A stretch of 46,243 nt of DNA from the IMG/VR virus record IMGVR_UViG_3300025913_000062, positions 1-46,243 of that record; one strand, written 5' to 3'. Of this stretch, positions 1 through 46,243 are shown one piece after another. Below the pieces are notes generated by a model, which saw nothing but the letters and a program-made list of their open reading frames with translations, searched no databases and was not told where the DNA came from. Source of the DNA: a virus. The first letter of the stretch is position 1, and each line of letters opens with the position of its first letter. The position numbers and the translations under genes are program-made.

Positions 1-145
1 TCATTTCCTTGTGGGGAAAAGGAGAAAAACCGCCGTTAGCTCCCCTGACTGCCCGGCGGGGTTCGAATTTCCTCGTTGCTTGGAACCTTTTTCTGGTTCC
101 AGAAGCGTGCGAGAAAAAGCAGCACGAACAGCAGAGGCCCGATCC
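1..145. repeat. Terminal redundancy, left copy
   Basis: These bases reappear at 46099-46243. By eye the copies differ only by AA versus GG at 19-20 and by one C fewer in the C run near 42-45 in the right copy. The stretch covers the 3' end of the holin gene and its terminator. It joins the holin operon to the gene starting at 46096, so the map closes into a circle of about 46.1 kb. A contig-end overlap from a circularly permuted headful-packaged genome is the simplest reading; a true short terminal repeat is less likely. Confidence 0.85.
25..59 (-). terminator. Rho-independent terminator after holin gene
   Basis: Read leftward, CCGCCG (59-54) pairs with CGGCGG (35-30), and a run of five T follows (29-25). 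The hairpin overlaps the last codons and stop of the holin gene. It may limit transcription into the surface-type protein and endolysin that follow across the map junction. Confidence 0.55.
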
Positions 146-335
146 ATGCCGGGATACTGTCATGCAAAAATGGCGGCAATGCGTCTAGCGCGTCCTTCAT
201 GGCATTCGGAACAGCCGTCAAATAAGCGACGAGACCAGCGAATACGGCAGCGAGCCGCATGGACCAAAGCCGCCACCAAACGCGCCATGCCGGCACGAAA
301 CGTCCGTCAGCCCATTCCTTAAATTTTCTCAACAT
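36..335 (-). CDS. Putative holin (two-TM, DUF7940-like)
   Basis: A 99-residue protein with a Trp- and Arg-rich N-terminus (FVPAWRVWWRLWSMR). A first hydrophobic segment covers about residues 27-44 and a second about 62-80 (IPAWIGPLLFVLLFLARFW), followed by a charged tail. Size and layout match small phage holins of the DUF7940 kind, which open the inner membrane at lysis. On the circular map it sits just before the surface-type protein and the SAR-type endolysin, which supports a lysis role. The ATG at 335 overlaps the end of the upstream gene by 17 bp. A simple membrane protein of other function cannot be excluded. Confidence 0.6.
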   Translation of the reverse strand: MLRKFKEWADGRFVPAWRVWWRLWSMRLAAVFAGLVAYLTAVPNAMKDALDALPPFLHDSIPAWIGPLLFVLLFLARFWNQKKVPSNEEIRTPPGSQGS

Positions 336-813
336 GGTCAGGCCCTTTGAATACTGTTATGCCCTGTCTTTCTTTTACGCTCACTTCCGACTGCACACGC
401 TGCACCTCGTTGGCGATCGTGCCTTCGCTTTCCGCGAGACGACGCATCCGGTTAAGAAATGCACGCGCATTGCGTTCAGCGTTTTCCCGTTCGTCAGGTG
501 ATGACGCCGACAAAAGCGCGTCGAGGTGATCGAGCGCTTGTTGAAAATGGAAAAAATGCCGTTCAAGCTTGCGCAGGGTATTAGTTTCCTTGCGCATGTC
601 GTCCAATTCGCTGCGAAGAACGGCCATCTCGGCGCGAGCGCTTTGCAGCAGCTCGAACGTCAATTCGTCGCGGTGAATTTCAAGGCGATCGTGCTTATCG
701 GCCTGCTTCTCTTTCTGACTGACCCGATAGCGATAGGCCGCGCTGCCCCAAGTGATCGCATTCGTTACGGCCACAAAAGGAACAAGCTTGATCAAGTCCA
801 GAAGGATGTTCAT
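319..813 (-). CDS. Membrane-anchored coiled-coil protein
   Basis: The chosen start is the ATG at 813, which overlaps the preceding stop as ATGA. The product is 164 residues. A short N-terminal hydrophobic stretch (NILLDLIKLVPFVAVTNAI) is followed by a long charged helix rich in Glu, Arg, Lys and Leu from about residue 35 to 140, likely coiled coil. The layout resembles an inner-membrane spanin, but a clear Rz/Rz1 pair exists at 44.4-45.0 kb. Its neighbours are a multi-TM protein and the holin, so it may belong to the lysis or membrane module. I recognise no family. Confidence 0.6.
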   Translation of the reverse strand: MNILLDLIKLVPFVAVTNAITWGSAAYRYRVSQKEKQADKHDRLEIHRDELTFELLQSARAEMAVLRSELDDMRKETNTLRKLERHFFHFQQALDHLDALLSASSPDERENAERNARAFLNRMRRLAESEGTIANEVQRVQSEVSVKERQGITVFKGPDHVEKI

Positions 814-1343
814 CGCGGGCTGTCCACTGCGCAAGGCGATTGATGAGCATCGTCCACGCGCAGCACCCCGCCAAAACTAAGGCGATAAGACAGGCAGCGA
901 ATAATATTGGATGCCTGTCCACACCCGTTACTCCCAGCGAATAAGCACGCAACTTCGACTATAAAGGTAGCGTCTAACCATCCGCTATAGAGAGGATAGT
1001 CGAAAATCCCTACTTCATAAGTCGCATGCAGGACGATTTGTACGATATAGAGAATGACAAGACTGATACCCCACATACGATCATGGGCTTTTGTAAATAC
1101 GTAGATCGCTGTAATAGCGTCTCCCGCACCCCAAAGCTCGATCGGATCGACCTGCACTTGAAACAAGTCGAATATGAGTTGTGCCGGCTTGAACTGCCCC
1201 CAAAACGCAGATTGGAACCAAATCCAATTCAACGCAAGAGCTATTGATGAAGGCAATACGCGCCTACGTTCATCAACAACGTCGCGTGCCGCAAAAAACA
1301 GCACAACAGCGCAAGCTATAAAGGCTGTCCAAGCCGGCATCAT
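810..1343 (-). CDS. Integral membrane protein, unknown function
   Basis: The 177-residue product has hydrophobic segments near residues 5-19, 32-50, 90-110 and 123-137, so three or four membrane passes are likely. The last 35 residues are polar with several Cys. Two ATG codons lie in tandem at the start, and GGAGG is placed about 11 nt upstream. Its stop overlaps the next gene as ATGA, which supports both calls. It lies between the ejection cassette and the holin. I do not recognise a family. Confidence 0.6.
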   Translation of the reverse strand: MMPAWTAFIACAVVLFFAARDVVDERRRVLPSSIALALNWIWFQSAFWGQFKPAQLIFDLFQVQVDPIELWGAGDAITAIYVFTKAHDRMWGISLVILYIVQIVLHATYEVGIFDYPLYSGWLDATFIVEVACLFAGSNGCGQASNIIRCLSYRLSFGGVLRVDDAHQSPCAVDSPR

Positions 1344-1346
1344 TTC

Positions 1347-1523
1347 TTAGTGGCCTCCCGGCGTGCCGGTCGTCGGCGGCTTATCTCCACCACCGCCACC
1401 AGACTGTGGCTCGACAGTGCCGCTCTTCGGACAGGCTGTGTCGTGGATCTCCTGCAGGGATGCAGCAATTTCCGGCGTTGGCGCCTGCTGAATAGCTGCG
1501 GCGATCAGTGCGCAAAAATTCAT
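1347..1523 (-). CDS. Small hypothetical protein, Gly/Pro-rich tail
   Basis: The ATG at 1523 is preceded by AGAAAGG. The product is 58 residues. Residues 1-15 are hydrophobic (MNFCALIAAAIQQAP) and the C-terminus is low complexity (QSGGGGGDKPPTTGTPGGH). It lies 13 nt downstream of the transglycosylase gene and 3 nt before the membrane protein gene, so it is in the late operon. No function can be assigned. Confidence 0.5.
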   Translation of the reverse strand: MNFCALIAAAIQQAPTPEIAASLQEIHDTACPKSGTVEPQSGGGGGDKPPTTGTPGGH

Positions 1524-1536
1524 TTCAAATCCTTTC

Positions 1537-4455
1537 TTATCCGGCCACGTTCGGGACATAGCCCTGCGTTTCAGCCGGTAGCGCACTCATAACAAGATTT
1601 CCGTTGGCGTCGAGCGCCCGATTCACGGCACCTTCGCCGGCATTATACGCCGCTGCGGCCTTTTGCGTATCGCCACCATATCGATTGAGCAGATGGGCGA
1701 CATGCACGGTCCCGAGCAGCTTATTATATGCCGGGTCATATTGCAGGGCAATTGGGTCGTAAGGGACGCCAGCGCGCGCCGCTGCTTCCTTCGCGGTGTC
1801 CGGCGTCATTTGCATGATCCCGATCGCGCCGGCTTTCGACGTCAGAGGCTTGCCGTTTTTGTCGAATTGTTTTCCGCCGCTTTCCTGCTGTTGATGCTTG
1901 TTGACGAAATCCAGAAACTGAGGATCGTCGTTGTCGTAAATATGCTGCAGAGCGGGCATATACTGCGACTGTGACGGATCGACGGCACCCGGCTGCGACA
2001 TGAGCGTGTAGCCGCTCGCGGGCTGGATTTCCTGAGGCGTTTGAGCCGGTGCTGGCGCCTGTTGAGTATCAACCATTTGCGGCGGAATTCCGGGCGTTTG
2101 AGCCGGTGCTGGCGCCTGTTGCGAATCATCCTGTTGAGGCGTCGCTGCCGGAGCAACCTGCGGCGCCAGAATATTGCCGACATTGAGCGACTGCAAAAGC
2201 CCTTTGCCCTGGTCAGTACGATTGAGCAGATTGACGGCAAGCTGCGTCTGGCGGGGATCTTGCGAAAAAAGCATATCCGCGAGTTGACGTGCCTTGGCTT
2301 CCGGAAGAATTGTTGCCTGCGCAATATTCTTGAGAAATTTCGCCTTCGTCGTCGCAAAGGTGTGTGGGCTCAAGGCCAGGAGGCCACCGGCAAGATCCTC
2401 CGGAGAAAGCGCGTTCCCTTGGCTGCTCTGCGCTGAGCGCATAGCCGACGACAAGGCTTCCGCGCTATTGGCTTGTGCGCCGGCCGCCTGAGAAATCTGG
2501 TCGGCTGCATTTTGTCCGAGATTTTCAGCAAGGGCAGGCTGTCCGCCGCGCGCAATATCGATCGTAGTGGCAAGCGCTTTAGTGGGCGTCGTGGAAAAAT
2601 CCGAACCCAATGCATTTGCCTGACCTACCTGACGGCCGGCAACGCCTTCCTCACTGTCGAACGCATTGCGGACAAGCTGCCCTTGGCGCTGATTTGTGCC
2701 TACCTGAATGTCATCGCGCAGTGTGCCTTTGTTGCCGGCCTGCATGCCTTCGATCATCCTCGATCGAGACGCGAAAGCATCCCGCATCCGGGCAGCCGCA
2801 TCGGCCGCGTCCGGCACATTCTGCTGCAAAACGCCCGTCAAATGATCGATGGCATTGGCCGCGTTCCGTCCGTCAATGCCGCCTTTCGCAGCATCGTCGC
2901 CTAGGTCGGAAATCATATTCGTCACGTCCTGCACGGTAATCGGCTGGCCGTCCTGCAGGCGCCGACGCAGCGAGCCGCTCACCGAACGAATAGCAGCCGA
3001 AACTTCCGGATCACTTTCGGTCATCGAATATGTCGTCTGACCCGGAATTGTCCTCATGACAGGCTGATTATTCTGGTCGAGCAAAGGCTGTCCGGTTTCC
3101 GGATTGGTGACAGGAACCTGTCGGGCTGGTGAGGTATTGGCGACAGGGTGCTGCGGCAAAAGATCGTCGAGATTATCAACCACGGGCGCATTGTCGTGCG
3201 GAGCCATGATCAAATTCGCTTCGGTGCGACGGAACGTCTGCATATCGGTCGGACTGTTCGAGGCACGGTAGGCCAAGGCAGCGTCGCCAGGAGCGCCCAC
3301 ATGCTGAGCATTTGCTCCACCACGCGCATTGGCAAGATCCCGCACCATCTGACGTTGCGTCAAAATCTTTTGCGGACCTGTTGCAGCGTTGACGACATCC
3401 TGCATTTCAGGCCCGACATTAGCTCCGCGCGCTTTGATCGCGTTCGAGACTTGATCGACGATCGGGTCTCGGCCGGCAACTGTATTCTGGATCAGCTTGT
3501 TACGATCGGCAAGCGGCAGCAGCTCGAACAATGTCGGCTCCGCGCCCGTCTGCTGGCGAAAAGTGTCCAGGCGAGCTTGCATGTCGCCTACCGTGGCCTT
3601 CGTAAAGCGCTTAAGATAGCTTCCGGCGTTGGTGAGGCCAAGGATATCGGCGGCAGGCTGCGCAATGAATTTCTTGGCGGCGGTTCCGAGCCCCTGCAGG
3701 CCTCCGCCCGCGACTGCGCCCGTCACGGCCCCGACAGTCGGGCTTTCGCCCTGCCCTGCGGCCTGAGCTGCACCTGTAGCGCCGCCGACAACGGCAGCAC
3801 GCCCGACATTCTTGACTGCTTGTCCGCGCTTAAAATCGGTGAGCGCCTGCAGGACGTTGCCGGTTCCTCGGATAATCTTGCTGCCAGATGCAGCGAGACG
3901 CGTTCCTGCAGCACGCAAACCGGCCGCTTCGGCATTTCCCGACGCCACGGAAGACGCGATCGTGCCGAGGACATTTCCCGATACGCTCCGGCCGGCCTGT
4001 GCGTCGGTTGCAGCACGCTCACGGGCAAGCTGATCTTGGTAGCTCGAACCTTTTCCGAACTGTTCGGTGCCATAGCCTTGGCGCGCCATTTCAGGCGTGA
4101 CACCAACTTTCGGCCCATAATAATCCAGGGCCGCTTTCACGCGATCGGGAATACCGTAGAGCGCCTTGCTGGCGCCGGCTTCCGCCGACGCTGCAAAATC
4201 CTTGAGGCCATCGAAGAAACCGCCACCGGACGCCGGGGCTTTCGCCGCGACTGCAGCCTTGGCGGCATTCTGTACGCCTTGCTGCCGCGTCTGCGTCGGA
4301 ACGCCTGTCCGGCCGCCGTCGATATTGCGAATGCTCTGACCCGGAAAATCCTTGTTGGCACGCGCAATAACTGTCCCCGGCGTGGCATTGTCGGGAACAT
4401 TGTTATAGACGTGCGTCGTGCCGTCAGCGAAAGTGAGCGTGACATTGCGCGGCAT
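1537..4455 (-). CDS. Ejected virion protein with C-terminal lytic transglycosylase domain (P22 gp16 position)
   Basis: A 972-residue protein. The N-terminus (MPRNVTLTFADGTTHVYNNV) is a small domain seen on other ejection proteins. The middle is long, Ala/Gln-rich and helical, as expected for a protein that passes through the tail. Residues about 850-972 form a soluble lytic transglycosylase domain: QQESGGKQ with the catalytic Glu near 858, then GAIGIMQMTPDTAKEAA and AAAYNAGEGAVNRAL. It would cut peptidoglycan locally so that DNA can cross the cell wall. It is last of four genes in the P22 order gp14-gp7-gp20-gp16. The gp16 correspondence rests on position and domain, not on an alignment. Confidence 0.88.
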   Translation of the reverse strand: MPRNVTLTFADGTTHVYNNVPDNATPGTVIARANKDFPGQSIRNIDGGRTGVPTQTRQQGVQNAAKAAVAAKAPASGGGFFDGLKDFAASAEAGASKALYGIPDRVKAALDYYGPKVGVTPEMARQGYGTEQFGKGSSYQDQLARERAATDAQAGRSVSGNVLGTIASSVASGNAEAAGLRAAGTRLAASGSKIIRGTGNVLQALTDFKRGQAVKNVGRAAVVGGATGAAQAAGQGESPTVGAVTGAVAGGGLQGLGTAAKKFIAQPAADILGLTNAGSYLKRFTKATVGDMQARLDTFRQQTGAEPTLFELLPLADRNKLIQNTVAGRDPIVDQVSNAIKARGANVGPEMQDVVNAATGPQKILTQRQMVRDLANARGGANAQHVGAPGDAALAYRASNSPTDMQTFRRTEANLIMAPHDNAPVVDNLDDLLPQHPVANTSPARQVPVTNPETGQPLLDQNNQPVMRTIPGQTTYSMTESDPEVSAAIRSVSGSLRRRLQDGQPITVQDVTNMISDLGDDAAKGGIDGRNAANAIDHLTGVLQQNVPDAADAAARMRDAFASRSRMIEGMQAGNKGTLRDDIQVGTNQRQGQLVRNAFDSEEGVAGRQVGQANALGSDFSTTPTKALATTIDIARGGQPALAENLGQNAADQISQAAGAQANSAEALSSAMRSAQSSQGNALSPEDLAGGLLALSPHTFATTKAKFLKNIAQATILPEAKARQLADMLFSQDPRQTQLAVNLLNRTDQGKGLLQSLNVGNILAPQVAPAATPQQDDSQQAPAPAQTPGIPPQMVDTQQAPAPAQTPQEIQPASGYTLMSQPGAVDPSQSQYMPALQHIYDNDDPQFLDFVNKHQQQESGGKQFDKNGKPLTSKAGAIGIMQMTPDTAKEAAARAGVPYDPIALQYDPAYNKLLGTVHVAHLLNRYGGDTQKAAAAYNAGEGAVNRALDANGNLVMSALPAETQGYVPNVAG

Positions 4456-4464
4456 TTTTCCACC

Positions 4465-5964
4465 TCACCAATTCGAAACGGATGGCTGCGAGGCTTTTCG
4501 GCCTGCCCCGGCCGGCGCCTTGATCGTGCGCGATGCAGCTTGCCCTGGCACGGCCTGCGGCTTTTCTCCCGATTGCAGTGCAACGTTATAGGCATCCCGA
4601 TATTGCTGAATAGCCTGCTTCGCAGTATCATAGGTCATCGTCATAGGGTCGGGCAGACGTTTACGCTGGATTTCCTGCTCGAAACGGGTGCGTGTCGCAG
4701 CACCGGGCAAACTCGAAAGCAAATCCGACTGCAACGTACCAAGATTTTTTTCGAGCAGCACACGTTCTTGCGCAGCGGCATTGCCGAAATGCGCGCCAAT
4801 TGTCTGACCAAGCACAGTTCTGCCAAGCCCAAGACCGTCTTCTCCCGCCAAAGCATTCATATGATGCAGGCGGTCAAAGCTTTGCTCAATATTCCCTAAC
4901 GTCGACAACGCAGCTTGAGCGCTAGCAGCTTGCGGACCTTTTCCCGCCGCTTTCGCGGCGAGAGCATCAGTTTGAGCTTTATTTTTATCAATTTCGGTCT
5001 GAACTTTTTGCTGATTGAGCGCGCCTGCCGATCCGGGAAGCGCCGCAACCTTCGTTGGCGTGCCGTTGGCGTCTGTTCCGGTCGCAACTTCGTCGGTGCC
5101 GAGTTTGCCCTGAATGACGCGGCTGGTAATCGGCTGCGCACTGTGAACGCCCCGCGTAACAAGCACGTTGCCGTAATTGTCCGTCTTGATCGTGTCAGCC
5201 GGCGCGAGGCCACCGCTATCGACCTGCTTGAAATTTCCCTTGTTGGAAACCTGCCCGAGAACCTGCTTCCCGGTTGCCGGATCGGTAAACCAAATCGGCT
5301 GCGTCCCGTAAATTTCCTTGTTCGGGTCTGTGGCCGAAAAGGCATCCAGAATTGCCGGATTTTTATCGTATTGCGAACCGAACAAGGCGGCGATATTCGG
5401 CGGCACATTCAAGGCCTGCGCGGTCGCCGCGATTGCCTGATGCGGATCGGCGCCCCCAGCGATTGCCGCCTTTACGCCATTGGCGAATTGCCCGACGATG
5501 CCGTTTTGAGCGACATTGGTCGCGACACCTGTTTGGCGGATATCCGCTTGCTTTGCCTGATTGTCGAGCGCGTTAGCCTGCTGATTTTGCGCAGTAGCTA
5601 CGCGCTGGTCCAGATAAGGCTGGTATTGTGCCGGAGCGCCTCCGACATTCGCCAGGACATCCGAAATACGGCCAATCGTATCGACAAGCGACATACGCTT
5701 GCGAGGCATATTGCCGCCGGGCGCACTTTCGTCGGGAAGCTGCTGCGGCTGCAGATAATTGCCTGGACTGGCATCGGGGGCAGGAACGGCGGATGAAGGC
5801 TGCATATTGCCCATATCGGCGCCAAGCGTCTGCAGCACGTTGGTCGTGTTCTGCTGTTGTGGCATGCCGAGCGAATAGTTGCCTTGCGTCGGATCATAAG
5901 GCGCTGCGCCGAGATTTCCCGGATTGGTGAGCGACGGAAAAAGCTGATCGAAGCTGCTAGCCAT
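4465..5964 (-). CDS. Internal virion (ejection) protein, P22 gp20 position
   Basis: The ATG at 5964 (MASSFDQLFPSLTNPGNLG) comes right after the upstream stop, giving 499 residues. Composition is rich in Gln, Ala, Asn and Pro, with helical Ala/Gln runs around residues 110-180 and 320-450 and no recognisable catalytic domain. Size, composition and position between the gp7-like and transglycosylase genes fit the large ejection proteins of P22-like phages. The longer frame opening at 6015 would overlap the upstream gene and has no support. Confidence 0.7.
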   Translation of the reverse strand: MASSFDQLFPSLTNPGNLGAAPYDPTQGNYSLGMPQQQNTTNVLQTLGADMGNMQPSSAVPAPDASPGNYLQPQQLPDESAPGGNMPRKRMSLVDTIGRISDVLANVGGAPAQYQPYLDQRVATAQNQQANALDNQAKQADIRQTGVATNVAQNGIVGQFANGVKAAIAGGADPHQAIAATAQALNVPPNIAALFGSQYDKNPAILDAFSATDPNKEIYGTQPIWFTDPATGKQVLGQVSNKGNFKQVDSGGLAPADTIKTDNYGNVLVTRGVHSAQPITSRVIQGKLGTDEVATGTDANGTPTKVAALPGSAGALNQQKVQTEIDKNKAQTDALAAKAAGKGPQAASAQAALSTLGNIEQSFDRLHHMNALAGEDGLGLGRTVLGQTIGAHFGNAAAQERVLLEKNLGTLQSDLLSSLPGAATRTRFEQEIQRKRLPDPMTMTYDTAKQAIQQYRDAYNVALQSGEKPQAVPGQAASRTIKAPAGAGRKASQPSVSNW

Positions 5965-5965
5965 C

Positions 5966-6649
5966 TTACAGCGCTCCGTAATTGACAGTCGCGTAGCCGT
6001 TGACGGTCGGGCCAAGAGCCCACGGACGCAGCTTCTCGACTTCGTCAGCCATCACACCGGTATAGCGAGGGCCGCCCGCCTTGTAGCGGAACGAATATTT
6101 TCCAAGGCCATCGGAGAATTCTCCGATTTTGCGAATTGCCGTCTTCAAGCGACGATCCGAGAAAATTGACGCAATGCCGCCGACTGTCGACGCGATCGAG
6201 CCGAGCGTGCTGGGAGAACCTCCCGTGCTGGTGCTGGACGACGTATTGCCGGTATTGGCGATAAGGCCACCAGCCTGCAACCCGAGGCCAGACAAGCCGG
6301 AAAGCTGCTGCAGGTAATTGTTGTAATATTGGCTGTTGAGCTGCGTCCCGTAATTTCCGAGTGCCTTGGTCGTCGAGCCGGAATTGAGCAGCCCGGATGC
6401 CGCCCCTTGGCCCGTCAGGTTCTGCGACAACTGTTTCATGGCGCCTGCATAGCCGGCCCTCTGCAGATAATTGCTATAGGCATCATTCGCCGCGCCCGTA
6501 TTTCCCGAGCCCGTCAGGAGCGACGACAGGATATTATTCGCTCCGGTTCCCTGTCCTACCTGCCCGCCGTAATCCGACGTGATCAGTGCATTGTTGACGT
6601 TACCTGACGTCGAGGTGGACTTTGCAGGCTTTGGGGACAGAAAGCTCAT
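5966..6649 (-). CDS. Ejection protein with C-terminal SDRRLK chaperone-like motif (P22 gp7 position)
   Basis: The 227-residue product has an Asn/Ser/Gly/Gln-rich N-terminal 145 residues. It ends in a module starting SDRRLKTAIRKIG at about residue 164 and continuing GVMADEVEKLRPWA. This resembles the S74-type intramolecular chaperone motif found at the end of many phage virion proteins. The start overlaps the preceding stop as ATGA. Place in the cassette suggests a gp7-like DNA-ejection protein; whether the C-terminal module self-cleaves cannot be judged here. Confidence 0.7.
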   Translation of the reverse strand: MSFLSPKPAKSTSTSGNVNNALITSDYGGQVGQGTGANNILSSLLTGSGNTGAANDAYSNYLQRAGYAGAMKQLSQNLTGQGAASGLLNSGSTTKALGNYGTQLNSQYYNNYLQQLSGLSGLGLQAGGLIANTGNTSSSTSTGGSPSTLGSIASTVGGIASIFSDRRLKTAIRKIGEFSDGLGKYSFRYKAGGPRYTGVMADEVEKLRPWALGPTVNGYATVNYGAL

Positions 6650-7071
6650 TGGATTTTACCTTCCCACATTTCACGGGACATGACGAACAATTCGCAATCG
6701 CCATGCTCTGTTGATCGGATGCCGCCGCTCCGGCCGCCGACAAGACGGGCATGCATGCGGGCGTGGCGGAGATGAACGGGGGTGAGGCCGAAAATCAAAT
6801 CGGCCATGCGATCCTTGAACATCGCAGCGAAAGCCGCGCGCGACGCCTCAACGGCTCGCCGGCCTCTCGACTTGTAGAGAAAATGGACTTCATACGCCGT
6901 TCCGCCGTCACCGACGAACAGCGAAATATCCTCGCCGTCGACAATGACGTGATTTTCCGGATCGGCGAGAATGGCAGCGCCTGACATGCCGCGATTGAGC
7001 GGACTATTGTCGATTGCTGAAATGATGAAATCCCGCCCCTGCATGGCCTTTGAACCCTGGATGCCCTGCAT
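6646..7071 (-). CDS. P22 gp14-like, DUF2824/GNAT-fold virion protein
   Basis: A 141-residue protein. The centre (AYEVHFLYKSRGRRAVEASR, then FGLTPVHLRHARMHARLVG) has the look of the acetyltransferase-like fold of DUF2824 phage proteins, the family of P22 gp14, which acts in virion completion or ejection. The order after it (gp7-, gp20-, gp16-like) matches P22. Start is uncertain: ATG codons at 7071 and 7044 are both possible and neither has a strong ribosome site. Real acetyltransferase activity is doubtful in this family. Confidence 0.65.
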   Translation of the reverse strand: MQGIQGSKAMQGRDFIISAIDNSPLNRGMSGAAILADPENHVIVDGEDISLFVGDGGTAYEVHFLYKSRGRRAVEASRAAFAAMFKDRMADLIFGLTPVHLRHARMHARLVGGRSGGIRSTEHGDCELFVMSREMWEGKIQ

Positions 7072-7155
7072 TCCCGGCGGGGCTATAGGATCGGCGCACG
7101 AAGGCGGCGGGAGCTAGGCGAAGGTCTATGGGAAATCCCATGGACATGTCAAGAC

Positions 7156-8100
7156 TTATACGGCTGTTCCAGTCAGCGAAAAATAAGGGCATGACCCTAC
7201 AAGATTAGGCGTGCCGGAACGATTATAGCCGAAAAATATACCAACCCTGTTTGGCGGATTTGCAAGAAACGCAGTAATCGATTCAGAGCCGAACAGCGCC
7301 CATTGCTTACCGTCTGCACTGAGATAGTAGAATATCGTCGGTCCAGTTTTCACAAGTCGGAACCAATGAACGGTTCGATTAAATAACTGGAACCCGACTG
7401 TTGCACCGCCGGAAAAACTATTCAGTGAATTAAATCGATCGTTTGTTACGGCTTGAGTATTGTCTTGTTTAAAGGTGACAATACGGCCGCCAATACCGTC
7501 ATGAATGTATAGGCCGAAATAAGAGAAATTGGCCGTTGTCAAGAGGACATCAAGCTTTACCTTGAAATCCCAATCGCCTGTTGGTGTTGTAAGCGTACGA
7601 TATGCTCCGCGAATATTATCGCTGCCCGATGCCGCACCGCCATCGATCAGCAAACCCGCATCTGTGTCATCAACAAGCCCAAGCTGCGTGGCGACGCCGC
7701 TTTCCAGTGTCAGACTTGCGGCAGTCGGAGGTTGCAGCCACCAGGGCGCGCCGCCTCCGCCACCGGAGCCATTCGCCGCGACAGTCACGCGACCAAACTC
7801 GTCAACGGTAATATCCGCGTTAGTGTAACTTCCCGGAACAACGCCGCTATCCGCAAGGCCAATAGTCAAGTCGGATGAAAAATTTCCGCCGCCTGTCAGC
7901 TCTCCGGCGTCTGTATTGATATTGCGTTGCGCTGCCCAATCATCAATAAGCTGCTGCGCTTGTGCTGTTGTAATACCGGCGCTGATATCAATCGAGCGCT
8001 CTTGCGCCCAACGCATCATAAACAGCGTCGGCGTGCCGTCAGGATTGACAATCCGCTGATTACTCGGCAGCGGCGATATGTTGGAGCGATCGTCACTCAT
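7156..8100 (-). CDS. Tail fibre or host-contact protein with lectin-like C-terminal domain
   Basis: A 314-residue product. The N-terminus has NPDGTPTLFMMRWAQE, close to a pattern seen at the start of phage tail appendage proteins. Residues about 60-125 contain a Gly-rich linker (ANGSGGGGGAPWWLQP). The C-terminal 190 residues look like a concanavalin-type beta sandwich (WDFKVKLDVLLTTANFSYFG, then HWFRLVKTGPTIFYYLSADG), typical of carbohydrate-binding domains. It overlaps the gp10 C-part gene by 8 bp and ends the tail block, where P22-like phages carry needle or spike genes. Receptor binding is inferred. Confidence 0.6.
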   Translation of the reverse strand: MSDDRSNISPLPSNQRIVNPDGTPTLFMMRWAQERSIDISAGITTAQAQQLIDDWAAQRNINTDAGELTGGGNFSSDLTIGLADSGVVPGSYTNADITVDEFGRVTVAANGSGGGGGAPWWLQPPTAASLTLESGVATQLGLVDDTDAGLLIDGGAASGSDNIRGAYRTLTTPTGDWDFKVKLDVLLTTANFSYFGLYIHDGIGGRIVTFKQDNTQAVTNDRFNSLNSFSGGATVGFQLFNRTVHWFRLVKTGPTIFYYLSADGKQWALFGSESITAFLANPPNRVGIFFGYNRSGTPNLVGSCPYFSLTGTAV

Positions 8101-8938
8101 CGTTCATCTGCAAACTATCAATGCGGGTCAGAATTCCATTATCGACAATCCGGAATAGCCTGCCTGGATTGGTAATCTGCCCCAGCGAATACCAGCGATA
8201 GTCGAAATCGTGAGTGTCCGGCTGAGCAGTGATCGTATCGGCACTATCGAACGTCTGGCCTTGATCGTCCGAATAATCGAGGCGAACGAAAGGCGTAAAA
8301 TCATTCGCGGAAAATCCGTAATTATCGCCACTCAGAAACAGGACATAGCAGGGAAATGCCTCGCGACCGTTTGCCAGAACCTGACCCATAACAATCCGTT
8401 CGAAATCCAGCTGTTGCGCTGCATTCAGATAGTCAGGGCTATCGTCGAAAGGCTGTTCCGGATTGAGGAAATACAAAAGGCCCCATACGTCATCGCCAAC
8501 GACAACGTCCGATCCATATTGATAAGCGAGCTGCTGCGCGCCTACCCAATTGCAGCCGGTATTGGCGCGCCAGAACGGAAGATCCTTCGACGTCCATTCA
8601 ATCCATTGCTGCGAATAAACGTCGTAGATCAGCGTTTCCGTGTCGCCGAGACGAATAACGTAAAAATCATGTCCATGCAGCGTGAACGTAAAAACCCGTA
8701 TATTCGGGTTCTGCGTGCGTCCCTTGCAAACGACAAACTGCGAAATTTGCGTAGCCCGAACGGAATGGATCGAGCGCACCGTCATTGAAAAAGCAGCCTG
8801 CGTTGCGGCTACATTCTTCGATGGCACATTGAACGGTGCAAGCGCAAAAAACTGTCCGACATGCGCATGCTCTGCCGACTGGTGAACGGTCGCAAGGATA
8901 AATCCTTGATCCGCATTGATACCTACGGAAGCCGCCAT
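8093..8938 (-). CDS. gp10-like packaged-DNA stabilisation protein, C-terminal part as a separate gene
   Basis: 281 residues. From about residue 82 it reads like the second half of the P22 gp10 propeller: HGHDFYVIRLGDTETLIYD, a Trp-rich stretch (QQWIEWTSKDLPFW) and a tail with LDYSDDQGQTFDSA. The gene at 10021-11286 resembles the first half and stops near where this begins. Residues 1-80 have no clear gp10 counterpart. The start lies next to the stop of the lectin-like gene. P22 gp10 plugs the portal channel; here the plug may be built from two chains. The homology is judged by eye. Confidence 0.55.
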   Translation of the reverse strand: MAASVGINADQGFILATVHQSAEHAHVGQFFALAPFNVPSKNVAATQAAFSMTVRSIHSVRATQISQFVVCKGRTQNPNIRVFTFTLHGHDFYVIRLGDTETLIYDVYSQQWIEWTSKDLPFWRANTGCNWVGAQQLAYQYGSDVVVGDDVWGLLYFLNPEQPFDDSPDYLNAAQQLDFERIVMGQVLANGREAFPCYVLFLSGDNYGFSANDFTPFVRLDYSDDQGQTFDSADTITAQPDTHDFDYRWYSLGQITNPGRLFRIVDNGILTRIDSLQMNDE

Positions 8939-8939
8939 T

Positions 8940-10010
8940 TCACGTCGTCCTATTGATTTGCATATTCGCAGCGTTCACAGCGCTCGGAAGCCACGGGGCA
9001 TTCGTTTTCGGGTCCGTCTCGAAAATATCGTGCCAATAGGTTTGCGCAACCGTGATCGGGCGATTCGCACCCATAACGGTTGCCGGCGCAGCAAGAGGCG
9101 AGGAAATAATCCCCGTCTGCAAGCTGGCATCCCCGCCGTCGAGCTTCTGCGCACGCACCATCGTCATAATCGCCTTGACGCTGGTGACGTCGGCGGAAAG
9201 ATCCGACATCGAGGCGACATAGGCGGCTGGCGGCGGGTTGGGCGCGTCGATATACTGGACGCCGTCCTGCGGCGGAATGTTCGAGAGGATCTGCGCGCCT
9301 GTGCTGCCGCCGGGCGTCGGCGTCCAGTTAAGCGCTACATCGGCGACAGGATTGAGAAGGGCGACGATCACCGTTCCGAGGAAATCGGTGTTCTGCGTCC
9401 CGTCACCATTCCAGCGCACGAAATCCTTGATATAAACATCCCAGCCGCCTCCGCCGCCGATTTGCTCGAACGCCGTCTGCGCAACGGGATTGGCACCGAA
9501 ATTCTCTCCCGTTCCGGAAAGAACCGGCAAGCCTTCGACACGGACTTCGTAAGAACCGTCCGAAATATCGATCATCGCTTCGATATGCCACCATCCGTTT
9601 GCCGAAATCACCGGTCCGACAGTCGTATAGGTCGTGTTGGTGCCGACGTTGGTAAACATGAGCTGTCCGGTCGTCGAAACGCTGACGAAGGCGATACGAT
9701 TGTTGGACGCATCGCGCCAGGACATCGGCGCCGGCCTCACGCCGCTGAAAGGCAGTTGCGAAAGCCATTGGCGAAGCGCCATGCCGACTTTCTCGTGAGG
9801 TGCCGGCAGCACGCAGCGGCAAAACACATTCACGCCGTTATCGGTCGGGCTCTGCCAGTGCAGCACTCGGCCACCCGACAAGCCGTCAGGATCGACGCTC
9901 AGGGCGAAAACGACGGTTGCCTGCTCGACGGCGGACGCATACATGCCGTTCGTGAGAAATGCGGTGTTACCGCCATAAACGGTAAAATTGTCGCAAAAAT
10001 CGATCGACAT
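8940..10010 (-). CDS. Lectin-like (LamG/ConA-type) virion protein
   Basis: The ATG at 10010 (MSIDFCDNFTVYGGNTAFL) has AGGGGAAAT just upstream, giving 356 residues. The first 220 residues form a concanavalin-like beta sandwich (GWWHIEAMIDISDGSYEVRV, then WDVYIKDFVRWNGDGTQN). A helical tail of about 100 residues follows (MSDLSADVTSVKAIMTMVRA). This two-part protein is common among phage structural proteins and is probably a surface or tail decoration. It sits between the two gp10-like parts. The open frame extends 34 codons upstream, but that part overlaps the gp10 gene and is not translated. Confidence 0.65.
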   Translation of the reverse strand: MSIDFCDNFTVYGGNTAFLTNGMYASAVEQATVVFALSVDPDGLSGGRVLHWQSPTDNGVNVFCRCVLPAPHEKVGMALRQWLSQLPFSGVRPAPMSWRDASNNRIAFVSVSTTGQLMFTNVGTNTTYTTVGPVISANGWWHIEAMIDISDGSYEVRVEGLPVLSGTGENFGANPVAQTAFEQIGGGGGWDVYIKDFVRWNGDGTQNTDFLGTVIVALLNPVADVALNWTPTPGGSTGAQILSNIPPQDGVQYIDAPNPPPAAYVASMSDLSADVTSVKAIMTMVRAQKLDGGDASLQTGIISSPLAAPATVMGANRPITVAQTYWHDIFETDPKTNAPWLPSAVNAANMQINRTT

Positions 10011-10020
10011 GATATTTCCC

Positions 10021-11286
10021 CTAAAACTGGTTTCGGAAAGACTGATAGGCGATGGCTTTTTGAATGCGTTCCTCGATCGACGGATTTGAAATCCTGTTAA
10101 GGCCTCCGGCAATCTGAAAAACCCCGCCGTCGCTGTCGACGATTATCATACTTTCCTTGACCTGAATTGCCGTCCCTTCCCATGTGCCGCGATCGAACGC
10201 GACGCCCTGCAGGCGCTGTACAGGTGCATCAATATTTCCCGTGAAATACCACACTTCTGTCGTGTTCGAGCCCGGCAACCAGAATTGATCGCCGAACACG
10301 ACGACGGCAAAAACCGGATCGGGCGCACGCTCCGCCGTCGCGAAATCGAGAGGATCTACTGTCGTCTCGCCGGGCTCGATCCAATAAAAGCGTCCGTTGA
10401 AATCCGTCACCTGTGCCGGGATCACGACCACATAAGACGCAATATATCCGACAGAGATTGCGCCAACGTCGTTCGGCATCTCGACCTGCGTCACCTGAGG
10501 CGTGCCGCCGCCTGTCAAGGTCGCATTCGTCCAGGCGATATTGGCGCCTGTGCTGGTCGACGGGATGTCGCCGATCATGCCTGCCGTATTGGCCCGCACA
10601 GAAACCGAAGTCGTTCCGATAGCGATTTTCTGTGCGTCGGGATTTGCGGCAAGCGCAGTCGAATAATCCGTTCCGCCTACACCTGTCGCAGAAACAGCAT
10701 TACCGAAATTCGTCCATGCTGCTGCAGCATTCGCGCCCAAGGCAACAAGCCAAGGATGTGCGGCAGTGCCGTCCGGCGTACCTGCGTCAACGCTCGTATT
10801 CGTGAACTGATAATGTGTCGTGCCAAGCGTGATCGTATAGCCGTTGGCTGGCGTGCCGGATATGGTGCCGATCGCGTAAGAATTTTCCATGTACAGATAA
10901 AGCTCGCGCCCGTCCGCCATGAAAAGATATTCAGGCGTGGCATTGGCTCCATCACCAATAGTCCCTGTCGCCGCCATGGATGGCGTCCCTGACGGGTTGA
11001 GGCCACCGATAAGGAGCGTCACGGTTCCGTCGACATCGACGCGATACCATTCGGTGCCGCTTACGACGAAAAGCGCTTCGGAAAAATCTCCCGGCTGCGA
11101 ATAGACAGCACGGATAGGGCCGTCGCCAACATACAGATATCGCTTCAAGCCGGGGCGCGAAATAAGCGCAGTCAGATTTCCGGTCAGAACAGGGTTCTGC
11201 TCGAAAAAACGATTTCTCGTCTGGATGCGGGCTTCCTTGGCTACGCGGCGATCATAGTCGGCACGCCCGAGAGGAATATCAACCAC
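10021..11286 (-). CDS. gp10-like packaged-DNA stabilisation protein, N-terminal part
   Basis: I start at the GTG at 11286, with GAGGGG nine bases upstream and an 8-bp overlap with the adaptor gene, giving 421 residues; a GTG at 11331 lacks a ribosome site. After the N-terminus (RFFEQNPVLTGN, then SRPGLKRYLYVGDGP) come propeller-like repeats and FGDQFWLPGSNTTEVWYFTG. It ends NPSIEERIQKAIAYQSF, close to where P22 gp10 has a similar Ser-Ile-Glu-Lys stretch mid-protein. About residues 136-265 look like an inserted Ala/Thr/Gly-rich beta domain. It would close the head-tail channel after packaging. See the separate C-part gene. Confidence 0.7.
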   Translation of the reverse strand: MVDIPLGRADYDRRVAKEARIQTRNRFFEQNPVLTGNLTALISRPGLKRYLYVGDGPIRAVYSQPGDFSEALFVVSGTEWYRVDVDGTVTLLIGGLNPSGTPSMAATGTIGDGANATPEYLFMADGRELYLYMENSYAIGTISGTPANGYTITLGTTHYQFTNTSVDAGTPDGTAAHPWLVALGANAAAAWTNFGNAVSATGVGGTDYSTALAANPDAQKIAIGTTSVSVRANTAGMIGDIPSTSTGANIAWTNATLTGGGTPQVTQVEMPNDVGAISVGYIASYVVVIPAQVTDFNGRFYWIEPGETTVDPLDFATAERAPDPVFAVVVFGDQFWLPGSNTTEVWYFTGNIDAPVQRLQGVAFDRGTWEGTAIQVKESMIIVDSDGGVFQIAGGLNRISNPSIEERIQKAIAYQSFRNQF

Positions 11287-12055
11287 TGAAAGGGTCCCCT
11301 CGATTGAAAGCCGGCGTCGACGTGAAGGCACGCTCCATATCGTAGCCTTGGCGGCTCATGAACGGCCATGCGATATCCTGGTCGCGTTCCAGCGGCTGAT
11401 AATTGAGATAACGAGCCTTAAAATCGCGGCTGAGTACTGCAAGCGCCTCGCGCGTTTCATCGGAAAGCGTGCGTCCATAGCGCGGATTGAGCCGCAATGC
11501 CAAGCGGCACCAGATGAGTTGATCGAATTCCGCCGGAAACGGATTTTCATCCGTCAAGGCGAGTTGAGAAATTTTCATCCAGTCACCGAGATCCGCGCGA
11601 TACATCCAAGTCGTGCGCTGACTGTCAGTATTGACGAGCTGCGTCGGCGCTCCCTCGATCGTCCGTCCGTTGCCGTTGAGCGTCACGGGGACACTCGCCA
11701 GCCGGCCGTAGGGATCGATGATCGCCATGCGTGCGCCGTCTTGCGCTCGCGACGGGAAATCGACAGACATCGCCGCCGTATTGGTCGCAATGAGGCGTGA
11801 ATTGATATGCGGCCCTTGCACGCAACGATAATCGAAAAGCGGATAATAGGATGTCAGAGGATTTTCGGGATCGAGGCCGAAATCGCCAAGCGGCCAATCC
11901 TGCAAATGTTCGCCGACGTCGGTTCCATAAAAACTGTTGAGATTGGCATTGTACAGGAGAAGAGCTTCCGTGTTTTGCGCATCCGTTGGGGTTTTTCCGA
12001 GAGGAAAAATATTACTCTCGCGGAAACCTTGAACGATGATATCGGATACCAGCAC
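11279..12055 (-). CDS. Head-tail adaptor (P22 gp4-type tail accessory factor)
   Basis: 258 residues. The N-terminal helices (FRESNIFPLGKTPTDAQNTE, then ALLLYNANLNSFYG) and C-terminal helices (NPFPAEFDQLIWCRLALRLN, then ALAVLSRDFKARY) match the helical-bundle adaptors of P22-like phages, which bind under the portal ring. Between them is a beta insert of about 90 residues with INSRLIATNTAAM, DGARMAIIDPYGRL and PVTLNGNGRTIEG, which I know from larger members of the group. Position before gp10 is as in P22. Unlike P22 gp4, no hydrolase role is suggested. Confidence 0.7.
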   Translation of the reverse strand: MLVSDIIVQGFRESNIFPLGKTPTDAQNTEALLLYNANLNSFYGTDVGEHLQDWPLGDFGLDPENPLTSYYPLFDYRCVQGPHINSRLIATNTAAMSVDFPSRAQDGARMAIIDPYGRLASVPVTLNGNGRTIEGAPTQLVNTDSQRTTWMYRADLGDWMKISQLALTDENPFPAEFDQLIWCRLALRLNPRYGRTLSDETREALAVLSRDFKARYLNYQPLERDQDIAWPFMSRQGYDMERAFTSTPAFNRGDPFSG

Positions 12056-12079
12056 GGAAGCTCTCCCTTCGATCGGCGC

Positions 12080-12394
12080 TTAGAGGTCGTAGCCTTCGGC
12101 CGGCGCCGGGCGCGTCTTGCCGGGCAGCAGCTTCCAAAAACCCTTGGACGTCTTGCCGCGATCGGGCGTGTTGATGTCAGCGTTCCACGTCACGCCGAAA
12201 AGGTCGACTTCCTCGCCGGCTTCGTTGGTCGTCGGCTTTTCCAACGCTTCCTTGCCGACATTGTCGGGATGATCGACCCAACCTTCCGGAACGTCTTCCT
12301 CGCGCTGGAAAATATCGCTCTGCCCGTTCGGGCCGTAGCGCCATGCCGGCCAATCCTTGTCGGCCTTGGGGTCGGCAAGCGTCTTGTCTTCCAT
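12080..12394 (-). CDS. Hypothetical head-region protein ending GYDL
   Basis: 104 residues, acidic and Trp-rich (KDWPAWRYGPNGQSDIFQRE, then PEGWVDHP). ATG with a good ribosome site (AAAGGAGACTG). It is likely a small virion or assembly protein, given its place between a structural protein and the adaptor. The last four residues are Gly-Tyr-Asp-Leu, one of several proteins here ending in aromatic-Asp-Leu. No family recognised. Confidence 0.6.
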   Translation of the reverse strand: MEDKTLADPKADKDWPAWRYGPNGQSDIFQREEDVPEGWVDHPDNVGKEALEKPTTNEAGEEVDLFGVTWNADINTPDRGKTSKGFWKLLPGKTRPAPAEGYDL

Positions 12395-12408
12395 GATCAG
12401 TCTCCTTT

Positions 12409-12855
12409 TCAGCCAAATACTTCAATATGGATCCACGTTGCCCCGACAGATGCCGGCACTGCCAGGATCGTCAAGCCGAGCAACGATACCACGGTTTGTT
12501 GGGTCCGCGTTACTCGAAACTTCGCCTGCGTATTCGTCGGCTGTCCGTCCATCTGAGCATTGATGACATCCGTCGAACCTGCAGGCGCTTCGGCAATTGC
12601 TGAAATTCTCGGAATATATCCTGCCGGATAAGCGAGAGGATAAACCCAAGTCAACGTCCCGTCTGCGGCAGTTTGAACCCTAACTTTCTGCGCACTAAAC
12701 GGAATGCTTTTCCATGCCGTGCCGTCACTCCACATGAGACCTTGCCCGACGCCGGGAATGTCAGTCACTTCGATAAATTTATTATCGAATTGCGCCGGAT
12801 CGGGCAAAGTCGCGTTCGTGTAGGTCCCTGTAATTGGTGGGCTGTGCCAAGCCAT
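12409..12855 (-). CDS. Virion structural protein with C-terminal beta domain
   Basis: 148 residues. The N-terminal third is short and Pro-rich with IPGVGQGLMWSDGTAWKSIP. The C-terminal 90 residues (VRVQTAADGTLTWVYPLAYP, then VSLLGLTILAVPASVGATW) are a beta-sandwich found at the end of many phage head and tail proteins. It lies among head-decoration-type genes between coat and adaptor. It may be a head fibre or decoration protein; the exact role is unknown. Confidence 0.6.
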   Translation of the reverse strand: MAWHSPPITGTYTNATLPDPAQFDNKFIEVTDIPGVGQGLMWSDGTAWKSIPFSAQKVRVQTAADGTLTWVYPLAYPAGYIPRISAIAEAPAGSTDVINAQMDGQPTNTQAKFRVTRTQQTVVSLLGLTILAVPASVGATWIHIEVFG

Positions 12856-12912
12856 CGATAAAGCTCCCCAGCACCCGCGAGGATGCCCCCTTCCGCTCTA
12901 TCTCCTGCTTCA

Positions 12913-13299
12913 TCAGCCGAGGCCGGCTAATTCCTCCTGGCGCAGATTGGCGATATCAGCCGCTCGATCCGGTGCAGCCGCAAGCAGCGCGTCATATTTC
13001 GCGTTGATGGCGTCTTTTGCCTGCTGCAGAGGATCGGGCGGATTGAGCAGAGCGTCGATTTCCGCATTGGCTGCGGCAGCCGCCTGCTCCTGCTCGATTC
13101 GAGCAGCATAATTGGGCGTGCCAGTATATTCGGCCGTCACGCCGTCACCGAGGCTTGCCGCCTTCTGATCGGCGAGGGTCGTCGAAAATCCGTCCTCGCC
13201 GGGAATGAGAGCAAGCCCGTCATCGAAGCTGCTGACGTCTTCGCCATTTTCCTGCCAGGAAAAACCGGCGCCGTCCTTGAGAAAATGCCACAAGGCCAT
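12913..13299 (-). CDS. Hypothetical protein, Ala-rich helical C-terminus
   Basis: 128 residues. Residues 1-60 are mixed (MALWHFLKDGAGFSWQENGE) and 65-128 are strongly helical and Ala/Asp/Gln-rich (IEQEQAAAAANAEIDALLNP), ending LRQEELAGLG. It has a strong ribosome site and sits in the head block. A helical tail like this is seen in small chaperones for tail or head proteins, but this is only a resemblance. Confidence 0.55.
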   Translation of the reverse strand: MALWHFLKDGAGFSWQENGEDVSSFDDGLALIPGEDGFSTTLADQKAASLGDGVTAEYTGTPNYAARIEQEQAAAAANAEIDALLNPPDPLQQAKDAINAKYDALLAAAPDRAADIANLRQEELAGLG

Positions 13300-13313
13300 G
13301 ATCGTTTCTCCTG

Positions 13314-14144
13314 TTAGGCCGCGAACACGGCAAAAGCCGTTACAGCGGCGGCTGCAGCGCCTGTCGTACCGGCAGCGTCGGTCGTAAAGGCGTAAGAAAT
13401 GCCGTTCGCAAGATAGAGACCGCCGGGAATGTTATCCGAAAAAGCTGCATTGGCAGGGATCGGAAAAGTTGCGATGGGGGTGTCGGTGCCGACGACCGGA
13501 GCGCTCGCCTTATCGTAAATCTGCAGATATGTAATCGCGGCGCCGTTCTGACCCCAAAATTTCACCAGATCACCCGCCGTCGTTTTGACGTTCGTCGGAG
13601 ACCCTCCGGCTGCGGTCGACGTGATGCGTGATTTGACGTTTGGCTTACGGGCGCGATCCCAAGTCGTTCCATTGTACATTTTATTGTAAGAAGCGACAAC
13701 GATACCCAAACGCGCATTCGATACGCCGTCTACAAAACCGTTTTCAGCTGTAATAGCTGATGCTGAATCTTGGGCAAGCAACGTAACATTCAATGAACCT
13801 TGCTGACCTAATTGAAGGTCGCTGCGCTGTCCCGAGACAAGAGTAGGACGGCCAGTGTTATAAATCCCGCCAACCTTCACCGGATTGCCGCTGTCCGTCA
13901 TGGCGCTGCCGACATTGCCGACAACCTGCTGCACCGCCGCGCCACCGCCCGAGCCTCCGCCTGCCGGAGAAATCGTGCCGTCAGCATTCAAGACGCCAGC
14001 GACGAAAACCGCAAGCGCCTTGGCCTCCTGGCCTGTCTGTGTGGGATCGTTCGGGTCCGCGCGCTGGACATCGATCGGAATATAGCCGCGCTCATTGTTC
14101 GTGGCGCGGGTCGGAAGAACCGGCGTGTTGGGATTTACGGCCAT
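13314..14144 (-). CDS. Virion surface (head decoration or fibre-like) protein
   Basis: The ATG at 14144 (MAVNPNTPVLPTRATNNERG) has GGAAGGAATT upstream, giving 276 residues. A Gly-rich hinge (PAGGGSGGGAAVQQVV) follows residue 50. The C-terminal half has YNKMYNGTTWDRARK and a beta domain with GQNGAAITYLQIYDKASAP and GGLYLANGISYAF, a fold common in phage decoration proteins. It follows the small decoration-like gene downstream of the coat gene. The role is inferred from composition and position. Confidence 0.6.
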   Translation of the reverse strand: MAVNPNTPVLPTRATNNERGYIPIDVQRADPNDPTQTGQEAKALAVFVAGVLNADGTISPAGGGSGGGAAVQQVVGNVGSAMTDSGNPVKVGGIYNTGRPTLVSGQRSDLQLGQQGSLNVTLLAQDSASAITAENGFVDGVSNARLGIVVASYNKMYNGTTWDRARKPNVKSRITSTAAGGSPTNVKTTAGDLVKFWGQNGAAITYLQIYDKASAPVVGTDTPIATFPIPANAAFSDNIPGGLYLANGISYAFTTDAAGTTGAAAAAVTAFAVFAA

Positions 14145-14159
14145 GGAAAATTCCTTCCT

Positions 14160-14208
14160 GCGAAAATGAAAGCGCCCCACCCGGCGCGGGTGAACCGGAT
14201 GAGGCGCC
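14160..14208 (-). terminator. Terminator-like hairpin downstream of decoration gene
   Basis: On the minus strand GCGCC (14207-14203) pairs with GGCGC (14176-14172) around an inner CCGG/CCGG stem, and the U-rich TTTCATTTTC follows. It lies between the small decoration-like gene and the next virion gene, where partial termination could reduce expression of distal virion genes relative to coat. Confidence 0.5.
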
Positions 14209-14257
14209 CTTCAACCCACGGCCGGAGATTAGAGCCGTGTCCTGGCGGTTGACTGCT

Positions 14258-14542
14258 TTAGGCGTCCAGTCCGACGACCAGACTTGCCTGCGCCGATCCC
14301 ATTCCGCCGCCAGTCGCGGAAACCGCGATCGAGGTAGCTTCGGCGGGAATACGAAATTCCGCGTCGTCATAGACGAAGAAATCGACAATCACGCCAGAAG
14401 GACCATTGAAGGTCAATTCCGTCTGCCCGACTTTGTTCGTAAAAACTCGCAATACGCGATTATTCACGTCCAATCCGCTTCCGATCAGCAAAGATGCTGC
14501 GCCAGCTGTTACGGAGACAGAAGGTCCAGTCGGACAGAACAT
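14258..14542 (-). CDS. Small head decoration-like protein
   Basis: The ATG at 14542 is preceded by AAAGGAAAA, giving 94 residues. It is almost all beta-type and small residues (VSVTAGAASLLIGSGLDVNN, then FFVYDDAEFRIPAEATSIAV). It lies just downstream of the coat gene, where many phages place a decoration or cement protein. The same frame continues upstream to 14674, but that part is antisense-like overlap of the coat gene end. Confidence 0.6.
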   Translation of the reverse strand: MFCPTGPSVSVTAGAASLLIGSGLDVNNRVLRVFTNKVGQTELTFNGPSGVIVDFFVYDDAEFRIPAEATSIAVSATGGGMGSAQASLVVGLDA

Positions 14543-14565
14543 AGAATTTTCCTTTCGCTGAAAAA

Positions 14566-15882
14566 TTAAACGCCGTTGACGCGGCTCAGGCGACGGCGCT
14601 CGCGGACGTTCACATTCAGAGCGACGTCGAACCGGACGCCATGCACGCCCGTGTTGAAGTCCGAGTGCTGCCACATGCGCACCGTCAGCGGGATCTTCGA
14701 CAGCTTGCGCCGCATGGACGTGTCCGACGCCGGAAGGATGAGCGGCACGGTGTTGACCACCATGGCTTCCTTCTGGATGATCAGACGCGGCCCGTAGCTA
14801 GTCGACGCGGCGCCGACGAAGGTCATGAGCGCGCCGGCCGCCGGAGCGGCGTTCACGGTCGCGTGCGCAGTGTTGATATTGACGTTGTCGCCGGTTCCCG
14901 AGCCTGGAACGATCATGGCCGGGAAAATCGTCAAGGTTGCCGCGCCCGTGCCATCCGCCGTCGCCGCGCTGACGACGGTGAACTGCTGCAGACGGGCCGG
15001 ATTGACGAGAGCCTGCTTGCGCTGGTCATAGGCAAAAACGCCCGCCATCGTGAAAACCGCGCCGGCCTCCACGGTCGCGTTAGCGCCGAGATTGCCGACG
15101 ACGAGCGTCTGCGTGAGGCGCAGGCCGTTGACGGTGCCGGCCTTAGCGACGGCGGCATAATTGACGTTGGAATTGGCGTTGGTGACGGTACCGGCCGTCG
15201 CCGAACGCGAACCCGTGGTCAGAACCGGAAGCTGCTGCGTGAACAGCGTATTGATGCCGCCGATTTCGCCCTGGAAGCCACGGCGATAGGTGCCGGCCGG
15301 CATCGGCTGGCCGCCCGTGATATTGTAAATCACGTTGCTGCCGAGCTTCTGCTTGTCGAAGAAATTGAAGACGTAAGCAAGATCGCTATCGTCCACGCCC
15401 TCTTCCTTGAGGCGCGTGTAGCCGCTTGCCGCATCGTCATAGGTGACGACCGGATTGCCCGGAGTACCGGTCCAGTTGTTCGAGGCATAGACGCAGGCGG
15501 CGAGAATATAGGCGTCGATTTTTTCCGCCATCGACGTAGCGGCGCCGAGCAGCGCCTTGCTCTCGCGCGCATCGCCGATCGTCTGGATCTTGACGAAATC
15601 GCCCCAGCCCATGTTGGCGTTGAAAGTGCCGGTGACGGCGAAAAGCTCGGAACCGAAAACCAGGCCGTCCGTGCCGCCGGACAGATCCTTGACGCCCTGT
15701 TCGGTGCGCGTGATGTTGAAGCGCGGCGTGACCTGCTCGAGAACCTGCAGGCCATTGCGGTCATCCATCTCGCCGTCCATTTCGTTCCACGAAACGACTT
15801 GGGCGGAAACGAGATTGTTCTGCAGCACCATTGCGAAGGCGTTGAGAACGAGCTTCTGTTGTTCGGCTGTGACGGCACCCAT
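14566..15882 (-). CDS. Major capsid protein (P22 coat-like, HK97 fold)
   Basis: The ATG at 15882 (MGAVTAEQQKLVLNAFAMVL) follows AAGGAAGGGG; 438 residues, against 430 for P22 gp5. The middle has GFQGEIGGINTLFTQQLPVL, where P22 coat has a similar stretch ending LPVLTK, then a beta-rich region that would be the inserted I-domain, then VPLILPASDTSMRR and HSDFNTGVHGVRFDVALNV near the end. It forms the icosahedral shell on the scaffold encoded just upstream. A perfect inverted repeat spans its leader. Coat identity is supported by the portal-scaffold-coat order. Confidence 0.88.
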   Translation of the reverse strand: MGAVTAEQQKLVLNAFAMVLQNNLVSAQVVSWNEMDGEMDDRNGLQVLEQVTPRFNITRTEQGVKDLSGGTDGLVFGSELFAVTGTFNANMGWGDFVKIQTIGDARESKALLGAATSMAEKIDAYILAACVYASNNWTGTPGNPVVTYDDAASGYTRLKEEGVDDSDLAYVFNFFDKQKLGSNVIYNITGGQPMPAGTYRRGFQGEIGGINTLFTQQLPVLTTGSRSATAGTVTNANSNVNYAAVAKAGTVNGLRLTQTLVVGNLGANATVEAGAVFTMAGVFAYDQRKQALVNPARLQQFTVVSAATADGTGAATLTIFPAMIVPGSGTGDNVNINTAHATVNAAPAAGALMTFVGAASTSYGPRLIIQKEAMVVNTVPLILPASDTSMRRKLSKIPLTVRMWQHSDFNTGVHGVRFDVALNVNVRERRRLSRVNGV

Positions 15883-15924
15883 GGGATTTCCCCTTCCTTG
15901 CAAAAAGCCGGTTGGGGAAATCCC
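15883..15924 (-). promoter_or_regulatory. Long hairpin covering the coat gene ribosome site
   Basis: GGGATTTCCCC (15924-15914 on the minus strand) and GGGGAAATCCC (15893-15883) are a perfect 11-bp inverted repeat with a 20-nt loop. The 3' arm ends directly at the coat ATG. The Shine-Dalgarno AAGGAAGGGG straddles the loop and the 3' arm. Folding would occlude the site; it may be a translational switch, an RNase processing site or a stability element. Confidence 0.7.
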
Positions 15925-15936
15925 TCGCGGCGGAAA

Positions 15937-16938
15937 TTATCCGGCTTGGTTCCAAGCTTTCTCGAAATCATCGAGATTTTCGGTAGCCGGGTTGATGCGA
16001 TGGCTGGAATTCGCGCCGCGCGTGTTGGTTTTCGGCGGCGCACCAGCTCCGGGCTTCGTGCGGGCCTTGCGGCCGGCGGACAATTCCGCATCGCGTTTGC
16101 TCACAAAGAGCGCCTGCTGATAGGGAGAAAGCTTGGCAACGCGTGTCGCCTCTTTCTTGTCCTGCGAAAGCTCACGGAGAATTTCAGCGCCATTTTCGGC
16201 TTCAGCACAGGCTTCGAAGGTCGGTTGGGAAAGATCCCATTCGCCTCGCATGCCTGTCTCGACGACATCTTCTCGGAAATCGTCGAACAGCTCTTCGCCT
16301 TTGGTGGACAGGTCGACAACCTGCTGCTGCAGACGCTGTGTCTGCTGCTCTTGACTTTGCTGCTGGCGCTGTTCCTGCTGACGTTGCAGGGCCGCGTCGG
16401 CTTGATCGATTGCCGCTTTCTTGACGCGGTAGTCGATCGCATCTTCGACGTATTTCTCGTCGAGATGCCCGAGGGGGTATTTCGCCTGATCGTTGGGATC
16501 GGGCGCCTTACCGATAGCAGCATATTTATCCTGCTTTTCCGGCTGCTGTCCAGAGGGATTTTTCAACGAATTGAGTTGCGCTTCCATCGCCTCGAAACGC
16601 CGCTCATATTCGCGGTTCCGACGCGTCAATTCCTTGATGCGATCGGATGGCGTCTTGCGCTTCGGTTCGTTCTGATCGCCGTTGTCATCGCCTTCGTCGG
16701 ACTGATCGCTGCCATCGTCCTGGCCGTCTTGTTCGTCGGCATTGGCAGCAGCTTCGCGCGCCTGCTTGGCTTCGTGAGCCGCCTTGGCTGCGCCCGTCAG
16801 AGGCTTTTTCGCCGGCTCCGGCTGTTCTTCCGTGCCGGCCGCCGACGCAAGGTTGGTATCGCCAACCTCGACGTCTCCGGAACCGGCCATATCCGCGAAA
16901 TTCGCCTCGAAATCGCTGCGATCATCACCAATATTCAT
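15937..16938 (-). CDS. Scaffolding protein
   Basis: 333 residues, highly charged, with almost no hydrophobic core. The N-terminus is acidic (residues 15-90, with EQDGQDDGSDQSDEGDDNGD). A coiled coil follows at about 93-125 (RIKELTRRNREYERRFEAME) and a Gln-rich stretch at about 180-210 (QRQQEQRQQQSQEQQ). The C-terminus is basic then acidic. This is typical of scaffolds that direct coat assembly and leave the head. The start overlaps the portal stop as ATGA. P22 gp8 is similar in size (303). Confidence 0.85.
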   Translation of the reverse strand: MNIGDDRSDFEANFADMAGSGDVEVGDTNLASAAGTEEQPEPAKKPLTGAAKAAHEAKQAREAAANADEQDGQDDGSDQSDEGDDNGDQNEPKRKTPSDRIKELTRRNREYERRFEAMEAQLNSLKNPSGQQPEKQDKYAAIGKAPDPNDQAKYPLGHLDEKYVEDAIDYRVKKAAIDQADAALQRQQEQRQQQSQEQQTQRLQQQVVDLSTKGEELFDDFREDVVETGMRGEWDLSQPTFEACAEAENGAEILRELSQDKKEATRVAKLSPYQQALFVSKRDAELSAGRKARTKPGAGAPPKTNTRGANSSHRINPATENLDDFEKAWNQAG

Positions 16939-19148
16939 TCCGTATCTCCTTCACTATTCCCAGGCTCTTGAGGTTGAGGCGGCGGAGTATCCTGAATTTG
17001 CTTCGCCTTTGCGAAATTCAGTGCCGTATTCGATGCCTTGAGGGCATTATCGGCTATGGCTGTCTGTTCGGCGACAGGCAACGCATGGCCCATATCCTTG
17101 TCATGTTCGTGATCGGCATCGATCACTTTATTGTGTTGATCGAGGATACCCATGGCATTTTTGATGCCACGTTCGCGGTTCTTGCCTTCGACGTCATCCG
17201 TCCGGGCCTGCGCATCCATGATCGCCTTGTAGGCCTGCGCGATCGAGAGATGCGCGCGGCTCTCGGCTTCGGCGGCCTTCTGCGCCTTGAGCGAGATATC
17301 CGCTTGAGCGCTCGCGGCGGCAATCTGCTGCTGAGCTGCGTCCTGCTGCGCCTTCTGCTGCTGCATCGCCAATTCTTGGGGCGTAAGCTGATCCTGCGGA
17401 ATAATGCCAGGGGGCAGCATCATGCGGAAGCGCCGGACGAATTCGACCGACTGCGGCCAATCCTGCGCCTCTGCGATGAGATCCATGACGATTTGTGCGG
17501 TTTCCGGCGCCGCATTGACAAACGTCAGCATGGCCTCAAGAGCGCGCGTGCGCTTAGTCGCCGACGCCGGGCCAACCGTCACCGTAACCTGATATTTTCC
17601 GATTGTGACGTCGGAATTCTGGTCGGATGGATCATTGATCGTGATTTGGATAACTTCGTCGTCGCGACCCATGACAGCAGTCAGGCGCTTCGTGTCGAAA
17701 ATATGCGGAATAAGCTCGTTGCAATTTTCCGCACACCGCTCGTCCGCCATGCGGAGCCGATCTTCGTAAATATACGTACCGACGTCCGTCACCATCTGAC
17801 GATTTTGGATCGCAACGCCAGAAACTTCGTTCGACGGCGCACCCAAGGCGGCTTCGTGGATATTTGAAATATCCTTCAAATCCTGCGTCGACGAACCGGC
17901 TTCGGCAATCAACGCTTGATCGAGAGCCGGCGGCGGAATATGGGTCGGCGGTGTCTCGCCGTCATTGTAATAGAGAAACGGACTGTCGTCGACAGGGGCT
18001 CGACGCCACCGGGCTTCGTGGCCCTTCACGGCGTCGGGCGTCGTCACCCATTTGTTGCGAGGTGCCGCCACAAGCTGTTCGGCGATCGTCGAGCGCCAAT
18101 AATTGTGAAGGCGCTGCGGATCTTTCAGGAAGCGGATGAGGCCCCAGCGATGAATGCGCTCGCCGTCATTCACTTCCCAGCCGGCTACTCGATAAATCGG
18201 GATCGAGGAAATCGGATAATCGAAAGGCCCTTCAAGAATTTCCGCGCCTGAGCAGACGTAAAGCCGGGCAAAGCGGTTCGGAACGTCGCGCGTGTAGAAA
18301 GAGCCATCGCTGCGCGTTTCCGCGAACGGCGCATATTCATATTCTTCCATGTCGGAGACGTCGTGGACACTGCCGTCCTGATAAAGGCACAGCGTCTTGT
18401 AGCCTTCCGTCACCATGCGCCAATAGCGCACGATACGTACCGTGTCGTCGCTCAACCAAAAGCCGGATTGGTTCCATGTCCGGGTATCCATGAAGCTCGT
18501 TTCCGAAGCCCACGGATAGCGATGCTTATATTCCTGCTGCGGAATATCGTCGCCGACAAAACCCCACTGGCAATCCTTGCCAGAAGGCTCGATGCCGAGC
18601 GGATCAAACACGGCGGCATAGGGGTCCGTAATCGCTGACAGGGTGATATCCTGCTCGAATACGTCATCATTCGTGTAGTCGATATTGAGCGTGTACGCGC
18701 CCTGTCCGCCGATCACCTGATATTTGTAAGCCTCGTCACGCGCAAAATTCGCGTTCGAGTGCTGAAAAATCATGCGGATGATACCTTCGCGGATATTCGC
18801 GATGGCCTTGGTGCCGCCCTTGTTGGGAAGCACGCGAATTTCCGTCTCATTCATAAGACGGTTGCCGACAATCTGCGCCAGGAAGGCCACCAGTCGGTTG
18901 AAGGTCAATGTCGGCTTGCGCTGGTTTTTGCGGGCTTGCTCGACAACCGGGTCCCATTGCTTGCCGACGACGAATTTCGCGTCATCGCGGCCGGCAACGA
19001 TATTATGCTCGTTGAAACTGTAACCCCATTCATATTTCTGCCGCATGTCCTGCAGAAAATCCTGGATACTGTCGAAACCAGAAGGGACTTTCGTCACCTT
19101 TTTCTTGGCTTCATAATCCAGCGCCATCGTGTCCCGAAAACCGGCCAT
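16935..19148 (-). CDS. Portal protein (P22-type)
   Basis: 737 residues against 725 for P22 gp1. AAGGGG lies 8 nt before the ATG. The N-terminal region (FDSIQDFLQDMRQKYEWGYS, then RKPTLTFNRLVAFLAQIVGN and NETEIRVLP) and the following TDPYAAVFDPLGIEPSGKDC are characteristic of P22-like portals. The C-terminal 150 residues are Gln/Ala-rich and helical, fitting the barrel that extends into the capsid. A dodecamer at one vertex would take up DNA with the terminase. Adjacent to TerL and scaffold. Confidence 0.93.
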   Translation of the reverse strand: MAGFRDTMALDYEAKKKVTKVPSGFDSIQDFLQDMRQKYEWGYSFNEHNIVAGRDDAKFVVGKQWDPVVEQARKNQRKPTLTFNRLVAFLAQIVGNRLMNETEIRVLPNKGGTKAIANIREGIIRMIFQHSNANFARDEAYKYQVIGGQGAYTLNIDYTNDDVFEQDITLSAITDPYAAVFDPLGIEPSGKDCQWGFVGDDIPQQEYKHRYPWASETSFMDTRTWNQSGFWLSDDTVRIVRYWRMVTEGYKTLCLYQDGSVHDVSDMEEYEYAPFAETRSDGSFYTRDVPNRFARLYVCSGAEILEGPFDYPISSIPIYRVAGWEVNDGERIHRWGLIRFLKDPQRLHNYWRSTIAEQLVAAPRNKWVTTPDAVKGHEARWRRAPVDDSPFLYYNDGETPPTHIPPPALDQALIAEAGSSTQDLKDISNIHEAALGAPSNEVSGVAIQNRQMVTDVGTYIYEDRLRMADERCAENCNELIPHIFDTKRLTAVMGRDDEVIQITINDPSDQNSDVTIGKYQVTVTVGPASATKRTRALEAMLTFVNAAPETAQIVMDLIAEAQDWPQSVEFVRRFRMMLPPGIIPQDQLTPQELAMQQQKAQQDAAQQQIAAASAQADISLKAQKAAEAESRAHLSIAQAYKAIMDAQARTDDVEGKNRERGIKNAMGILDQHNKVIDADHEHDKDMGHALPVAEQTAIADNALKASNTALNFAKAKQIQDTPPPQPQEPGNSEGDTE

Positions 19149-19163
19149 CTCGCACCCCTTAAA

Positions 19164-20945
19164 TTACGCCATCCAGCCCGTGTCGCTGCCGCTCACGTTC
19201 ACTTCCCAAAACCCGTCATTATCACCGATACCGGGCGAATGCACGCGAACCATTTCAGGCGATGAACCCTGGCCCCAACTCGTTGGCTTGCGGGCCTTAT
19301 TCCACGTCTCGAAATGCTTCTCAACGGCAAAAGTCAGTGCACAAGCGTCTGATAGATCAGAGCTACGAATGCCACGGTCCTTCATCTGCTGCTTGCTTTC
19401 AAGCAACCAGTCATTGTTCGGTCGGTACTTCGTTTTCGGACCGCTGCAATCGGAGGCTAGGTCATCATCGTCCGGGATCTTGCCGCCGTCGACCATGAAT
19501 TGTCGGAATTTCTGATAAATCTCCGCTCGAACATTGAATGGTCCGGCGCGCTTGGGGTGCGCTTGCTTGAATTTCGATGTGCCGCCGAAGTCAATGCCCT
19601 TGATGACTTCGCGATAATGCGGACTAAGCGCACGAAGAGATGAAATAATGTTCGCGCCAATATTGCCGCGATCGATACACATGAGATCGGGATTGTATTC
19701 ATCGATTATGCCGGCCAAATAGGCGACTGCTTCGTCATGCTCAAGCTTGAGCCTGTACTTTACCTTCGTAATCATGTCTCCACGACGGAAGGCCACGGAA
19801 AAGCGGTCGCCGCCGGCGCCTGCCGGATCGACGCCGATGATCAGAGGTGCGTCAGGCTCGTCCATCTTGCGCTTCCTGGCGCGCAGGACGATCGCCGGCT
19901 TGATATACACGCCCTCGATATCGGCCGCCGCAAAAGCTTCGGTGACGTCGATTGGATATTCTTGGCGGAACATGCTGACAGAGCCAAGTTCATGGATCTT
20001 TGCTCGACGCCAAAGCATTTGACCATTCGAAAGTCCGTGCAATTCCTGATATTCGGCTTCGGAAAGTTCGCCTTCCTCTTCGGCTTCCTGAAACGGCACG
20101 AAATCGCCGCCCTCATAATATTCTTTCTGTACGGTCCATGGCACGAACACGGCGCGATAGCGGCCGATCCCCTTCATGGCGTCGTTATAGCGCTTATAGA
20201 ATTCGCCAACGGGGCCGGCGGACGTTGTTTCAAGCCAAATTTCAGAAGGCGGCTTTACCCAACCTTCGATCGTGCCAATCCCTTTCTCGAATGGCAGAGG
20301 CTTCGCAGGCTCGCGCCATAGAACGCCCCATACGCCCTTAACTTCGTCGACGGACTGCACAGACGATGCGAAATGGTCGGGCGCATTGGTCCACCACGCG
20401 ACTTCCGAGCCATGAAAGAAGCTGACAGCGCCGCCGCGTCCGCCGGCTTTCTGTCCCGCCGTCGCCACGCTGTAGCTCGAACCGCGCTTGGGAAAATCCA
20501 GCTCTTTGGCGTTGTCGGTGCCGACTTGCGGAGGAAACGGATGCTTTTCCTGCATGAGCGCCGTCATGTCGAACAGCTTGCCCGACGCATCCATCTCATG
20601 GGAGAGAATGTAAATGTTTTGCCGGTCCCACAAAGTTGCCCGCCAGTATCCACGTGCAGCGACGTAGGTAGAAAATCCCTGCCGTCGACCTTTGAGGCCA
20701 GCGAGACGCACCCAAAGATCCTCACGTGCCATTTTCTCGGCAGCGTTGTGCAGGATCGTTTGTGCTTCGTTGAGAATAAGCGGCTCAAGATCGCCGGCCT
20801 TGGTGCGGATGCGGACGGCATCCCTGGCAAAACGTCGGAAATCCGATTTCCAGCGTGCAGCCGTCAAAACCAGATATCGAGCGCGGACTTCGTCAACCGA
20901 TATCTGATAGTCAGCGGCGATTTGCTGCAGATTGAAATCCATCAT
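19164..20945 (-). CDS. terL: Terminase large subunit
   Basis: 593 residues. The ATPase half has a Walker A-like GLKGRRQGFST (residues 83-93) and a Walker B region ending FFHGSEVAWW with Glu at about 181. The nuclease half has IIGVDPAGAGGDR (Asp373), MCIDRGNIG (Asp425) and SDLSDACA (Asp533), the usual three acidic RNase H-fold sites. It cuts concatemers and pumps DNA through the portal. Start at the first of two tandem ATGs, overlapping the preceding stop as ATGA. Headful packaging, as in P22, would fit the redundant ends of the window but is inferred. Confidence 0.95.
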   Translation of the reverse strand: MMDFNLQQIAADYQISVDEVRARYLVLTAARWKSDFRRFARDAVRIRTKAGDLEPLILNEAQTILHNAAEKMAREDLWVRLAGLKGRRQGFSTYVAARGYWRATLWDRQNIYILSHEMDASGKLFDMTALMQEKHPFPPQVGTDNAKELDFPKRGSSYSVATAGQKAGGRGGAVSFFHGSEVAWWTNAPDHFASSVQSVDEVKGVWGVLWREPAKPLPFEKGIGTIEGWVKPPSEIWLETTSAGPVGEFYKRYNDAMKGIGRYRAVFVPWTVQKEYYEGGDFVPFQEAEEEGELSEAEYQELHGLSNGQMLWRRAKIHELGSVSMFRQEYPIDVTEAFAAADIEGVYIKPAIVLRARKRKMDEPDAPLIIGVDPAGAGGDRFSVAFRRGDMITKVKYRLKLEHDEAVAYLAGIIDEYNPDLMCIDRGNIGANIISSLRALSPHYREVIKGIDFGGTSKFKQAHPKRAGPFNVRAEIYQKFRQFMVDGGKIPDDDDLASDCSGPKTKYRPNNDWLLESKQQMKDRGIRSSDLSDACALTFAVEKHFETWNKARKPTSWGQGSSPEMVRVHSPGIGDNDGFWEVNVSGSDTGWMA

Positions 20946-21151
20946 TTTGCCCCAAGTGTCATGTTCACGCCTCGTCGTGCTTTTTCGCGAATGATTTCAT
21001 AATCAAAATCTGCATTCGCGTAATTCCTGCACGATTGCATAGCCGCCTTATGCGCCTCTCGCTCTCCGTCTCGCTGTGAAGCATCATCTGTGCCGACACG
21101 TACAGTTTCGTCAGCAAAGAAATGTTTATAGCGACCCTCCCGTCTCGGCAT
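20942..21151 (-). CDS. Small hypothetical protein upstream of terL
   Basis: The ATG at 21151 gives 69 residues (MPRREGRYKHFFADETVRVG). Charged, with a middle rich in Arg/Glu/Ala (SQRDGEREAHKAAMQS) and a basic end. Its stop overlaps the terL start, so the two are translationally coupled. Being next to terL it could assist packaging, but I see no helix-turn-helix and no family. Confidence 0.55.
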   Translation of the reverse strand: MPRREGRYKHFFADETVRVGTDDASQRDGEREAHKAAMQSCRNYANADFDYEIIREKARRGVNMTLGAK

Positions 21152-21153
21152 AA

Positions 21154-21576
21154 TTATTCGGAAAGAATGAGATGCTGATAGCGAGGGCAAGACGCCATGT
21201 GGCCGGCGAAATTCGCGTCGTTGGCGTCATCGCAGATGCATGTGCCGGCCGTCGCAGGCTTCGCCTCCAGATTGAAGCCTGTCAGCGCATTCGGCAGTTC
21301 GGGGAGCTTCGACGTTTCCTGAATATCCGTCTCGAAATTCGGGATCGCGGGCGCCGTGTTGGTCTTTTTCTCCGGCGGCGGCGGTGTGAGCCCTCCGAAC
21401 GTGCAAAGCGCCCAAATGATGAATTCGATATTGTCATTGAACAGCGCGCCAAGCTCGATCGAGCGAAGCGTGATTTCCTCTGGATCGTTGCCGGCCGTTA
21501 CCATCGCGTTATAGCGCTTTTTAAGCTCAAGGCCGATACGCTTGGCGGCTTCCTTCCGGTCACGGGAAATGCTCAT
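21154..21576 (-). CDS. Hypothetical protein, helical N-terminus, Cys-containing tail
   Basis: 140 residues. The N-terminal 60 are helical (DRKEAAKRIGLELKKRYNAM, then LFNDNIEFIIWALCTFGGL), followed by a Pro-rich linker (TPPPPEKKTN). The tail has CICDDAND and ASCPRYQHL, a possible metal site Cys-X-Cys and Cys-X3-His. It overlaps the gene before it as ATGA. A small terminase role is possible by position but unsupported by a DNA-binding motif. Confidence 0.55.
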   Translation of the reverse strand: MSISRDRKEAAKRIGLELKKRYNAMVTAGNDPEEITLRSIELGALFNDNIEFIIWALCTFGGLTPPPPEKKTNTAPAIPNFETDIQETSKLPELPNALTGFNLEAKPATAGTCICDDANDANFAGHMASCPRYQHLILSE

Positions 21577-21845
21577 AGGTCAAACTCCATATTTGCGGCA
21601 GGAACTGCGCTCTGCGCTCGAACAAGGAAATCCTGGTTTGGCATCCAGGCGTCGGCATATTGCGTCGTGCCGGTCGTGAGCGGCTTGCGCCAGCCCCAAT
21701 TTTCGCCCTTGTCGTCGCAGCCCCATTGCGCATAGGCCACGCGCACGACGCCGTCCGGCTTATTGTGTTCACGGAATTTCACACGCACGATATCGCCGTT
21801 GCGCGGCGCTTGCTCCATTGGGAGCCATCCGTCCGCCGGGATCAT
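21573..21845 (-). CDS. DUF551-like small protein ending EFDL
   Basis: 90 residues with GWLPMEQAPRNGDIVRVKFR, RVAYAQWGCDDKGENWGWRK and TTQYADAWMPNQDF. The WLPMEQAPRNGD opening and W-rich WMP ending resemble the DUF551 family of small phage proteins, which have no known function. It ends Met-Glu-Phe-Asp-Leu and its stop overlaps the next ATG. Coupled to its neighbours on both sides. Confidence 0.65.
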   Translation of the reverse strand: MIPADGWLPMEQAPRNGDIVRVKFREHNKPDGVVRVAYAQWGCDDKGENWGWRKPLTTGTTQYADAWMPNQDFLVRAQSAVPAANMEFDL

Positions 21846-22069
21846 GATTTTTTCTCCTGCAAAAATTTCGCAAGAGCAATCGTGGCTCTATGCTTGAAAT
21901 TATTTGTCATCGCATTCAGCATCGTATCGATTGCTGCGTCAATGACGACTGGATTTGAAACATCTGCTTTTTCAATCAGGACGTGAAAAGTATTTTGTCC
22001 GTTGGTAGCAGAAATTTCTATGCAAGATCCTCTATGCGTGATTGTCACGCCCTTATGCTCTATTTTCAC
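21842..22069 (-). CDS. Small hypothetical protein (GTG start)
   Basis: The GTG at 22069 has AAGGGAG at good spacing; upstream codons of the same frame would overlap the preceding gene. The product is 75 residues, beta then helical (VTITHRGSCIEISATNGQNT, then AAIDTMLNAMTNNFKHRATI). Overlaps the following gene as ATGA. No family recognised. Confidence 0.55.
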   Translation of the reverse strand: MKIEHKGVTITHRGSCIEISATNGQNTFHVLIEKADVSNPVVIDAAIDTMLNAMTNNFKHRATIALAKFLQEKKS

Positions 22070-22082
22070 CCGCTTATCTCCC

Positions 22083-22442
22083 TTACAAATCAAATTCCTG
22101 CGGCGGAATATCCTCAAATTCCGCAAAATCGGCCTCTGGCACGTCGCGCTGCGCCTCAAGCCGGTTGATCGCATCGTCAATCGTCAGCGTGCCGGAAATA
22201 TCGACATGCTGCGAACGGCTGATCATCTTGGGAAAGATCTTGGTATAGAAATCGGTAGGATTATGGTCTGCCCAGGCAGCGAACCGTGCTGCCCCGCCAA
22301 TCGTCTCATGAACGTGCATGACCGTGGCACCGGCATAGCGGCCAACGTGCTGATATTGCTCTGCGCTGATCATGGGAATCTTCGCAAGTTTTGACGCAAT
22401 TTCAGCCGGGATAACCGGTACCAAATCCTTGCTGTCCGACAT
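22083..22442 (-). CDS. Candidate terminase small subunit or conserved phage protein, ends QEFDL
   Basis: 119 residues. The centre reads GGAARFAAWADHNPTDFYTK followed by IFPKMI and ISGTLTIDDAINRLEAQ. I associate this pattern with proteins next to large terminases in several phages, sometimes called small terminase subunits. Five genes separate it from terL rather than the usual zero or one, and no clear helix-turn-helix is visible, so the assignment is tentative. The C-terminus is Gln-Glu-Phe-Asp-Leu. Confidence 0.5.
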   Translation of the reverse strand: MSDSKDLVPVIPAEIASKLAKIPMISAEQYQHVGRYAGATVMHVHETIGGAARFAAWADHNPTDFYTKIFPKMISRSQHVDISGTLTIDDAINRLEAQRDVPEADFAEFEDIPPQEFDL

Positions 22443-22445
22443 CGA

Positions 22446-22886
22446 TCACATTCCCATTCGTATCAGTGCGTGAGACAGGAGGCCACGGATCGTGAACAGG
22501 TCGACGCGCGGGCCGATGCCGAACATCTCATGCTCGGCATGAAAACTGTCCACTTCCGGATTATCTTTCGTCGGCTTATCGTATGTGTGGCCGAGGATGA
22601 CGATAGCCGTCGTGACGACTTCCATCTTTTCTCCGCGCTCGATTTCATCCGCGATGCGGCGCAGCGTTTCCGGAATATCCGTCGCAGGCTTGCTCTTGTG
22701 AAGCTGCACGACGCCAGCGGTGTCCGACTTGGGCCTGATGCTGCTGACTATCGTACCTTGCGGTTCCGGCGCTACGAGGCGGTCGACCAAAGTCAGGCCC
22801 GGCTTTTCCTCGATTGATTTTTTACAGTCGCAAACGCGCTGGCTATCTGGCCGCCAACATTCGCAATCTGGACATTGCCTTGACAT
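22446..22886 (-). CDS. Hypothetical protein with N-terminal zinc ribbon
   Basis: 146 residues. The N-terminus CPDCECWRPDSQRVCDCKK has Cys pairs that could bind zinc. The middle has a helix (PETLRRIADEIERGEKMEVV) leading to VTTAIVILGHTY, and the end is VDLFTIRGLLSHALIRMGM. The pattern is like a family of phage proteins near terminases whose function is unknown. It lies 3 nt from the gene that follows it. Confidence 0.55.
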   Translation of the reverse strand: MSRQCPDCECWRPDSQRVCDCKKSIEEKPGLTLVDRLVAPEPQGTIVSSIRPKSDTAGVVQLHKSKPATDIPETLRRIADEIERGEKMEVVTTAIVILGHTYDKPTKDNPEVDSFHAEHEMFGIGPRVDLFTIRGLLSHALIRMGM

Positions 22887-22913
22887 AAAAATACCCGCTT
22901 TCTGACCGTGAAG

Positions 22914-23138
22914 TTATTTCTTTTTGCCGCCTTTTCCGCCGCCCAGGATGCGGTCGGCCTTGGCGTCGATCTTGGCTTTTGAGGACGGAGAAAGATTTCC
23001 GGCCTTGACCTGTTGCGTCGCTCGCGCTTTCGCATTGGCGGCGTGACTTTTATCCGGCATGGGATATTTCCGCTCGCCAGGAAGCCCGAACGTCGATTTG
23101 GAGAGGCCCTTGCGGCCGGATGTCGTCAGCTTCGCCAT
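22914..23138 (-). CDS. Small basic protein, KYPMPDKSHA family (DUF6582-like)
   Basis: The ATG at 23138 gives 74 residues. It contains KSTFGLPGERKYPMPDKSHA then NAKARATQQV, a short conserved pattern in many phage and a few bacterial proteins. The C-terminus is very basic (GGGKGGKKK). DNA or RNA contact is plausible from charge alone. Gene order with the next small protein suggests one transcription unit. Confidence 0.65.
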   Translation of the reverse strand: MAKLTTSGRKGLSKSTFGLPGERKYPMPDKSHAANAKARATQQVKAGNLSPSSKAKIDAKADRILGGGKGGKKK

Positions 23139-23140
23139 GG

Positions 23141-23365
23141 TCAAAATCCTTCCGTGGTTTTCACCGTTCGCGTGGTCGTCGCGGCGGGATGCTTGGTGGG
23201 CATGACGTGAGGACTGTCGGCGGCGGCCTGGATCTTGGCGCCTGCAACCTTCTGGCCGCTCGCGAGCAGGGATCGCACGTGCGTCGCATCGCCAGGGACG
23301 CCGCCCGTGATCTTGCCCGGCTTGGGCATATTGCGGCTTCCAAGGAAATTACCAGGCTTCGCCAT
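23141..23365 (-). CDS. Small hypothetical protein
   Basis: The ATG at 23365 gives 74 residues (MAKPGNFLGSRNMPKPGKIT). Rich in Gly, Ala, Thr and basic residues, with no hydrophobic core (VAGAKIQAAADSPHVMPTKH). It lies between the GP88-like gene and the DUF6582-like gene with 2-nt gaps. Possibly disordered. No family recognised. Confidence 0.5.
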   Translation of the reverse strand: MAKPGNFLGSRNMPKPGKITGGVPGDATHVRSLLASGQKVAGAKIQAAADSPHVMPTKHPAATTTRTVKTTEGF

Positions 23366-23367
23366 GA

Positions 23368-24183
23368 TCAATGCTCCAAAAACGCGACGTTCTTTGTCGT
23401 CGCCCAGCACGCCCCGCATGTGGCGCAGCATTGTGTCTTACCAGTTTGTTCGGGACAAATGAAGCTGCCTGCCGGCTTGGCGTCCTCGCTGGCGATCGTG
23501 ATGGCGCAGAGCTGCTTGCCGTCGAAATTCGAGAAGCGGATCAGCCAGCGTTTCGCATAGACTTCGTTCATCCAGTTTACGACGTTGCCAATCGTGCTGT
23601 CCGGTGCGTGGGCTGTATAGCCGTAGACGGCGAGGTTCGGATGGCGATCGAGCATCTTGCGCCAGAAGTGCACGTATTGGCTGGAATAGAAATCGCCCAA
23701 TTGATGAAGTCGAAGCAACACGCCGTATTTCTTTTGACACAATAGATCAATCTGCTTTTCCAGCGTCGGCAGGAATTCGGGATCGTCGTGCTTGACGCGT
23801 TTAGCGAAAGGCATATTATTGCCGTAGCACGATTGCCAATTCGCGCATGATGACGGGCAGGTTTTACGCTCTTCCAGCGAGAGATAGTAAATCCAGTATC
23901 CCCGGTGAAGGCCCTTGAAGCGGACGTCGCGGCCGATCTTCACGTTTGAATGACCAGATGTCAGGAGGACGGATCGCTGATCGGATACCGCCAGGACGCG
24001 GGAGGGGAATTTGGTGCGGCCTTGAGCGACGAACGCCGGCACGCCGATGCCATCCAGTCGGGGCTGGAATTTTCGTGGGTGCTTCGGGCTGTCCGTGGAC
24101 TTGTTTTTGACAAACCGGGTAAGGGTCGTGTCATCGCCCAATGAAGCGAAAGTCTTGCGGGTGCTGGACAGGCGATTGCTCAT
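23368..24183 (-). CDS. GP88-like cysteine-rich protein
   Basis: 271 residues with two Cys clusters: KTCPSSCANWQSCYG (Cys109, 113, 119) and CPEQTGKTQCCATCGACW (Cys243, 252, 253, 256, 259). Between them are RLHQLGDFYSSQYVHFW and AVYGYTAHAP. The pattern matches the GP88 family, found in mycobacteriophages and others, of unknown function; the cysteines suggest a metal or iron-sulfur site. It follows a small coiled-coil gene with an ATGA overlap. The CX3CX5C spacing differs from the radical-SAM CX3CX2C motif. Confidence 0.65.
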   Translation of the reverse strand: MSNRLSSTRKTFASLGDDTTLTRFVKNKSTDSPKHPRKFQPRLDGIGVPAFVAQGRTKFPSRVLAVSDQRSVLLTSGHSNVKIGRDVRFKGLHRGYWIYYLSLEERKTCPSSCANWQSCYGNNMPFAKRVKHDDPEFLPTLEKQIDLLCQKKYGVLLRLHQLGDFYSSQYVHFWRKMLDRHPNLAVYGYTAHAPDSTIGNVVNWMNEVYAKRWLIRFSNFDGKQLCAITIASEDAKPAGSFICPEQTGKTQCCATCGACWATTKNVAFLEH

Positions 24184-24341
24184 GCCTTGTCCCCTTCGCC
24201 GGCTTTATCCAATTCCTCATCGGATATCGGGCGCTGTTCCAGTCTGGCGATTTCCTTGCGGATTTCCCGGCACCGGACGGCGAGGCCCGGTTTTCCCGAA
24301 GACGCGGTCAATTTCTTCCGCAACAGCTCTAGCCGCGTCAT
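24180..24341 (-). CDS. Small coiled-coil protein
   Basis: The ATG at 24341 has AAAGGAAAG just upstream. 53 residues: MTRLELLRKKLTASSGKPG, then REIRKEIARLEQRPISDEEL, so mostly charged helix. The stop overlaps the GP88-like start as ATGA, which decides between this frame and an overlapping one beginning at 24372. Possibly a partner or regulator of the next gene. No family recognised. Confidence 0.6.
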   Translation of the reverse strand: MTRLELLRKKLTASSGKPGLAVRCREIRKEIARLEQRPISDEELDKAGEGDKA

Positions 24342-24409
24342 CGTCTTTCCTTTTGGCTTCTAAGTAGCTCATGCGCCAATCCTGTATCAAAGCAATCAAC
24401 AGCGCAAGA

Positions 24410-24455
24410 CAAAAAGAAAGGCCCGCTGTCCCAGCGCGGAACAACGAGCCTTCCC
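24410..24455 (-). terminator. Leftward terminator
   Basis: On the minus strand AAGGCTCG pairs with CGGGCCTT (one G-U pair) across a loop of about 19 nt, followed by TCTTTTTG. It lies downstream of the 60-residue gene. Expression of the genes to the left then needs read-through or a promoter at 24342-24410, where I see no convincing one. Confidence 0.65.
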
Positions 24456-24505
24456 TGCTTTTCCCCTTGGGAGGAATTCCCGATTAGCTCAGGAGGCCAC
24501 CAGCG

Positions 24506-24688
24506 TCAACCCTTGACGTCGGGATGCTCTTCGACGTCTTCGGCCGGGATCTGCTTTTGTCCGTCGACGGGGTTCGAGCCGGCGGCAGCGTTGACCTTGG
24601 CCTGACCCTTCGCGTCGTTGTCGCGGGCGCCGAGGATCTTGGTTTTCTCGTCGTCCTTCACGCCGCCTTCGTCCTTGGTGGGTTTCAT
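24506..24688 (-). CDS. Small charged, probably disordered protein
   Basis: 60 residues made of Lys, Asp, Glu, Ala, Gly and Pro (MKPTKDEGGVKDDEKTKILG, then DVEEHPDVKG). GGAG upstream of the ATG. It is a single gene bounded by leftward terminators on both sides, so it probably has its own promoter or depends on read-through. No family recognised. Confidence 0.5.
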   Translation of the reverse strand: MKPTKDEGGVKDDEKTKILGARDNDAKGQAKVNAAAGSNPVDGQKQIPAEDVEEHPDVKG

Positions 24689-24704
24689 GATCGTCGCTCC
24701 ATAG

Positions 24705-24740
24705 AAAAACCCCGCGACCGCCTAAACGATCACGGGGTTT
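24705..24740 (-). terminator. Leftward rho-independent terminator
   Basis: AAACCCCG (24740-24733) and CGGGGTTT (24714-24707) form a perfect 8-bp stem on the minus strand, and the T run continues to five. It lies just downstream of the 252-residue gene. The same stem sequence recurs at 30262-30294. Confidence 0.8.
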
Positions 24741-24798
24741 CCAGGGTTCCGCCAATGCGCGCAGTGCGGACCAACTCTGCTTTTTCAATTATTGTCGA

Positions 24799-25557
24799 TC
24801 AGTCGTCGAAAGTCAAGGGCTTGTCGGGGTCGTTGCGCGGCGAATGCACTTCACCGATTTCATGTTCGATCGGAGTGCCGTGATCGTCTCGCCGGATTTT
24901 CGGCCCGACGTTGGCTCGGACTGCCGCGTCCTTCGCTTCCAGCAGCTTGCGTAGAGCGACCGTGCGTTCCGGATTTCGCGGCAGGGTGTCGACGATGAAG
25001 CGGGCCATGCCGCAGAACCGGGAGGACGTGGCCTGCAGCGTCGGAGGCAGATGCGAGTAATGGAAAAAATGCAGGATATTGTCCTGCGCGATTTCAGCCG
25101 GCGTGAATTCACCGGGCGCGGGATGGATTTCGTTTTTCACAGGTTTTCCTCCTTCGTCTACGTCAACAATTTTTCGAACCTGAGTGTAAGGAAATTCCAC
25201 AGGAACACGGCTATCCTTGCTGGTGTAGGTTGCGCCATCCGGTTCGCGGAAAATTATTCCGTCAATATCGTAAACACCCGAATGGTCTTTGAACACAGAG
25301 CTTAGTCGTTTGTGCTGAAACATACCGGCGCCATGATCGACCCATTGATCCGGTTCGTCCGTAATCGGAGTGAGAATTCCATAACCTGCCAACTTCATAA
25401 AAATTTGGCTGACGACCATGGCGGAACCGCCTGAATGGTGCTGCCCGTCGAAAATACGGACTAGCTCCATCACGGCTTTGCCGGTGTCCTCGCCATAAAG
25501 GCCTTCCGAACCGTATAGCGCAAGCTCCCGTTCTGCATGTTCAATGAAATGGCTCAT
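24799..25557 (-). CDS. Two-domain conserved phage protein
   Basis: 252 residues. The first 120 (SHFIEHAERELALYGSEGLY, then IFDGQHHSGGSAMVVSQIF and ITDEPDQW) match a widespread phage domain of unknown function. The C-terminal part has ARFIVDTLPRNPERTVALRK followed by LLEAKDAAVRA, which is common on separate small phage proteins that track ongoing acyl-carrier-like or regulatory ORFs. Here both are on one chain. It is followed by a terminator and preceded by a 170-nt gap, so it may be a transcription unit of its own. The function is unknown. Confidence 0.65.
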   Translation of the reverse strand: MSHFIEHAERELALYGSEGLYGEDTGKAVMELVRIFDGQHHSGGSAMVVSQIFMKLAGYGILTPITDEPDQWVDHGAGMFQHKRLSSVFKDHSGVYDIDGIIFREPDGATYTSKDSRVPVEFPYTQVRKIVDVDEGGKPVKNEIHPAPGEFTPAEIAQDNILHFFHYSHLPPTLQATSSRFCGMARFIVDTLPRNPERTVALRKLLEAKDAAVRANVGPKIRRDDHGTPIEHEIGEVHSPRNDPDKPLTFDD

Positions 25558-25727
25558 CCCGCTATCTCCTAGGTTGAAGGAATTTGCAGGCTTCCTTCCG
25601 CTGCATAGCTGGCGGGTACAAGGACATTACCGCTATCTTGGCCTGCAACATCACTTTACCGATTTAGAGGCCACCCGACAAGCCGGCAAAGTGGATGTCG
25701 AGCGCCGCAGGCCCATAATGGGACGTG

Positions 25728-25949
25728 CTAATCTTTCGGCAGCTCGGAAAAGTCGTAATGCTTGGCGATATGCTGGTGGAGATAGGAGCCCTGGCTTTCG
25801 GCGGCGATGATCCCGTTGCCGTGTTTTTCGGGAACGTCGTGATAGCGATAGGTTCGGCCGTTGTGGAAAGTGATGTCGAGGTTTCGTTTATCGGGATCGT
25901 AGACAGCAGAGGTGACGTTCGAGCGTCGTGCGGGTTTCGGTTTTTTCAT
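25728..25949 (-). CDS. KTSC-domain protein
   Basis: The ATG at 25949 gives 73 residues. SNVTSAVYDPDKRNLDITFH then YRYHDVPEKHGNGIIAAES, SQGSYLHQHIAKHY and the end FSELPKD match the KTSC domain, a small fold often found alone or fused to lysyl-tRNA synthetase or other proteins. Function unknown. Two bases separate its start from the upstream stop. The same frame upstream to 26138 overlaps another gene. Confidence 0.75.
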   Translation of the reverse strand: MKKPKPARRSNVTSAVYDPDKRNLDITFHNGRTYRYHDVPEKHGNGIIAAESQGSYLHQHIAKHYDFSELPKD

Positions 25950-25950
25950 T

Positions 25951-26148
25951 TCAATAATCCTCCGAAAAATAATCTTCCATGTAACAGAAGACAGCGGCGT
26001 CGATTTTATCGCGGATGTCCTTCGAAAGGTTGGGGCCGCCGCATGCGTCATCGCCTTCGATGTTCCAGATGGGAATGCTTCCGTCCATTTCCCATTCGAT
26101 CTTATAGACGGTCCCGTCGATTTCGAATTCGCTCTCATGGATCGTCAT
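25951..26148 (-). CDS. Small acidic protein, first gene of the left arm
   Basis: The ATG at 26148 has GGAGG eight bases upstream. 65 residues, acidic: MTIHESEFEIDGTVYKIEWE, then SKDIRDKIDAAVFCYMEDYF. It is the first clear gene on the left side of the divergent region. No family recognised. Confidence 0.6.
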   Translation of the reverse strand: MTIHESEFEIDGTVYKIEWEMDGSIPIWNIEGDDACGGPNLSKDIRDKIDAAVFCYMEDYFSEDY

Positions 26149-26530
26149 GGTCGGGTCCTCCAAATCAGGCGAAGGCGATGTTCCCAGCGCAAATCCCTCA
26201 GGATGCGTTGTCCGAGTGCGGAGCCTTTGGGTTCTCTGTGCCATCTAAACATTGGCAGGTGGCTATCATGGATCGGGATTGCTGTCAAAGCTTCCTCGGA
26301 CTTGACGTTAGGGTAGGTCTGTAGAAATTTGGGAATTATAAAGCGTGTGCCGGAGGCCCGGCCTCGCCTGTCCGAAAAGAACCATGCCCCGGGTCCTGCT
26401 GAGATCCTAAAAGGTACCGGACCATGCTTTTTATTTTTTAAGGTTTTCTATTCCGCGAAAATATCTCAATACTTAACGTAACGGCAGATGCATTTGACCG
26501 TCCAAGGTCCGTCACCTGTTGAGATATCTC
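26149..26530. other. Non-coding part of the divergent region, left side
   Basis: I see no convincing gene. A TTGACA on the minus strand (26288-26283) lies 17 bp from TAGCCA (26265-26260), a poor -10, so a leftward promoter here is weak. GAGGC-CCG-GCCTC (26353-26365) is a small dyad. ATATCTCAA (26461-26469) and TTGAGATAT (26519-26527) are perfect inverted copies 49 bp apart. An AT-rich patch with T runs lies at 26428-26452. Confidence 0.45.
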
Positions 26531-26677
26531 TTAAAGGAAAATCGGATCGACCGTCAAGCCTTTTTCCACGCGTTCCAGCAATTCTTTTTCGTCCTGGCGC
26601 TTGGCGGACCAGAAGGATCGAGACCAATCCAGGGATTTCTGATCGCGTCGACGGGCGGGGAGGATGATTTCGCGCAT
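26531..26677 (-). CDS. Small charged protein
   Basis: The ATG at 26677 has GGAAAG 10-15 nt upstream. 48 residues: MREIILPARRRDQKSLDWSR, then AKRQDEKELLERVEKGLTVD and PIFL. The codons are GC-rich at third positions and the product reads like a real short helical protein; an overlapping frame (26554-26757) does not. It lies inside the divergent region, downstream of the putative leftward promoter. No family recognised. Confidence 0.45.
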   Translation of the reverse strand: MREIILPARRRDQKSLDWSRSFWSAKRQDEKELLERVEKGLTVDPIFL

Positions 26678-26793
26678 TTAAAAGGCTTTCCAGGAATTTT
26701 GATGGGTTTGAATGGTGTTTCGGGGCGCGGGTGGATGTTGAAAGGCCACCGACACATTCCCTGGTAGCGCAGGATAGTGAAAAATCGGTAAAA

Positions 26794-26822
26794 ATAAAAG
26801 AGCGTTCAAATATTTTTGTCAG
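26794..26822 (-). promoter_or_regulatory. Candidate leftward sigma70 promoter
   Basis: CTGACA (26822-26817) and TTTTAT (26799-26794) on the minus strand are 17 bp apart, five of six and four of six matches. It would drive the 48-residue gene and the left arm. Confidence 0.45.
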
Positions 26823-26853
26823 TCTTTAAAGAGTGCGTCGGGATGGTTAGGCA

Positions 26854-26895
26854 AGCGCAGGAGCGGGACGCGAGCGCACAGCGAGCGCAGGAGCG
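26854..26895. repeat. Direct repeats AGCGCAGGAGCG
   Basis: Two exact 12-bp copies, at 26854-26865 and 26884-26895, spaced 30 bp start to start and followed by similar ACG-rich sequence. They lie between the two divergent promoters. They may be binding sites or iterons. Two units are too few for a CRISPR. Confidence 0.5.
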
Positions 26896-26967
26896 ACGAA
26901 GCGCAGCTAGGCGTTCAGCTAATACGCGCCCGCGCATGTCTTACCCCTAATCAGCAGTCCCATGGAC

Positions 26968-26993
26968 CTGTGGACTTTTTCAAATCTCCACAG
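26968..26993. promoter_or_regulatory. Operator-like dyad O1
   Basis: CTGTGGA (26968-26974) and TCCACAG (26987-26993) are perfect inverted heptamers with a 12-bp spacer. The same arrangement recurs 83 bp downstream. The spacing places the arms about two helical turns apart centre to centre, as for a dimeric repressor or activator. Confidence 0.65.
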
Positions 26994-27036
26994 AAGCTCG
27001 CATTTACGTCATTTTTAAGCGACGCAATTTTTCCTG

Positions 27037-27065
27037 TTGACAATGTGAAACTGTGGAGATATGCA
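27037..27065 (+). promoter_or_regulatory. Rightward early promoter
   Basis: A consensus TTGACA (27037-27042) lies 17 bp from TATGCA (27060-27065). The -10 sits in the centre of a dyad. The first early gene starts at 27102, so the leader would be about 30 nt. Confidence 0.65.
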
Positions 27066-27076
27066 TACTTCCACAG
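27051..27076. promoter_or_regulatory. Operator-like dyad O2 over the early promoter
   Basis: CTGTGGA (27051-27057) and TCCACAG (27070-27076) flank a centre with palindromic ATGCAT. It covers the -10 and probable start point of the rightward promoter, so a bound protein would block it. Confidence 0.7.
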
Positions 27077-27079
27077 CAA

Positions 27080-27096
27080 CGCTTTCGATGGAGCGA
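27080..27096 (+). promoter_or_regulatory. Repeated leader hairpin, copy 1
   Basis: CGCTTTCGATGGAGCGA, with CGCT/AGCG able to pair and the GGAG ribosome site in the loop and 3' arm. It precedes the ATG at 27102. Confidence 0.6.
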
Positions 27097-27101
27097 ACGA
27101 A

Positions 27102-27284
27102 ATGGCAAAATATAATGTGTATCTTCCTGCTGGACGTGCGCCGCATTGCTTGGCGCTCGACGTGGAAGCTAATTCCTCGCTTGAAGCTCGCAAGATTGTG
27201 GCATCTCGTCACGTTGCAATGCAGGTTTCTGATATCTACGCAAAGCTTTCCGCCGATGATAAAACGGATCGCATGGCACGTTGA
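27102..27284 (+). CDS. Small early protein
   Basis: 60 residues (MAKYNVYLPAGRAPHCLALD, then EANSSLEARKIVASRHVAMQ). The start follows the repeated GGAG leader. It is the first gene of the right arm, immediately after the operator-covered promoter, so it is probably made first after infection; such products often act on the host. No family recognised. Confidence 0.65.
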   Translation: MAKYNVYLPAGRAPHCLALDVEANSSLEARKIVASRHVAMQVSDIYAKLSADDKTDRMAR

Positions 27285-27329
27285 TTTCTGTTGCGCTGGC
27301 GTGCGATGCCAGCTCGACAATAAGTCAAC

Positions 27330-27346
27330 CGCTTTCAATGGAGCGA
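27330..27346 (+). promoter_or_regulatory. Repeated leader hairpin, copy 2
   Basis: CGCTTTCAATGGAGCGA, identical to the copy at 29233 and one base from the copy at 27080. The ATG of the next gene is at 27353. Confidence 0.6.
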
Positions 27347-27352
27347 AATATC

Positions 27353-27544
27353 ATGGTCACGATCTTCCCTGATAGTTTTATATATCTCAACCGGTGCGCC
27401 GTTTCACATTGCTGGAATGTCGAGGAAAAAGCTGGCAGCTATCGTGGATGGTGGATCAAAGAATTTCATGAGGCTGTCGCATTCGCCGCAACCATCGCTG
27501 CGCAGCATGGCGTTTGCTCGCTACTGATTGATCGGGAGGCTTGA
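27353..27544 (+). CDS. Small early protein
   Basis: 63 residues with YLNRCAVSHCWNVEEKAGSY and WIKEFHEAVAFAATIAAQHG. The ATG at 27353 is set by the leader hairpin 7 nt upstream. Three Cys and several Trp, no membrane segment. It is one base away from the next gene. No family recognised. Confidence 0.6.
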   Translation: MVTIFPDSFIYLNRCAVSHCWNVEEKAGSYRGWWIKEFHEAVAFAATIAAQHGVCSLLIDREA

Positions 27545-27545
27545 C

Positions 27546-27713
27546 ATGGACATCCTCGTTTTTATCACGGTCTATGCGCTGATCATGGTGCCGGGCTTGG
27601 GCATCCTCGAAATGATCGAGCGCGGCGAGATTTCCCGCAAGCGTGTCGGCGGCCTGACATTCGTCAAGCTTGGCCGCTTTGGCTTTTCCTATTATGTGAG
27701 TGCTGCGAAATGA
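27546..27713 (+). CDS. Small membrane protein
   Basis: 55 residues with an N-terminal membrane segment (MDILVFITVYALIMVPGLGI) followed by a charged part (EMIERGEISRKRVGG) and an aromatic end. The ATG at 27546 overlaps the previous stop region. A one-pass early inner-membrane protein; possible roles such as superinfection exclusion are guesses. Confidence 0.55.
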   Translation: MDILVFITVYALIMVPGLGILEMIERGEISRKRVGGLTFVKLGRFGFSYYVSAAK

Positions 27714-27955
27714 AAGTTTTTGTGATGCATGACGGGCCGCGCTATCGCCTCACGTCGCACGGAAATGGGCTTGCCTATTTGTTCGTGCGTCTCGGCGAGG
27801 CGGAGAATGCGGAAGCTTTTGTCCAAGGTGATGACGCCATTGCTTTCGATACGGACAAAGAAAATTGCGAGCGAGCGCATCTCGATTGGTCTGACGATGA
27901 AGTGTTGCATTATCTTTGGACGCATTGCGGTTACGCAGAAATAGCGGAGGCTTGA
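27710..27955 (+). CDS. Small acidic early protein
   Basis: 81 residues, net acidic: MKVFVMHDGPRYRLTSHGNG, then LGEAENAEAFVQGDDAIAFD and DDEVLHYLWTHCGYAEIAEA. ATGA overlap with the membrane protein before it. No family recognised. Confidence 0.6.
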   Translation: MKVFVMHDGPRYRLTSHGNGLAYLFVRLGEAENAEAFVQGDDAIAFDTDKENCERAHLDWSDDEVLHYLWTHCGYAEIAEA

Positions 27956-27958
27956 GCA

Positions 27959-28084
27959 ATGATCCTGCTGCTAATTCTCATCGGCGCCGTTGGATGGTAT
28001 TTCGGCGGCTTTTGGGGCGCTGTCGCCCTGGTCGGCGGCTTCCTGTTGCTCGGCACGCTCAACGATATCACGGAAGGGAATTGA
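27959..28084 (+). CDS. Tiny two-segment membrane protein
   Basis: 41 residues: MILLLILIGAVGWYFGGFWG followed by AVALVGGFLLLGTLNDITEG and N. Almost wholly hydrophobic, with AGCGGAGG about 8-15 nt upstream. It may be one long or two short membrane helices. Confidence 0.55.
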   Translation: MILLLILIGAVGWYFGGFWGAVALVGGFLLLGTLNDITEGN

Positions 28085-28086
28085 CA

Positions 28087-28314
28087 ATGTACGATGCGCC
28101 AAAAATTCTCGACCAAAGGCAATTCGACGCGCTGCAAAAAGCCATTCGCGCCAGCGGATATAATATGGAATTCAAGCCGACGAAATATGTTCGCGGATGG
28201 CCGCAAGCTTCACTGCGTCCTTATTTGCTGCAACATGGCGACGGATCACATATTGCAGCATTCTCGACAATCGGTAAATTGGAGCTGAATTGGCGAGGCC
28301 GTTGCGCTTGCTGA
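28087..28314 (+). CDS. Small early protein
   Basis: The ATG at 28087 lies two bases after the previous stop. 75 residues: MYDAPKILDQRQFDALQKAI, then PTKYVRGWPQASLRPYLLQH and a C-terminal CAC. No recognised domain. It is followed by a 58-nt gap that resembles the gap at 27285-27352. Confidence 0.55.
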   Translation: MYDAPKILDQRQFDALQKAIRASGYNMEFKPTKYVRGWPQASLRPYLLQHGDGSHIAAFSTIGKLELNWRGRCAC

Positions 28315-28372
28315 TTTCTGATCGGGCTTGCGTGCGATCGAGCCCCTTCACAAATCAATGGAGAAATTTGAG

Positions 28373-28624
28373 ATGCCTTCTCAAAAAGCAAAAACCATAT
28401 TCAATGCAGCGCTTAACAGTGACACAATGTTTAAGAAACTCACGGAAATAACGATCGATGATCGTTGGCAACGTGGGCAAGAGCGCATGAACGCTGAAAT
28501 TGCCGATTGGGCTTTTCAGTGGGCAAAAAGCGCGTTCAAATATGAAAACGAGTTTAGACCATCGCGCAATGACGCTAAAACCGTCATCGAAATTGCTTTA
28601 CTCGTTTTGCAGTGGAGAAAATAA
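28373..28624 (+). CDS. Small helical early protein
   Basis: I place the start at ATG 28373 because the ATGGAG at 28358 matches the ribosome-site part of the repeated leader. 83 residues: MPSQKAKTIFNAALNSDTMF, then EIADWAFQWAKSAFKYENEF. Amphipathic helices, no membrane segment. An in-frame ATG at 28358 would add five residues. No family recognised. Confidence 0.55.
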   Translation: MPSQKAKTIFNAALNSDTMFKKLTEITIDDRWQRGQERMNAEIADWAFQWAKSAFKYENEFRPSRNDAKTVIEIALLVLQWRK

Positions 28625-28625
28625 T

Positions 28626-29201
28626 ATGGACATCCACGAAATTCACGACGCCAGCGGCATTGGCATCCGATCGCTGCGTAAGTTGGAAAAGCTTGGCGTG
28701 CTGAAAGTCAGCAAGTCGTCGGCGCATCCTGAGCTGTCTCGCATTCGCGCAGCGCTTCGTCGCGGCAATCCGTTGACAGCTTATCAGCTCGTCACGCTGT
28801 ACCGCTATCCTGCAATGCTCGAACAAGTCGGCGATGCACGTGCAAAAACGCGCGCCGAAATCGCTGTGGAAGCTTTGGGCGACGTGAAGGGCGAGGCATG
28901 TCCGTGGTCGATTGCCGCTGACATCCCTGGCGCTGCGATCAAGGAAAAAGAAGCCATTCGCTCGCTGGCGACATGGATCGTTCGCCATATCGATGCGCAT
29001 GCAGCGGATTATGAGCGAGGACAATTCCACGCCTATCTCGCCGTGCGTTTGCTGTATGAGGTTCCTGAAAATCTCATGCAGCAAAATTATCCCGTCCTAG
29101 CGCCGGCATTGCTGCAAATCCGCAAGCATCCGGTCATGTGGGGATATTCCGCGACGAACGAAAAAGGTCATACGGTTTACAGAAAACCGCTTGACTTGTA
29201 A
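28626..29201 (+). CDS. Putative DNA-binding protein, MerR-like N-terminus
   Basis: 191 residues. The N-terminus IHEIHDASGIGIRSLRKLEK then LGVLKV looks like the first part of a winged helix of the MerR type. The rest is helical (RAALRRGNPLTAYQLVTLYR, then REIV-free charged helices with HIDAHAADYERGQFHAYLAV). The stop lies in a perfect 9-bp hairpin, and the C-terminus is Pro-Leu-Asp-Leu. A candidate regulator for the twin operators, by location only. Confidence 0.5.
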   Translation: MDIHEIHDASGIGIRSLRKLEKLGVLKVSKSSAHPELSRIRAALRRGNPLTAYQLVTLYRYPAMLEQVGDARAKTRAEIAVEALGDVKGEACPWSIAADIPGAAIKEKEAIRSLATWIVRHIDAHAADYERGQFHAYLAVRLLYEVPENLMQQNYPVLAPALLQIRKHPVMWGYSATNEKGHTVYRKPLDL

Positions 29202-29220
29202 CCTTACGCTGCGTAAGGTT
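29200..29220 (+). other. Perfect 9-bp hairpin in an early intergenic gap
   Basis: AACCTTACG (29200-29208) and CGTAAGGTT (29212-29220) pair around a 3-nt loop, overlapping the stop codon of the preceding gene. No T run follows, so it is more likely an RNA processing or protection element, or an operator, than a terminator. Confidence 0.6.
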
Positions 29221-29232
29221 GCTCAATCGAAA

Positions 29233-29249
29233 CGCTTTCAATGGAGCGA
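29233..29249 (+). promoter_or_regulatory. Repeated leader hairpin, copy 3
   Basis: CGCTTTCAATGGAGCGA, identical to the copy at 27330. Next ATG at 29255. Confidence 0.6.
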
Positions 29250-29254
29250 TAAAA

Positions 29255-29491
29255 ATGACGAACGCAGAACATATTTTCGAATGGGGCATGAGCGACGCTC
29301 TGTCCTATCAGGAAGCCAAAGACTTCCACGAAAATGTTAACATGAGTGGCATGCGCGCTGTCCGTGCCACCGATTGGGCAAAGCGAGTTTTTTATCGTGC
29401 TATCACTGCCCGTGACATTCGTCAGCAATATAATCCGATCGATATTCTCGATGCGGCCAAGCTGCTTGTTCTGTGGGAGGGGCCGCAATGA
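29255..29491 (+). CDS. Small early protein
   Basis: 78 residues: MTNAEHIFEWGMSDALSYQE, then RAVRATDWAKRVFYRAITAR and PIDILDAAKLLVLW. The leader hairpin supplies GGAG. Its end overlaps the next gene as ATGA. Charged, helical, no family recognised. Confidence 0.6.
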   Translation: MTNAEHIFEWGMSDALSYQEAKDFHENVNMSGMRAVRATDWAKRVFYRAITARDIRQQYNPIDILDAAKLLVLWEGPQ

Positions 29492-29652
29492 CCGTCACGC
29501 CTCGCCATCACATGGGTCCGGATTGGAAATTCGCCATGGAGGTGATTATCATGGCCTTCGACCAAGGGACGCCAACCGGCAAGCAGCTCGCTCGCGAGGA
29601 ATTGCGGGATCTGGCAAAGCGCCTGGACGCATTGAATGTGGAGGAAGCGTGA
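29488..29652 (+). CDS. Small helical early protein
   Basis: 54 residues: MTVTPRHHMGPDWKFAMEVI then IMAFDQGTPTGKQLAREELR and LAKRLDALNVEEA. GGGAGGGG upstream and ATGA overlaps on both sides support it. Mostly helix with alternating charge; no family recognised. Confidence 0.6.
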   Translation: MTVTPRHHMGPDWKFAMEVIIMAFDQGTPTGKQLAREELRDLAKRLDALNVEEA

Positions 29653-29789
29653 TGAATGAAACTTTCGCTCGTAGGCTTGGCGCTCAAATGTATCGGCAAG
29701 GGCGCGACCGTCACCAAAACCCTTATAAAAAAGGGACAACATCCTATCGCGAATGGCTGCGCGGTTGGAGTGAAGGAGCAAACAGTTAA
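29652..29789 (+). CDS. RMF/CrpP-like small protein
   Basis: 45 residues: AQMYRQGRDRHQNPYKKGTT then SYREWLRGWSEGANS. The pattern G-X(n)-NPY followed by W-X2-GW matches the ribosome modulation factor/CrpP-like group of small phage and bacterial proteins. RMF dimerises ribosomes; whether phage copies do so is unknown. The start overlaps the previous stop and the stop overlaps the next ATG. A similar module starts the SNF2 helicase. Confidence 0.6.
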   Translation: MNETFARRLGAQMYRQGRDRHQNPYKKGTTSYREWLRGWSEGANS

Positions 29790-29920
29790 TGGCTCAGGAA
29801 TTTCGCAAGGAACGCATTACCAAGCGCGAATGGTATGAGCTTGGCGGGTTCGAGAATTCGAACCTGTTTCGCAAGCAATCGCGCGGCGGTGCTTGGCGAT
29901 ATTACCGTTTGTTGGCATAA
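29789..29920 (+). CDS. Small basic protein (WYELGGF...WRYY type)
   Basis: 43 residues: MAQEFRKERITKREWYELGG then FENSNLFRKQSRGGAWRYYR. The REWYELGGF and WRYYR elements recur in tiny proteins of many phages, function unknown. TAATG overlap with the RMF-like gene. Basic, possibly RNA or ribosome contacting. Confidence 0.6.
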   Translation: MAQEFRKERITKREWYELGGFENSNLFRKQSRGGAWRYYRLLA

Positions 29921-29941
29921 GAGCCGCGAAAGGATTGCCTC

Positions 29942-30130
29942 ATGTTCAATGCCGCGCAGCTTAACCGCATTGCCTCGATCATTCGCAAACTGTCCGTCGT
30001 CCCGCTGGATCGCGAGCGTATTGCGATGCACTTTGCCGATGAGATGCGTGAGGAAAACCCGCGCATGGATCGGGAGCGCTTTATCGGCGCTGCGACGGGC
30101 AAGCCGCTCAACAATCGAGATCGAGGATGA
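29942..30130 (+). CDS. Small helical early protein
   Basis: 62 residues: MFNAAQLNRIASIIRKLSVV, then ERIAMHFADEMREENPRMDR and ERFIGAATG. AAAGGATTGCC precedes the ATG. This type of short protein, ending in a helix with Asp-Arg-Glu-Arg-Phe, is frequent in phage early regions. Overlaps the next tiny gene as ATGA. Confidence 0.6.
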   Translation: MFNAAQLNRIASIIRKLSVVPLDRERIAMHFADEMREENPRMDRERFIGAATGKPLNNRDRG

Positions 30131-30204
30131 CGCAAGGCCAAGGGCTCATGCTCACAATCGTCACGGTTTTGGGCGTGATTGCAATCGTGGCCGCGTTGCG
30201 GTAG
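30127..30204 (+). CDS. Tiny single-pass membrane protein
   Basis: 25 residues: MTQGQGLMLTIVTVLGVIAI then VAALR. One hydrophobic helix with a basic end. The ATGA overlap with the upstream gene and GAGG before the start support translation. Short enough that proof would need peptide or ribosome data. Confidence 0.45.
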   Translation: MTQGQGLMLTIVTVLGVIAIVAALR

Positions 30205-30261
30205 GTCTTACCATCTTGCGGGCTTGGGGTGTGGCGCTCCGGTCCATCACTGCACAAGCAA

Positions 30262-30294
30262 AAACCCCGCCGGCTTTGGGAGCTGACGGGGTTT
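30262..30294 (-). terminator. Terminator-like hairpin facing leftward inside the right arm
   Basis: AAACCCCG (30262-30269) and CGGGGTTT (30287-30294). Read leftward five T follow; read rightward only three. It is oriented to stop antisense transcription, or could act as a weak attenuator before the PrimPol gene. Confidence 0.5.
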
Positions 30295-30356
30295 CGGCGG
30301 GGTGTGTTCGGGAGTGTGGCGGGGATGTCTCTAGCAATGTTTCAGGTTGAGCGCAA

Positions 30357-32261
30357 GTGCTAACGCTCCCAGACATCCTCAAGGGTGCTAAGATATTCCC
30401 GATCGTTCCGGGCACGAAAGATCCTGCCACAAAGCACGGCTGGCATGAGGCCACCAATGATCCCGAACAGCTCGCCCGCTGGCATCGCGTTAATCCGGAT
30501 TTCAATTGGGCCGTCGCAACTGGAATGTCCGGTCTTTTCGTTTTCGATATTGATCCGGCCGGCCTTGATTGGTGGGCGAAACTGCTTGAGCGCGATCCGC
30601 AAATTAAATCGGCAGTCAATAACGCATTTCAGGTTCGCACCCCAAAAGGAGGACTGCATGTCTATTTCAGAGGGGAAGGCCCTAGCACTGCCAGCCGGAT
30701 TGCAGAAGGCATTGACACGCGCGGCGGCATACAACGCAATGGCAAAATCGTCTCGGGAGGTTATGTTCTATTACCGGGATCAAAGACAAAAGCCGGTCCT
30801 GGACGGGTTGACGGTTCTTATTCTGAATTACCGGGCGGCACACTCGAACGATTGCCTGATTTCATGGCGGCAATCGTTCCCCAGCGAAAAAAGACAGACA
30901 CCTTAGGCCTCGATCGCAATCCCGAACATGATCAGCCTCGCAACATCGCTTGGGCGAAGGATTTGCTTGAAGGCTATGTGAAGTCGGGTCGAATCTCGAT
31001 CGAAGGCAAGGGCGGAAATAATCTCGCGTTTCAGGTCGCGGCGTCGATCCTCGACAAGGCCATATCGCCCGGCATGGCCTTTGATATGCTGTGGGAAATC
31101 TGGAACCCGCATTGCCAACCGCCGTTCGATGAATGGGAATTGGAGACGCTTGTCCGCAATGCCTCAAATTATGCGGAGGACGCAGGCGGCGTAAAAGGTT
31201 TTCAGAGCAACGCGGATGCTTTCTCGCATTTCGTCGGCATGGAAACGCCGGAGCTGACAGCACCTGTCGCCGAACGCAATCGACGCAGCAAGGTCCAAGC
31301 TCTATCCGTCTATGCTGAAAACGCTCGTGATCCCGAATGGCTGTTGCCTGGATATATTCCCGCAAATGGCATCGGTATGCTGTACGGGGCGTCGGGCAGC
31401 TATAAATCCTTTATTGTTCTCGATTGGGCTTTGTGCCTTGCAAATGGCATAGCCGGGCAATGGGGTGCGCCGCCGGTCAAGAATGACGTGCTGTTCTTTG
31501 CGGGTGAAGGTCCGAATGCCACGGCAAAGAAACGTTGGCCGGCATGGAATGAATGGCAGAATGTCGAATTCGTACAGGACAACAGATTTTTCATTCTTCC
31601 GTTCGTGCCATCATTCAATGATATTCAGGAATGGGAAAATATCAAAGCGGATCTGGCAGAGTTGAAGGTTCGGCCTGCACTGATCGCGATCGATACCGCT
31701 ACGCGATTGAATACCGGACTGGATGAAAATTCAGCCAACGATATGACAAAGATTACCAATTTCATGGAACAGCTTTCGCGCTATTACGAATGCACAGTGC
31801 TAGTGATTCATCATACCGGCAAGGATGAAAGCAAGGGTGCGCGCGGTTCGTCGGCTCTGTTCGCCAATATGGATTTCGCTATCTCGACAAAGAAGGTTCA
31901 AGATGGCACAATGCTGACTGTACGTAAGCAAAAAGATGCTGACGTCGGCGACGATAACCGTTATCTTAAGGTGAAGGAGGTTGGTCAATCGATCGTCCTG
32001 GCTCACAGTGACGAGAAGCCAAACAACGATCGGCGCGAGGAAAAGAAGCCTCGCTACGATTGGGCAAGCCGCGAAGAGCTGACAGCATTGCTCAACCAGC
32101 ATGGCGGCGAAATGTCTCATAGCGTGCTGGTGCAGGAATTGATGCGCGTTCACGGGCTCGATAGGGCTGTGGTGCAAAAGCAGCTCAAGGCCCATGACCT
32201 TCATTGGCTGAGGCCATCCGATAATCACTGGCGGATACCGAAAACGGAATTTGATCTTTAA
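30357..32261 (+). CDS. Bifunctional PrimPol primase-helicase, ends EFDL
   Basis: GTG start with AGGTTGAG upstream; 634 residues. The N-terminal 180 residues are a primase-polymerase domain: FVFDIDPAG with Asp64 and Asp66 as catalytic metal ligands and GGLHVYF with His101. A helical PriCT-like linker follows (to about 300). The C-terminal half is a RepA/DnaB-type ATPase with Walker A GASGSYKS (344-351), VLVIHHTGKDESKGARGSSA and a DNA-binding tail. It would prime and unwind at the fork together with the encoded polymerase. The protein ends Thr-Glu-Phe-Asp-Leu. Confidence 0.9.
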   Translation: MLTLPDILKGAKIFPIVPGTKDPATKHGWHEATNDPEQLARWHRVNPDFNWAVATGMSGLFVFDIDPAGLDWWAKLLERDPQIKSAVNNAFQVRTPKGGLHVYFRGEGPSTASRIAEGIDTRGGIQRNGKIVSGGYVLLPGSKTKAGPGRVDGSYSELPGGTLERLPDFMAAIVPQRKKTDTLGLDRNPEHDQPRNIAWAKDLLEGYVKSGRISIEGKGGNNLAFQVAASILDKAISPGMAFDMLWEIWNPHCQPPFDEWELETLVRNASNYAEDAGGVKGFQSNADAFSHFVGMETPELTAPVAERNRRSKVQALSVYAENARDPEWLLPGYIPANGIGMLYGASGSYKSFIVLDWALCLANGIAGQWGAPPVKNDVLFFAGEGPNATAKKRWPAWNEWQNVEFVQDNRFFILPFVPSFNDIQEWENIKADLAELKVRPALIAIDTATRLNTGLDENSANDMTKITNFMEQLSRYYECTVLVIHHTGKDESKGARGSSALFANMDFAISTKKVQDGTMLTVRKQKDADVGDDNRYLKVKEVGQSIVLAHSDEKPNNDRREEKKPRYDWASREELTALLNQHGGEMSHSVLVQELMRVHGLDRAVVQKQLKAHDLHWLRPSDNHWRIPKTEFDL

Positions 32262-32277
32262 CTTTGGGAGAATTGAA

Positions 32278-33069
32278 ATGACTAAGGAAGAAGTTGCAAA
32301 GCTCGCGTTCAACGCCGGATATAATCGGGCGCCTCAGGTGCCGATTTATGGCACTATGATCAGTGAACGTGCGCGAGCTTTTGAGGAATGGCGTTGCTCT
32401 GTGAAATTGTGGGATACGGAGCCTGTTTCTGTCGAAGCTCAGAAGAACGCCTATCAGCAAGGTTTCATGGCGGCCATGCTGCTATGCAATGCCCGTCCGT
32501 CCCCTGGCGTTCTGGACGAGGCTTGGGAAACCTTCAAGCTGATTCAAGGCTTGAAGGAGGAAAAGGCTTCGCCCGAAAAACCGAAGGATATCCAGCGCCC
32601 ATTGCTTTTCGACGGCGATGCTTTCGCCGAATTGACGGCGATGATGCGCGATCCCAGCTATGCGTGGACTTGGCATTGCAATATCGCCGTGCCGATCATG
32701 GACAGCATCGGCGTCTCGCATGAACAGGCCAATCGCGCCGCGAAGTCCATCATGGCGTTAGTTTTCGGGATCGACGTCACGCAATTCGAGCAATGGTGGT
32801 CCCTAGAAAAACATTGGGCCGATGCTCGCGCCGAATATGCGAAAAAGTCCAGCGATCTTTATGCGGACGAACCGAAAGCTAAGGGGCTTGGATTTCCTCC
32901 GGATGGAGTGCCTCTTTGCAGTGATAGGACGGTGTCCGATATTTATGCCGCTGAAAATGCAGCGCGTTTTAAGAAAGAATTACTCACATCCGATGACAGG
33001 ATCATGCATACGCCTTTCACTCAACTTGTGAAGGATGCCCTCATCCTCCTGTTGGAGCGCGTGAAGTGA
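32278..33069 (+). CDS. Hypothetical early protein
   Basis: The ATG at 32278 has TTGGGAG upstream; 263 residues. The N-terminal 40 (EEVAKLAFNAGYNRAPQVPI, then ERARAFEEWRCSVKLW) and a second stretch (QKNAYQQGFMAAMLL) show G and W spacing loosely like RMF-type modules. The middle is helical (HEQANRAAKSIMALVFGIDV, then WSLEKHWADARAEYAKKSS). It follows the PrimPol gene by 16 nt. No function assigned. Confidence 0.6.
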   Translation: MTKEEVAKLAFNAGYNRAPQVPIYGTMISERARAFEEWRCSVKLWDTEPVSVEAQKNAYQQGFMAAMLLCNARPSPGVLDEAWETFKLIQGLKEEKASPEKPKDIQRPLLFDGDAFAELTAMMRDPSYAWTWHCNIAVPIMDSIGVSHEQANRAAKSIMALVFGIDVTQFEQWWSLEKHWADARAEYAKKSSDLYADEPKAKGLGFPPDGVPLCSDRTVSDIYAAENAARFKKELLTSDDRIMHTPFTQLVKDALILLLERVK

Positions 33070-33521
33070 GCGGCGCCGGTTTCTGGAACAGCCCTACGGC
33101 GCATATCGTGCGGCGGATGAAGGAAACCGGCAACCGTCCTGGGATCGTGCGCGTCTGGAAAGACGGCATGGAGGAATGGGCGAAGGCGTTGCCGGACAAT
33201 ATCCATAAGCAGGCAGTGCGCGCATGGCTTCCCAACTGGATCGTCCGGCCGTTTTATTCAGCGGAAGAACTGGCGCCGATCATTCCGGCACTGTCGCTGT
33301 TGTTCGGGCATGAGGATCGATGGGGCGGCCAGAAGTCACCAAACCGGCTTGCCAATGAGCTGGAATTCGCAGGATTGCCCCTGCTGGAAAATGCCAGCGG
33401 GGGTTTCGTGTTCCTGCATCCCGGTTCGGGACGGCTGACGAAATTTTTCGTTGTCGAGCAATTGCATCACTGGCGGGATCATCCGTTGACGCAATCGCAG
33501 TTTGAGGAATTTTTCCGATGA
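33066..33521 (+). CDS. Conserved hypothetical protein (GTG start)
   Basis: 151 residues. GTG at 33066 overlaps the previous stop (GTGA). SGAGFWNSPTAHIVRRMKET then WLPNWIVRPFYSAEELAPII, SPNRLANELEFAGLPL and FVVEQLHHWRDH. I have seen this type of protein in the replication regions of other phages but know no function. ATGA overlap with the next gene. Confidence 0.6.
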   Translation: MSGAGFWNSPTAHIVRRMKETGNRPGIVRVWKDGMEEWAKALPDNIHKQAVRAWLPNWIVRPFYSAEELAPIIPALSLLFGHEDRWGGQKSPNRLANELEFAGLPLLENASGGFVFLHPGSGRLTKFFVVEQLHHWRDHPLTQSQFEEFFR

Positions 33522-33853
33522 GCAGCCTTCACAACGATCTTGATACTTGGTCGGCTCACGCCAATGCACGCGGAAAGGATCAAATCGTAATCAGCACCGA
33601 AACCGCAAGAAATATTGCAGAAGCGCTGCGAGCAGGCGGCGAGCTGAATTATGCACAGATGCTCGAATATGAACGTCGCATTCTTGACCGTGAAGTAGCT
33701 GTCGAAAAGCTTAAAAGGCTGATCGTTGAGCCCTCTGAAAACGGTTCCTATGTCGGTGACACATACTATCCGGTCGGCGGCACGCTTGCTTCGCATCGTT
33801 GGAACGGCACCGCATGGGAATGGCTTCCCGAATTTGCGCAGGACAAGGAATAA
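33518..33853 (+). CDS. Hypothetical protein
   Basis: 111 residues: MSSLHNDLDTWSAHANARGK, then ETARNIAEALRAGGELNYAQ, MLEYERRILDREVAVEKLKR and SHRWNGTAWEWLPEFAQ. A helical first half is followed by a beta hairpin-type end. Coupled by overlap to the gene before; the MerR-like gene follows 3 nt later. No family recognised. Confidence 0.6.
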   Translation: MSSLHNDLDTWSAHANARGKDQIVISTETARNIAEALRAGGELNYAQMLEYERRILDREVAVEKLKRLIVEPSENGSYVGDTYYPVGGTLASHRWNGTAWEWLPEFAQDKE

Positions 33854-33856
33854 GCA

Positions 33857-34207
33857 ATGACTGACACGCCGCACTCGATCAAGGATATCGCGATTGCCGG
33901 CTGCACGTCGGAACGAGGCATCCGTCTGTGGGAAGAAAAAGGCCTGTTCGGTGAAGTTGCCAGGACATCCGGCGACATACGCCGATTCACGGCTGATCAA
34001 ATGGCGATGGCGCGGATAATCGCAGCCGCATCGTTCGGCGGATGGAAGCTTGACGAAATATTCAATATGCTGAGTGAGTGGGGTCCGGATGTTCGAGAGG
34101 CCATCCTCGATCGGCTCACGTTGCAATTGCAGGTCGGCGCCCGACTGGCAGAAAGTTTGCCGCGCGTCGTGATGCCTGAAAAGCCCAAGCAGGATTTCGA
34201 CCTGTAA
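33857..34207 (+). CDS. MerR-like transcription regulator, ends DFDL
   Basis: 116 residues. The first 75 are a MerR-type winged helix: HSIKDIAIAGCTSERGIRLW then EEKGLFGEVARTSGDIRRF and TADQMAMARIIAAASFGGWK. The dimer helix is short (LDRLTLQLQVGARLAESL) and there is no metal or drug site, so it probably works as a DNA-binding protein only. Dimeric dyad binding makes it a candidate for the twin operators at 26968 and 27051, but nothing in the sequence links them. Ends Gln-Asp-Phe-Asp-Leu. Confidence 0.75.
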   Translation: MTDTPHSIKDIAIAGCTSERGIRLWEEKGLFGEVARTSGDIRRFTADQMAMARIIAAASFGGWKLDEIFNMLSEWGPDVREAILDRLTLQLQVGARLAESLPRVVMPEKPKQDFDL

Positions 34208-34213
34208 GTGATT

Positions 34214-36052
34214 ATGGTCCGCCCTCAATCATCCAAGTGGCAGCAGAGTTATATCAATGGCCTGCAAAACGCTTACGCAGAAGGCTTAGTTGCAGCCACA
34301 TCGCCAAACGACGCCCGCAACCCATATAAGCGGTGGGAATATCGCAAATCGTGGTTCGATGGATTTCAATATGGCTGCAGCAAACAGCCTCGCTTATCGT
34401 CAAAGGAAAAGTCTGTGAACACGAAAGTCTATCAGGGCAAGGACGGGCTTTTCGTGCTGGAAATGCCGCCGAAGGATAAGAAGGAAATCCTTCGTCAGAT
34501 GGCTTATCGCGGCTTGGTATACTCGACGGCGGCAAGCAACAAAGAACGCGCCGTGCTGTTCACGAACAACCCTTATGGCGTCTGCGACTTGGGCGACGGC
34601 TCCGAACCCCTACTTGTCGGCTTTCGGCGACGGATCGAGGCCAGTCGCGCACTCGACGGGATCGGCACCAAGCGCTTGCCGCCGGGCAAAGAGTTGTGGC
34701 CCTATCAACGCGGTACGCTCGATTATCTGATAGCCAATGGCGGCGGGATCGATGCCGATCAGCCCGGCTTGGGAAAAACTCCAACCTCGATTGCCTTCTG
34801 CAACCATTTCGAGGCGACGCGCGTGCTGGTGATCGTGCCGGCGTCGGTGCGGCTGCAATGGGGCGAACGCATTCGGGAATGGTCGACGATCCCGAACGTC
34901 AAGGCGTCCGTCATGCTCAAGGTGAAGGACGGAATTCACCCGACTGCACATTATCAGGTGATCAGCTACGAGGCCGCGCGCAATCCCGCGATTATCAAGG
35001 CCATCGCGAAATATCCATGGGACGTGCTAATTTGCGACGAAGCCCACAAGATGAAAAACGCCGACGCGATCGTGACACGCGCCATCTTGGGCAACAGCCG
35101 AAAAGAATTTCAGCATGGCGAAGACAAGATCCCGTGCATCGCGACCTATTGCAAGCGGCAAGTTGCGCTGACTGGCACGCCGCTGCTCAATCGTCCTAGC
35201 GAATGCTATGTCCTTTTCCGTCACTTCGATTGGGAAGCGATCGACTATGCGACGGAAGATCAATTCAAGGAAAAATATAACAAGCAGGGCGAAGGCGAGA
35301 CGATCGAGGGCAAGCGTTTCAAGATGGAAAGCACGTCCCTCGAATCAGAGCTGCAGAACCGGCTGCGCGTGCATATTATGGCCCGTCATCTCAAAGCCGA
35401 CGTGATGACGCAGATGGATCTTCCGCGCTTCCAACTTGTTACCGTCGCAGAAACGGGCGCCATCGCCAGCGCGATCGAGGCGGAAGGCATGCTAGGCCTG
35501 ACGATCGAGGAAGTGCAGACGAAGAAAGATATCGTCACGCTCGGGCATATCGCTGAGGCGCGCCGGCTCATGGGACAGGCCATGGCACCTCAAATTATCG
35601 ATTATGTGGCGGATTTGCTGGAAGGAGGCGAACAGAAATATGTCCTGTTTGGCTGGCATCTCAACGTCCTGAATTTGTATGAAGCAGGCTTGGCCCGTTT
35701 CGGGACGGTGATGCTTCACGGCGGAAAAAATGCCATGCAAAGGCAAGCCGCTGTTGATAAATTCGTAAGAGACGATAATGTACGTGTGTTCATCGCCAAT
35801 TTGCAAGCGGGCGGTGAGGGTATTGACGGTTTGCAGCACGTTGCGTCCCGGTGCGGTTTGGGGGAGCCTGATTGGGTCCCTTCGAAGAATGAGCAGGGAG
35901 TTGCCCGGCTCGATCGCATCGGACAGCGCAATGGCGTGATGGCAGATATTTTCGTGGCTCCAGGGTCGATCAGCGAAAAAATCTTCGTCAAGTCACTGCA
36001 GAAGCTCAATACAATTCACAAGGTGCTTGACGAGAAGGAGATACGGAAATGA
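34214..36052 (+). CDS. SNF2-type helicase with RMF/CrpP-like N-terminal module
   Basis: ATG at 34214 (a GTG at 34208 is in frame); 612 residues. Residues 1-55 (LQNAYAEGLVAATSPNDARN then PYKRWEYRKSWFDGFQYG) look like the RMF/CrpP-type module. From about 160: WPYQRGTLDYL, GLGKT (185-189), DEAH (275-278), ALTGTPLLNRPSECY, then NLQAGGEGIDGLQ and GVARLDRIGQRNG, the motifs of SWI2/SNF2 translocases. Such phage helicases probably remodel forks or recombination intermediates. A GTG at codon 68 with AAAGGAAAA upstream could start a version without the module. ATGA overlap with the next gene. Confidence 0.85.
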   Translation: MVRPQSSKWQQSYINGLQNAYAEGLVAATSPNDARNPYKRWEYRKSWFDGFQYGCSKQPRLSSKEKSVNTKVYQGKDGLFVLEMPPKDKKEILRQMAYRGLVYSTAASNKERAVLFTNNPYGVCDLGDGSEPLLVGFRRRIEASRALDGIGTKRLPPGKELWPYQRGTLDYLIANGGGIDADQPGLGKTPTSIAFCNHFEATRVLVIVPASVRLQWGERIREWSTIPNVKASVMLKVKDGIHPTAHYQVISYEAARNPAIIKAIAKYPWDVLICDEAHKMKNADAIVTRAILGNSRKEFQHGEDKIPCIATYCKRQVALTGTPLLNRPSECYVLFRHFDWEAIDYATEDQFKEKYNKQGEGETIEGKRFKMESTSLESELQNRLRVHIMARHLKADVMTQMDLPRFQLVTVAETGAIASAIEAEGMLGLTIEEVQTKKDIVTLGHIAEARRLMGQAMAPQIIDYVADLLEGGEQKYVLFGWHLNVLNLYEAGLARFGTVMLHGGKNAMQRQAAVDKFVRDDNVRVFIANLQAGGEGIDGLQHVASRCGLGEPDWVPSKNEQGVARLDRIGQRNGVMADIFVAPGSISEKIFVKSLQKLNTIHKVLDEKEIRK

Positions 36053-36735
36053 CCTACCCACTTGAAACCGCGATCGTCGTGCAGAACGCCGATCAGCTTC
36101 GTGCCGTCTATGCCTTGCTCGGCGGTGTGTCGGGAAACGCCACGGCGATTTCGCAGGCATCACGCCCAGCGGCCTCCGGCTCCGATGGTGGAACCCCGAC
36201 GAAGCAGCCCGAAGCGGCCTCGCCGTCCCCTTCGACGTCGGGCTCCGTGCACGCCAATCCGGACGGCGTCACGCATGACGCGGCAGGCACCCCTTTCGAT
36301 CCGGCCCGTCATACGGGTTCGATCGTCAAGAGCGGCCTGTGGCGGATGAAGGCCGGCATTCCGCGCGGGCCGGGCGAGGGCGAGGACGCCATTCCGGCGT
36401 CGGGCACTGGCACTTCTGCGACTGCGACGGGTTCGAACGCTGGCAGCACTGCACCGGCCCCTGCGGCGGACGATGACGACGAATTCGCGGCGTTCGCTCG
36501 CGCGGCCGGCAATTCGCCGACGACCGCTCCGGCGCGCAAGTGGACCGTCGAGGATCTGTCGAAGCTGACCAATCAGGCGGCGCAGAAGCTTGGCGATCCG
36601 GCGCCCGTCAAGGAACTGATCGGCCAGTATGTGCCGGCCGGCGAGGTGCCGCATTCGCGCAACATCCCCGAGGACAAGCGCGAGGCGTTCGCCAAGGCCC
36701 TGGAAGCGCGGGCCGGGATCACTTTCGAGGGGTGA
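36049..36735 (+). CDS. Hypothetical protein, disordered linkers, H-K-WR motif
   Basis: 228 residues. A short N-terminal fold (residues 1-35) is followed by a Ser/Pro/Ala/Thr/Gly linker, then VTHDAAGTPFDPARHTGSIV then KSGLWRMKAGIPRG, a short motif common in phage proteins next to replication genes. A second linker with DDDDEFAAFARAAG follows, and then a helical C-terminal domain (VEDLSKLTNQAAQKLGDPAP). The base composition is more GC-rich than in its neighbours. Function unknown. Confidence 0.65.
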   Translation: MTYPLETAIVVQNADQLRAVYALLGGVSGNATAISQASRPAASGSDGGTPTKQPEAASPSPSTSGSVHANPDGVTHDAAGTPFDPARHTGSIVKSGLWRMKAGIPRGPGEGEDAIPASGTGTSATATGSNAGSTAPAPAADDDDEFAAFARAAGNSPTTAPARKWTVEDLSKLTNQAAQKLGDPAPVKELIGQYVPAGEVPHSRNIPEDKREAFAKALEARAGITFEG

Positions 36736-36754
36736 TCGTTTTCGGCGCGGTGGC

Positions 36755-36820
36755 GTCGAACCTCTGTTGATTGATCAGAGCGAATTCAATCCGCCCGCCG
36801 GGAGCGATATCCCGGCACCT
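36755..36820 (+). other. Two hairpins upstream of the DUF2800 gene
   Basis: CTCTG/CAGAG around 36761-36779, then GCCGGGA (36797-36803) and TCCCGGC (36810-36816) with a 6-nt loop, followed by ACCTTTACG. They fill the 117-nt gap. The second could be a weak terminator or a leader structure. Confidence 0.4.
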
Positions 36821-36852
36821 TTACGTAACTATTATGTCTTGGGAGGGCTGAC

Positions 36853-38085
36853 ATGGATCAGCTAGAACATTCGCCGCTTGGTGGATCGGGCGCAAAGCGC
36901 TTTCTGAATTGTGGCGGCTCTTTCCTGCTGCATCGCCGGGAAATCGAGCAAGGCACATTCGAGAATATCACAACGGAATGGGCGCAGCGCGGAAACGCGG
37001 CGCATCTGCTCGGCTCGACGTGTCTATCGTCTGGTCGCGAGCCTTACGAATATATCGGCGTCGAATTCGAGGGCCTTATCGCCGGCTGGCCGGATGGCAT
37101 CGATCTCGATCCTGTCAGCGTCTACGTGACGCACTGCCAGAAAATCCGCGATGCCAACCCGGACGGCGAAACGATGATAGAGCAGACAATTCATCTGCCG
37201 CATCTGCATCCGCTGCTGAAAGGCACCGTAGATTTCGGCCATTGGGTTTTCGACAATCACACCGCCAGGGCGTGGTTGGTCGATTATAAAAATGGCGAAG
37301 GCGTCGGCGTCTATGTGCTGGATAACGAGCAGCTCCTTTATTACAGTTTCCTGCTCGTCATGCATGTCCCTGCGCTCATGGAAGCGCCCGACGATGCCGT
37401 AATGACGCTGGCGATCGTGCAGCCCAATTTCTTCGGCATATTCGAGGCACCGGAAGAATGGGAAGTCACGTTCGGCGATATCCGTAAATGGGGTCACGAA
37501 ACGCTGCTGCCGCGCATGTGGGAACTGTATCGTCGTGATCCGAACGGATATCTTGAAGAAGATTTCGAGACTGGCGATCACTGTCAGTTTTGCCCGGTGC
37601 TGCTCGACTGCCCAAAGATGCAGGCGGCGTTTGAGAATTTCGTCGAAGGCGAAGAGGATTTTATCATGATGCTCACCAACGCAGAGCTTGACGCTTATTA
37701 TGCGCAGCGGGACAGCGCACGTCGGTTCATGAACGCGCTCGACAACGTGATTCATGCTCGCCTTACGACCGGAAATCCGTCCGACTTCAAGCACGCGAAG
37801 CTTGTCGAGAAAAAGGTCAACCGCGTGTGGCGTCCAGGCGCCGACGCTGTGTTGAAGGAAGCTTTCAAGGAAAAAGCCTACGCACCGCCCAAAATCATTT
37901 CCCCGGCTCAGGCGGAAAAGCTTTCGTCGCGCGGCAAGGAACTGGCGCTGGAATGGGGCTACAAGCCCGAGAGCTTCGGCCTGTCCGTGGCACCGATGAG
38001 TGATCCGAGGCCAGCGGCAACGCGCAAAGGCAATGCTCACGTTTTCCAGGCGTTCGAGCAGTCGACGGAAGAGCAGGGTTGGTGA
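36853..38085 (+). CDS. DUF2800 Cas4/AddB-like PD-(D/E)XK nuclease
   Basis: 410 residues with TTGGGAGGG before the ATG. It has SPLGGSGAKRFLNCGGSF (Cys20), AQRGNAAH (44-51), GTVDF (Asp127) and VDYKNGEG (Asp144, Lys146), the nuclease core. CQFCPVLLDC (Cys244, 247, 253) with Cys20 gives the four cysteines of an iron-sulfur cluster as in Cas4 and AddB. DUF2800 genes often pair with DUF2815 genes, as here. Likely an exonuclease in recombination or genome processing. Confidence 0.82.
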   Translation: MDQLEHSPLGGSGAKRFLNCGGSFLLHRREIEQGTFENITTEWAQRGNAAHLLGSTCLSSGREPYEYIGVEFEGLIAGWPDGIDLDPVSVYVTHCQKIRDANPDGETMIEQTIHLPHLHPLLKGTVDFGHWVFDNHTARAWLVDYKNGEGVGVYVLDNEQLLYYSFLLVMHVPALMEAPDDAVMTLAIVQPNFFGIFEAPEEWEVTFGDIRKWGHETLLPRMWELYRRDPNGYLEEDFETGDHCQFCPVLLDCPKMQAAFENFVEGEEDFIMMLTNAELDAYYAQRDSARRFMNALDNVIHARLTTGNPSDFKHAKLVEKKVNRVWRPGADAVLKEAFKEKAYAPPKIISPAQAEKLSSRGKELALEWGYKPESFGLSVAPMSDPRPAATRKGNAHVFQAFEQSTEEQGW

Positions 38086-38086
38086 G

Positions 38087-38236
38087 ATGGACGCGGAATG
38101 CGATATGTGCGGAAATCCGGTGACGGAAGAAAACCGCGTCGAAGATCACGACAAACAGCTTCAATTCTGTAGCGATCATTGCAAGCATGAATGGTGGCAG
38201 GAAGAATGTGCAAGGCTCGATAGAGAGGGTTGGTGA
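38087..38236 (+). CDS. Small zinc-finger protein
   Basis: The ATG at 38087 gives 49 residues: MDAECDMCGNPVTEENRVED then QFCSDHCKHEWWQEECARL. Two CXXC/CX3C pairs make a treble-clef type zinc site. The start lies one base after the nuclease stop. Possibly a nucleic-acid or protein adaptor. Confidence 0.65.
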   Translation: MDAECDMCGNPVTEENRVEDHDKQLQFCSDHCKHEWWQEECARLDREGW

Positions 38237-38237
38237 G

Positions 38238-38423
38238 ATGCCTAATCCGAAAAATCATCCGAAGTGCCCTCGCTGCAAGGGTGAGGGATTTTATCTCCGG
38301 GCAATCGGTCGTGGATATTACCGGGACGGAAGTTTCGGGCATAACGATTGGCAAGACTGCGATTGTTATCCGGAAATGCCGGAAAATCATCTGCCACAAG
38401 CGATAGTGCCGAAGGAACGGTGA
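38238..38423 (+). CDS. Small zinc-ribbon protein
   Basis: The ATG at 38238 gives 61 residues: HPKCPRCKGEGFYLRAIGRG then DWQDCDCYPEMPENH. The CPRCKGEG and CDC pairs resemble half of a DnaJ-type zinc ribbon. It lies between another Cys-rich protein and a membrane protein with a Cys motif, so three metal-binding small proteins occur in a row. Confidence 0.6.
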   Translation: MPNPKNHPKCPRCKGEGFYLRAIGRGYYRDGSFGHNDWQDCDCYPEMPENHLPQAIVPKER

Positions 38424-38424
38424 G

Positions 38425-38625
38425 ATGAACAATATTTTGTACGGCACATTGATCGGCATTGCGGTCGGTTCGGTTGTGTATCTTTTTTCATTGATACCGC
38501 CGACCAAGCCTTCGTGTTTTGGGGATTTCCCTTTGCGGTTTCCTCATATTCAGGCTGAACGCGATTGCATAACCTGTCCTGTATTTGCGCAGTGCCTGCA
38601 GAAAACGCCACGATTTGATCTTTGA
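38425..38625 (+). CDS. Small membrane protein with Cys motif, ends FDL
   Basis: 66 residues. Residues 4-24 are a membrane segment (ILYGTLIGIAVGSVVYLFSL). The cytoplasmic or periplasmic part has AERDCITCPVFAQCLQ, a CX2CX5C site. It ends Pro-Arg-Phe-Asp-Leu. GGTGAG lies before the ATG. No family recognised. Confidence 0.55.
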   Translation: MNNILYGTLIGIAVGSVVYLFSLIPPTKPSCFGDFPLRFPHIQAERDCITCPVFAQCLQKTPRFDL

Positions 38626-38692
38626 CATTTGCGCGGCGCGTGATAGATCGAAATTCTTACGTCAACTTTTATGTGAAAGAAGGGAAATAAAC

Positions 38693-39418
38693 ATGGCCGA
38701 GACTTTCCGTTATGTGTGCCAGAAGCCGGCACGCACGCTTTATTCGTCGATCGCAGTCAAGTCGTCGCCGCGCCTCGACGACGGTTCGCAAGCAGAGCCC
38801 CGTTTTGGCGGCACGTTCGGCCTGGACAAGGTCGACTTCGACGCCCTCATTCCGGTCATGGTCAATGCGATCAAGTCGGAGACGGGCGGTTTCACTTCGC
38901 CGGCCGATTATTATCTCGCTTGCATGTCGGGCAAGACTGCCGGTGAGCGTGCAATCGCCACGGCGGAATTCAAGTGCCAGAACCCGGCCCTGTCCGAGGA
39001 CCAGCGCTTCAAGATCCGAGAGAAGGCCACACAGCGCGCGGATCTTTACAAGGATTACGCTGGCATTCTGATCGCGAATTCCAAATTCCCGATCGAGCTG
39101 GCACGCTTGGAAGCGGGCAAGGTGATCGACATCCCCGACGAAGAGCATGCCCGGGCTGTCGCCGGCAAGGAGCTGTTTTTCCCCGGTGCCTGGGTCGTGC
39201 CGTCCGTCGCGATCAAGGGTTTCCGTCGCAAGAAGCTCGACGATAAGGATGGCTGCACGGCCTATCTGCAAAATTGCCTTTTCATCAAAAAGGACGCCAA
39301 GCTCGGCGGCTCCGGCCCGTCGAATAACGACGTGTTCGGCAGCTTCGCAGCAGGATATTCGGATTTCGATCCGACCGGCGGCGCTCCGACTGCTGAGGAT
39401 GTGCAGGCGGCATTCTAA
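38693..39418 (+). CDS. DUF2815 ssDNA-binding protein
   Basis: The ATG at 38693 has AGAAGGGA upstream; 241 residues. FRYVCQKPARTLYSSIAVKS then PRFGGTFGLDKVDFDALIPV and GSFAAGYSDFDPTGGAP; the end has the low-complexity acidic tail type (TAEDVQAAF) expected of OB-fold ssDNA-binding proteins. DUF2815 is a phage SSB family encoded near DUF2800 nucleases. It would coat single strands for the encoded polymerase and recombination proteins. Confidence 0.8.
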   Translation: MAETFRYVCQKPARTLYSSIAVKSSPRLDDGSQAEPRFGGTFGLDKVDFDALIPVMVNAIKSETGGFTSPADYYLACMSGKTAGERAIATAEFKCQNPALSEDQRFKIREKATQRADLYKDYAGILIANSKFPIELARLEAGKVIDIPDEEHARAVAGKELFFPGAWVVPSVAIKGFRRKKLDDKDGCTAYLQNCLFIKKDAKLGGSGPSNNDVFGSFAAGYSDFDPTGGAPTAEDVQAAF

Positions 39419-39432
39419 TCCCGCAAGGGATC

Positions 39433-39477
39433 GGCGGCGAGGAAATCTCTTTGGGGATTGTCGGAAGCTTCGCCGCC
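39433..39477 (+). other. Stem-loop downstream of the SSB gene
   Basis: GGCGGCGA (39433-39440) and TCGCCGCC (39470-39477) pair perfectly across a 29-nt loop; GTTATTTCC follows. It may end or stabilise the abundant SSB mRNA. The T run is too short for a strong terminator. Confidence 0.45.
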
Positions 39478-39499
39478 GTTATTTCCTTGGGAGGGAAAT

Positions 39500-39706
39500 A
39501 TGCAGCCAATGAAGCACAAGCTGATAATCGGTCGTTCCACGGTCGGTTCCGGGCGCGGAATGGCAAGAGCCTTTCGTCTACTTTACGAAAACGTCGATCG
39601 TCTGCTAGAAGTCGGTACGGCGAGGATCGAGCGCGAGGATGGTTTTGTTATCTGCCGCGTCAATCTTGACTACGGCGTCGCTCCGACGATCGGGGAAAAG
39701 CAATGA
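39500..39706 (+). CDS. Small basic hypothetical protein
   Basis: The ATG at 39500 has TTGGGAGGG upstream; an earlier in-frame ATG at 39458 lies in the stem-loop and lacks a site. 68 residues: KHKLIIGRSTVGSGRGMARA, then FRLLYENVDRLLEVG and EDGFVICRVNLDYGV. A pattern with conserved Gly and Arg; no family recognised. Overlaps the next gene as ATGA. Confidence 0.55.
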   Translation: MQPMKHKLIIGRSTVGSGRGMARAFRLLYENVDRLLEVGTARIEREDGFVICRVNLDYGVAPTIGEKQ

Positions 39707-40053
39707 ACCTGGAAATCATTCCGGCTCGGAATAATCCGAAAACCGAAGGACGCTATCTGTGCTTCGTGTCGCATGACGTGAAGGCGGAAATCGCCAAGCC
39801 GATCGTTCTGCTGTGGTGGAAAGGCGGTTGGCATTTCGATGAAAGCAATGTCCGCTTTCCGCGTCCGCCCTACGGCTATGCCGGGCCTCTGCCGACTGGC
39901 AAACTTGCAGATCTTTTTCCGCAGTGCGTGAGCGAGACGCATTTCACAGGCAAGGTTCCGGATGACGATGCAATCGATGAAGCTGCGGACAAGCTCCGTG
40001 CGCATCCCGAGTGGAAGCATCCGAATTCGGAAGAGCAGGAGTATGACCTGTGA
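39703..40053 (+). CDS. Hypothetical protein ending QEYDL
   Basis: 116 residues: PKTEGRYLCFVSHDVKAEIA then IVLLWWKGGWHFDESNVRF and VYGYAGPLP-type segment (PPYGYAGPLPTGKL). The Trp-rich beta part is like a small phage domain also present in the gene at 40238. It ends Gln-Glu-Tyr-Asp-Leu; stop overlaps the next start (GTGA). Confidence 0.6.
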   Translation: MNLEIIPARNNPKTEGRYLCFVSHDVKAEIAKPIVLLWWKGGWHFDESNVRFPRPPYGYAGPLPTGKLADLFPQCVSETHFTGKVPDDDAIDEAADKLRAHPEWKHPNSEEQEYDL

Positions 40054-40241
40054 TCGAGGCAATGCGAAAGCATTGGTTGCCTATGGAAAGTCGCAGCCAT
40101 GAGGAAGCGACTTTGCAGCACCAAATGCGTGAATTGCGTTTCACCCATGCTCAATATCTCCCGGCACTGCGTGCGGCCAACGAACGGCGTTCGCTTTATG
40201 CTGAATGGACAAAGCTCCCTTGGACGGACCCGGTGCTATGA
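40050..40241 (+). CDS. Small helical protein (GTG start)
   Basis: 63 residues from the GTG at 40050, overlapping the preceding stop. IEAMRKHWLPMESRSHEEAT then LQHQMRELRFTHAQYLPALR. Charged helix, no family recognised. Overlaps the next gene as ATGA, so four consecutive genes are coupled. Confidence 0.55.
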   Translation: MIEAMRKHWLPMESRSHEEATLQHQMRELRFTHAQYLPALRAANERRSLYAEWTKLPWTDPVL

Positions 40242-40552
40242 TCATTAACAAAATGGAAGAACCGCCGTGCGATGGCCTCTATGTGGGCTATATGGCGTAT
40301 CTCGCCCGTCCAGGCGAATATTTCCCGATGGTGCTGGTTTTTGCTGGCGGCAAATGGACCTACCATCTTTCGGGCCAGCGTACGGGCCTGGAAGTCGTCG
40401 GCTGGATCGGGCCTCTTCCGGCTTGGGATGCCACGCATGCGGCTCGCAACGAGGAATGGTTGCGGGATGCTGGTTTTTCTGCCAAACCATCAGCAACCAA
40501 GAAATATCGGCCTCTGCCGAAAGAGGCGCCGGCGCAGGAGTATGACCTATGA
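40238..40552 (+). CDS. Hypothetical protein ending QEYDL
   Basis: The ATG at 40238 gives 104 residues: MEEPPCDGLYVGYMAYLARP then FPMVLVFAGGKWTYHLSGQR and LEVVGWIGPLPAWDA. Like the product of 39703 it has a Trp-rich beta part ending in a GPLP turn, so the two may be distant paralogs. Both end Gln-Glu-Tyr-Asp-Leu. ATGA overlap with the next gene. Confidence 0.6.
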   Translation: MIINKMEEPPCDGLYVGYMAYLARPGEYFPMVLVFAGGKWTYHLSGQRTGLEVVGWIGPLPAWDATHAARNEEWLRDAGFSAKPSATKKYRPLPKEAPAQEYDL

Positions 40553-40719
40553 GCCGTTTCAAGCTCGACGGATGGTCATGGTATTTGCACGTTGGTCGGA
40601 GAATCGTCGCACTCAAATCTCCAAAATTCCCTAGTCTCTTTTCGGAACGGGAAGCCGTGACCGTCAAGACAATTCCGCTGGGCTTCGGCTGGCGCATAAC
40701 GATAAGGAAAATCCTATGA
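40549..40719 (+). CDS. Small basic protein
   Basis: 56 residues: MSRFKLDGWSWYLHVGRRIV then ALKSPKFPSLFSEREAV and GFGWRITIRKIL. Coupled on both sides by ATGA overlaps. Basic, beta-type; this kind of small protein with a GWRI end occurs in other phages. Function unknown. Confidence 0.6.
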   Translation: MSRFKLDGWSWYLHVGRRIVALKSPKFPSLFSEREAVTVKTIPLGFGWRITIRKIL

Positions 40720-41291
40720 CAAAATCGCTCTTCGGTCCTGCACAGCAGCCTTGGGTGCTGGAAATCCCAATCATGCAGCAATCAGTGCTGTTTGCAGCTA
40801 TTCGTGCACCGGATGGAATTCGCAAAGATCATCCCGTAAAGGTACTTATGCGTTGGTATCGACGCTGTATCCTTTTCAGTGCTTTCGACCGCAAGGCGCT
40901 GACAAATCCATTTGTCGAAGGCGGTGGAAGTTTTACAGGGCCGTTTACGCTTGAACATGCATTGGCGATTTTTCCTACATCTATGCATGATGCTGCTCGG
41001 TTTTCGCTTTTCTGGAACGAACAGCCTTGGAATGTATTTAATCTTATGCGGAAAGAATATCTCCGCTACGTTGATGAGCTTCCACACCATTTCCAACTTC
41101 ACTTCATGCACGCGGCGCAAATCGTCGGTGTGCATCACGGCTCGATCGATATTCGGAAATGGTGGAAAGATTTCTACCTCATGATCGTCAACGATGCTCG
41201 TTTGCAGCCGGAAAGCGATCATGACATGAACATGCGTCTTTCGGACAACTCCGATGCTTGGCGCGCTCGCGAGGAAGTGGTTGCCCGGTAA
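40716..41291 (+). CDS. Conserved phage protein of unknown function
   Basis: 191 residues. LRPE-free core: QQSVLFAAIRAPDGIRKDHP then VKVLMRWYRRCILFSAFDRK, FVEGGGSFTGPF, YVDELPHHFQLHFMHAAQIV and WWKDFYLMIVNDARLQPESD. I recognise this as a widespread phage protein, usually near DNA polymerase or replication genes, with conserved His and Asp residues. The stop overlaps the polymerase start as TAATG, so it is coupled to it. Confidence 0.75.
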   Translation: MTKSLFGPAQQPWVLEIPIMQQSVLFAAIRAPDGIRKDHPVKVLMRWYRRCILFSAFDRKALTNPFVEGGGSFTGPFTLEHALAIFPTSMHDAARFSLFWNEQPWNVFNLMRKEYLRYVDELPHHFQLHFMHAAQIVGVHHGSIDIRKWWKDFYLMIVNDARLQPESDHDMNMRLSDNSDAWRAREEVVAR

Positions 41292-43345
41292 TGCGCTACG
41301 TCGTCGCCGACTACGAAACAGCTTCACGCGCTGACCTGCGAAAGGAAGGCGCATGGAAATATTCGGCTGACCTGTCGACCTTCATGCTGTCGCTGCAAAT
41401 CAAGGTTGTGACGGATGGCAAGCCGGCGCCGACGCGTGTTCTGACGGAAAAACAAATCCACGCGCTCGATCCTGAAATTATGGAGCTGGCGCAAGATCCG
41501 GACGTAATTTGGGTATGCCACAATGGTGGGTTCGAGCAGGGCATGTGGCATCACCACATGGTCCCGATCGGCTATCCTGCCCTGCCGCCAGAGCGTTGGC
41601 ATGACACTATGGCCGTTTGCGCCATGAAAGGCCTCCCCCTTGGCCTCGACGCTGTCGTAACTGCCCTGGACCTTCCTATCCAAAAGGATATGGAAGGCCA
41701 CGCGCACATGCTCAAAATGTGCAAGCCGGATCGGCTCGGTGGATGGTCGCAGCACAATGAATTCAATCTGCAGCGTCTTTATTCCTATGGTGCGACTGAC
41801 GCCGATGCCCAATATGGGCTTTATACCGCGACGCTCGGCTTAGGGCCTTCCGAACGCGACACTTGGATTTTGGATCAGTACACGCAGCAGCGTGGGCTCA
41901 GGATCGATACGGAATTTGTGCATGCCTGCATGCATATTCTGGATCAGGTCCGCATTCCAATGACGAAACGCTTCCGGGAAATTACCGGAGGCCTCAATCC
42001 GACGCAGCGCGAAAAGATCCTTGATTGGGTGAATGAGCAAGGCGTGCGCCTGTCGAATATGACGAAGGCCACGCTTAATGCGATCCTCGATCCCGATGAC
42101 GAATTCGACGTCGATATTCTCGACGCACCTTTGCCGGAGCATGTCTATGAAGCTCTCTCCCTTCGCCGTGCGCTCGCTTCTTCGTCGGTTGCGAAATTAC
42201 AACGAATGCTCGATTGCGCTTCACCAATCGACGGTCGGGTTAGATATTCAACGCAATATCACGGCGCTCGTACTGGTCGAGATGCTGGACGGCTCATTCA
42301 GATACAAAACTATCCGCGTGGCGAAATATCTGATCGACAGGAAGCTATTGCTGCGAAAGGGCGAAACGTCAACCTGACAGCCGAGACGCTTGCAGAAGCG
42401 ATCATGACGCGCGATATCGAAGAAGTCCGTTGGTTGTGGTGTCTCGATCCTGGCGGCAAGGATTGGCACTATGAGATTTTCTCCGCGATCATTTCTTCTC
42501 TGCGTTCCTGCATCGTGCCGGAACCGGGCAAGATCCTTGTCAGCGGCGATTTCCAAGGCGTTGAAGCAAAGAACCTTTGGAGCTTCGCCGGACAGCATGA
42601 CCGTGCCGAACAGATGCATATGGGCGTGGATGTCTATTCCGAAAACGCTTCGCTCATCTTTAAAAAGCCTGTCAACAAAAAACTGGTGTTTGAGCGCACG
42701 ATCGGAAAATGCTCGACGCTCGGCAATGGCTACGGGCTTGGCGCCATAGGTTTTCGCGCTCGATTCGCGCCCAAGCACAGTGTTGAATTCGCCGAAACCG
42801 CCGTGAAGTCCTACAGGACGGAATTCGCGCCACAGGTTCCGAAATTCTGGTACGGACTTTATCAGGCCAGTGTTGACGCTGTTTGGGATGATCACAAGCG
42901 CACGCATTCCTACGAAGGAATTGAATTCCGTCTGGAAGGCGATTTCCTGACGATGCGCCTGCCGTCCGGCCGAAAAATCTGGTATCATCGGCCTCGCCGC
43001 GAAAACAACTGGCACCCGATCAAGCAATGCGAAGTCCCCGGCTGGTCCTTCATGTCCTACCAGGGCAAGAAATTCCGCCGCATTCTCGCATGGCATGGTA
43101 TGATCACGGCCGATTGCATCCAAGGCTCGGCACGGTGCCTCATGATCGAGGCGGCCAAGAGGGCGCGCAAGGAAGGCCTGTTGCCGATTTTCAAGGTCCA
43201 TGACGAATTGGTTTTCGAGGAAATCAATCGTCCGGATCTTGTCATGCAGGTCAAGCAAATCATGGAGGATAGCTCAGAATGGGCTCGCGAGCGGAAACTA
43301 AGGGTCAAAGCAGAGGTGGAGAGCATGCATCGATACCGCAAATAA
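41291..43345 (+). CDS. Family A DNA polymerase with 3'-5' exonuclease
   Basis: The ATG at 41291 gives 684 residues. The exonuclease starts at DYETAS (Asp7, Glu9), with CHNGGFEQGMW and GATDADAQYGLY as later motifs. Polymerase motif A is SGDFQGVEAKN (Asp420), where Pol I has Asp-Tyr-Ser-Gln-Ile-Glu. Motif B is RTIGKCSTLGNGYG (Arg469, Lys473, Tyr481), and motif C is VHDEL (His637, Asp638). It would copy the phage genome with the PrimPol and SSB. The Gln-Gly in motif A and Leu at the O-helix Phe position are departures from Pol I. Confidence 0.93.
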   Translation: MRYVVADYETASRADLRKEGAWKYSADLSTFMLSLQIKVVTDGKPAPTRVLTEKQIHALDPEIMELAQDPDVIWVCHNGGFEQGMWHHHMVPIGYPALPPERWHDTMAVCAMKGLPLGLDAVVTALDLPIQKDMEGHAHMLKMCKPDRLGGWSQHNEFNLQRLYSYGATDADAQYGLYTATLGLGPSERDTWILDQYTQQRGLRIDTEFVHACMHILDQVRIPMTKRFREITGGLNPTQREKILDWVNEQGVRLSNMTKATLNAILDPDDEFDVDILDAPLPEHVYEALSLRRALASSSVAKLQRMLDCASPIDGRVRYSTQYHGARTGRDAGRLIQIQNYPRGEISDRQEAIAAKGRNVNLTAETLAEAIMTRDIEEVRWLWCLDPGGKDWHYEIFSAIISSLRSCIVPEPGKILVSGDFQGVEAKNLWSFAGQHDRAEQMHMGVDVYSENASLIFKKPVNKKLVFERTIGKCSTLGNGYGLGAIGFRARFAPKHSVEFAETAVKSYRTEFAPQVPKFWYGLYQASVDAVWDDHKRTHSYEGIEFRLEGDFLTMRLPSGRKIWYHRPRRENNWHPIKQCEVPGWSFMSYQGKKFRRILAWHGMITADCIQGSARCLMIEAAKRARKEGLLPIFKVHDELVFEEINRPDLVMQVKQIMEDSSEWARERKLRVKAEVESMHRYRK

Positions 43346-43851
43346 ATTTCTCCAAGGTTCCGCATCACCAGCGAAACGGCAAGACGCCCCTACAACGGTT
43401 TGCCGAAAAATGCGCTTTCGATCCTCTCACAGGCTGTGTCATGTGGGTAGGCGGCCGAACGACAGGTCACGGGCATTCCGAGCCTTACGGCCGGTTCTAT
43501 GACAGCGAAACGGGCGAAATGTGCCTAGCGCACCGCTGGTCAGCGAAGAATATCCATGGCTTCGAAATCGACGGCCTGCAAGTTGACCACAATTGCCCGT
43601 GCGGCCCGACGACGCTCTGCGTGCAGCACGTCAAGCCCGAAACGGCACAAGTCAATCGTTACCTGCAGAATGCTCGCCCTGGACGGGCTTTCCAAAGCCT
43701 AGAAACCAAGCGATATTGGCTGTTCGTGCAGAAGGGCTTGTCGCAGATGCCACCGCGTCCGGCGATCGAAATTGACGTACCTTTCTATGTCGCGCCGGCT
43801 TGGCTGGCGCCGTTCCTTTTGCGGGAGAATTCAGGTGACTGTCCTTTCTAA
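43279..43851 (+). CDS. HNH endonuclease
   Basis: 190 residues from the ATG at 43279, which overlaps the polymerase end by 67 bp and has GGAGG 13 nt upstream. AHRWSAKNIHGFEIDGLQVD then HNCPCGPTTLCVQHVKPETA; Asp103-His104, His117 and Asn126 form the HNH core, and Cys106, 108 and 114 could bind zinc. The resemblance is to free-standing phage HNH (HNH_3 type) nucleases, which may be homing enzymes or packaging helpers. Confidence 0.8.
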   Translation: MGSRAETKGQSRGGEHASIPQINFSKVPHHQRNGKTPLQRFAEKCAFDPLTGCVMWVGGRTTGHGHSEPYGRFYDSETGEMCLAHRWSAKNIHGFEIDGLQVDHNCPCGPTTLCVQHVKPETAQVNRYLQNARPGRAFQSLETKRYWLFVQKGLSQMPPRPAIEIDVPFYVAPAWLAPFLLRENSGDCPF

Positions 43852-43918
43852 CGTCATCGCGCCGTCGATTATTTTTATCGCCGCAATGGCTGTGATTGTT
43901 CGGGAGATGACGAAATGA
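43835..43918 (+). CDS. Tiny membrane protein (GTG start)
   Basis: 27 residues: VTVLSNVIAPSIIFIAAMAV then IVREMTK. GGGAG lies 7-11 nt before the GTG. It overlaps the HNH gene end by 17 bp and the resolvase start as ATGA. One membrane segment with a charged end. Confidence 0.4.
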   Translation: MTVLSNVIAPSIIFIAAMAVIVREMTK

Positions 43919-44376
43919 CCGTCGCGGCTATCGATCCCGGAAAAACCGGCGGCCTCGCGATCATCTATGACGATGGCCTCGCAATCACGCTGGAAGTGCC
44001 TATCGCCGGCAAAAAACCCGCCTGGACACAATGGGCGCGCACCTGGGGCTTTGCGCTGTCCGAGGCCATGCCGACGCGGATCGGGATCGAGGCCGTCAGC
44101 TCCATGCCGAAGCAGGGCGTAACATCCATGTTCAATTTCGGCGAGACGCTCGGCTTTGTGCACGGCATCTGTCTGTTGGCCTGCCCTAAAGCCGTGATCG
44201 AATGGCCGACGCCGGCACTGTGGAAGCGCAAGCTTGGACTATCAGCCGACAAAACTGAAAGCCATGAGGAAGCGCGCCGATTATTCCCCGGCTGTTCGAG
44301 TGAGCTTGCACGCGTAAAAGACAACGGGCGAGCAGAGGCTTTACTGATCGCCCATTATCTGAGGAAATTCGGATGA
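43915..44376 (+). CDS. RuvC-like Holliday junction resolvase
   Basis: 153 residues. AAIDPGKTGGLAI (Asp7), IGIEAVSSMPKQG (Glu59) and the C-terminal KDNGRAEALLIAHY (Asp136, Glu141) give the acidic sites of the RuvC fold; GVTSMFNFGETLGFVHGI is a typical connecting segment. It would resolve branched DNA before packaging. The start and end overlap tiny membrane protein genes as ATGA. Confidence 0.85.
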   Translation: MTVAAIDPGKTGGLAIIYDDGLAITLEVPIAGKKPAWTQWARTWGFALSEAMPTRIGIEAVSSMPKQGVTSMFNFGETLGFVHGICLLACPKAVIEWPTPALWKRKLGLSADKTESHEEARRLFPGCSSELARVKDNGRAEALLIAHYLRKFG

Positions 44377-44480
44377 TTTATTTAATCATCGTTCCGGCGG
44401 CGATGGCGCTGCTGTGGGGCTCATATCATTTGGGCTATTCGACGGGCTGGCACGATCATCGGACTGGTCGCTTGCGCTAA
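44373..44480 (+). CDS. Tiny membrane protein, last gene of the right arm
   Basis: 35 residues: MIYLIIVPAAMALLWGSYHL then GYSTGWHDHRTGRLR. One hydrophobic segment, basic end. Its 3' 95 bp lie antisense to the end of the Rz gene (44386-44997), so the two arms overlap tail to tail. The ATGA overlap with the resolvase supports translation. Confidence 0.5.
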   Translation: MIYLIIVPAAMALLWGSYHLGYSTGWHDHRTGRLR

Positions 44481-44997
44481 CCTGCCTTGTCCACCAATCT
44501 TGCCAGCCCGTTGCCATCACATAGGCTTGGGTGCAGGCGTCGACGTCGGCTGCAGGAACGACGGTTTCGGAAGTGGCGCCGTCAGTGCTGCCGGCGGCGT
44601 CGGGAGCGGCGGGCAGATCCGATGCCCTGCCAGGGCTGTGATCGTCTGCGGCTGAGGATGGCTGCATGCGATGAGAAGCGACGTAGCGAGCAGCAATAGC
44701 CCGAGCGTCCGACAATTTCTTGCCTTGGTCATTTTGCGTCTCCGTTGAAATTTTGTCTTGGGAGGCTTTTACGGCGTCGGCATGCTGCTGGTCCTGCAAT
44801 TGTGCCGTCGCCGTTGCTGCTGCCCACGACTTGATATCGGCTTGGTGCGCAGCCTGTTCGGCATGCAGCTCAAGCGTTCGAGAATGCAACGTCGTTCGTG
44901 TCGCGACAAGGCCGATGCCGAGGGCGATCGTGGTAACGAGCAGGAAGCCGGCGAGGCCAGCGGCGATCTTGTCGGTTAGCCAGGATATCCCGAACAT
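44386..44997 (-). CDS. Rz: Rz-like inner-membrane spanin
   Basis: The ATG at 44997 overlaps the endolysin stop as ATGA; 203 residues. An N-terminal anchor (AAGLAGFLLVTTIALGIGLV) is followed by a periplasmic helical region rich in Ala/Gln/His (TLELHAEQAAHQADIKSWAA) and a polar tail. The nested lipoprotein frame at 44517-44732 identifies the pair. Rz and Rz1 join inner and outer membranes in the last step of lysis. At 203 residues it is longer than lambda Rz (153). An ATG seven codons upstream is also possible but lies within the endolysin gene. Confidence 0.85.
   Translation of the reverse strand: MFGISWLTDKIAAGLAGFLLVTTIALGIGLVATRTTLHSRTLELHAEQAAHQADIKSWAAATATAQLQDQQHADAVKASQDKISTETQNDQGKKLSDARAIAARYVASHRMQPSSAADDHSPGRASDLPAAPDAAGSTDGATSETVVPAADVDACTQAYVMATGWQDWWTRQVSASDQSDDRASPSNSPNDMSPTAAPSPPER
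44517..44732 (-). CDS. Rz1: Rz1-like outer-membrane spanin lipoprotein, nested in Rz
   Basis: 71 residues in another frame wholly inside the Rz gene. The signal peptide ends in the lipobox LLIACS (lipid on Cys23). The mature part is Pro-rich (PPLPTPPAALTAPLPKPS) and has no helix, as for lambda Rz1. It would be anchored in the outer membrane and bind Rz. The nested arrangement is classical. Confidence 0.88.
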   Translation of the reverse strand: MTKARNCRTLGLLLLATSLLIACSHPQPQTITALAGHRICPPLPTPPAALTAPLPKPSFLQPTSTPAPKPM

Positions 44998-45578
44998 CAC
45001 TTCACTCCTTGCAGGCATTGGGCAATTTCGCGTTGCCGGCGATCATGCAGCCCACGGATTTCGGAAAAATAGCGCCCGTCTTTCAGACGCCGCACGGACA
45101 TGGCGCCTTTGATCGGCGTCTTGCCAATCACGCCGTCCCAGCCCGCAAAAGCTTGGCATCCGAGCTTGAATTGCGAGGCCCGGAAAAACCGCGCCGAACC
45201 GCTGGTGCAGTAATTCGCTTCGCCGATGTTGAACGTCAGGCGTGTCGCTCCGGCGAGCATATAGGGATTGTCGGCAATCTGCGGCGTGCAGCGCATGACA
45301 GCCTGTTCCTTTGCCTTTGCGTCCGTCGTCAAAAGAGCGTCGCATTCCTTGTCGGAATGGAAAGTGCCGACTTTCGCTTTTCGGTCCATATGGCCGTAGC
45401 AGTAAGTCGGCAGATTGGCGATATCGAGATAAGTGACGTTACGTTTGCCTTCGTCTGGCTTCAAGCCGGTAACGGCGAGCGCGAGGGCAATGACAGCGGC
45501 TGCAGCGCCACCGCCGGCAACATGCTTGATACTGGCAGGCTTATTTGCCGTGACGACGATTTCCGGATTATCGCTCAT
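44997..45578 (-). CDS. SAR-type endolysin (GH24 lysozyme)
   Basis: 193 residues. Residues 20-39 form an Ala/Gly-rich segment (VAGGGAAAAVIALALAVTGL) typical of a signal-arrest-release anchor. DEGKRN (Glu43), YLDI (Asp52) and LPTYCYGH (Thr58) are the E-D-T catalytic residues of P21 R-like and T4-like lysozymes. LTFNIGEANYCTSGSARFF and CQAFAGWDG follow. Extra Cys residues may act in activation, as in P1 Lyz. It cuts peptidoglycan after the holin acts. Confidence 0.92.
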   Translation of the reverse strand: MSDNPEIVVTANKPASIKHVAGGGAAAAVIALALAVTGLKPDEGKRNVTYLDIANLPTYCYGHMDRKAKVGTFHSDKECDALLTTDAKAKEQAVMRCTPQIADNPYMLAGATRLTFNIGEANYCTSGSARFFRASQFKLGCQAFAGWDGVIGKTPIKGAMSVRRLKDGRYFSEIRGLHDRRQREIAQCLQGVK

Positions 45579-45592
45579 AAATCACCCGCTTT

Positions 45593-45623
45593 AAAAATCC
45601 CCGCCCGCCGAAACGAGCGGGGA
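45593..45623 (-). terminator. Terminator between surface protein and endolysin
   Basis: On the minus strand TCCCCGC (45623-45617) pairs with GCGGGGA (45604-45598), followed by a T run to 45593. It lies just downstream of the 154-residue gene and before the endolysin gene. Endolysin would then depend on read-through or antitermination. Confidence 0.7.
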
Positions 45624-45631
45624 ATTGGAGG

Positions 45632-46096
45632 TTAGCCGATCACCCAATTCGTGCCGTTGTTCCAGACAGGCACCGTATTGGCGCCGCCGCCCGCGACAGT
45701 CGCGCCGACATTCGCCGACGTATAGGCCGCATTGGCATCCGAAACGGTCGCACGAACACCGACAGGCGTCGTGGCAGCGGCCGGAAGCTGAGCAACCGTG
45801 CAGGTCGTGGGAGACGAAGACAGAGCCTGTCCCGGCGCACCGCCGACAACGAGCTGACCTGCCGCACCGCTCGACGACGTCACGGTGCCGACGCCCGGTT
45901 CGGTCATATTGGCGCTCAGAGGAACCGAAATCGCATTATAGCCGGCCGTAGGGATCGGCACGACTTGGGTCACGCCATCCGGCCGAACGACCGAAAGCTG
46001 ACCCGGTGCCGTGGCGATAAAGCCATCGATCGAATTGCCCGTGACCTTGACGGTCGCGCCGCTGGCGATCGGGATATTCTGTGTGAAAGAAGACAT
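45632..46096 (-). CDS. Virion surface-type protein
   Basis: 154 residues, with AAGGAA before the ATG. Beta-rich and Ala/Gly/Thr-rich: IPIASGATVKVTGNSIDGFI, then GTVTSSSGAAGQLVVGGAPG and the end GGGANTVPVWNNGTNWVIG. The ending ATVAGGGAN...VWNNGTNW is common at the C-terminus of phage tail or head fibre-type proteins. It is separated from the other virion genes by the holin and membrane genes, and is probably a minor surface or trimer-forming protein. Confidence 0.55.
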   Translation of the reverse strand: MSSFTQNIPIASGATVKVTGNSIDGFIATAPGQLSVVRPDGVTQVVPIPTAGYNAISVPLSANMTEPGVGTVTSSSGAAGQLVVGGAPGQALSSSPTTCTVAQLPAAATTPVGVRATVSDANAAYTSANVGATVAGGGANTVPVWNNGTNWVIG

Positions 46097-46098
46097 GT

Positions 46099-46243
46099 CA
46101 TTTCCTTGTGGGGAAGGGGAGAAAAACCGCCGTTAGCTCCCCTGACTGCCCGGCGGGGTTCGAATTTCCTCGTTGCTTGGAACCTTTTTCTGGTTCCAGA
46201 AGCGTGCGAGAAAAAGCAGCACGAACAGCAGAGGCCCGATCCA
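46099..46243. repeat. Terminal redundancy, right copy
   Basis: Near-identical to 1-145. One C fewer in the C run, relative to the left copy, would shift the end of the holin frame, so one copy contains an error or a true variant. The holin start is not contained here. Confidence 0.85.

Follow-up and report, generated by a model that had tools for sequence, protein, structure and literature searches.

A C-Terminal E-[YF]-D-L Tail Shared by Unrelated Proteins of an Environmental Phage Clade: A Putative Docking Motif

Introduction

In phage T4, gp43, gp55 and gp33 have near-identical C-termini that tether them to gp45 (PMC2988020). The motif of the bacterial beta-clamp has the form Q-phi-x-[L/M]-[F/L] or, in a hexameric version, Q-phi-x-[L/M]-x-[F/L]; Gln is not essential in clamp ligands, the surroundings of the pocket are basic, and acidic or C-terminal flanks are favoured (PMC11139829). 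The same review reported that LQLELDF was selected by phage display with the clamp as target and that Phe at position 4 gave weaker inhibition in E. coli peptides (PMC11139829).

Here, we describe a four-residue ending that recurs on unrelated proteins of a virus record from IMG/VR (IMGVR_UViG_3300025913_000062). The whole stretch analyzed, hereafter the window, has 46,243 nt and ~73 predicted genes. No near relative of this phage was found in INPHARED, and no report of such a tag was found in the open full text of PMC (subscription papers and preprints were outside the scope of this search).

Results

Eight window proteins share a C-terminal ending

Eight of the ~73 predicted window proteins end in [FY]DL (Table 1). 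Since this tripeptide occurs internally only once in 13,726 residues of window proteins, ~0.005 such endings were expected, and the probability of observing at least eight, if genes are treated as independent, is ~1e-23. A previous sequence-only reading had listed these eight proteins with their C-termini and positions, had pointed to differing codons and to an LDL end on a ninth gene, and had estimated far fewer than one ending by chance; all of this was reproduced, the ninth protein reading KPLDL. The proteins encoded at 39703 and 40238 are paralogous, and the eight therefore represent seven families.

Table 1. C-terminal tags encoded in the window
Ending	Position	Strand	Gene	Remarks
GYDL-stop	12083..12094	-	12080-12394	Sole tagged family inside the virion block; relatives end [YFLH]DL (14/14)
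EFDL	21576..21587	-	21573-21845	Small protein; also tagged in G001, G411 and G415
EFDL	22086..22097	-	22083-22442	119 aa; upstream of terminase gene
PLDL (variant)	29187..29198	+	28626-29201	HTH-like; 17/17 tagged
EFDL	32247..32258	+	30357-32261	PrimPol + AAA helicase (PF09250, PF13481); 18/18 tagged in clade
DFDL	34193..34204	+	33857-34207	MerR-like DNA-binding protein (PF13411); 18/18 tagged
RFDL	38611..38622	+	38425-38625	ORF, 66 aa; weakest member
EYDL	40039..40050	+	39703-40053	Small protein, GPLP family
EYDL	40538..40549	+	40238-40552	Paralogue of 39703

The ORF at 38425 was not selected by the gene finder; an identical protein is present in G001, and other relatives have none. The start of 40238-40552 is ambiguous (there is an in-frame ATG at 40205), which does not affect its C-terminus. 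All 24 members of the GPLP family are tagged, though most are just 24-47% identical, and relatives of the 28626-29201 protein end in FDL, LDL or HDL. That the 22083-22442 protein resembles a terminase small subunit is only a guess, and the predicted structure of its family is poor (pLDDT 55). Where its homologue could be read, it ends in [FY]DL in every close locus except L233, where the best match seems not to be an intact homologue; the tag is lost in the distant L235 and L236. Another weak match (G148/L238) was set aside as apparently unrelated.

The tag is conserved in one phage clade

The observation proved larger than first noted. In 18 related environmental phage genomes or contigs with 1,015 predicted proteins, 131 proteins end in [FY]DL and 162, about one in six, in [FYHL]DL, vs none and one, respectively, of 5,172 predicted phage and prophage proteins used as controls. 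The ending would have lost its meaning if homologues lacked it or if it were equally common in unrelated phages; homologues keep it, and the controls do not have it. The consensus is (P)-x-[Q/L/P/M]-E-[Y>F>L>H]-D-L-COOH. It is carried by 33 sequence clusters, with 7-12 tagged proteins per near-complete genome, and in six core families, including PrimPol and the MerR-like protein, every copy found is tagged. Captured genes also have it: cytosine methyltransferases, a Mom-like DNA modifier, a PAPS-reductase-like protein and an HNH endonuclease. Most of the tagged small families have no assigned function in Pfam and PHROGs. The tag is thus conserved, reinvented on captured genes and restricted to one phage clade.

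Within these genomes it is limited to non-particle genes and one family of the virion block. The latter, encoded at 12080, has tagged relatives in 14 genomes, as would be expected if the tag targeted proteins to the virion or to an assembly hub, the latter being one of the options raised by the sequence-only reading. However, of the 212 proteins in the remaining particle-block families, none is tagged, and we regard such targeting as highly improbable.

Selection acts on the protein

Alignments showed that linkers vary within families from 0 to ~50 residues and that the tag alone is kept. In the tagged ends, Leu is encoded by any of its six codons and Asp by either of its two. About a third of the tagged genes (51/162) finish with an ATGA in which the next gene could start. 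This limits the choice of final codons to some extent and would be an argument for chance, for a bias in composition or for a repeated DNA element located where genes end. But the codons are free to vary, non-overlapping ends are tagged as well, and the controls are devoid of [FY]DL; explanations of this kind were rejected and retain practically no weight. Because linkers diverge, all Leu codons occur, the other particle-block families are untagged and outgroup PrimPols terminate just short of the tag position, we consider the tag a selected docking motif, in agreement with the earlier suggestions of selection on protein and of a common docking tag. Judged from sequence, the E-aromatic-D-L tail looks like a shared, putative docking plug that would bring unrelated DNA-handling proteins to one partner.

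A proteolysis signal setting the lifetime of early proteins had been proposed as well. The tag is indeed C-terminal and occurs on many early-type proteins. However, an ssrA-type degron ends in small non-polar residues, e.g. Leu-Ala-Ala, whereas all tags end in Asp-Leu, and the tag is fully conserved on PrimPol, a protein of stable function, and present on enzymes with no obvious need for turnover. This role is very unlikely.

A replication hub as the possible partner

We propose that the final four to six residues, x-[Q/L/M/P]-E-[Y/F, more rarely L/H]-D-L-COOH, form a short linear docking motif on a flexible tail, through which phage protein clusters that are otherwise unrelated, at least 33 in number, would bind one common pocket. 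The cargo would comprise PrimPol, DNA-binding regulators, DNA-modifying enzymes, the HNH endonuclease and small proteins. The pocket would lie on a DNA-borne hub at the replication fork, for which the host sliding clamp DnaN is the most probable candidate. Proteins with the tag would be kept on freshly replicated phage DNA, in the way gp43, gp55 and gp33 are on gp45. This is a tentative assignment, to which we give slightly less than an even chance. Tags on DNA-modifying or DNA-cutting proteins argue for a DNA-borne hub, and the T4 precedent argues for tethering to a shared one.

The clamp had been named in the sequence-only reading because of a loose likeness to its Gln-initial pentapeptide. 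This register was rejected, as it puts Asp where the clamp needs Leu or Met. The tag could instead be read in the hexameric register, phi2-E3-[YFLH]4-D5-L6-COOH without the usual Gln1, which has the acid-hydrophobic-acid-hydrophobic-COOH layout of the hexameric motif and places acidic residues at positions 3 and 5, like those of LQLELDF. A final hydrophobic residue is present in all 162 tags (C-terminal Leu, by construction of the search). However, none of the 162 fits either form of the known motif: few have Gln1, and Tyr or Phe, instead of Leu or Met, predominates at position 4. Thus, the tag cannot be called a member of the known clamp-binding motifs. Also counting against the host clamp are the family-A DNA polymerase encoded by the window phage itself and the canonical clamp motifs present in Sphingomonadales genomes, in DnaE (QVSLF) and in a DinB-type tail (QLSLGI).

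Support for the clamp comes from a second, unrelated clade, formed by Rhizobium phage RHph_N65 and its IMG/VR relatives, in which the same kinds of protein have clamp-like tails. There, 63 of 387 proteins end in [DGS]-[IVL]-F-x (last residue free), including PrimPol (12/12), SSB, RusA, methyltransferase-like and nuclease proteins. Six of these tails have Gln at the clamp-motif position, among them QEDIF as well as QIDLF and QPDLF, which are exactly clamp-like. Apparent MerR relatives in this clade turned out to be HNH endonucleases pulled into the cluster by a fusion. The second clade suggests that the strategy arose more than once.

On the host side, every match to the E[FY]DL-stop pattern in two MAGs with clade contigs was on phage contigs and none on host contigs. 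The phage would therefore read a host hub in a way different from host proteins at the C-terminus. A search for the 22083 family in 398 Sphingomonadales genomes yielded just one contig, in a MAG that also has a clade contig, and one weak match; the 397 genomes of the order of L147 (Alsobacter) had none.

The confinement of the tag to the clade and its absence from host contigs are also what is expected under the main rival, in which the same docking tag is read by a clade-specific, phage-encoded hub. Tails of the T7 helicase and SSB bind the phage polymerase. The hub might be the family-A DNA polymerase (the T7 arrangement), SSB, the winged-helix protein encoded at 33066 or another core protein. 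Untagged non-structural core families are available as candidates (33066, 36049, 36853, 38693 and 41291), and a search of outgroup loci gave no relative of 33066. However, the confident 33066 model (pLDDT 92) is helical with a winged helix and has no sign of a peptide-binding hub; comparison with the PDB gave only weak winged-helix matches, the nearest (Z 5.2) being to the NrS-1 primase-helicase in its C-terminal part. In addition, PolA, SSB, SNF2 and DUF2800 proteins are also present in untagged outgroups, and SSB and DUF2800 proteins bear aromatic tails of their own. We consider a phage-encoded hub possible, though rather doubtful.

A different host hub, for example RNA polymerase, a chaperone or the site at which host repair proteins take up the SSB tail, appears unlikely. 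Acidic-hydrophobic C-terminal tails are a common format, and DNA-binding regulators are among the tagged proteins. However, methyltransferases and PrimPol would have no obvious need of RNA polymerase, and the tag is unlike the SSB tail; outgroup phage SSBs end in EIPF or APF and those of the clade in Phe or Trp.

Discussion

Our data may be viewed more broadly, in a reading we hold to be evenly balanced, as an intracellular address label of this phage lineage's own, C-terminal E-[YF]-D-L, that would be read by a novel pocket, either on a phage-encoded hub or through an unusual mode on the host clamp. Incoming genes, e.g. DNA-modifying enzymes, would gain the label, and another lineage would have an independent one. 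If so, a C-terminal label of four residues can link a sixth of a phage's proteins to one putative hub, and captured enzymes acquire this label. The label would mark which proteins work together, including many with no assigned function. The tag peptide is a ready bait for finding the hub, and whether phages reroute the host sliding clamp becomes testable.

Comparison with known systems

The closest parallel is T4. As in gp43, gp55 and gp33, unrelated proteins, here in 33 clusters, have a nearly identical hydrophobic and acidic C-terminus behind linkers that diverge in sequence and length, and the single DNA-borne hub of T4 is the arrangement proposed for the window clade. T4, however, tethers three proteins, vs 7-12 per near-complete genome here, and does so on its own clamp, whereas no phage clamp was identified in our case and the partner is putative. 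The beta-clamp motif (PMC11139829) is likewise short and often C-terminal, may end hydrophobic-x-hydrophobic, like Pol IV (QLVLGL) and Hda (QLSLPL), and shares the acid placement seen in phage display; the tag differs from it by the absence of conserved Gln1 and Leu/Met4, the dominance of Tyr/Phe at position 4 and a strict C-terminal Asp-Leu. The SSB tail (DDDIPF) is also an acidic-hydrophobic C-terminal ligand of a hub, but every tag ends in Asp-Leu rather than in Pro-Phe after acids, and the tag is found on many proteins and not on SSB. Finally, the tails of the RHph_N65 clade resemble the tag in that PrimPol, SSB, methyltransferase-like proteins, nucleases and small proteins share a C-terminal motif within one genome, whereas they belong to another phage lineage and are nearer to the canonical clamp motif.

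Tagged endings in the window and its relatives

The sequence-only reading had reported C-terminal [FY]DL endings on eight proteins, encoded by differing codons; on reading the window sequence, all eight endings and the codon differences were confirmed. Approximately 73 genes were predicted in the 46,243 bases of this virus record (gene counts are approximate, as they come from our own codon-usage gene finder). Internal [FY]DL occurs once in the 13,726 residues of window proteins, which gives 0.005 expected endings versus the eight observed (P ~1e-23). The weakest member, a 66-residue ORF ending in RFDL, has an identical copy in one relative and none elsewhere. The first and last 146 bases of the window differ at few positions (126/126 identical from position 21), so the record is probably a near-complete genome, either circular or terminally redundant.

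A near relative in IMG/VR (PrimPol 86% identical) has nine such endings, on orthologs and one new gene, and wider scans with PrimPol and the 22083 family (families are named by window start coordinate) yielded many further contigs. Conservation in homologs, on which the earlier claim depended, was observed: readable 22083-family homologs end in [FY]DL in all close loci but L233, whose best hit does not appear to be an intact homolog (the count leaves out L206, L209, L224 and L234, where the homolog was not read). Distant homologs in loci L235 and L236 (~31-34% identical) end differently. Among 18 clade genomes or contigs, 131 of 1,015 predicted proteins end in [FY]DL and 162 in [FYHL]DL; fourteen of the 18 are 40-46 kb, with 7 to 12 tagged proteins each. 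The ending was also as rare in unrelated phages as that claim implied (in other phage and prophage loci, 0/5,172 predicted proteins end in [FY]DL and 1/5,172 in [FYHL]DL). Because the sequences are related, P values are indicative only, and a better measure is that 33 unrelated clusters carry the tag.

Anatomy and cargo of the tag

In 76 distinct tails drawn from nine genomes, the final Asp-Leu (-2, -1) is invariant by construction; -3 is Tyr (40), Phe (23), Leu (8) or His (5), -4 is Glu in 50, -5 includes Gln (17), Leu (13), Pro (10) and Met (7), and -7 is Pro in 28. All six Leu and both Asp codons are used. In family alignments, the preceding linker varies from 0 to ~50 residues and the tag is retained throughout, even with domain identity as low as 18-47%. 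Outgroup PrimPols terminate at, or a few residues from, the point of tag addition (WSIPTA, WRVPLP versus WAIPKREYDL in the clade).

Every copy found was tagged for PrimPol (18/18), the MerR-like protein (18/18; its cluster has 19 members, one being an HNH endonuclease), the small GPLP family (24/24), the HTH-like family (17/17), the 22083 family (16/16), the virion-block 12080 family (14/14) and a further small family (11/11). Accessory proteins with the tag include one that PHROG comparison assigns to the Mom-like DNA modifiers (E = 1.6e-28), along with a PAPS-reductase-like protein and the HNH endonuclease. Cytosine methyltransferases are tagged in relatives G009, L017 and G412 and untagged in G010, G411 and G418. 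Apart from 12080, particle-block families carry no tag (0/212 members), nor do the clade's DNA polymerase, SSB, SNF2 helicase, DUF2800 protein and RuvC-like protein. Most tagged proteins of recognizable function act on DNA; most of the small families have no known function.

Several side observations were made (see table). HNH endonuclease occurs fused to the MerR-like protein and, elsewhere, free with its own tag. A second open frame (..EWASCAPTET..), also tag-ended, overlaps the methyltransferase gene, and in relative G003 both frames end in the tag; dual coding is possible. Clade SSB and DUF2800 proteins end in Phe or Trp (e.g., DVQAAF, EEQGW), a class separate from the tag; outgroup SSBs end in EIPF or APF.

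Coordinates of features in the window and compared phages
Genome	Feature	Position	Detail
Window	Matching ends	1-146 / 46098-46243
Window	Untagged core protein	33066-33521
Window	SSB (also in relatives)	38693-39418	Phe/Trp end
Window	DUF2800 protein (also in relatives)	36853-38085	Phe/Trp end
G415	HNH endonuclease-MerR-like fusion	19088	232 aa
G410	Free HNH endonuclease	10438	151 aa, QMEHDL
L017	Methyltransferase/second frame	5308-6591
G003	Methyltransferase/second frame	36243-36953
G010	Methyltransferase/second frame	contig C97, ~8306-8420
L013	Terminase small subunit	3681-4373	FDIL
L013	Unknown protein	41288-41686	FDIL
L013	Endonuclease	43405-44850	FDIL

Other phages with shared C-termini

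In the clade of Rhizobium phage RHph_N65 (L012 and IMG/VR relatives L292-L302; PrimPol 38-57% identical), 63 of 387 predicted proteins end in [DGS..]-[IVL]-F-x, versus 20/4,403 in other loci. This tail is present on PrimPol (12/12) and also on SSB, RusA, exonuclease, methyltransferase-like proteins and PAPS reductase. Gln occupies the clamp-motif position in six of the 63, some being exactly QIDLF, QPDLF or QEDIF; from such clamp-like tails, docking on the host clamp is likely in this clade. The FDIL ending on three proteins of Brevundimonas phage Delta (L013) is possibly a third tag type. Ala-Ala ends were in excess in two compared loci (L138, 10/35 proteins; L306, 8/37).

A putative common partner

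The existence, conservation, spread, cargo and limits of the tag are direct observations. That a common tail is kept across divergent linkers and found on captured genes strongly argues for a single partner of all tagged proteins, and the DNA-handling cargo, together with the parallel in the RHph_N65 clade, suggests a hub at replicating DNA. The tagged proteins would dock through their tails on one partner located there; on the host sliding clamp DnaN, the tag would lie in a hexameric register (phi2-E3-[YFLH]4-D5-L6-COOH).

The clamp had been suggested from sequence alone; cargo and the RHph_N65 parallel favor it, but no tag matches the defined clamp motif. In addition, Tyr/Phe at position 4 is unusual for that motif, sphingomonad proteins have canonical clamp motifs, and in the two MAGs that contain clade contigs no host contig has an E[FY]DL-stop match. 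For these reasons DnaN is our guess at a probability under one half, and the main rival is that a phage-encoded hub reads the tag. The untagged 33066 protein is clade-specific and core; its AlphaFold model (pLDDT 92) is helical with a winged helix, and the PDB gave no clear match, with weak likeness to the C-terminal part of NrS-1 primase-helicase.

With regard to DnaN, the clamp pocket is basic and accepts acidic or C-terminal flanks, Gln in the motif aids binding and is not required, and phage display has yielded the ligand LQLELDF (PMC11139829). T4 offers a precedent for docking through a shared tail (PMC2988020).
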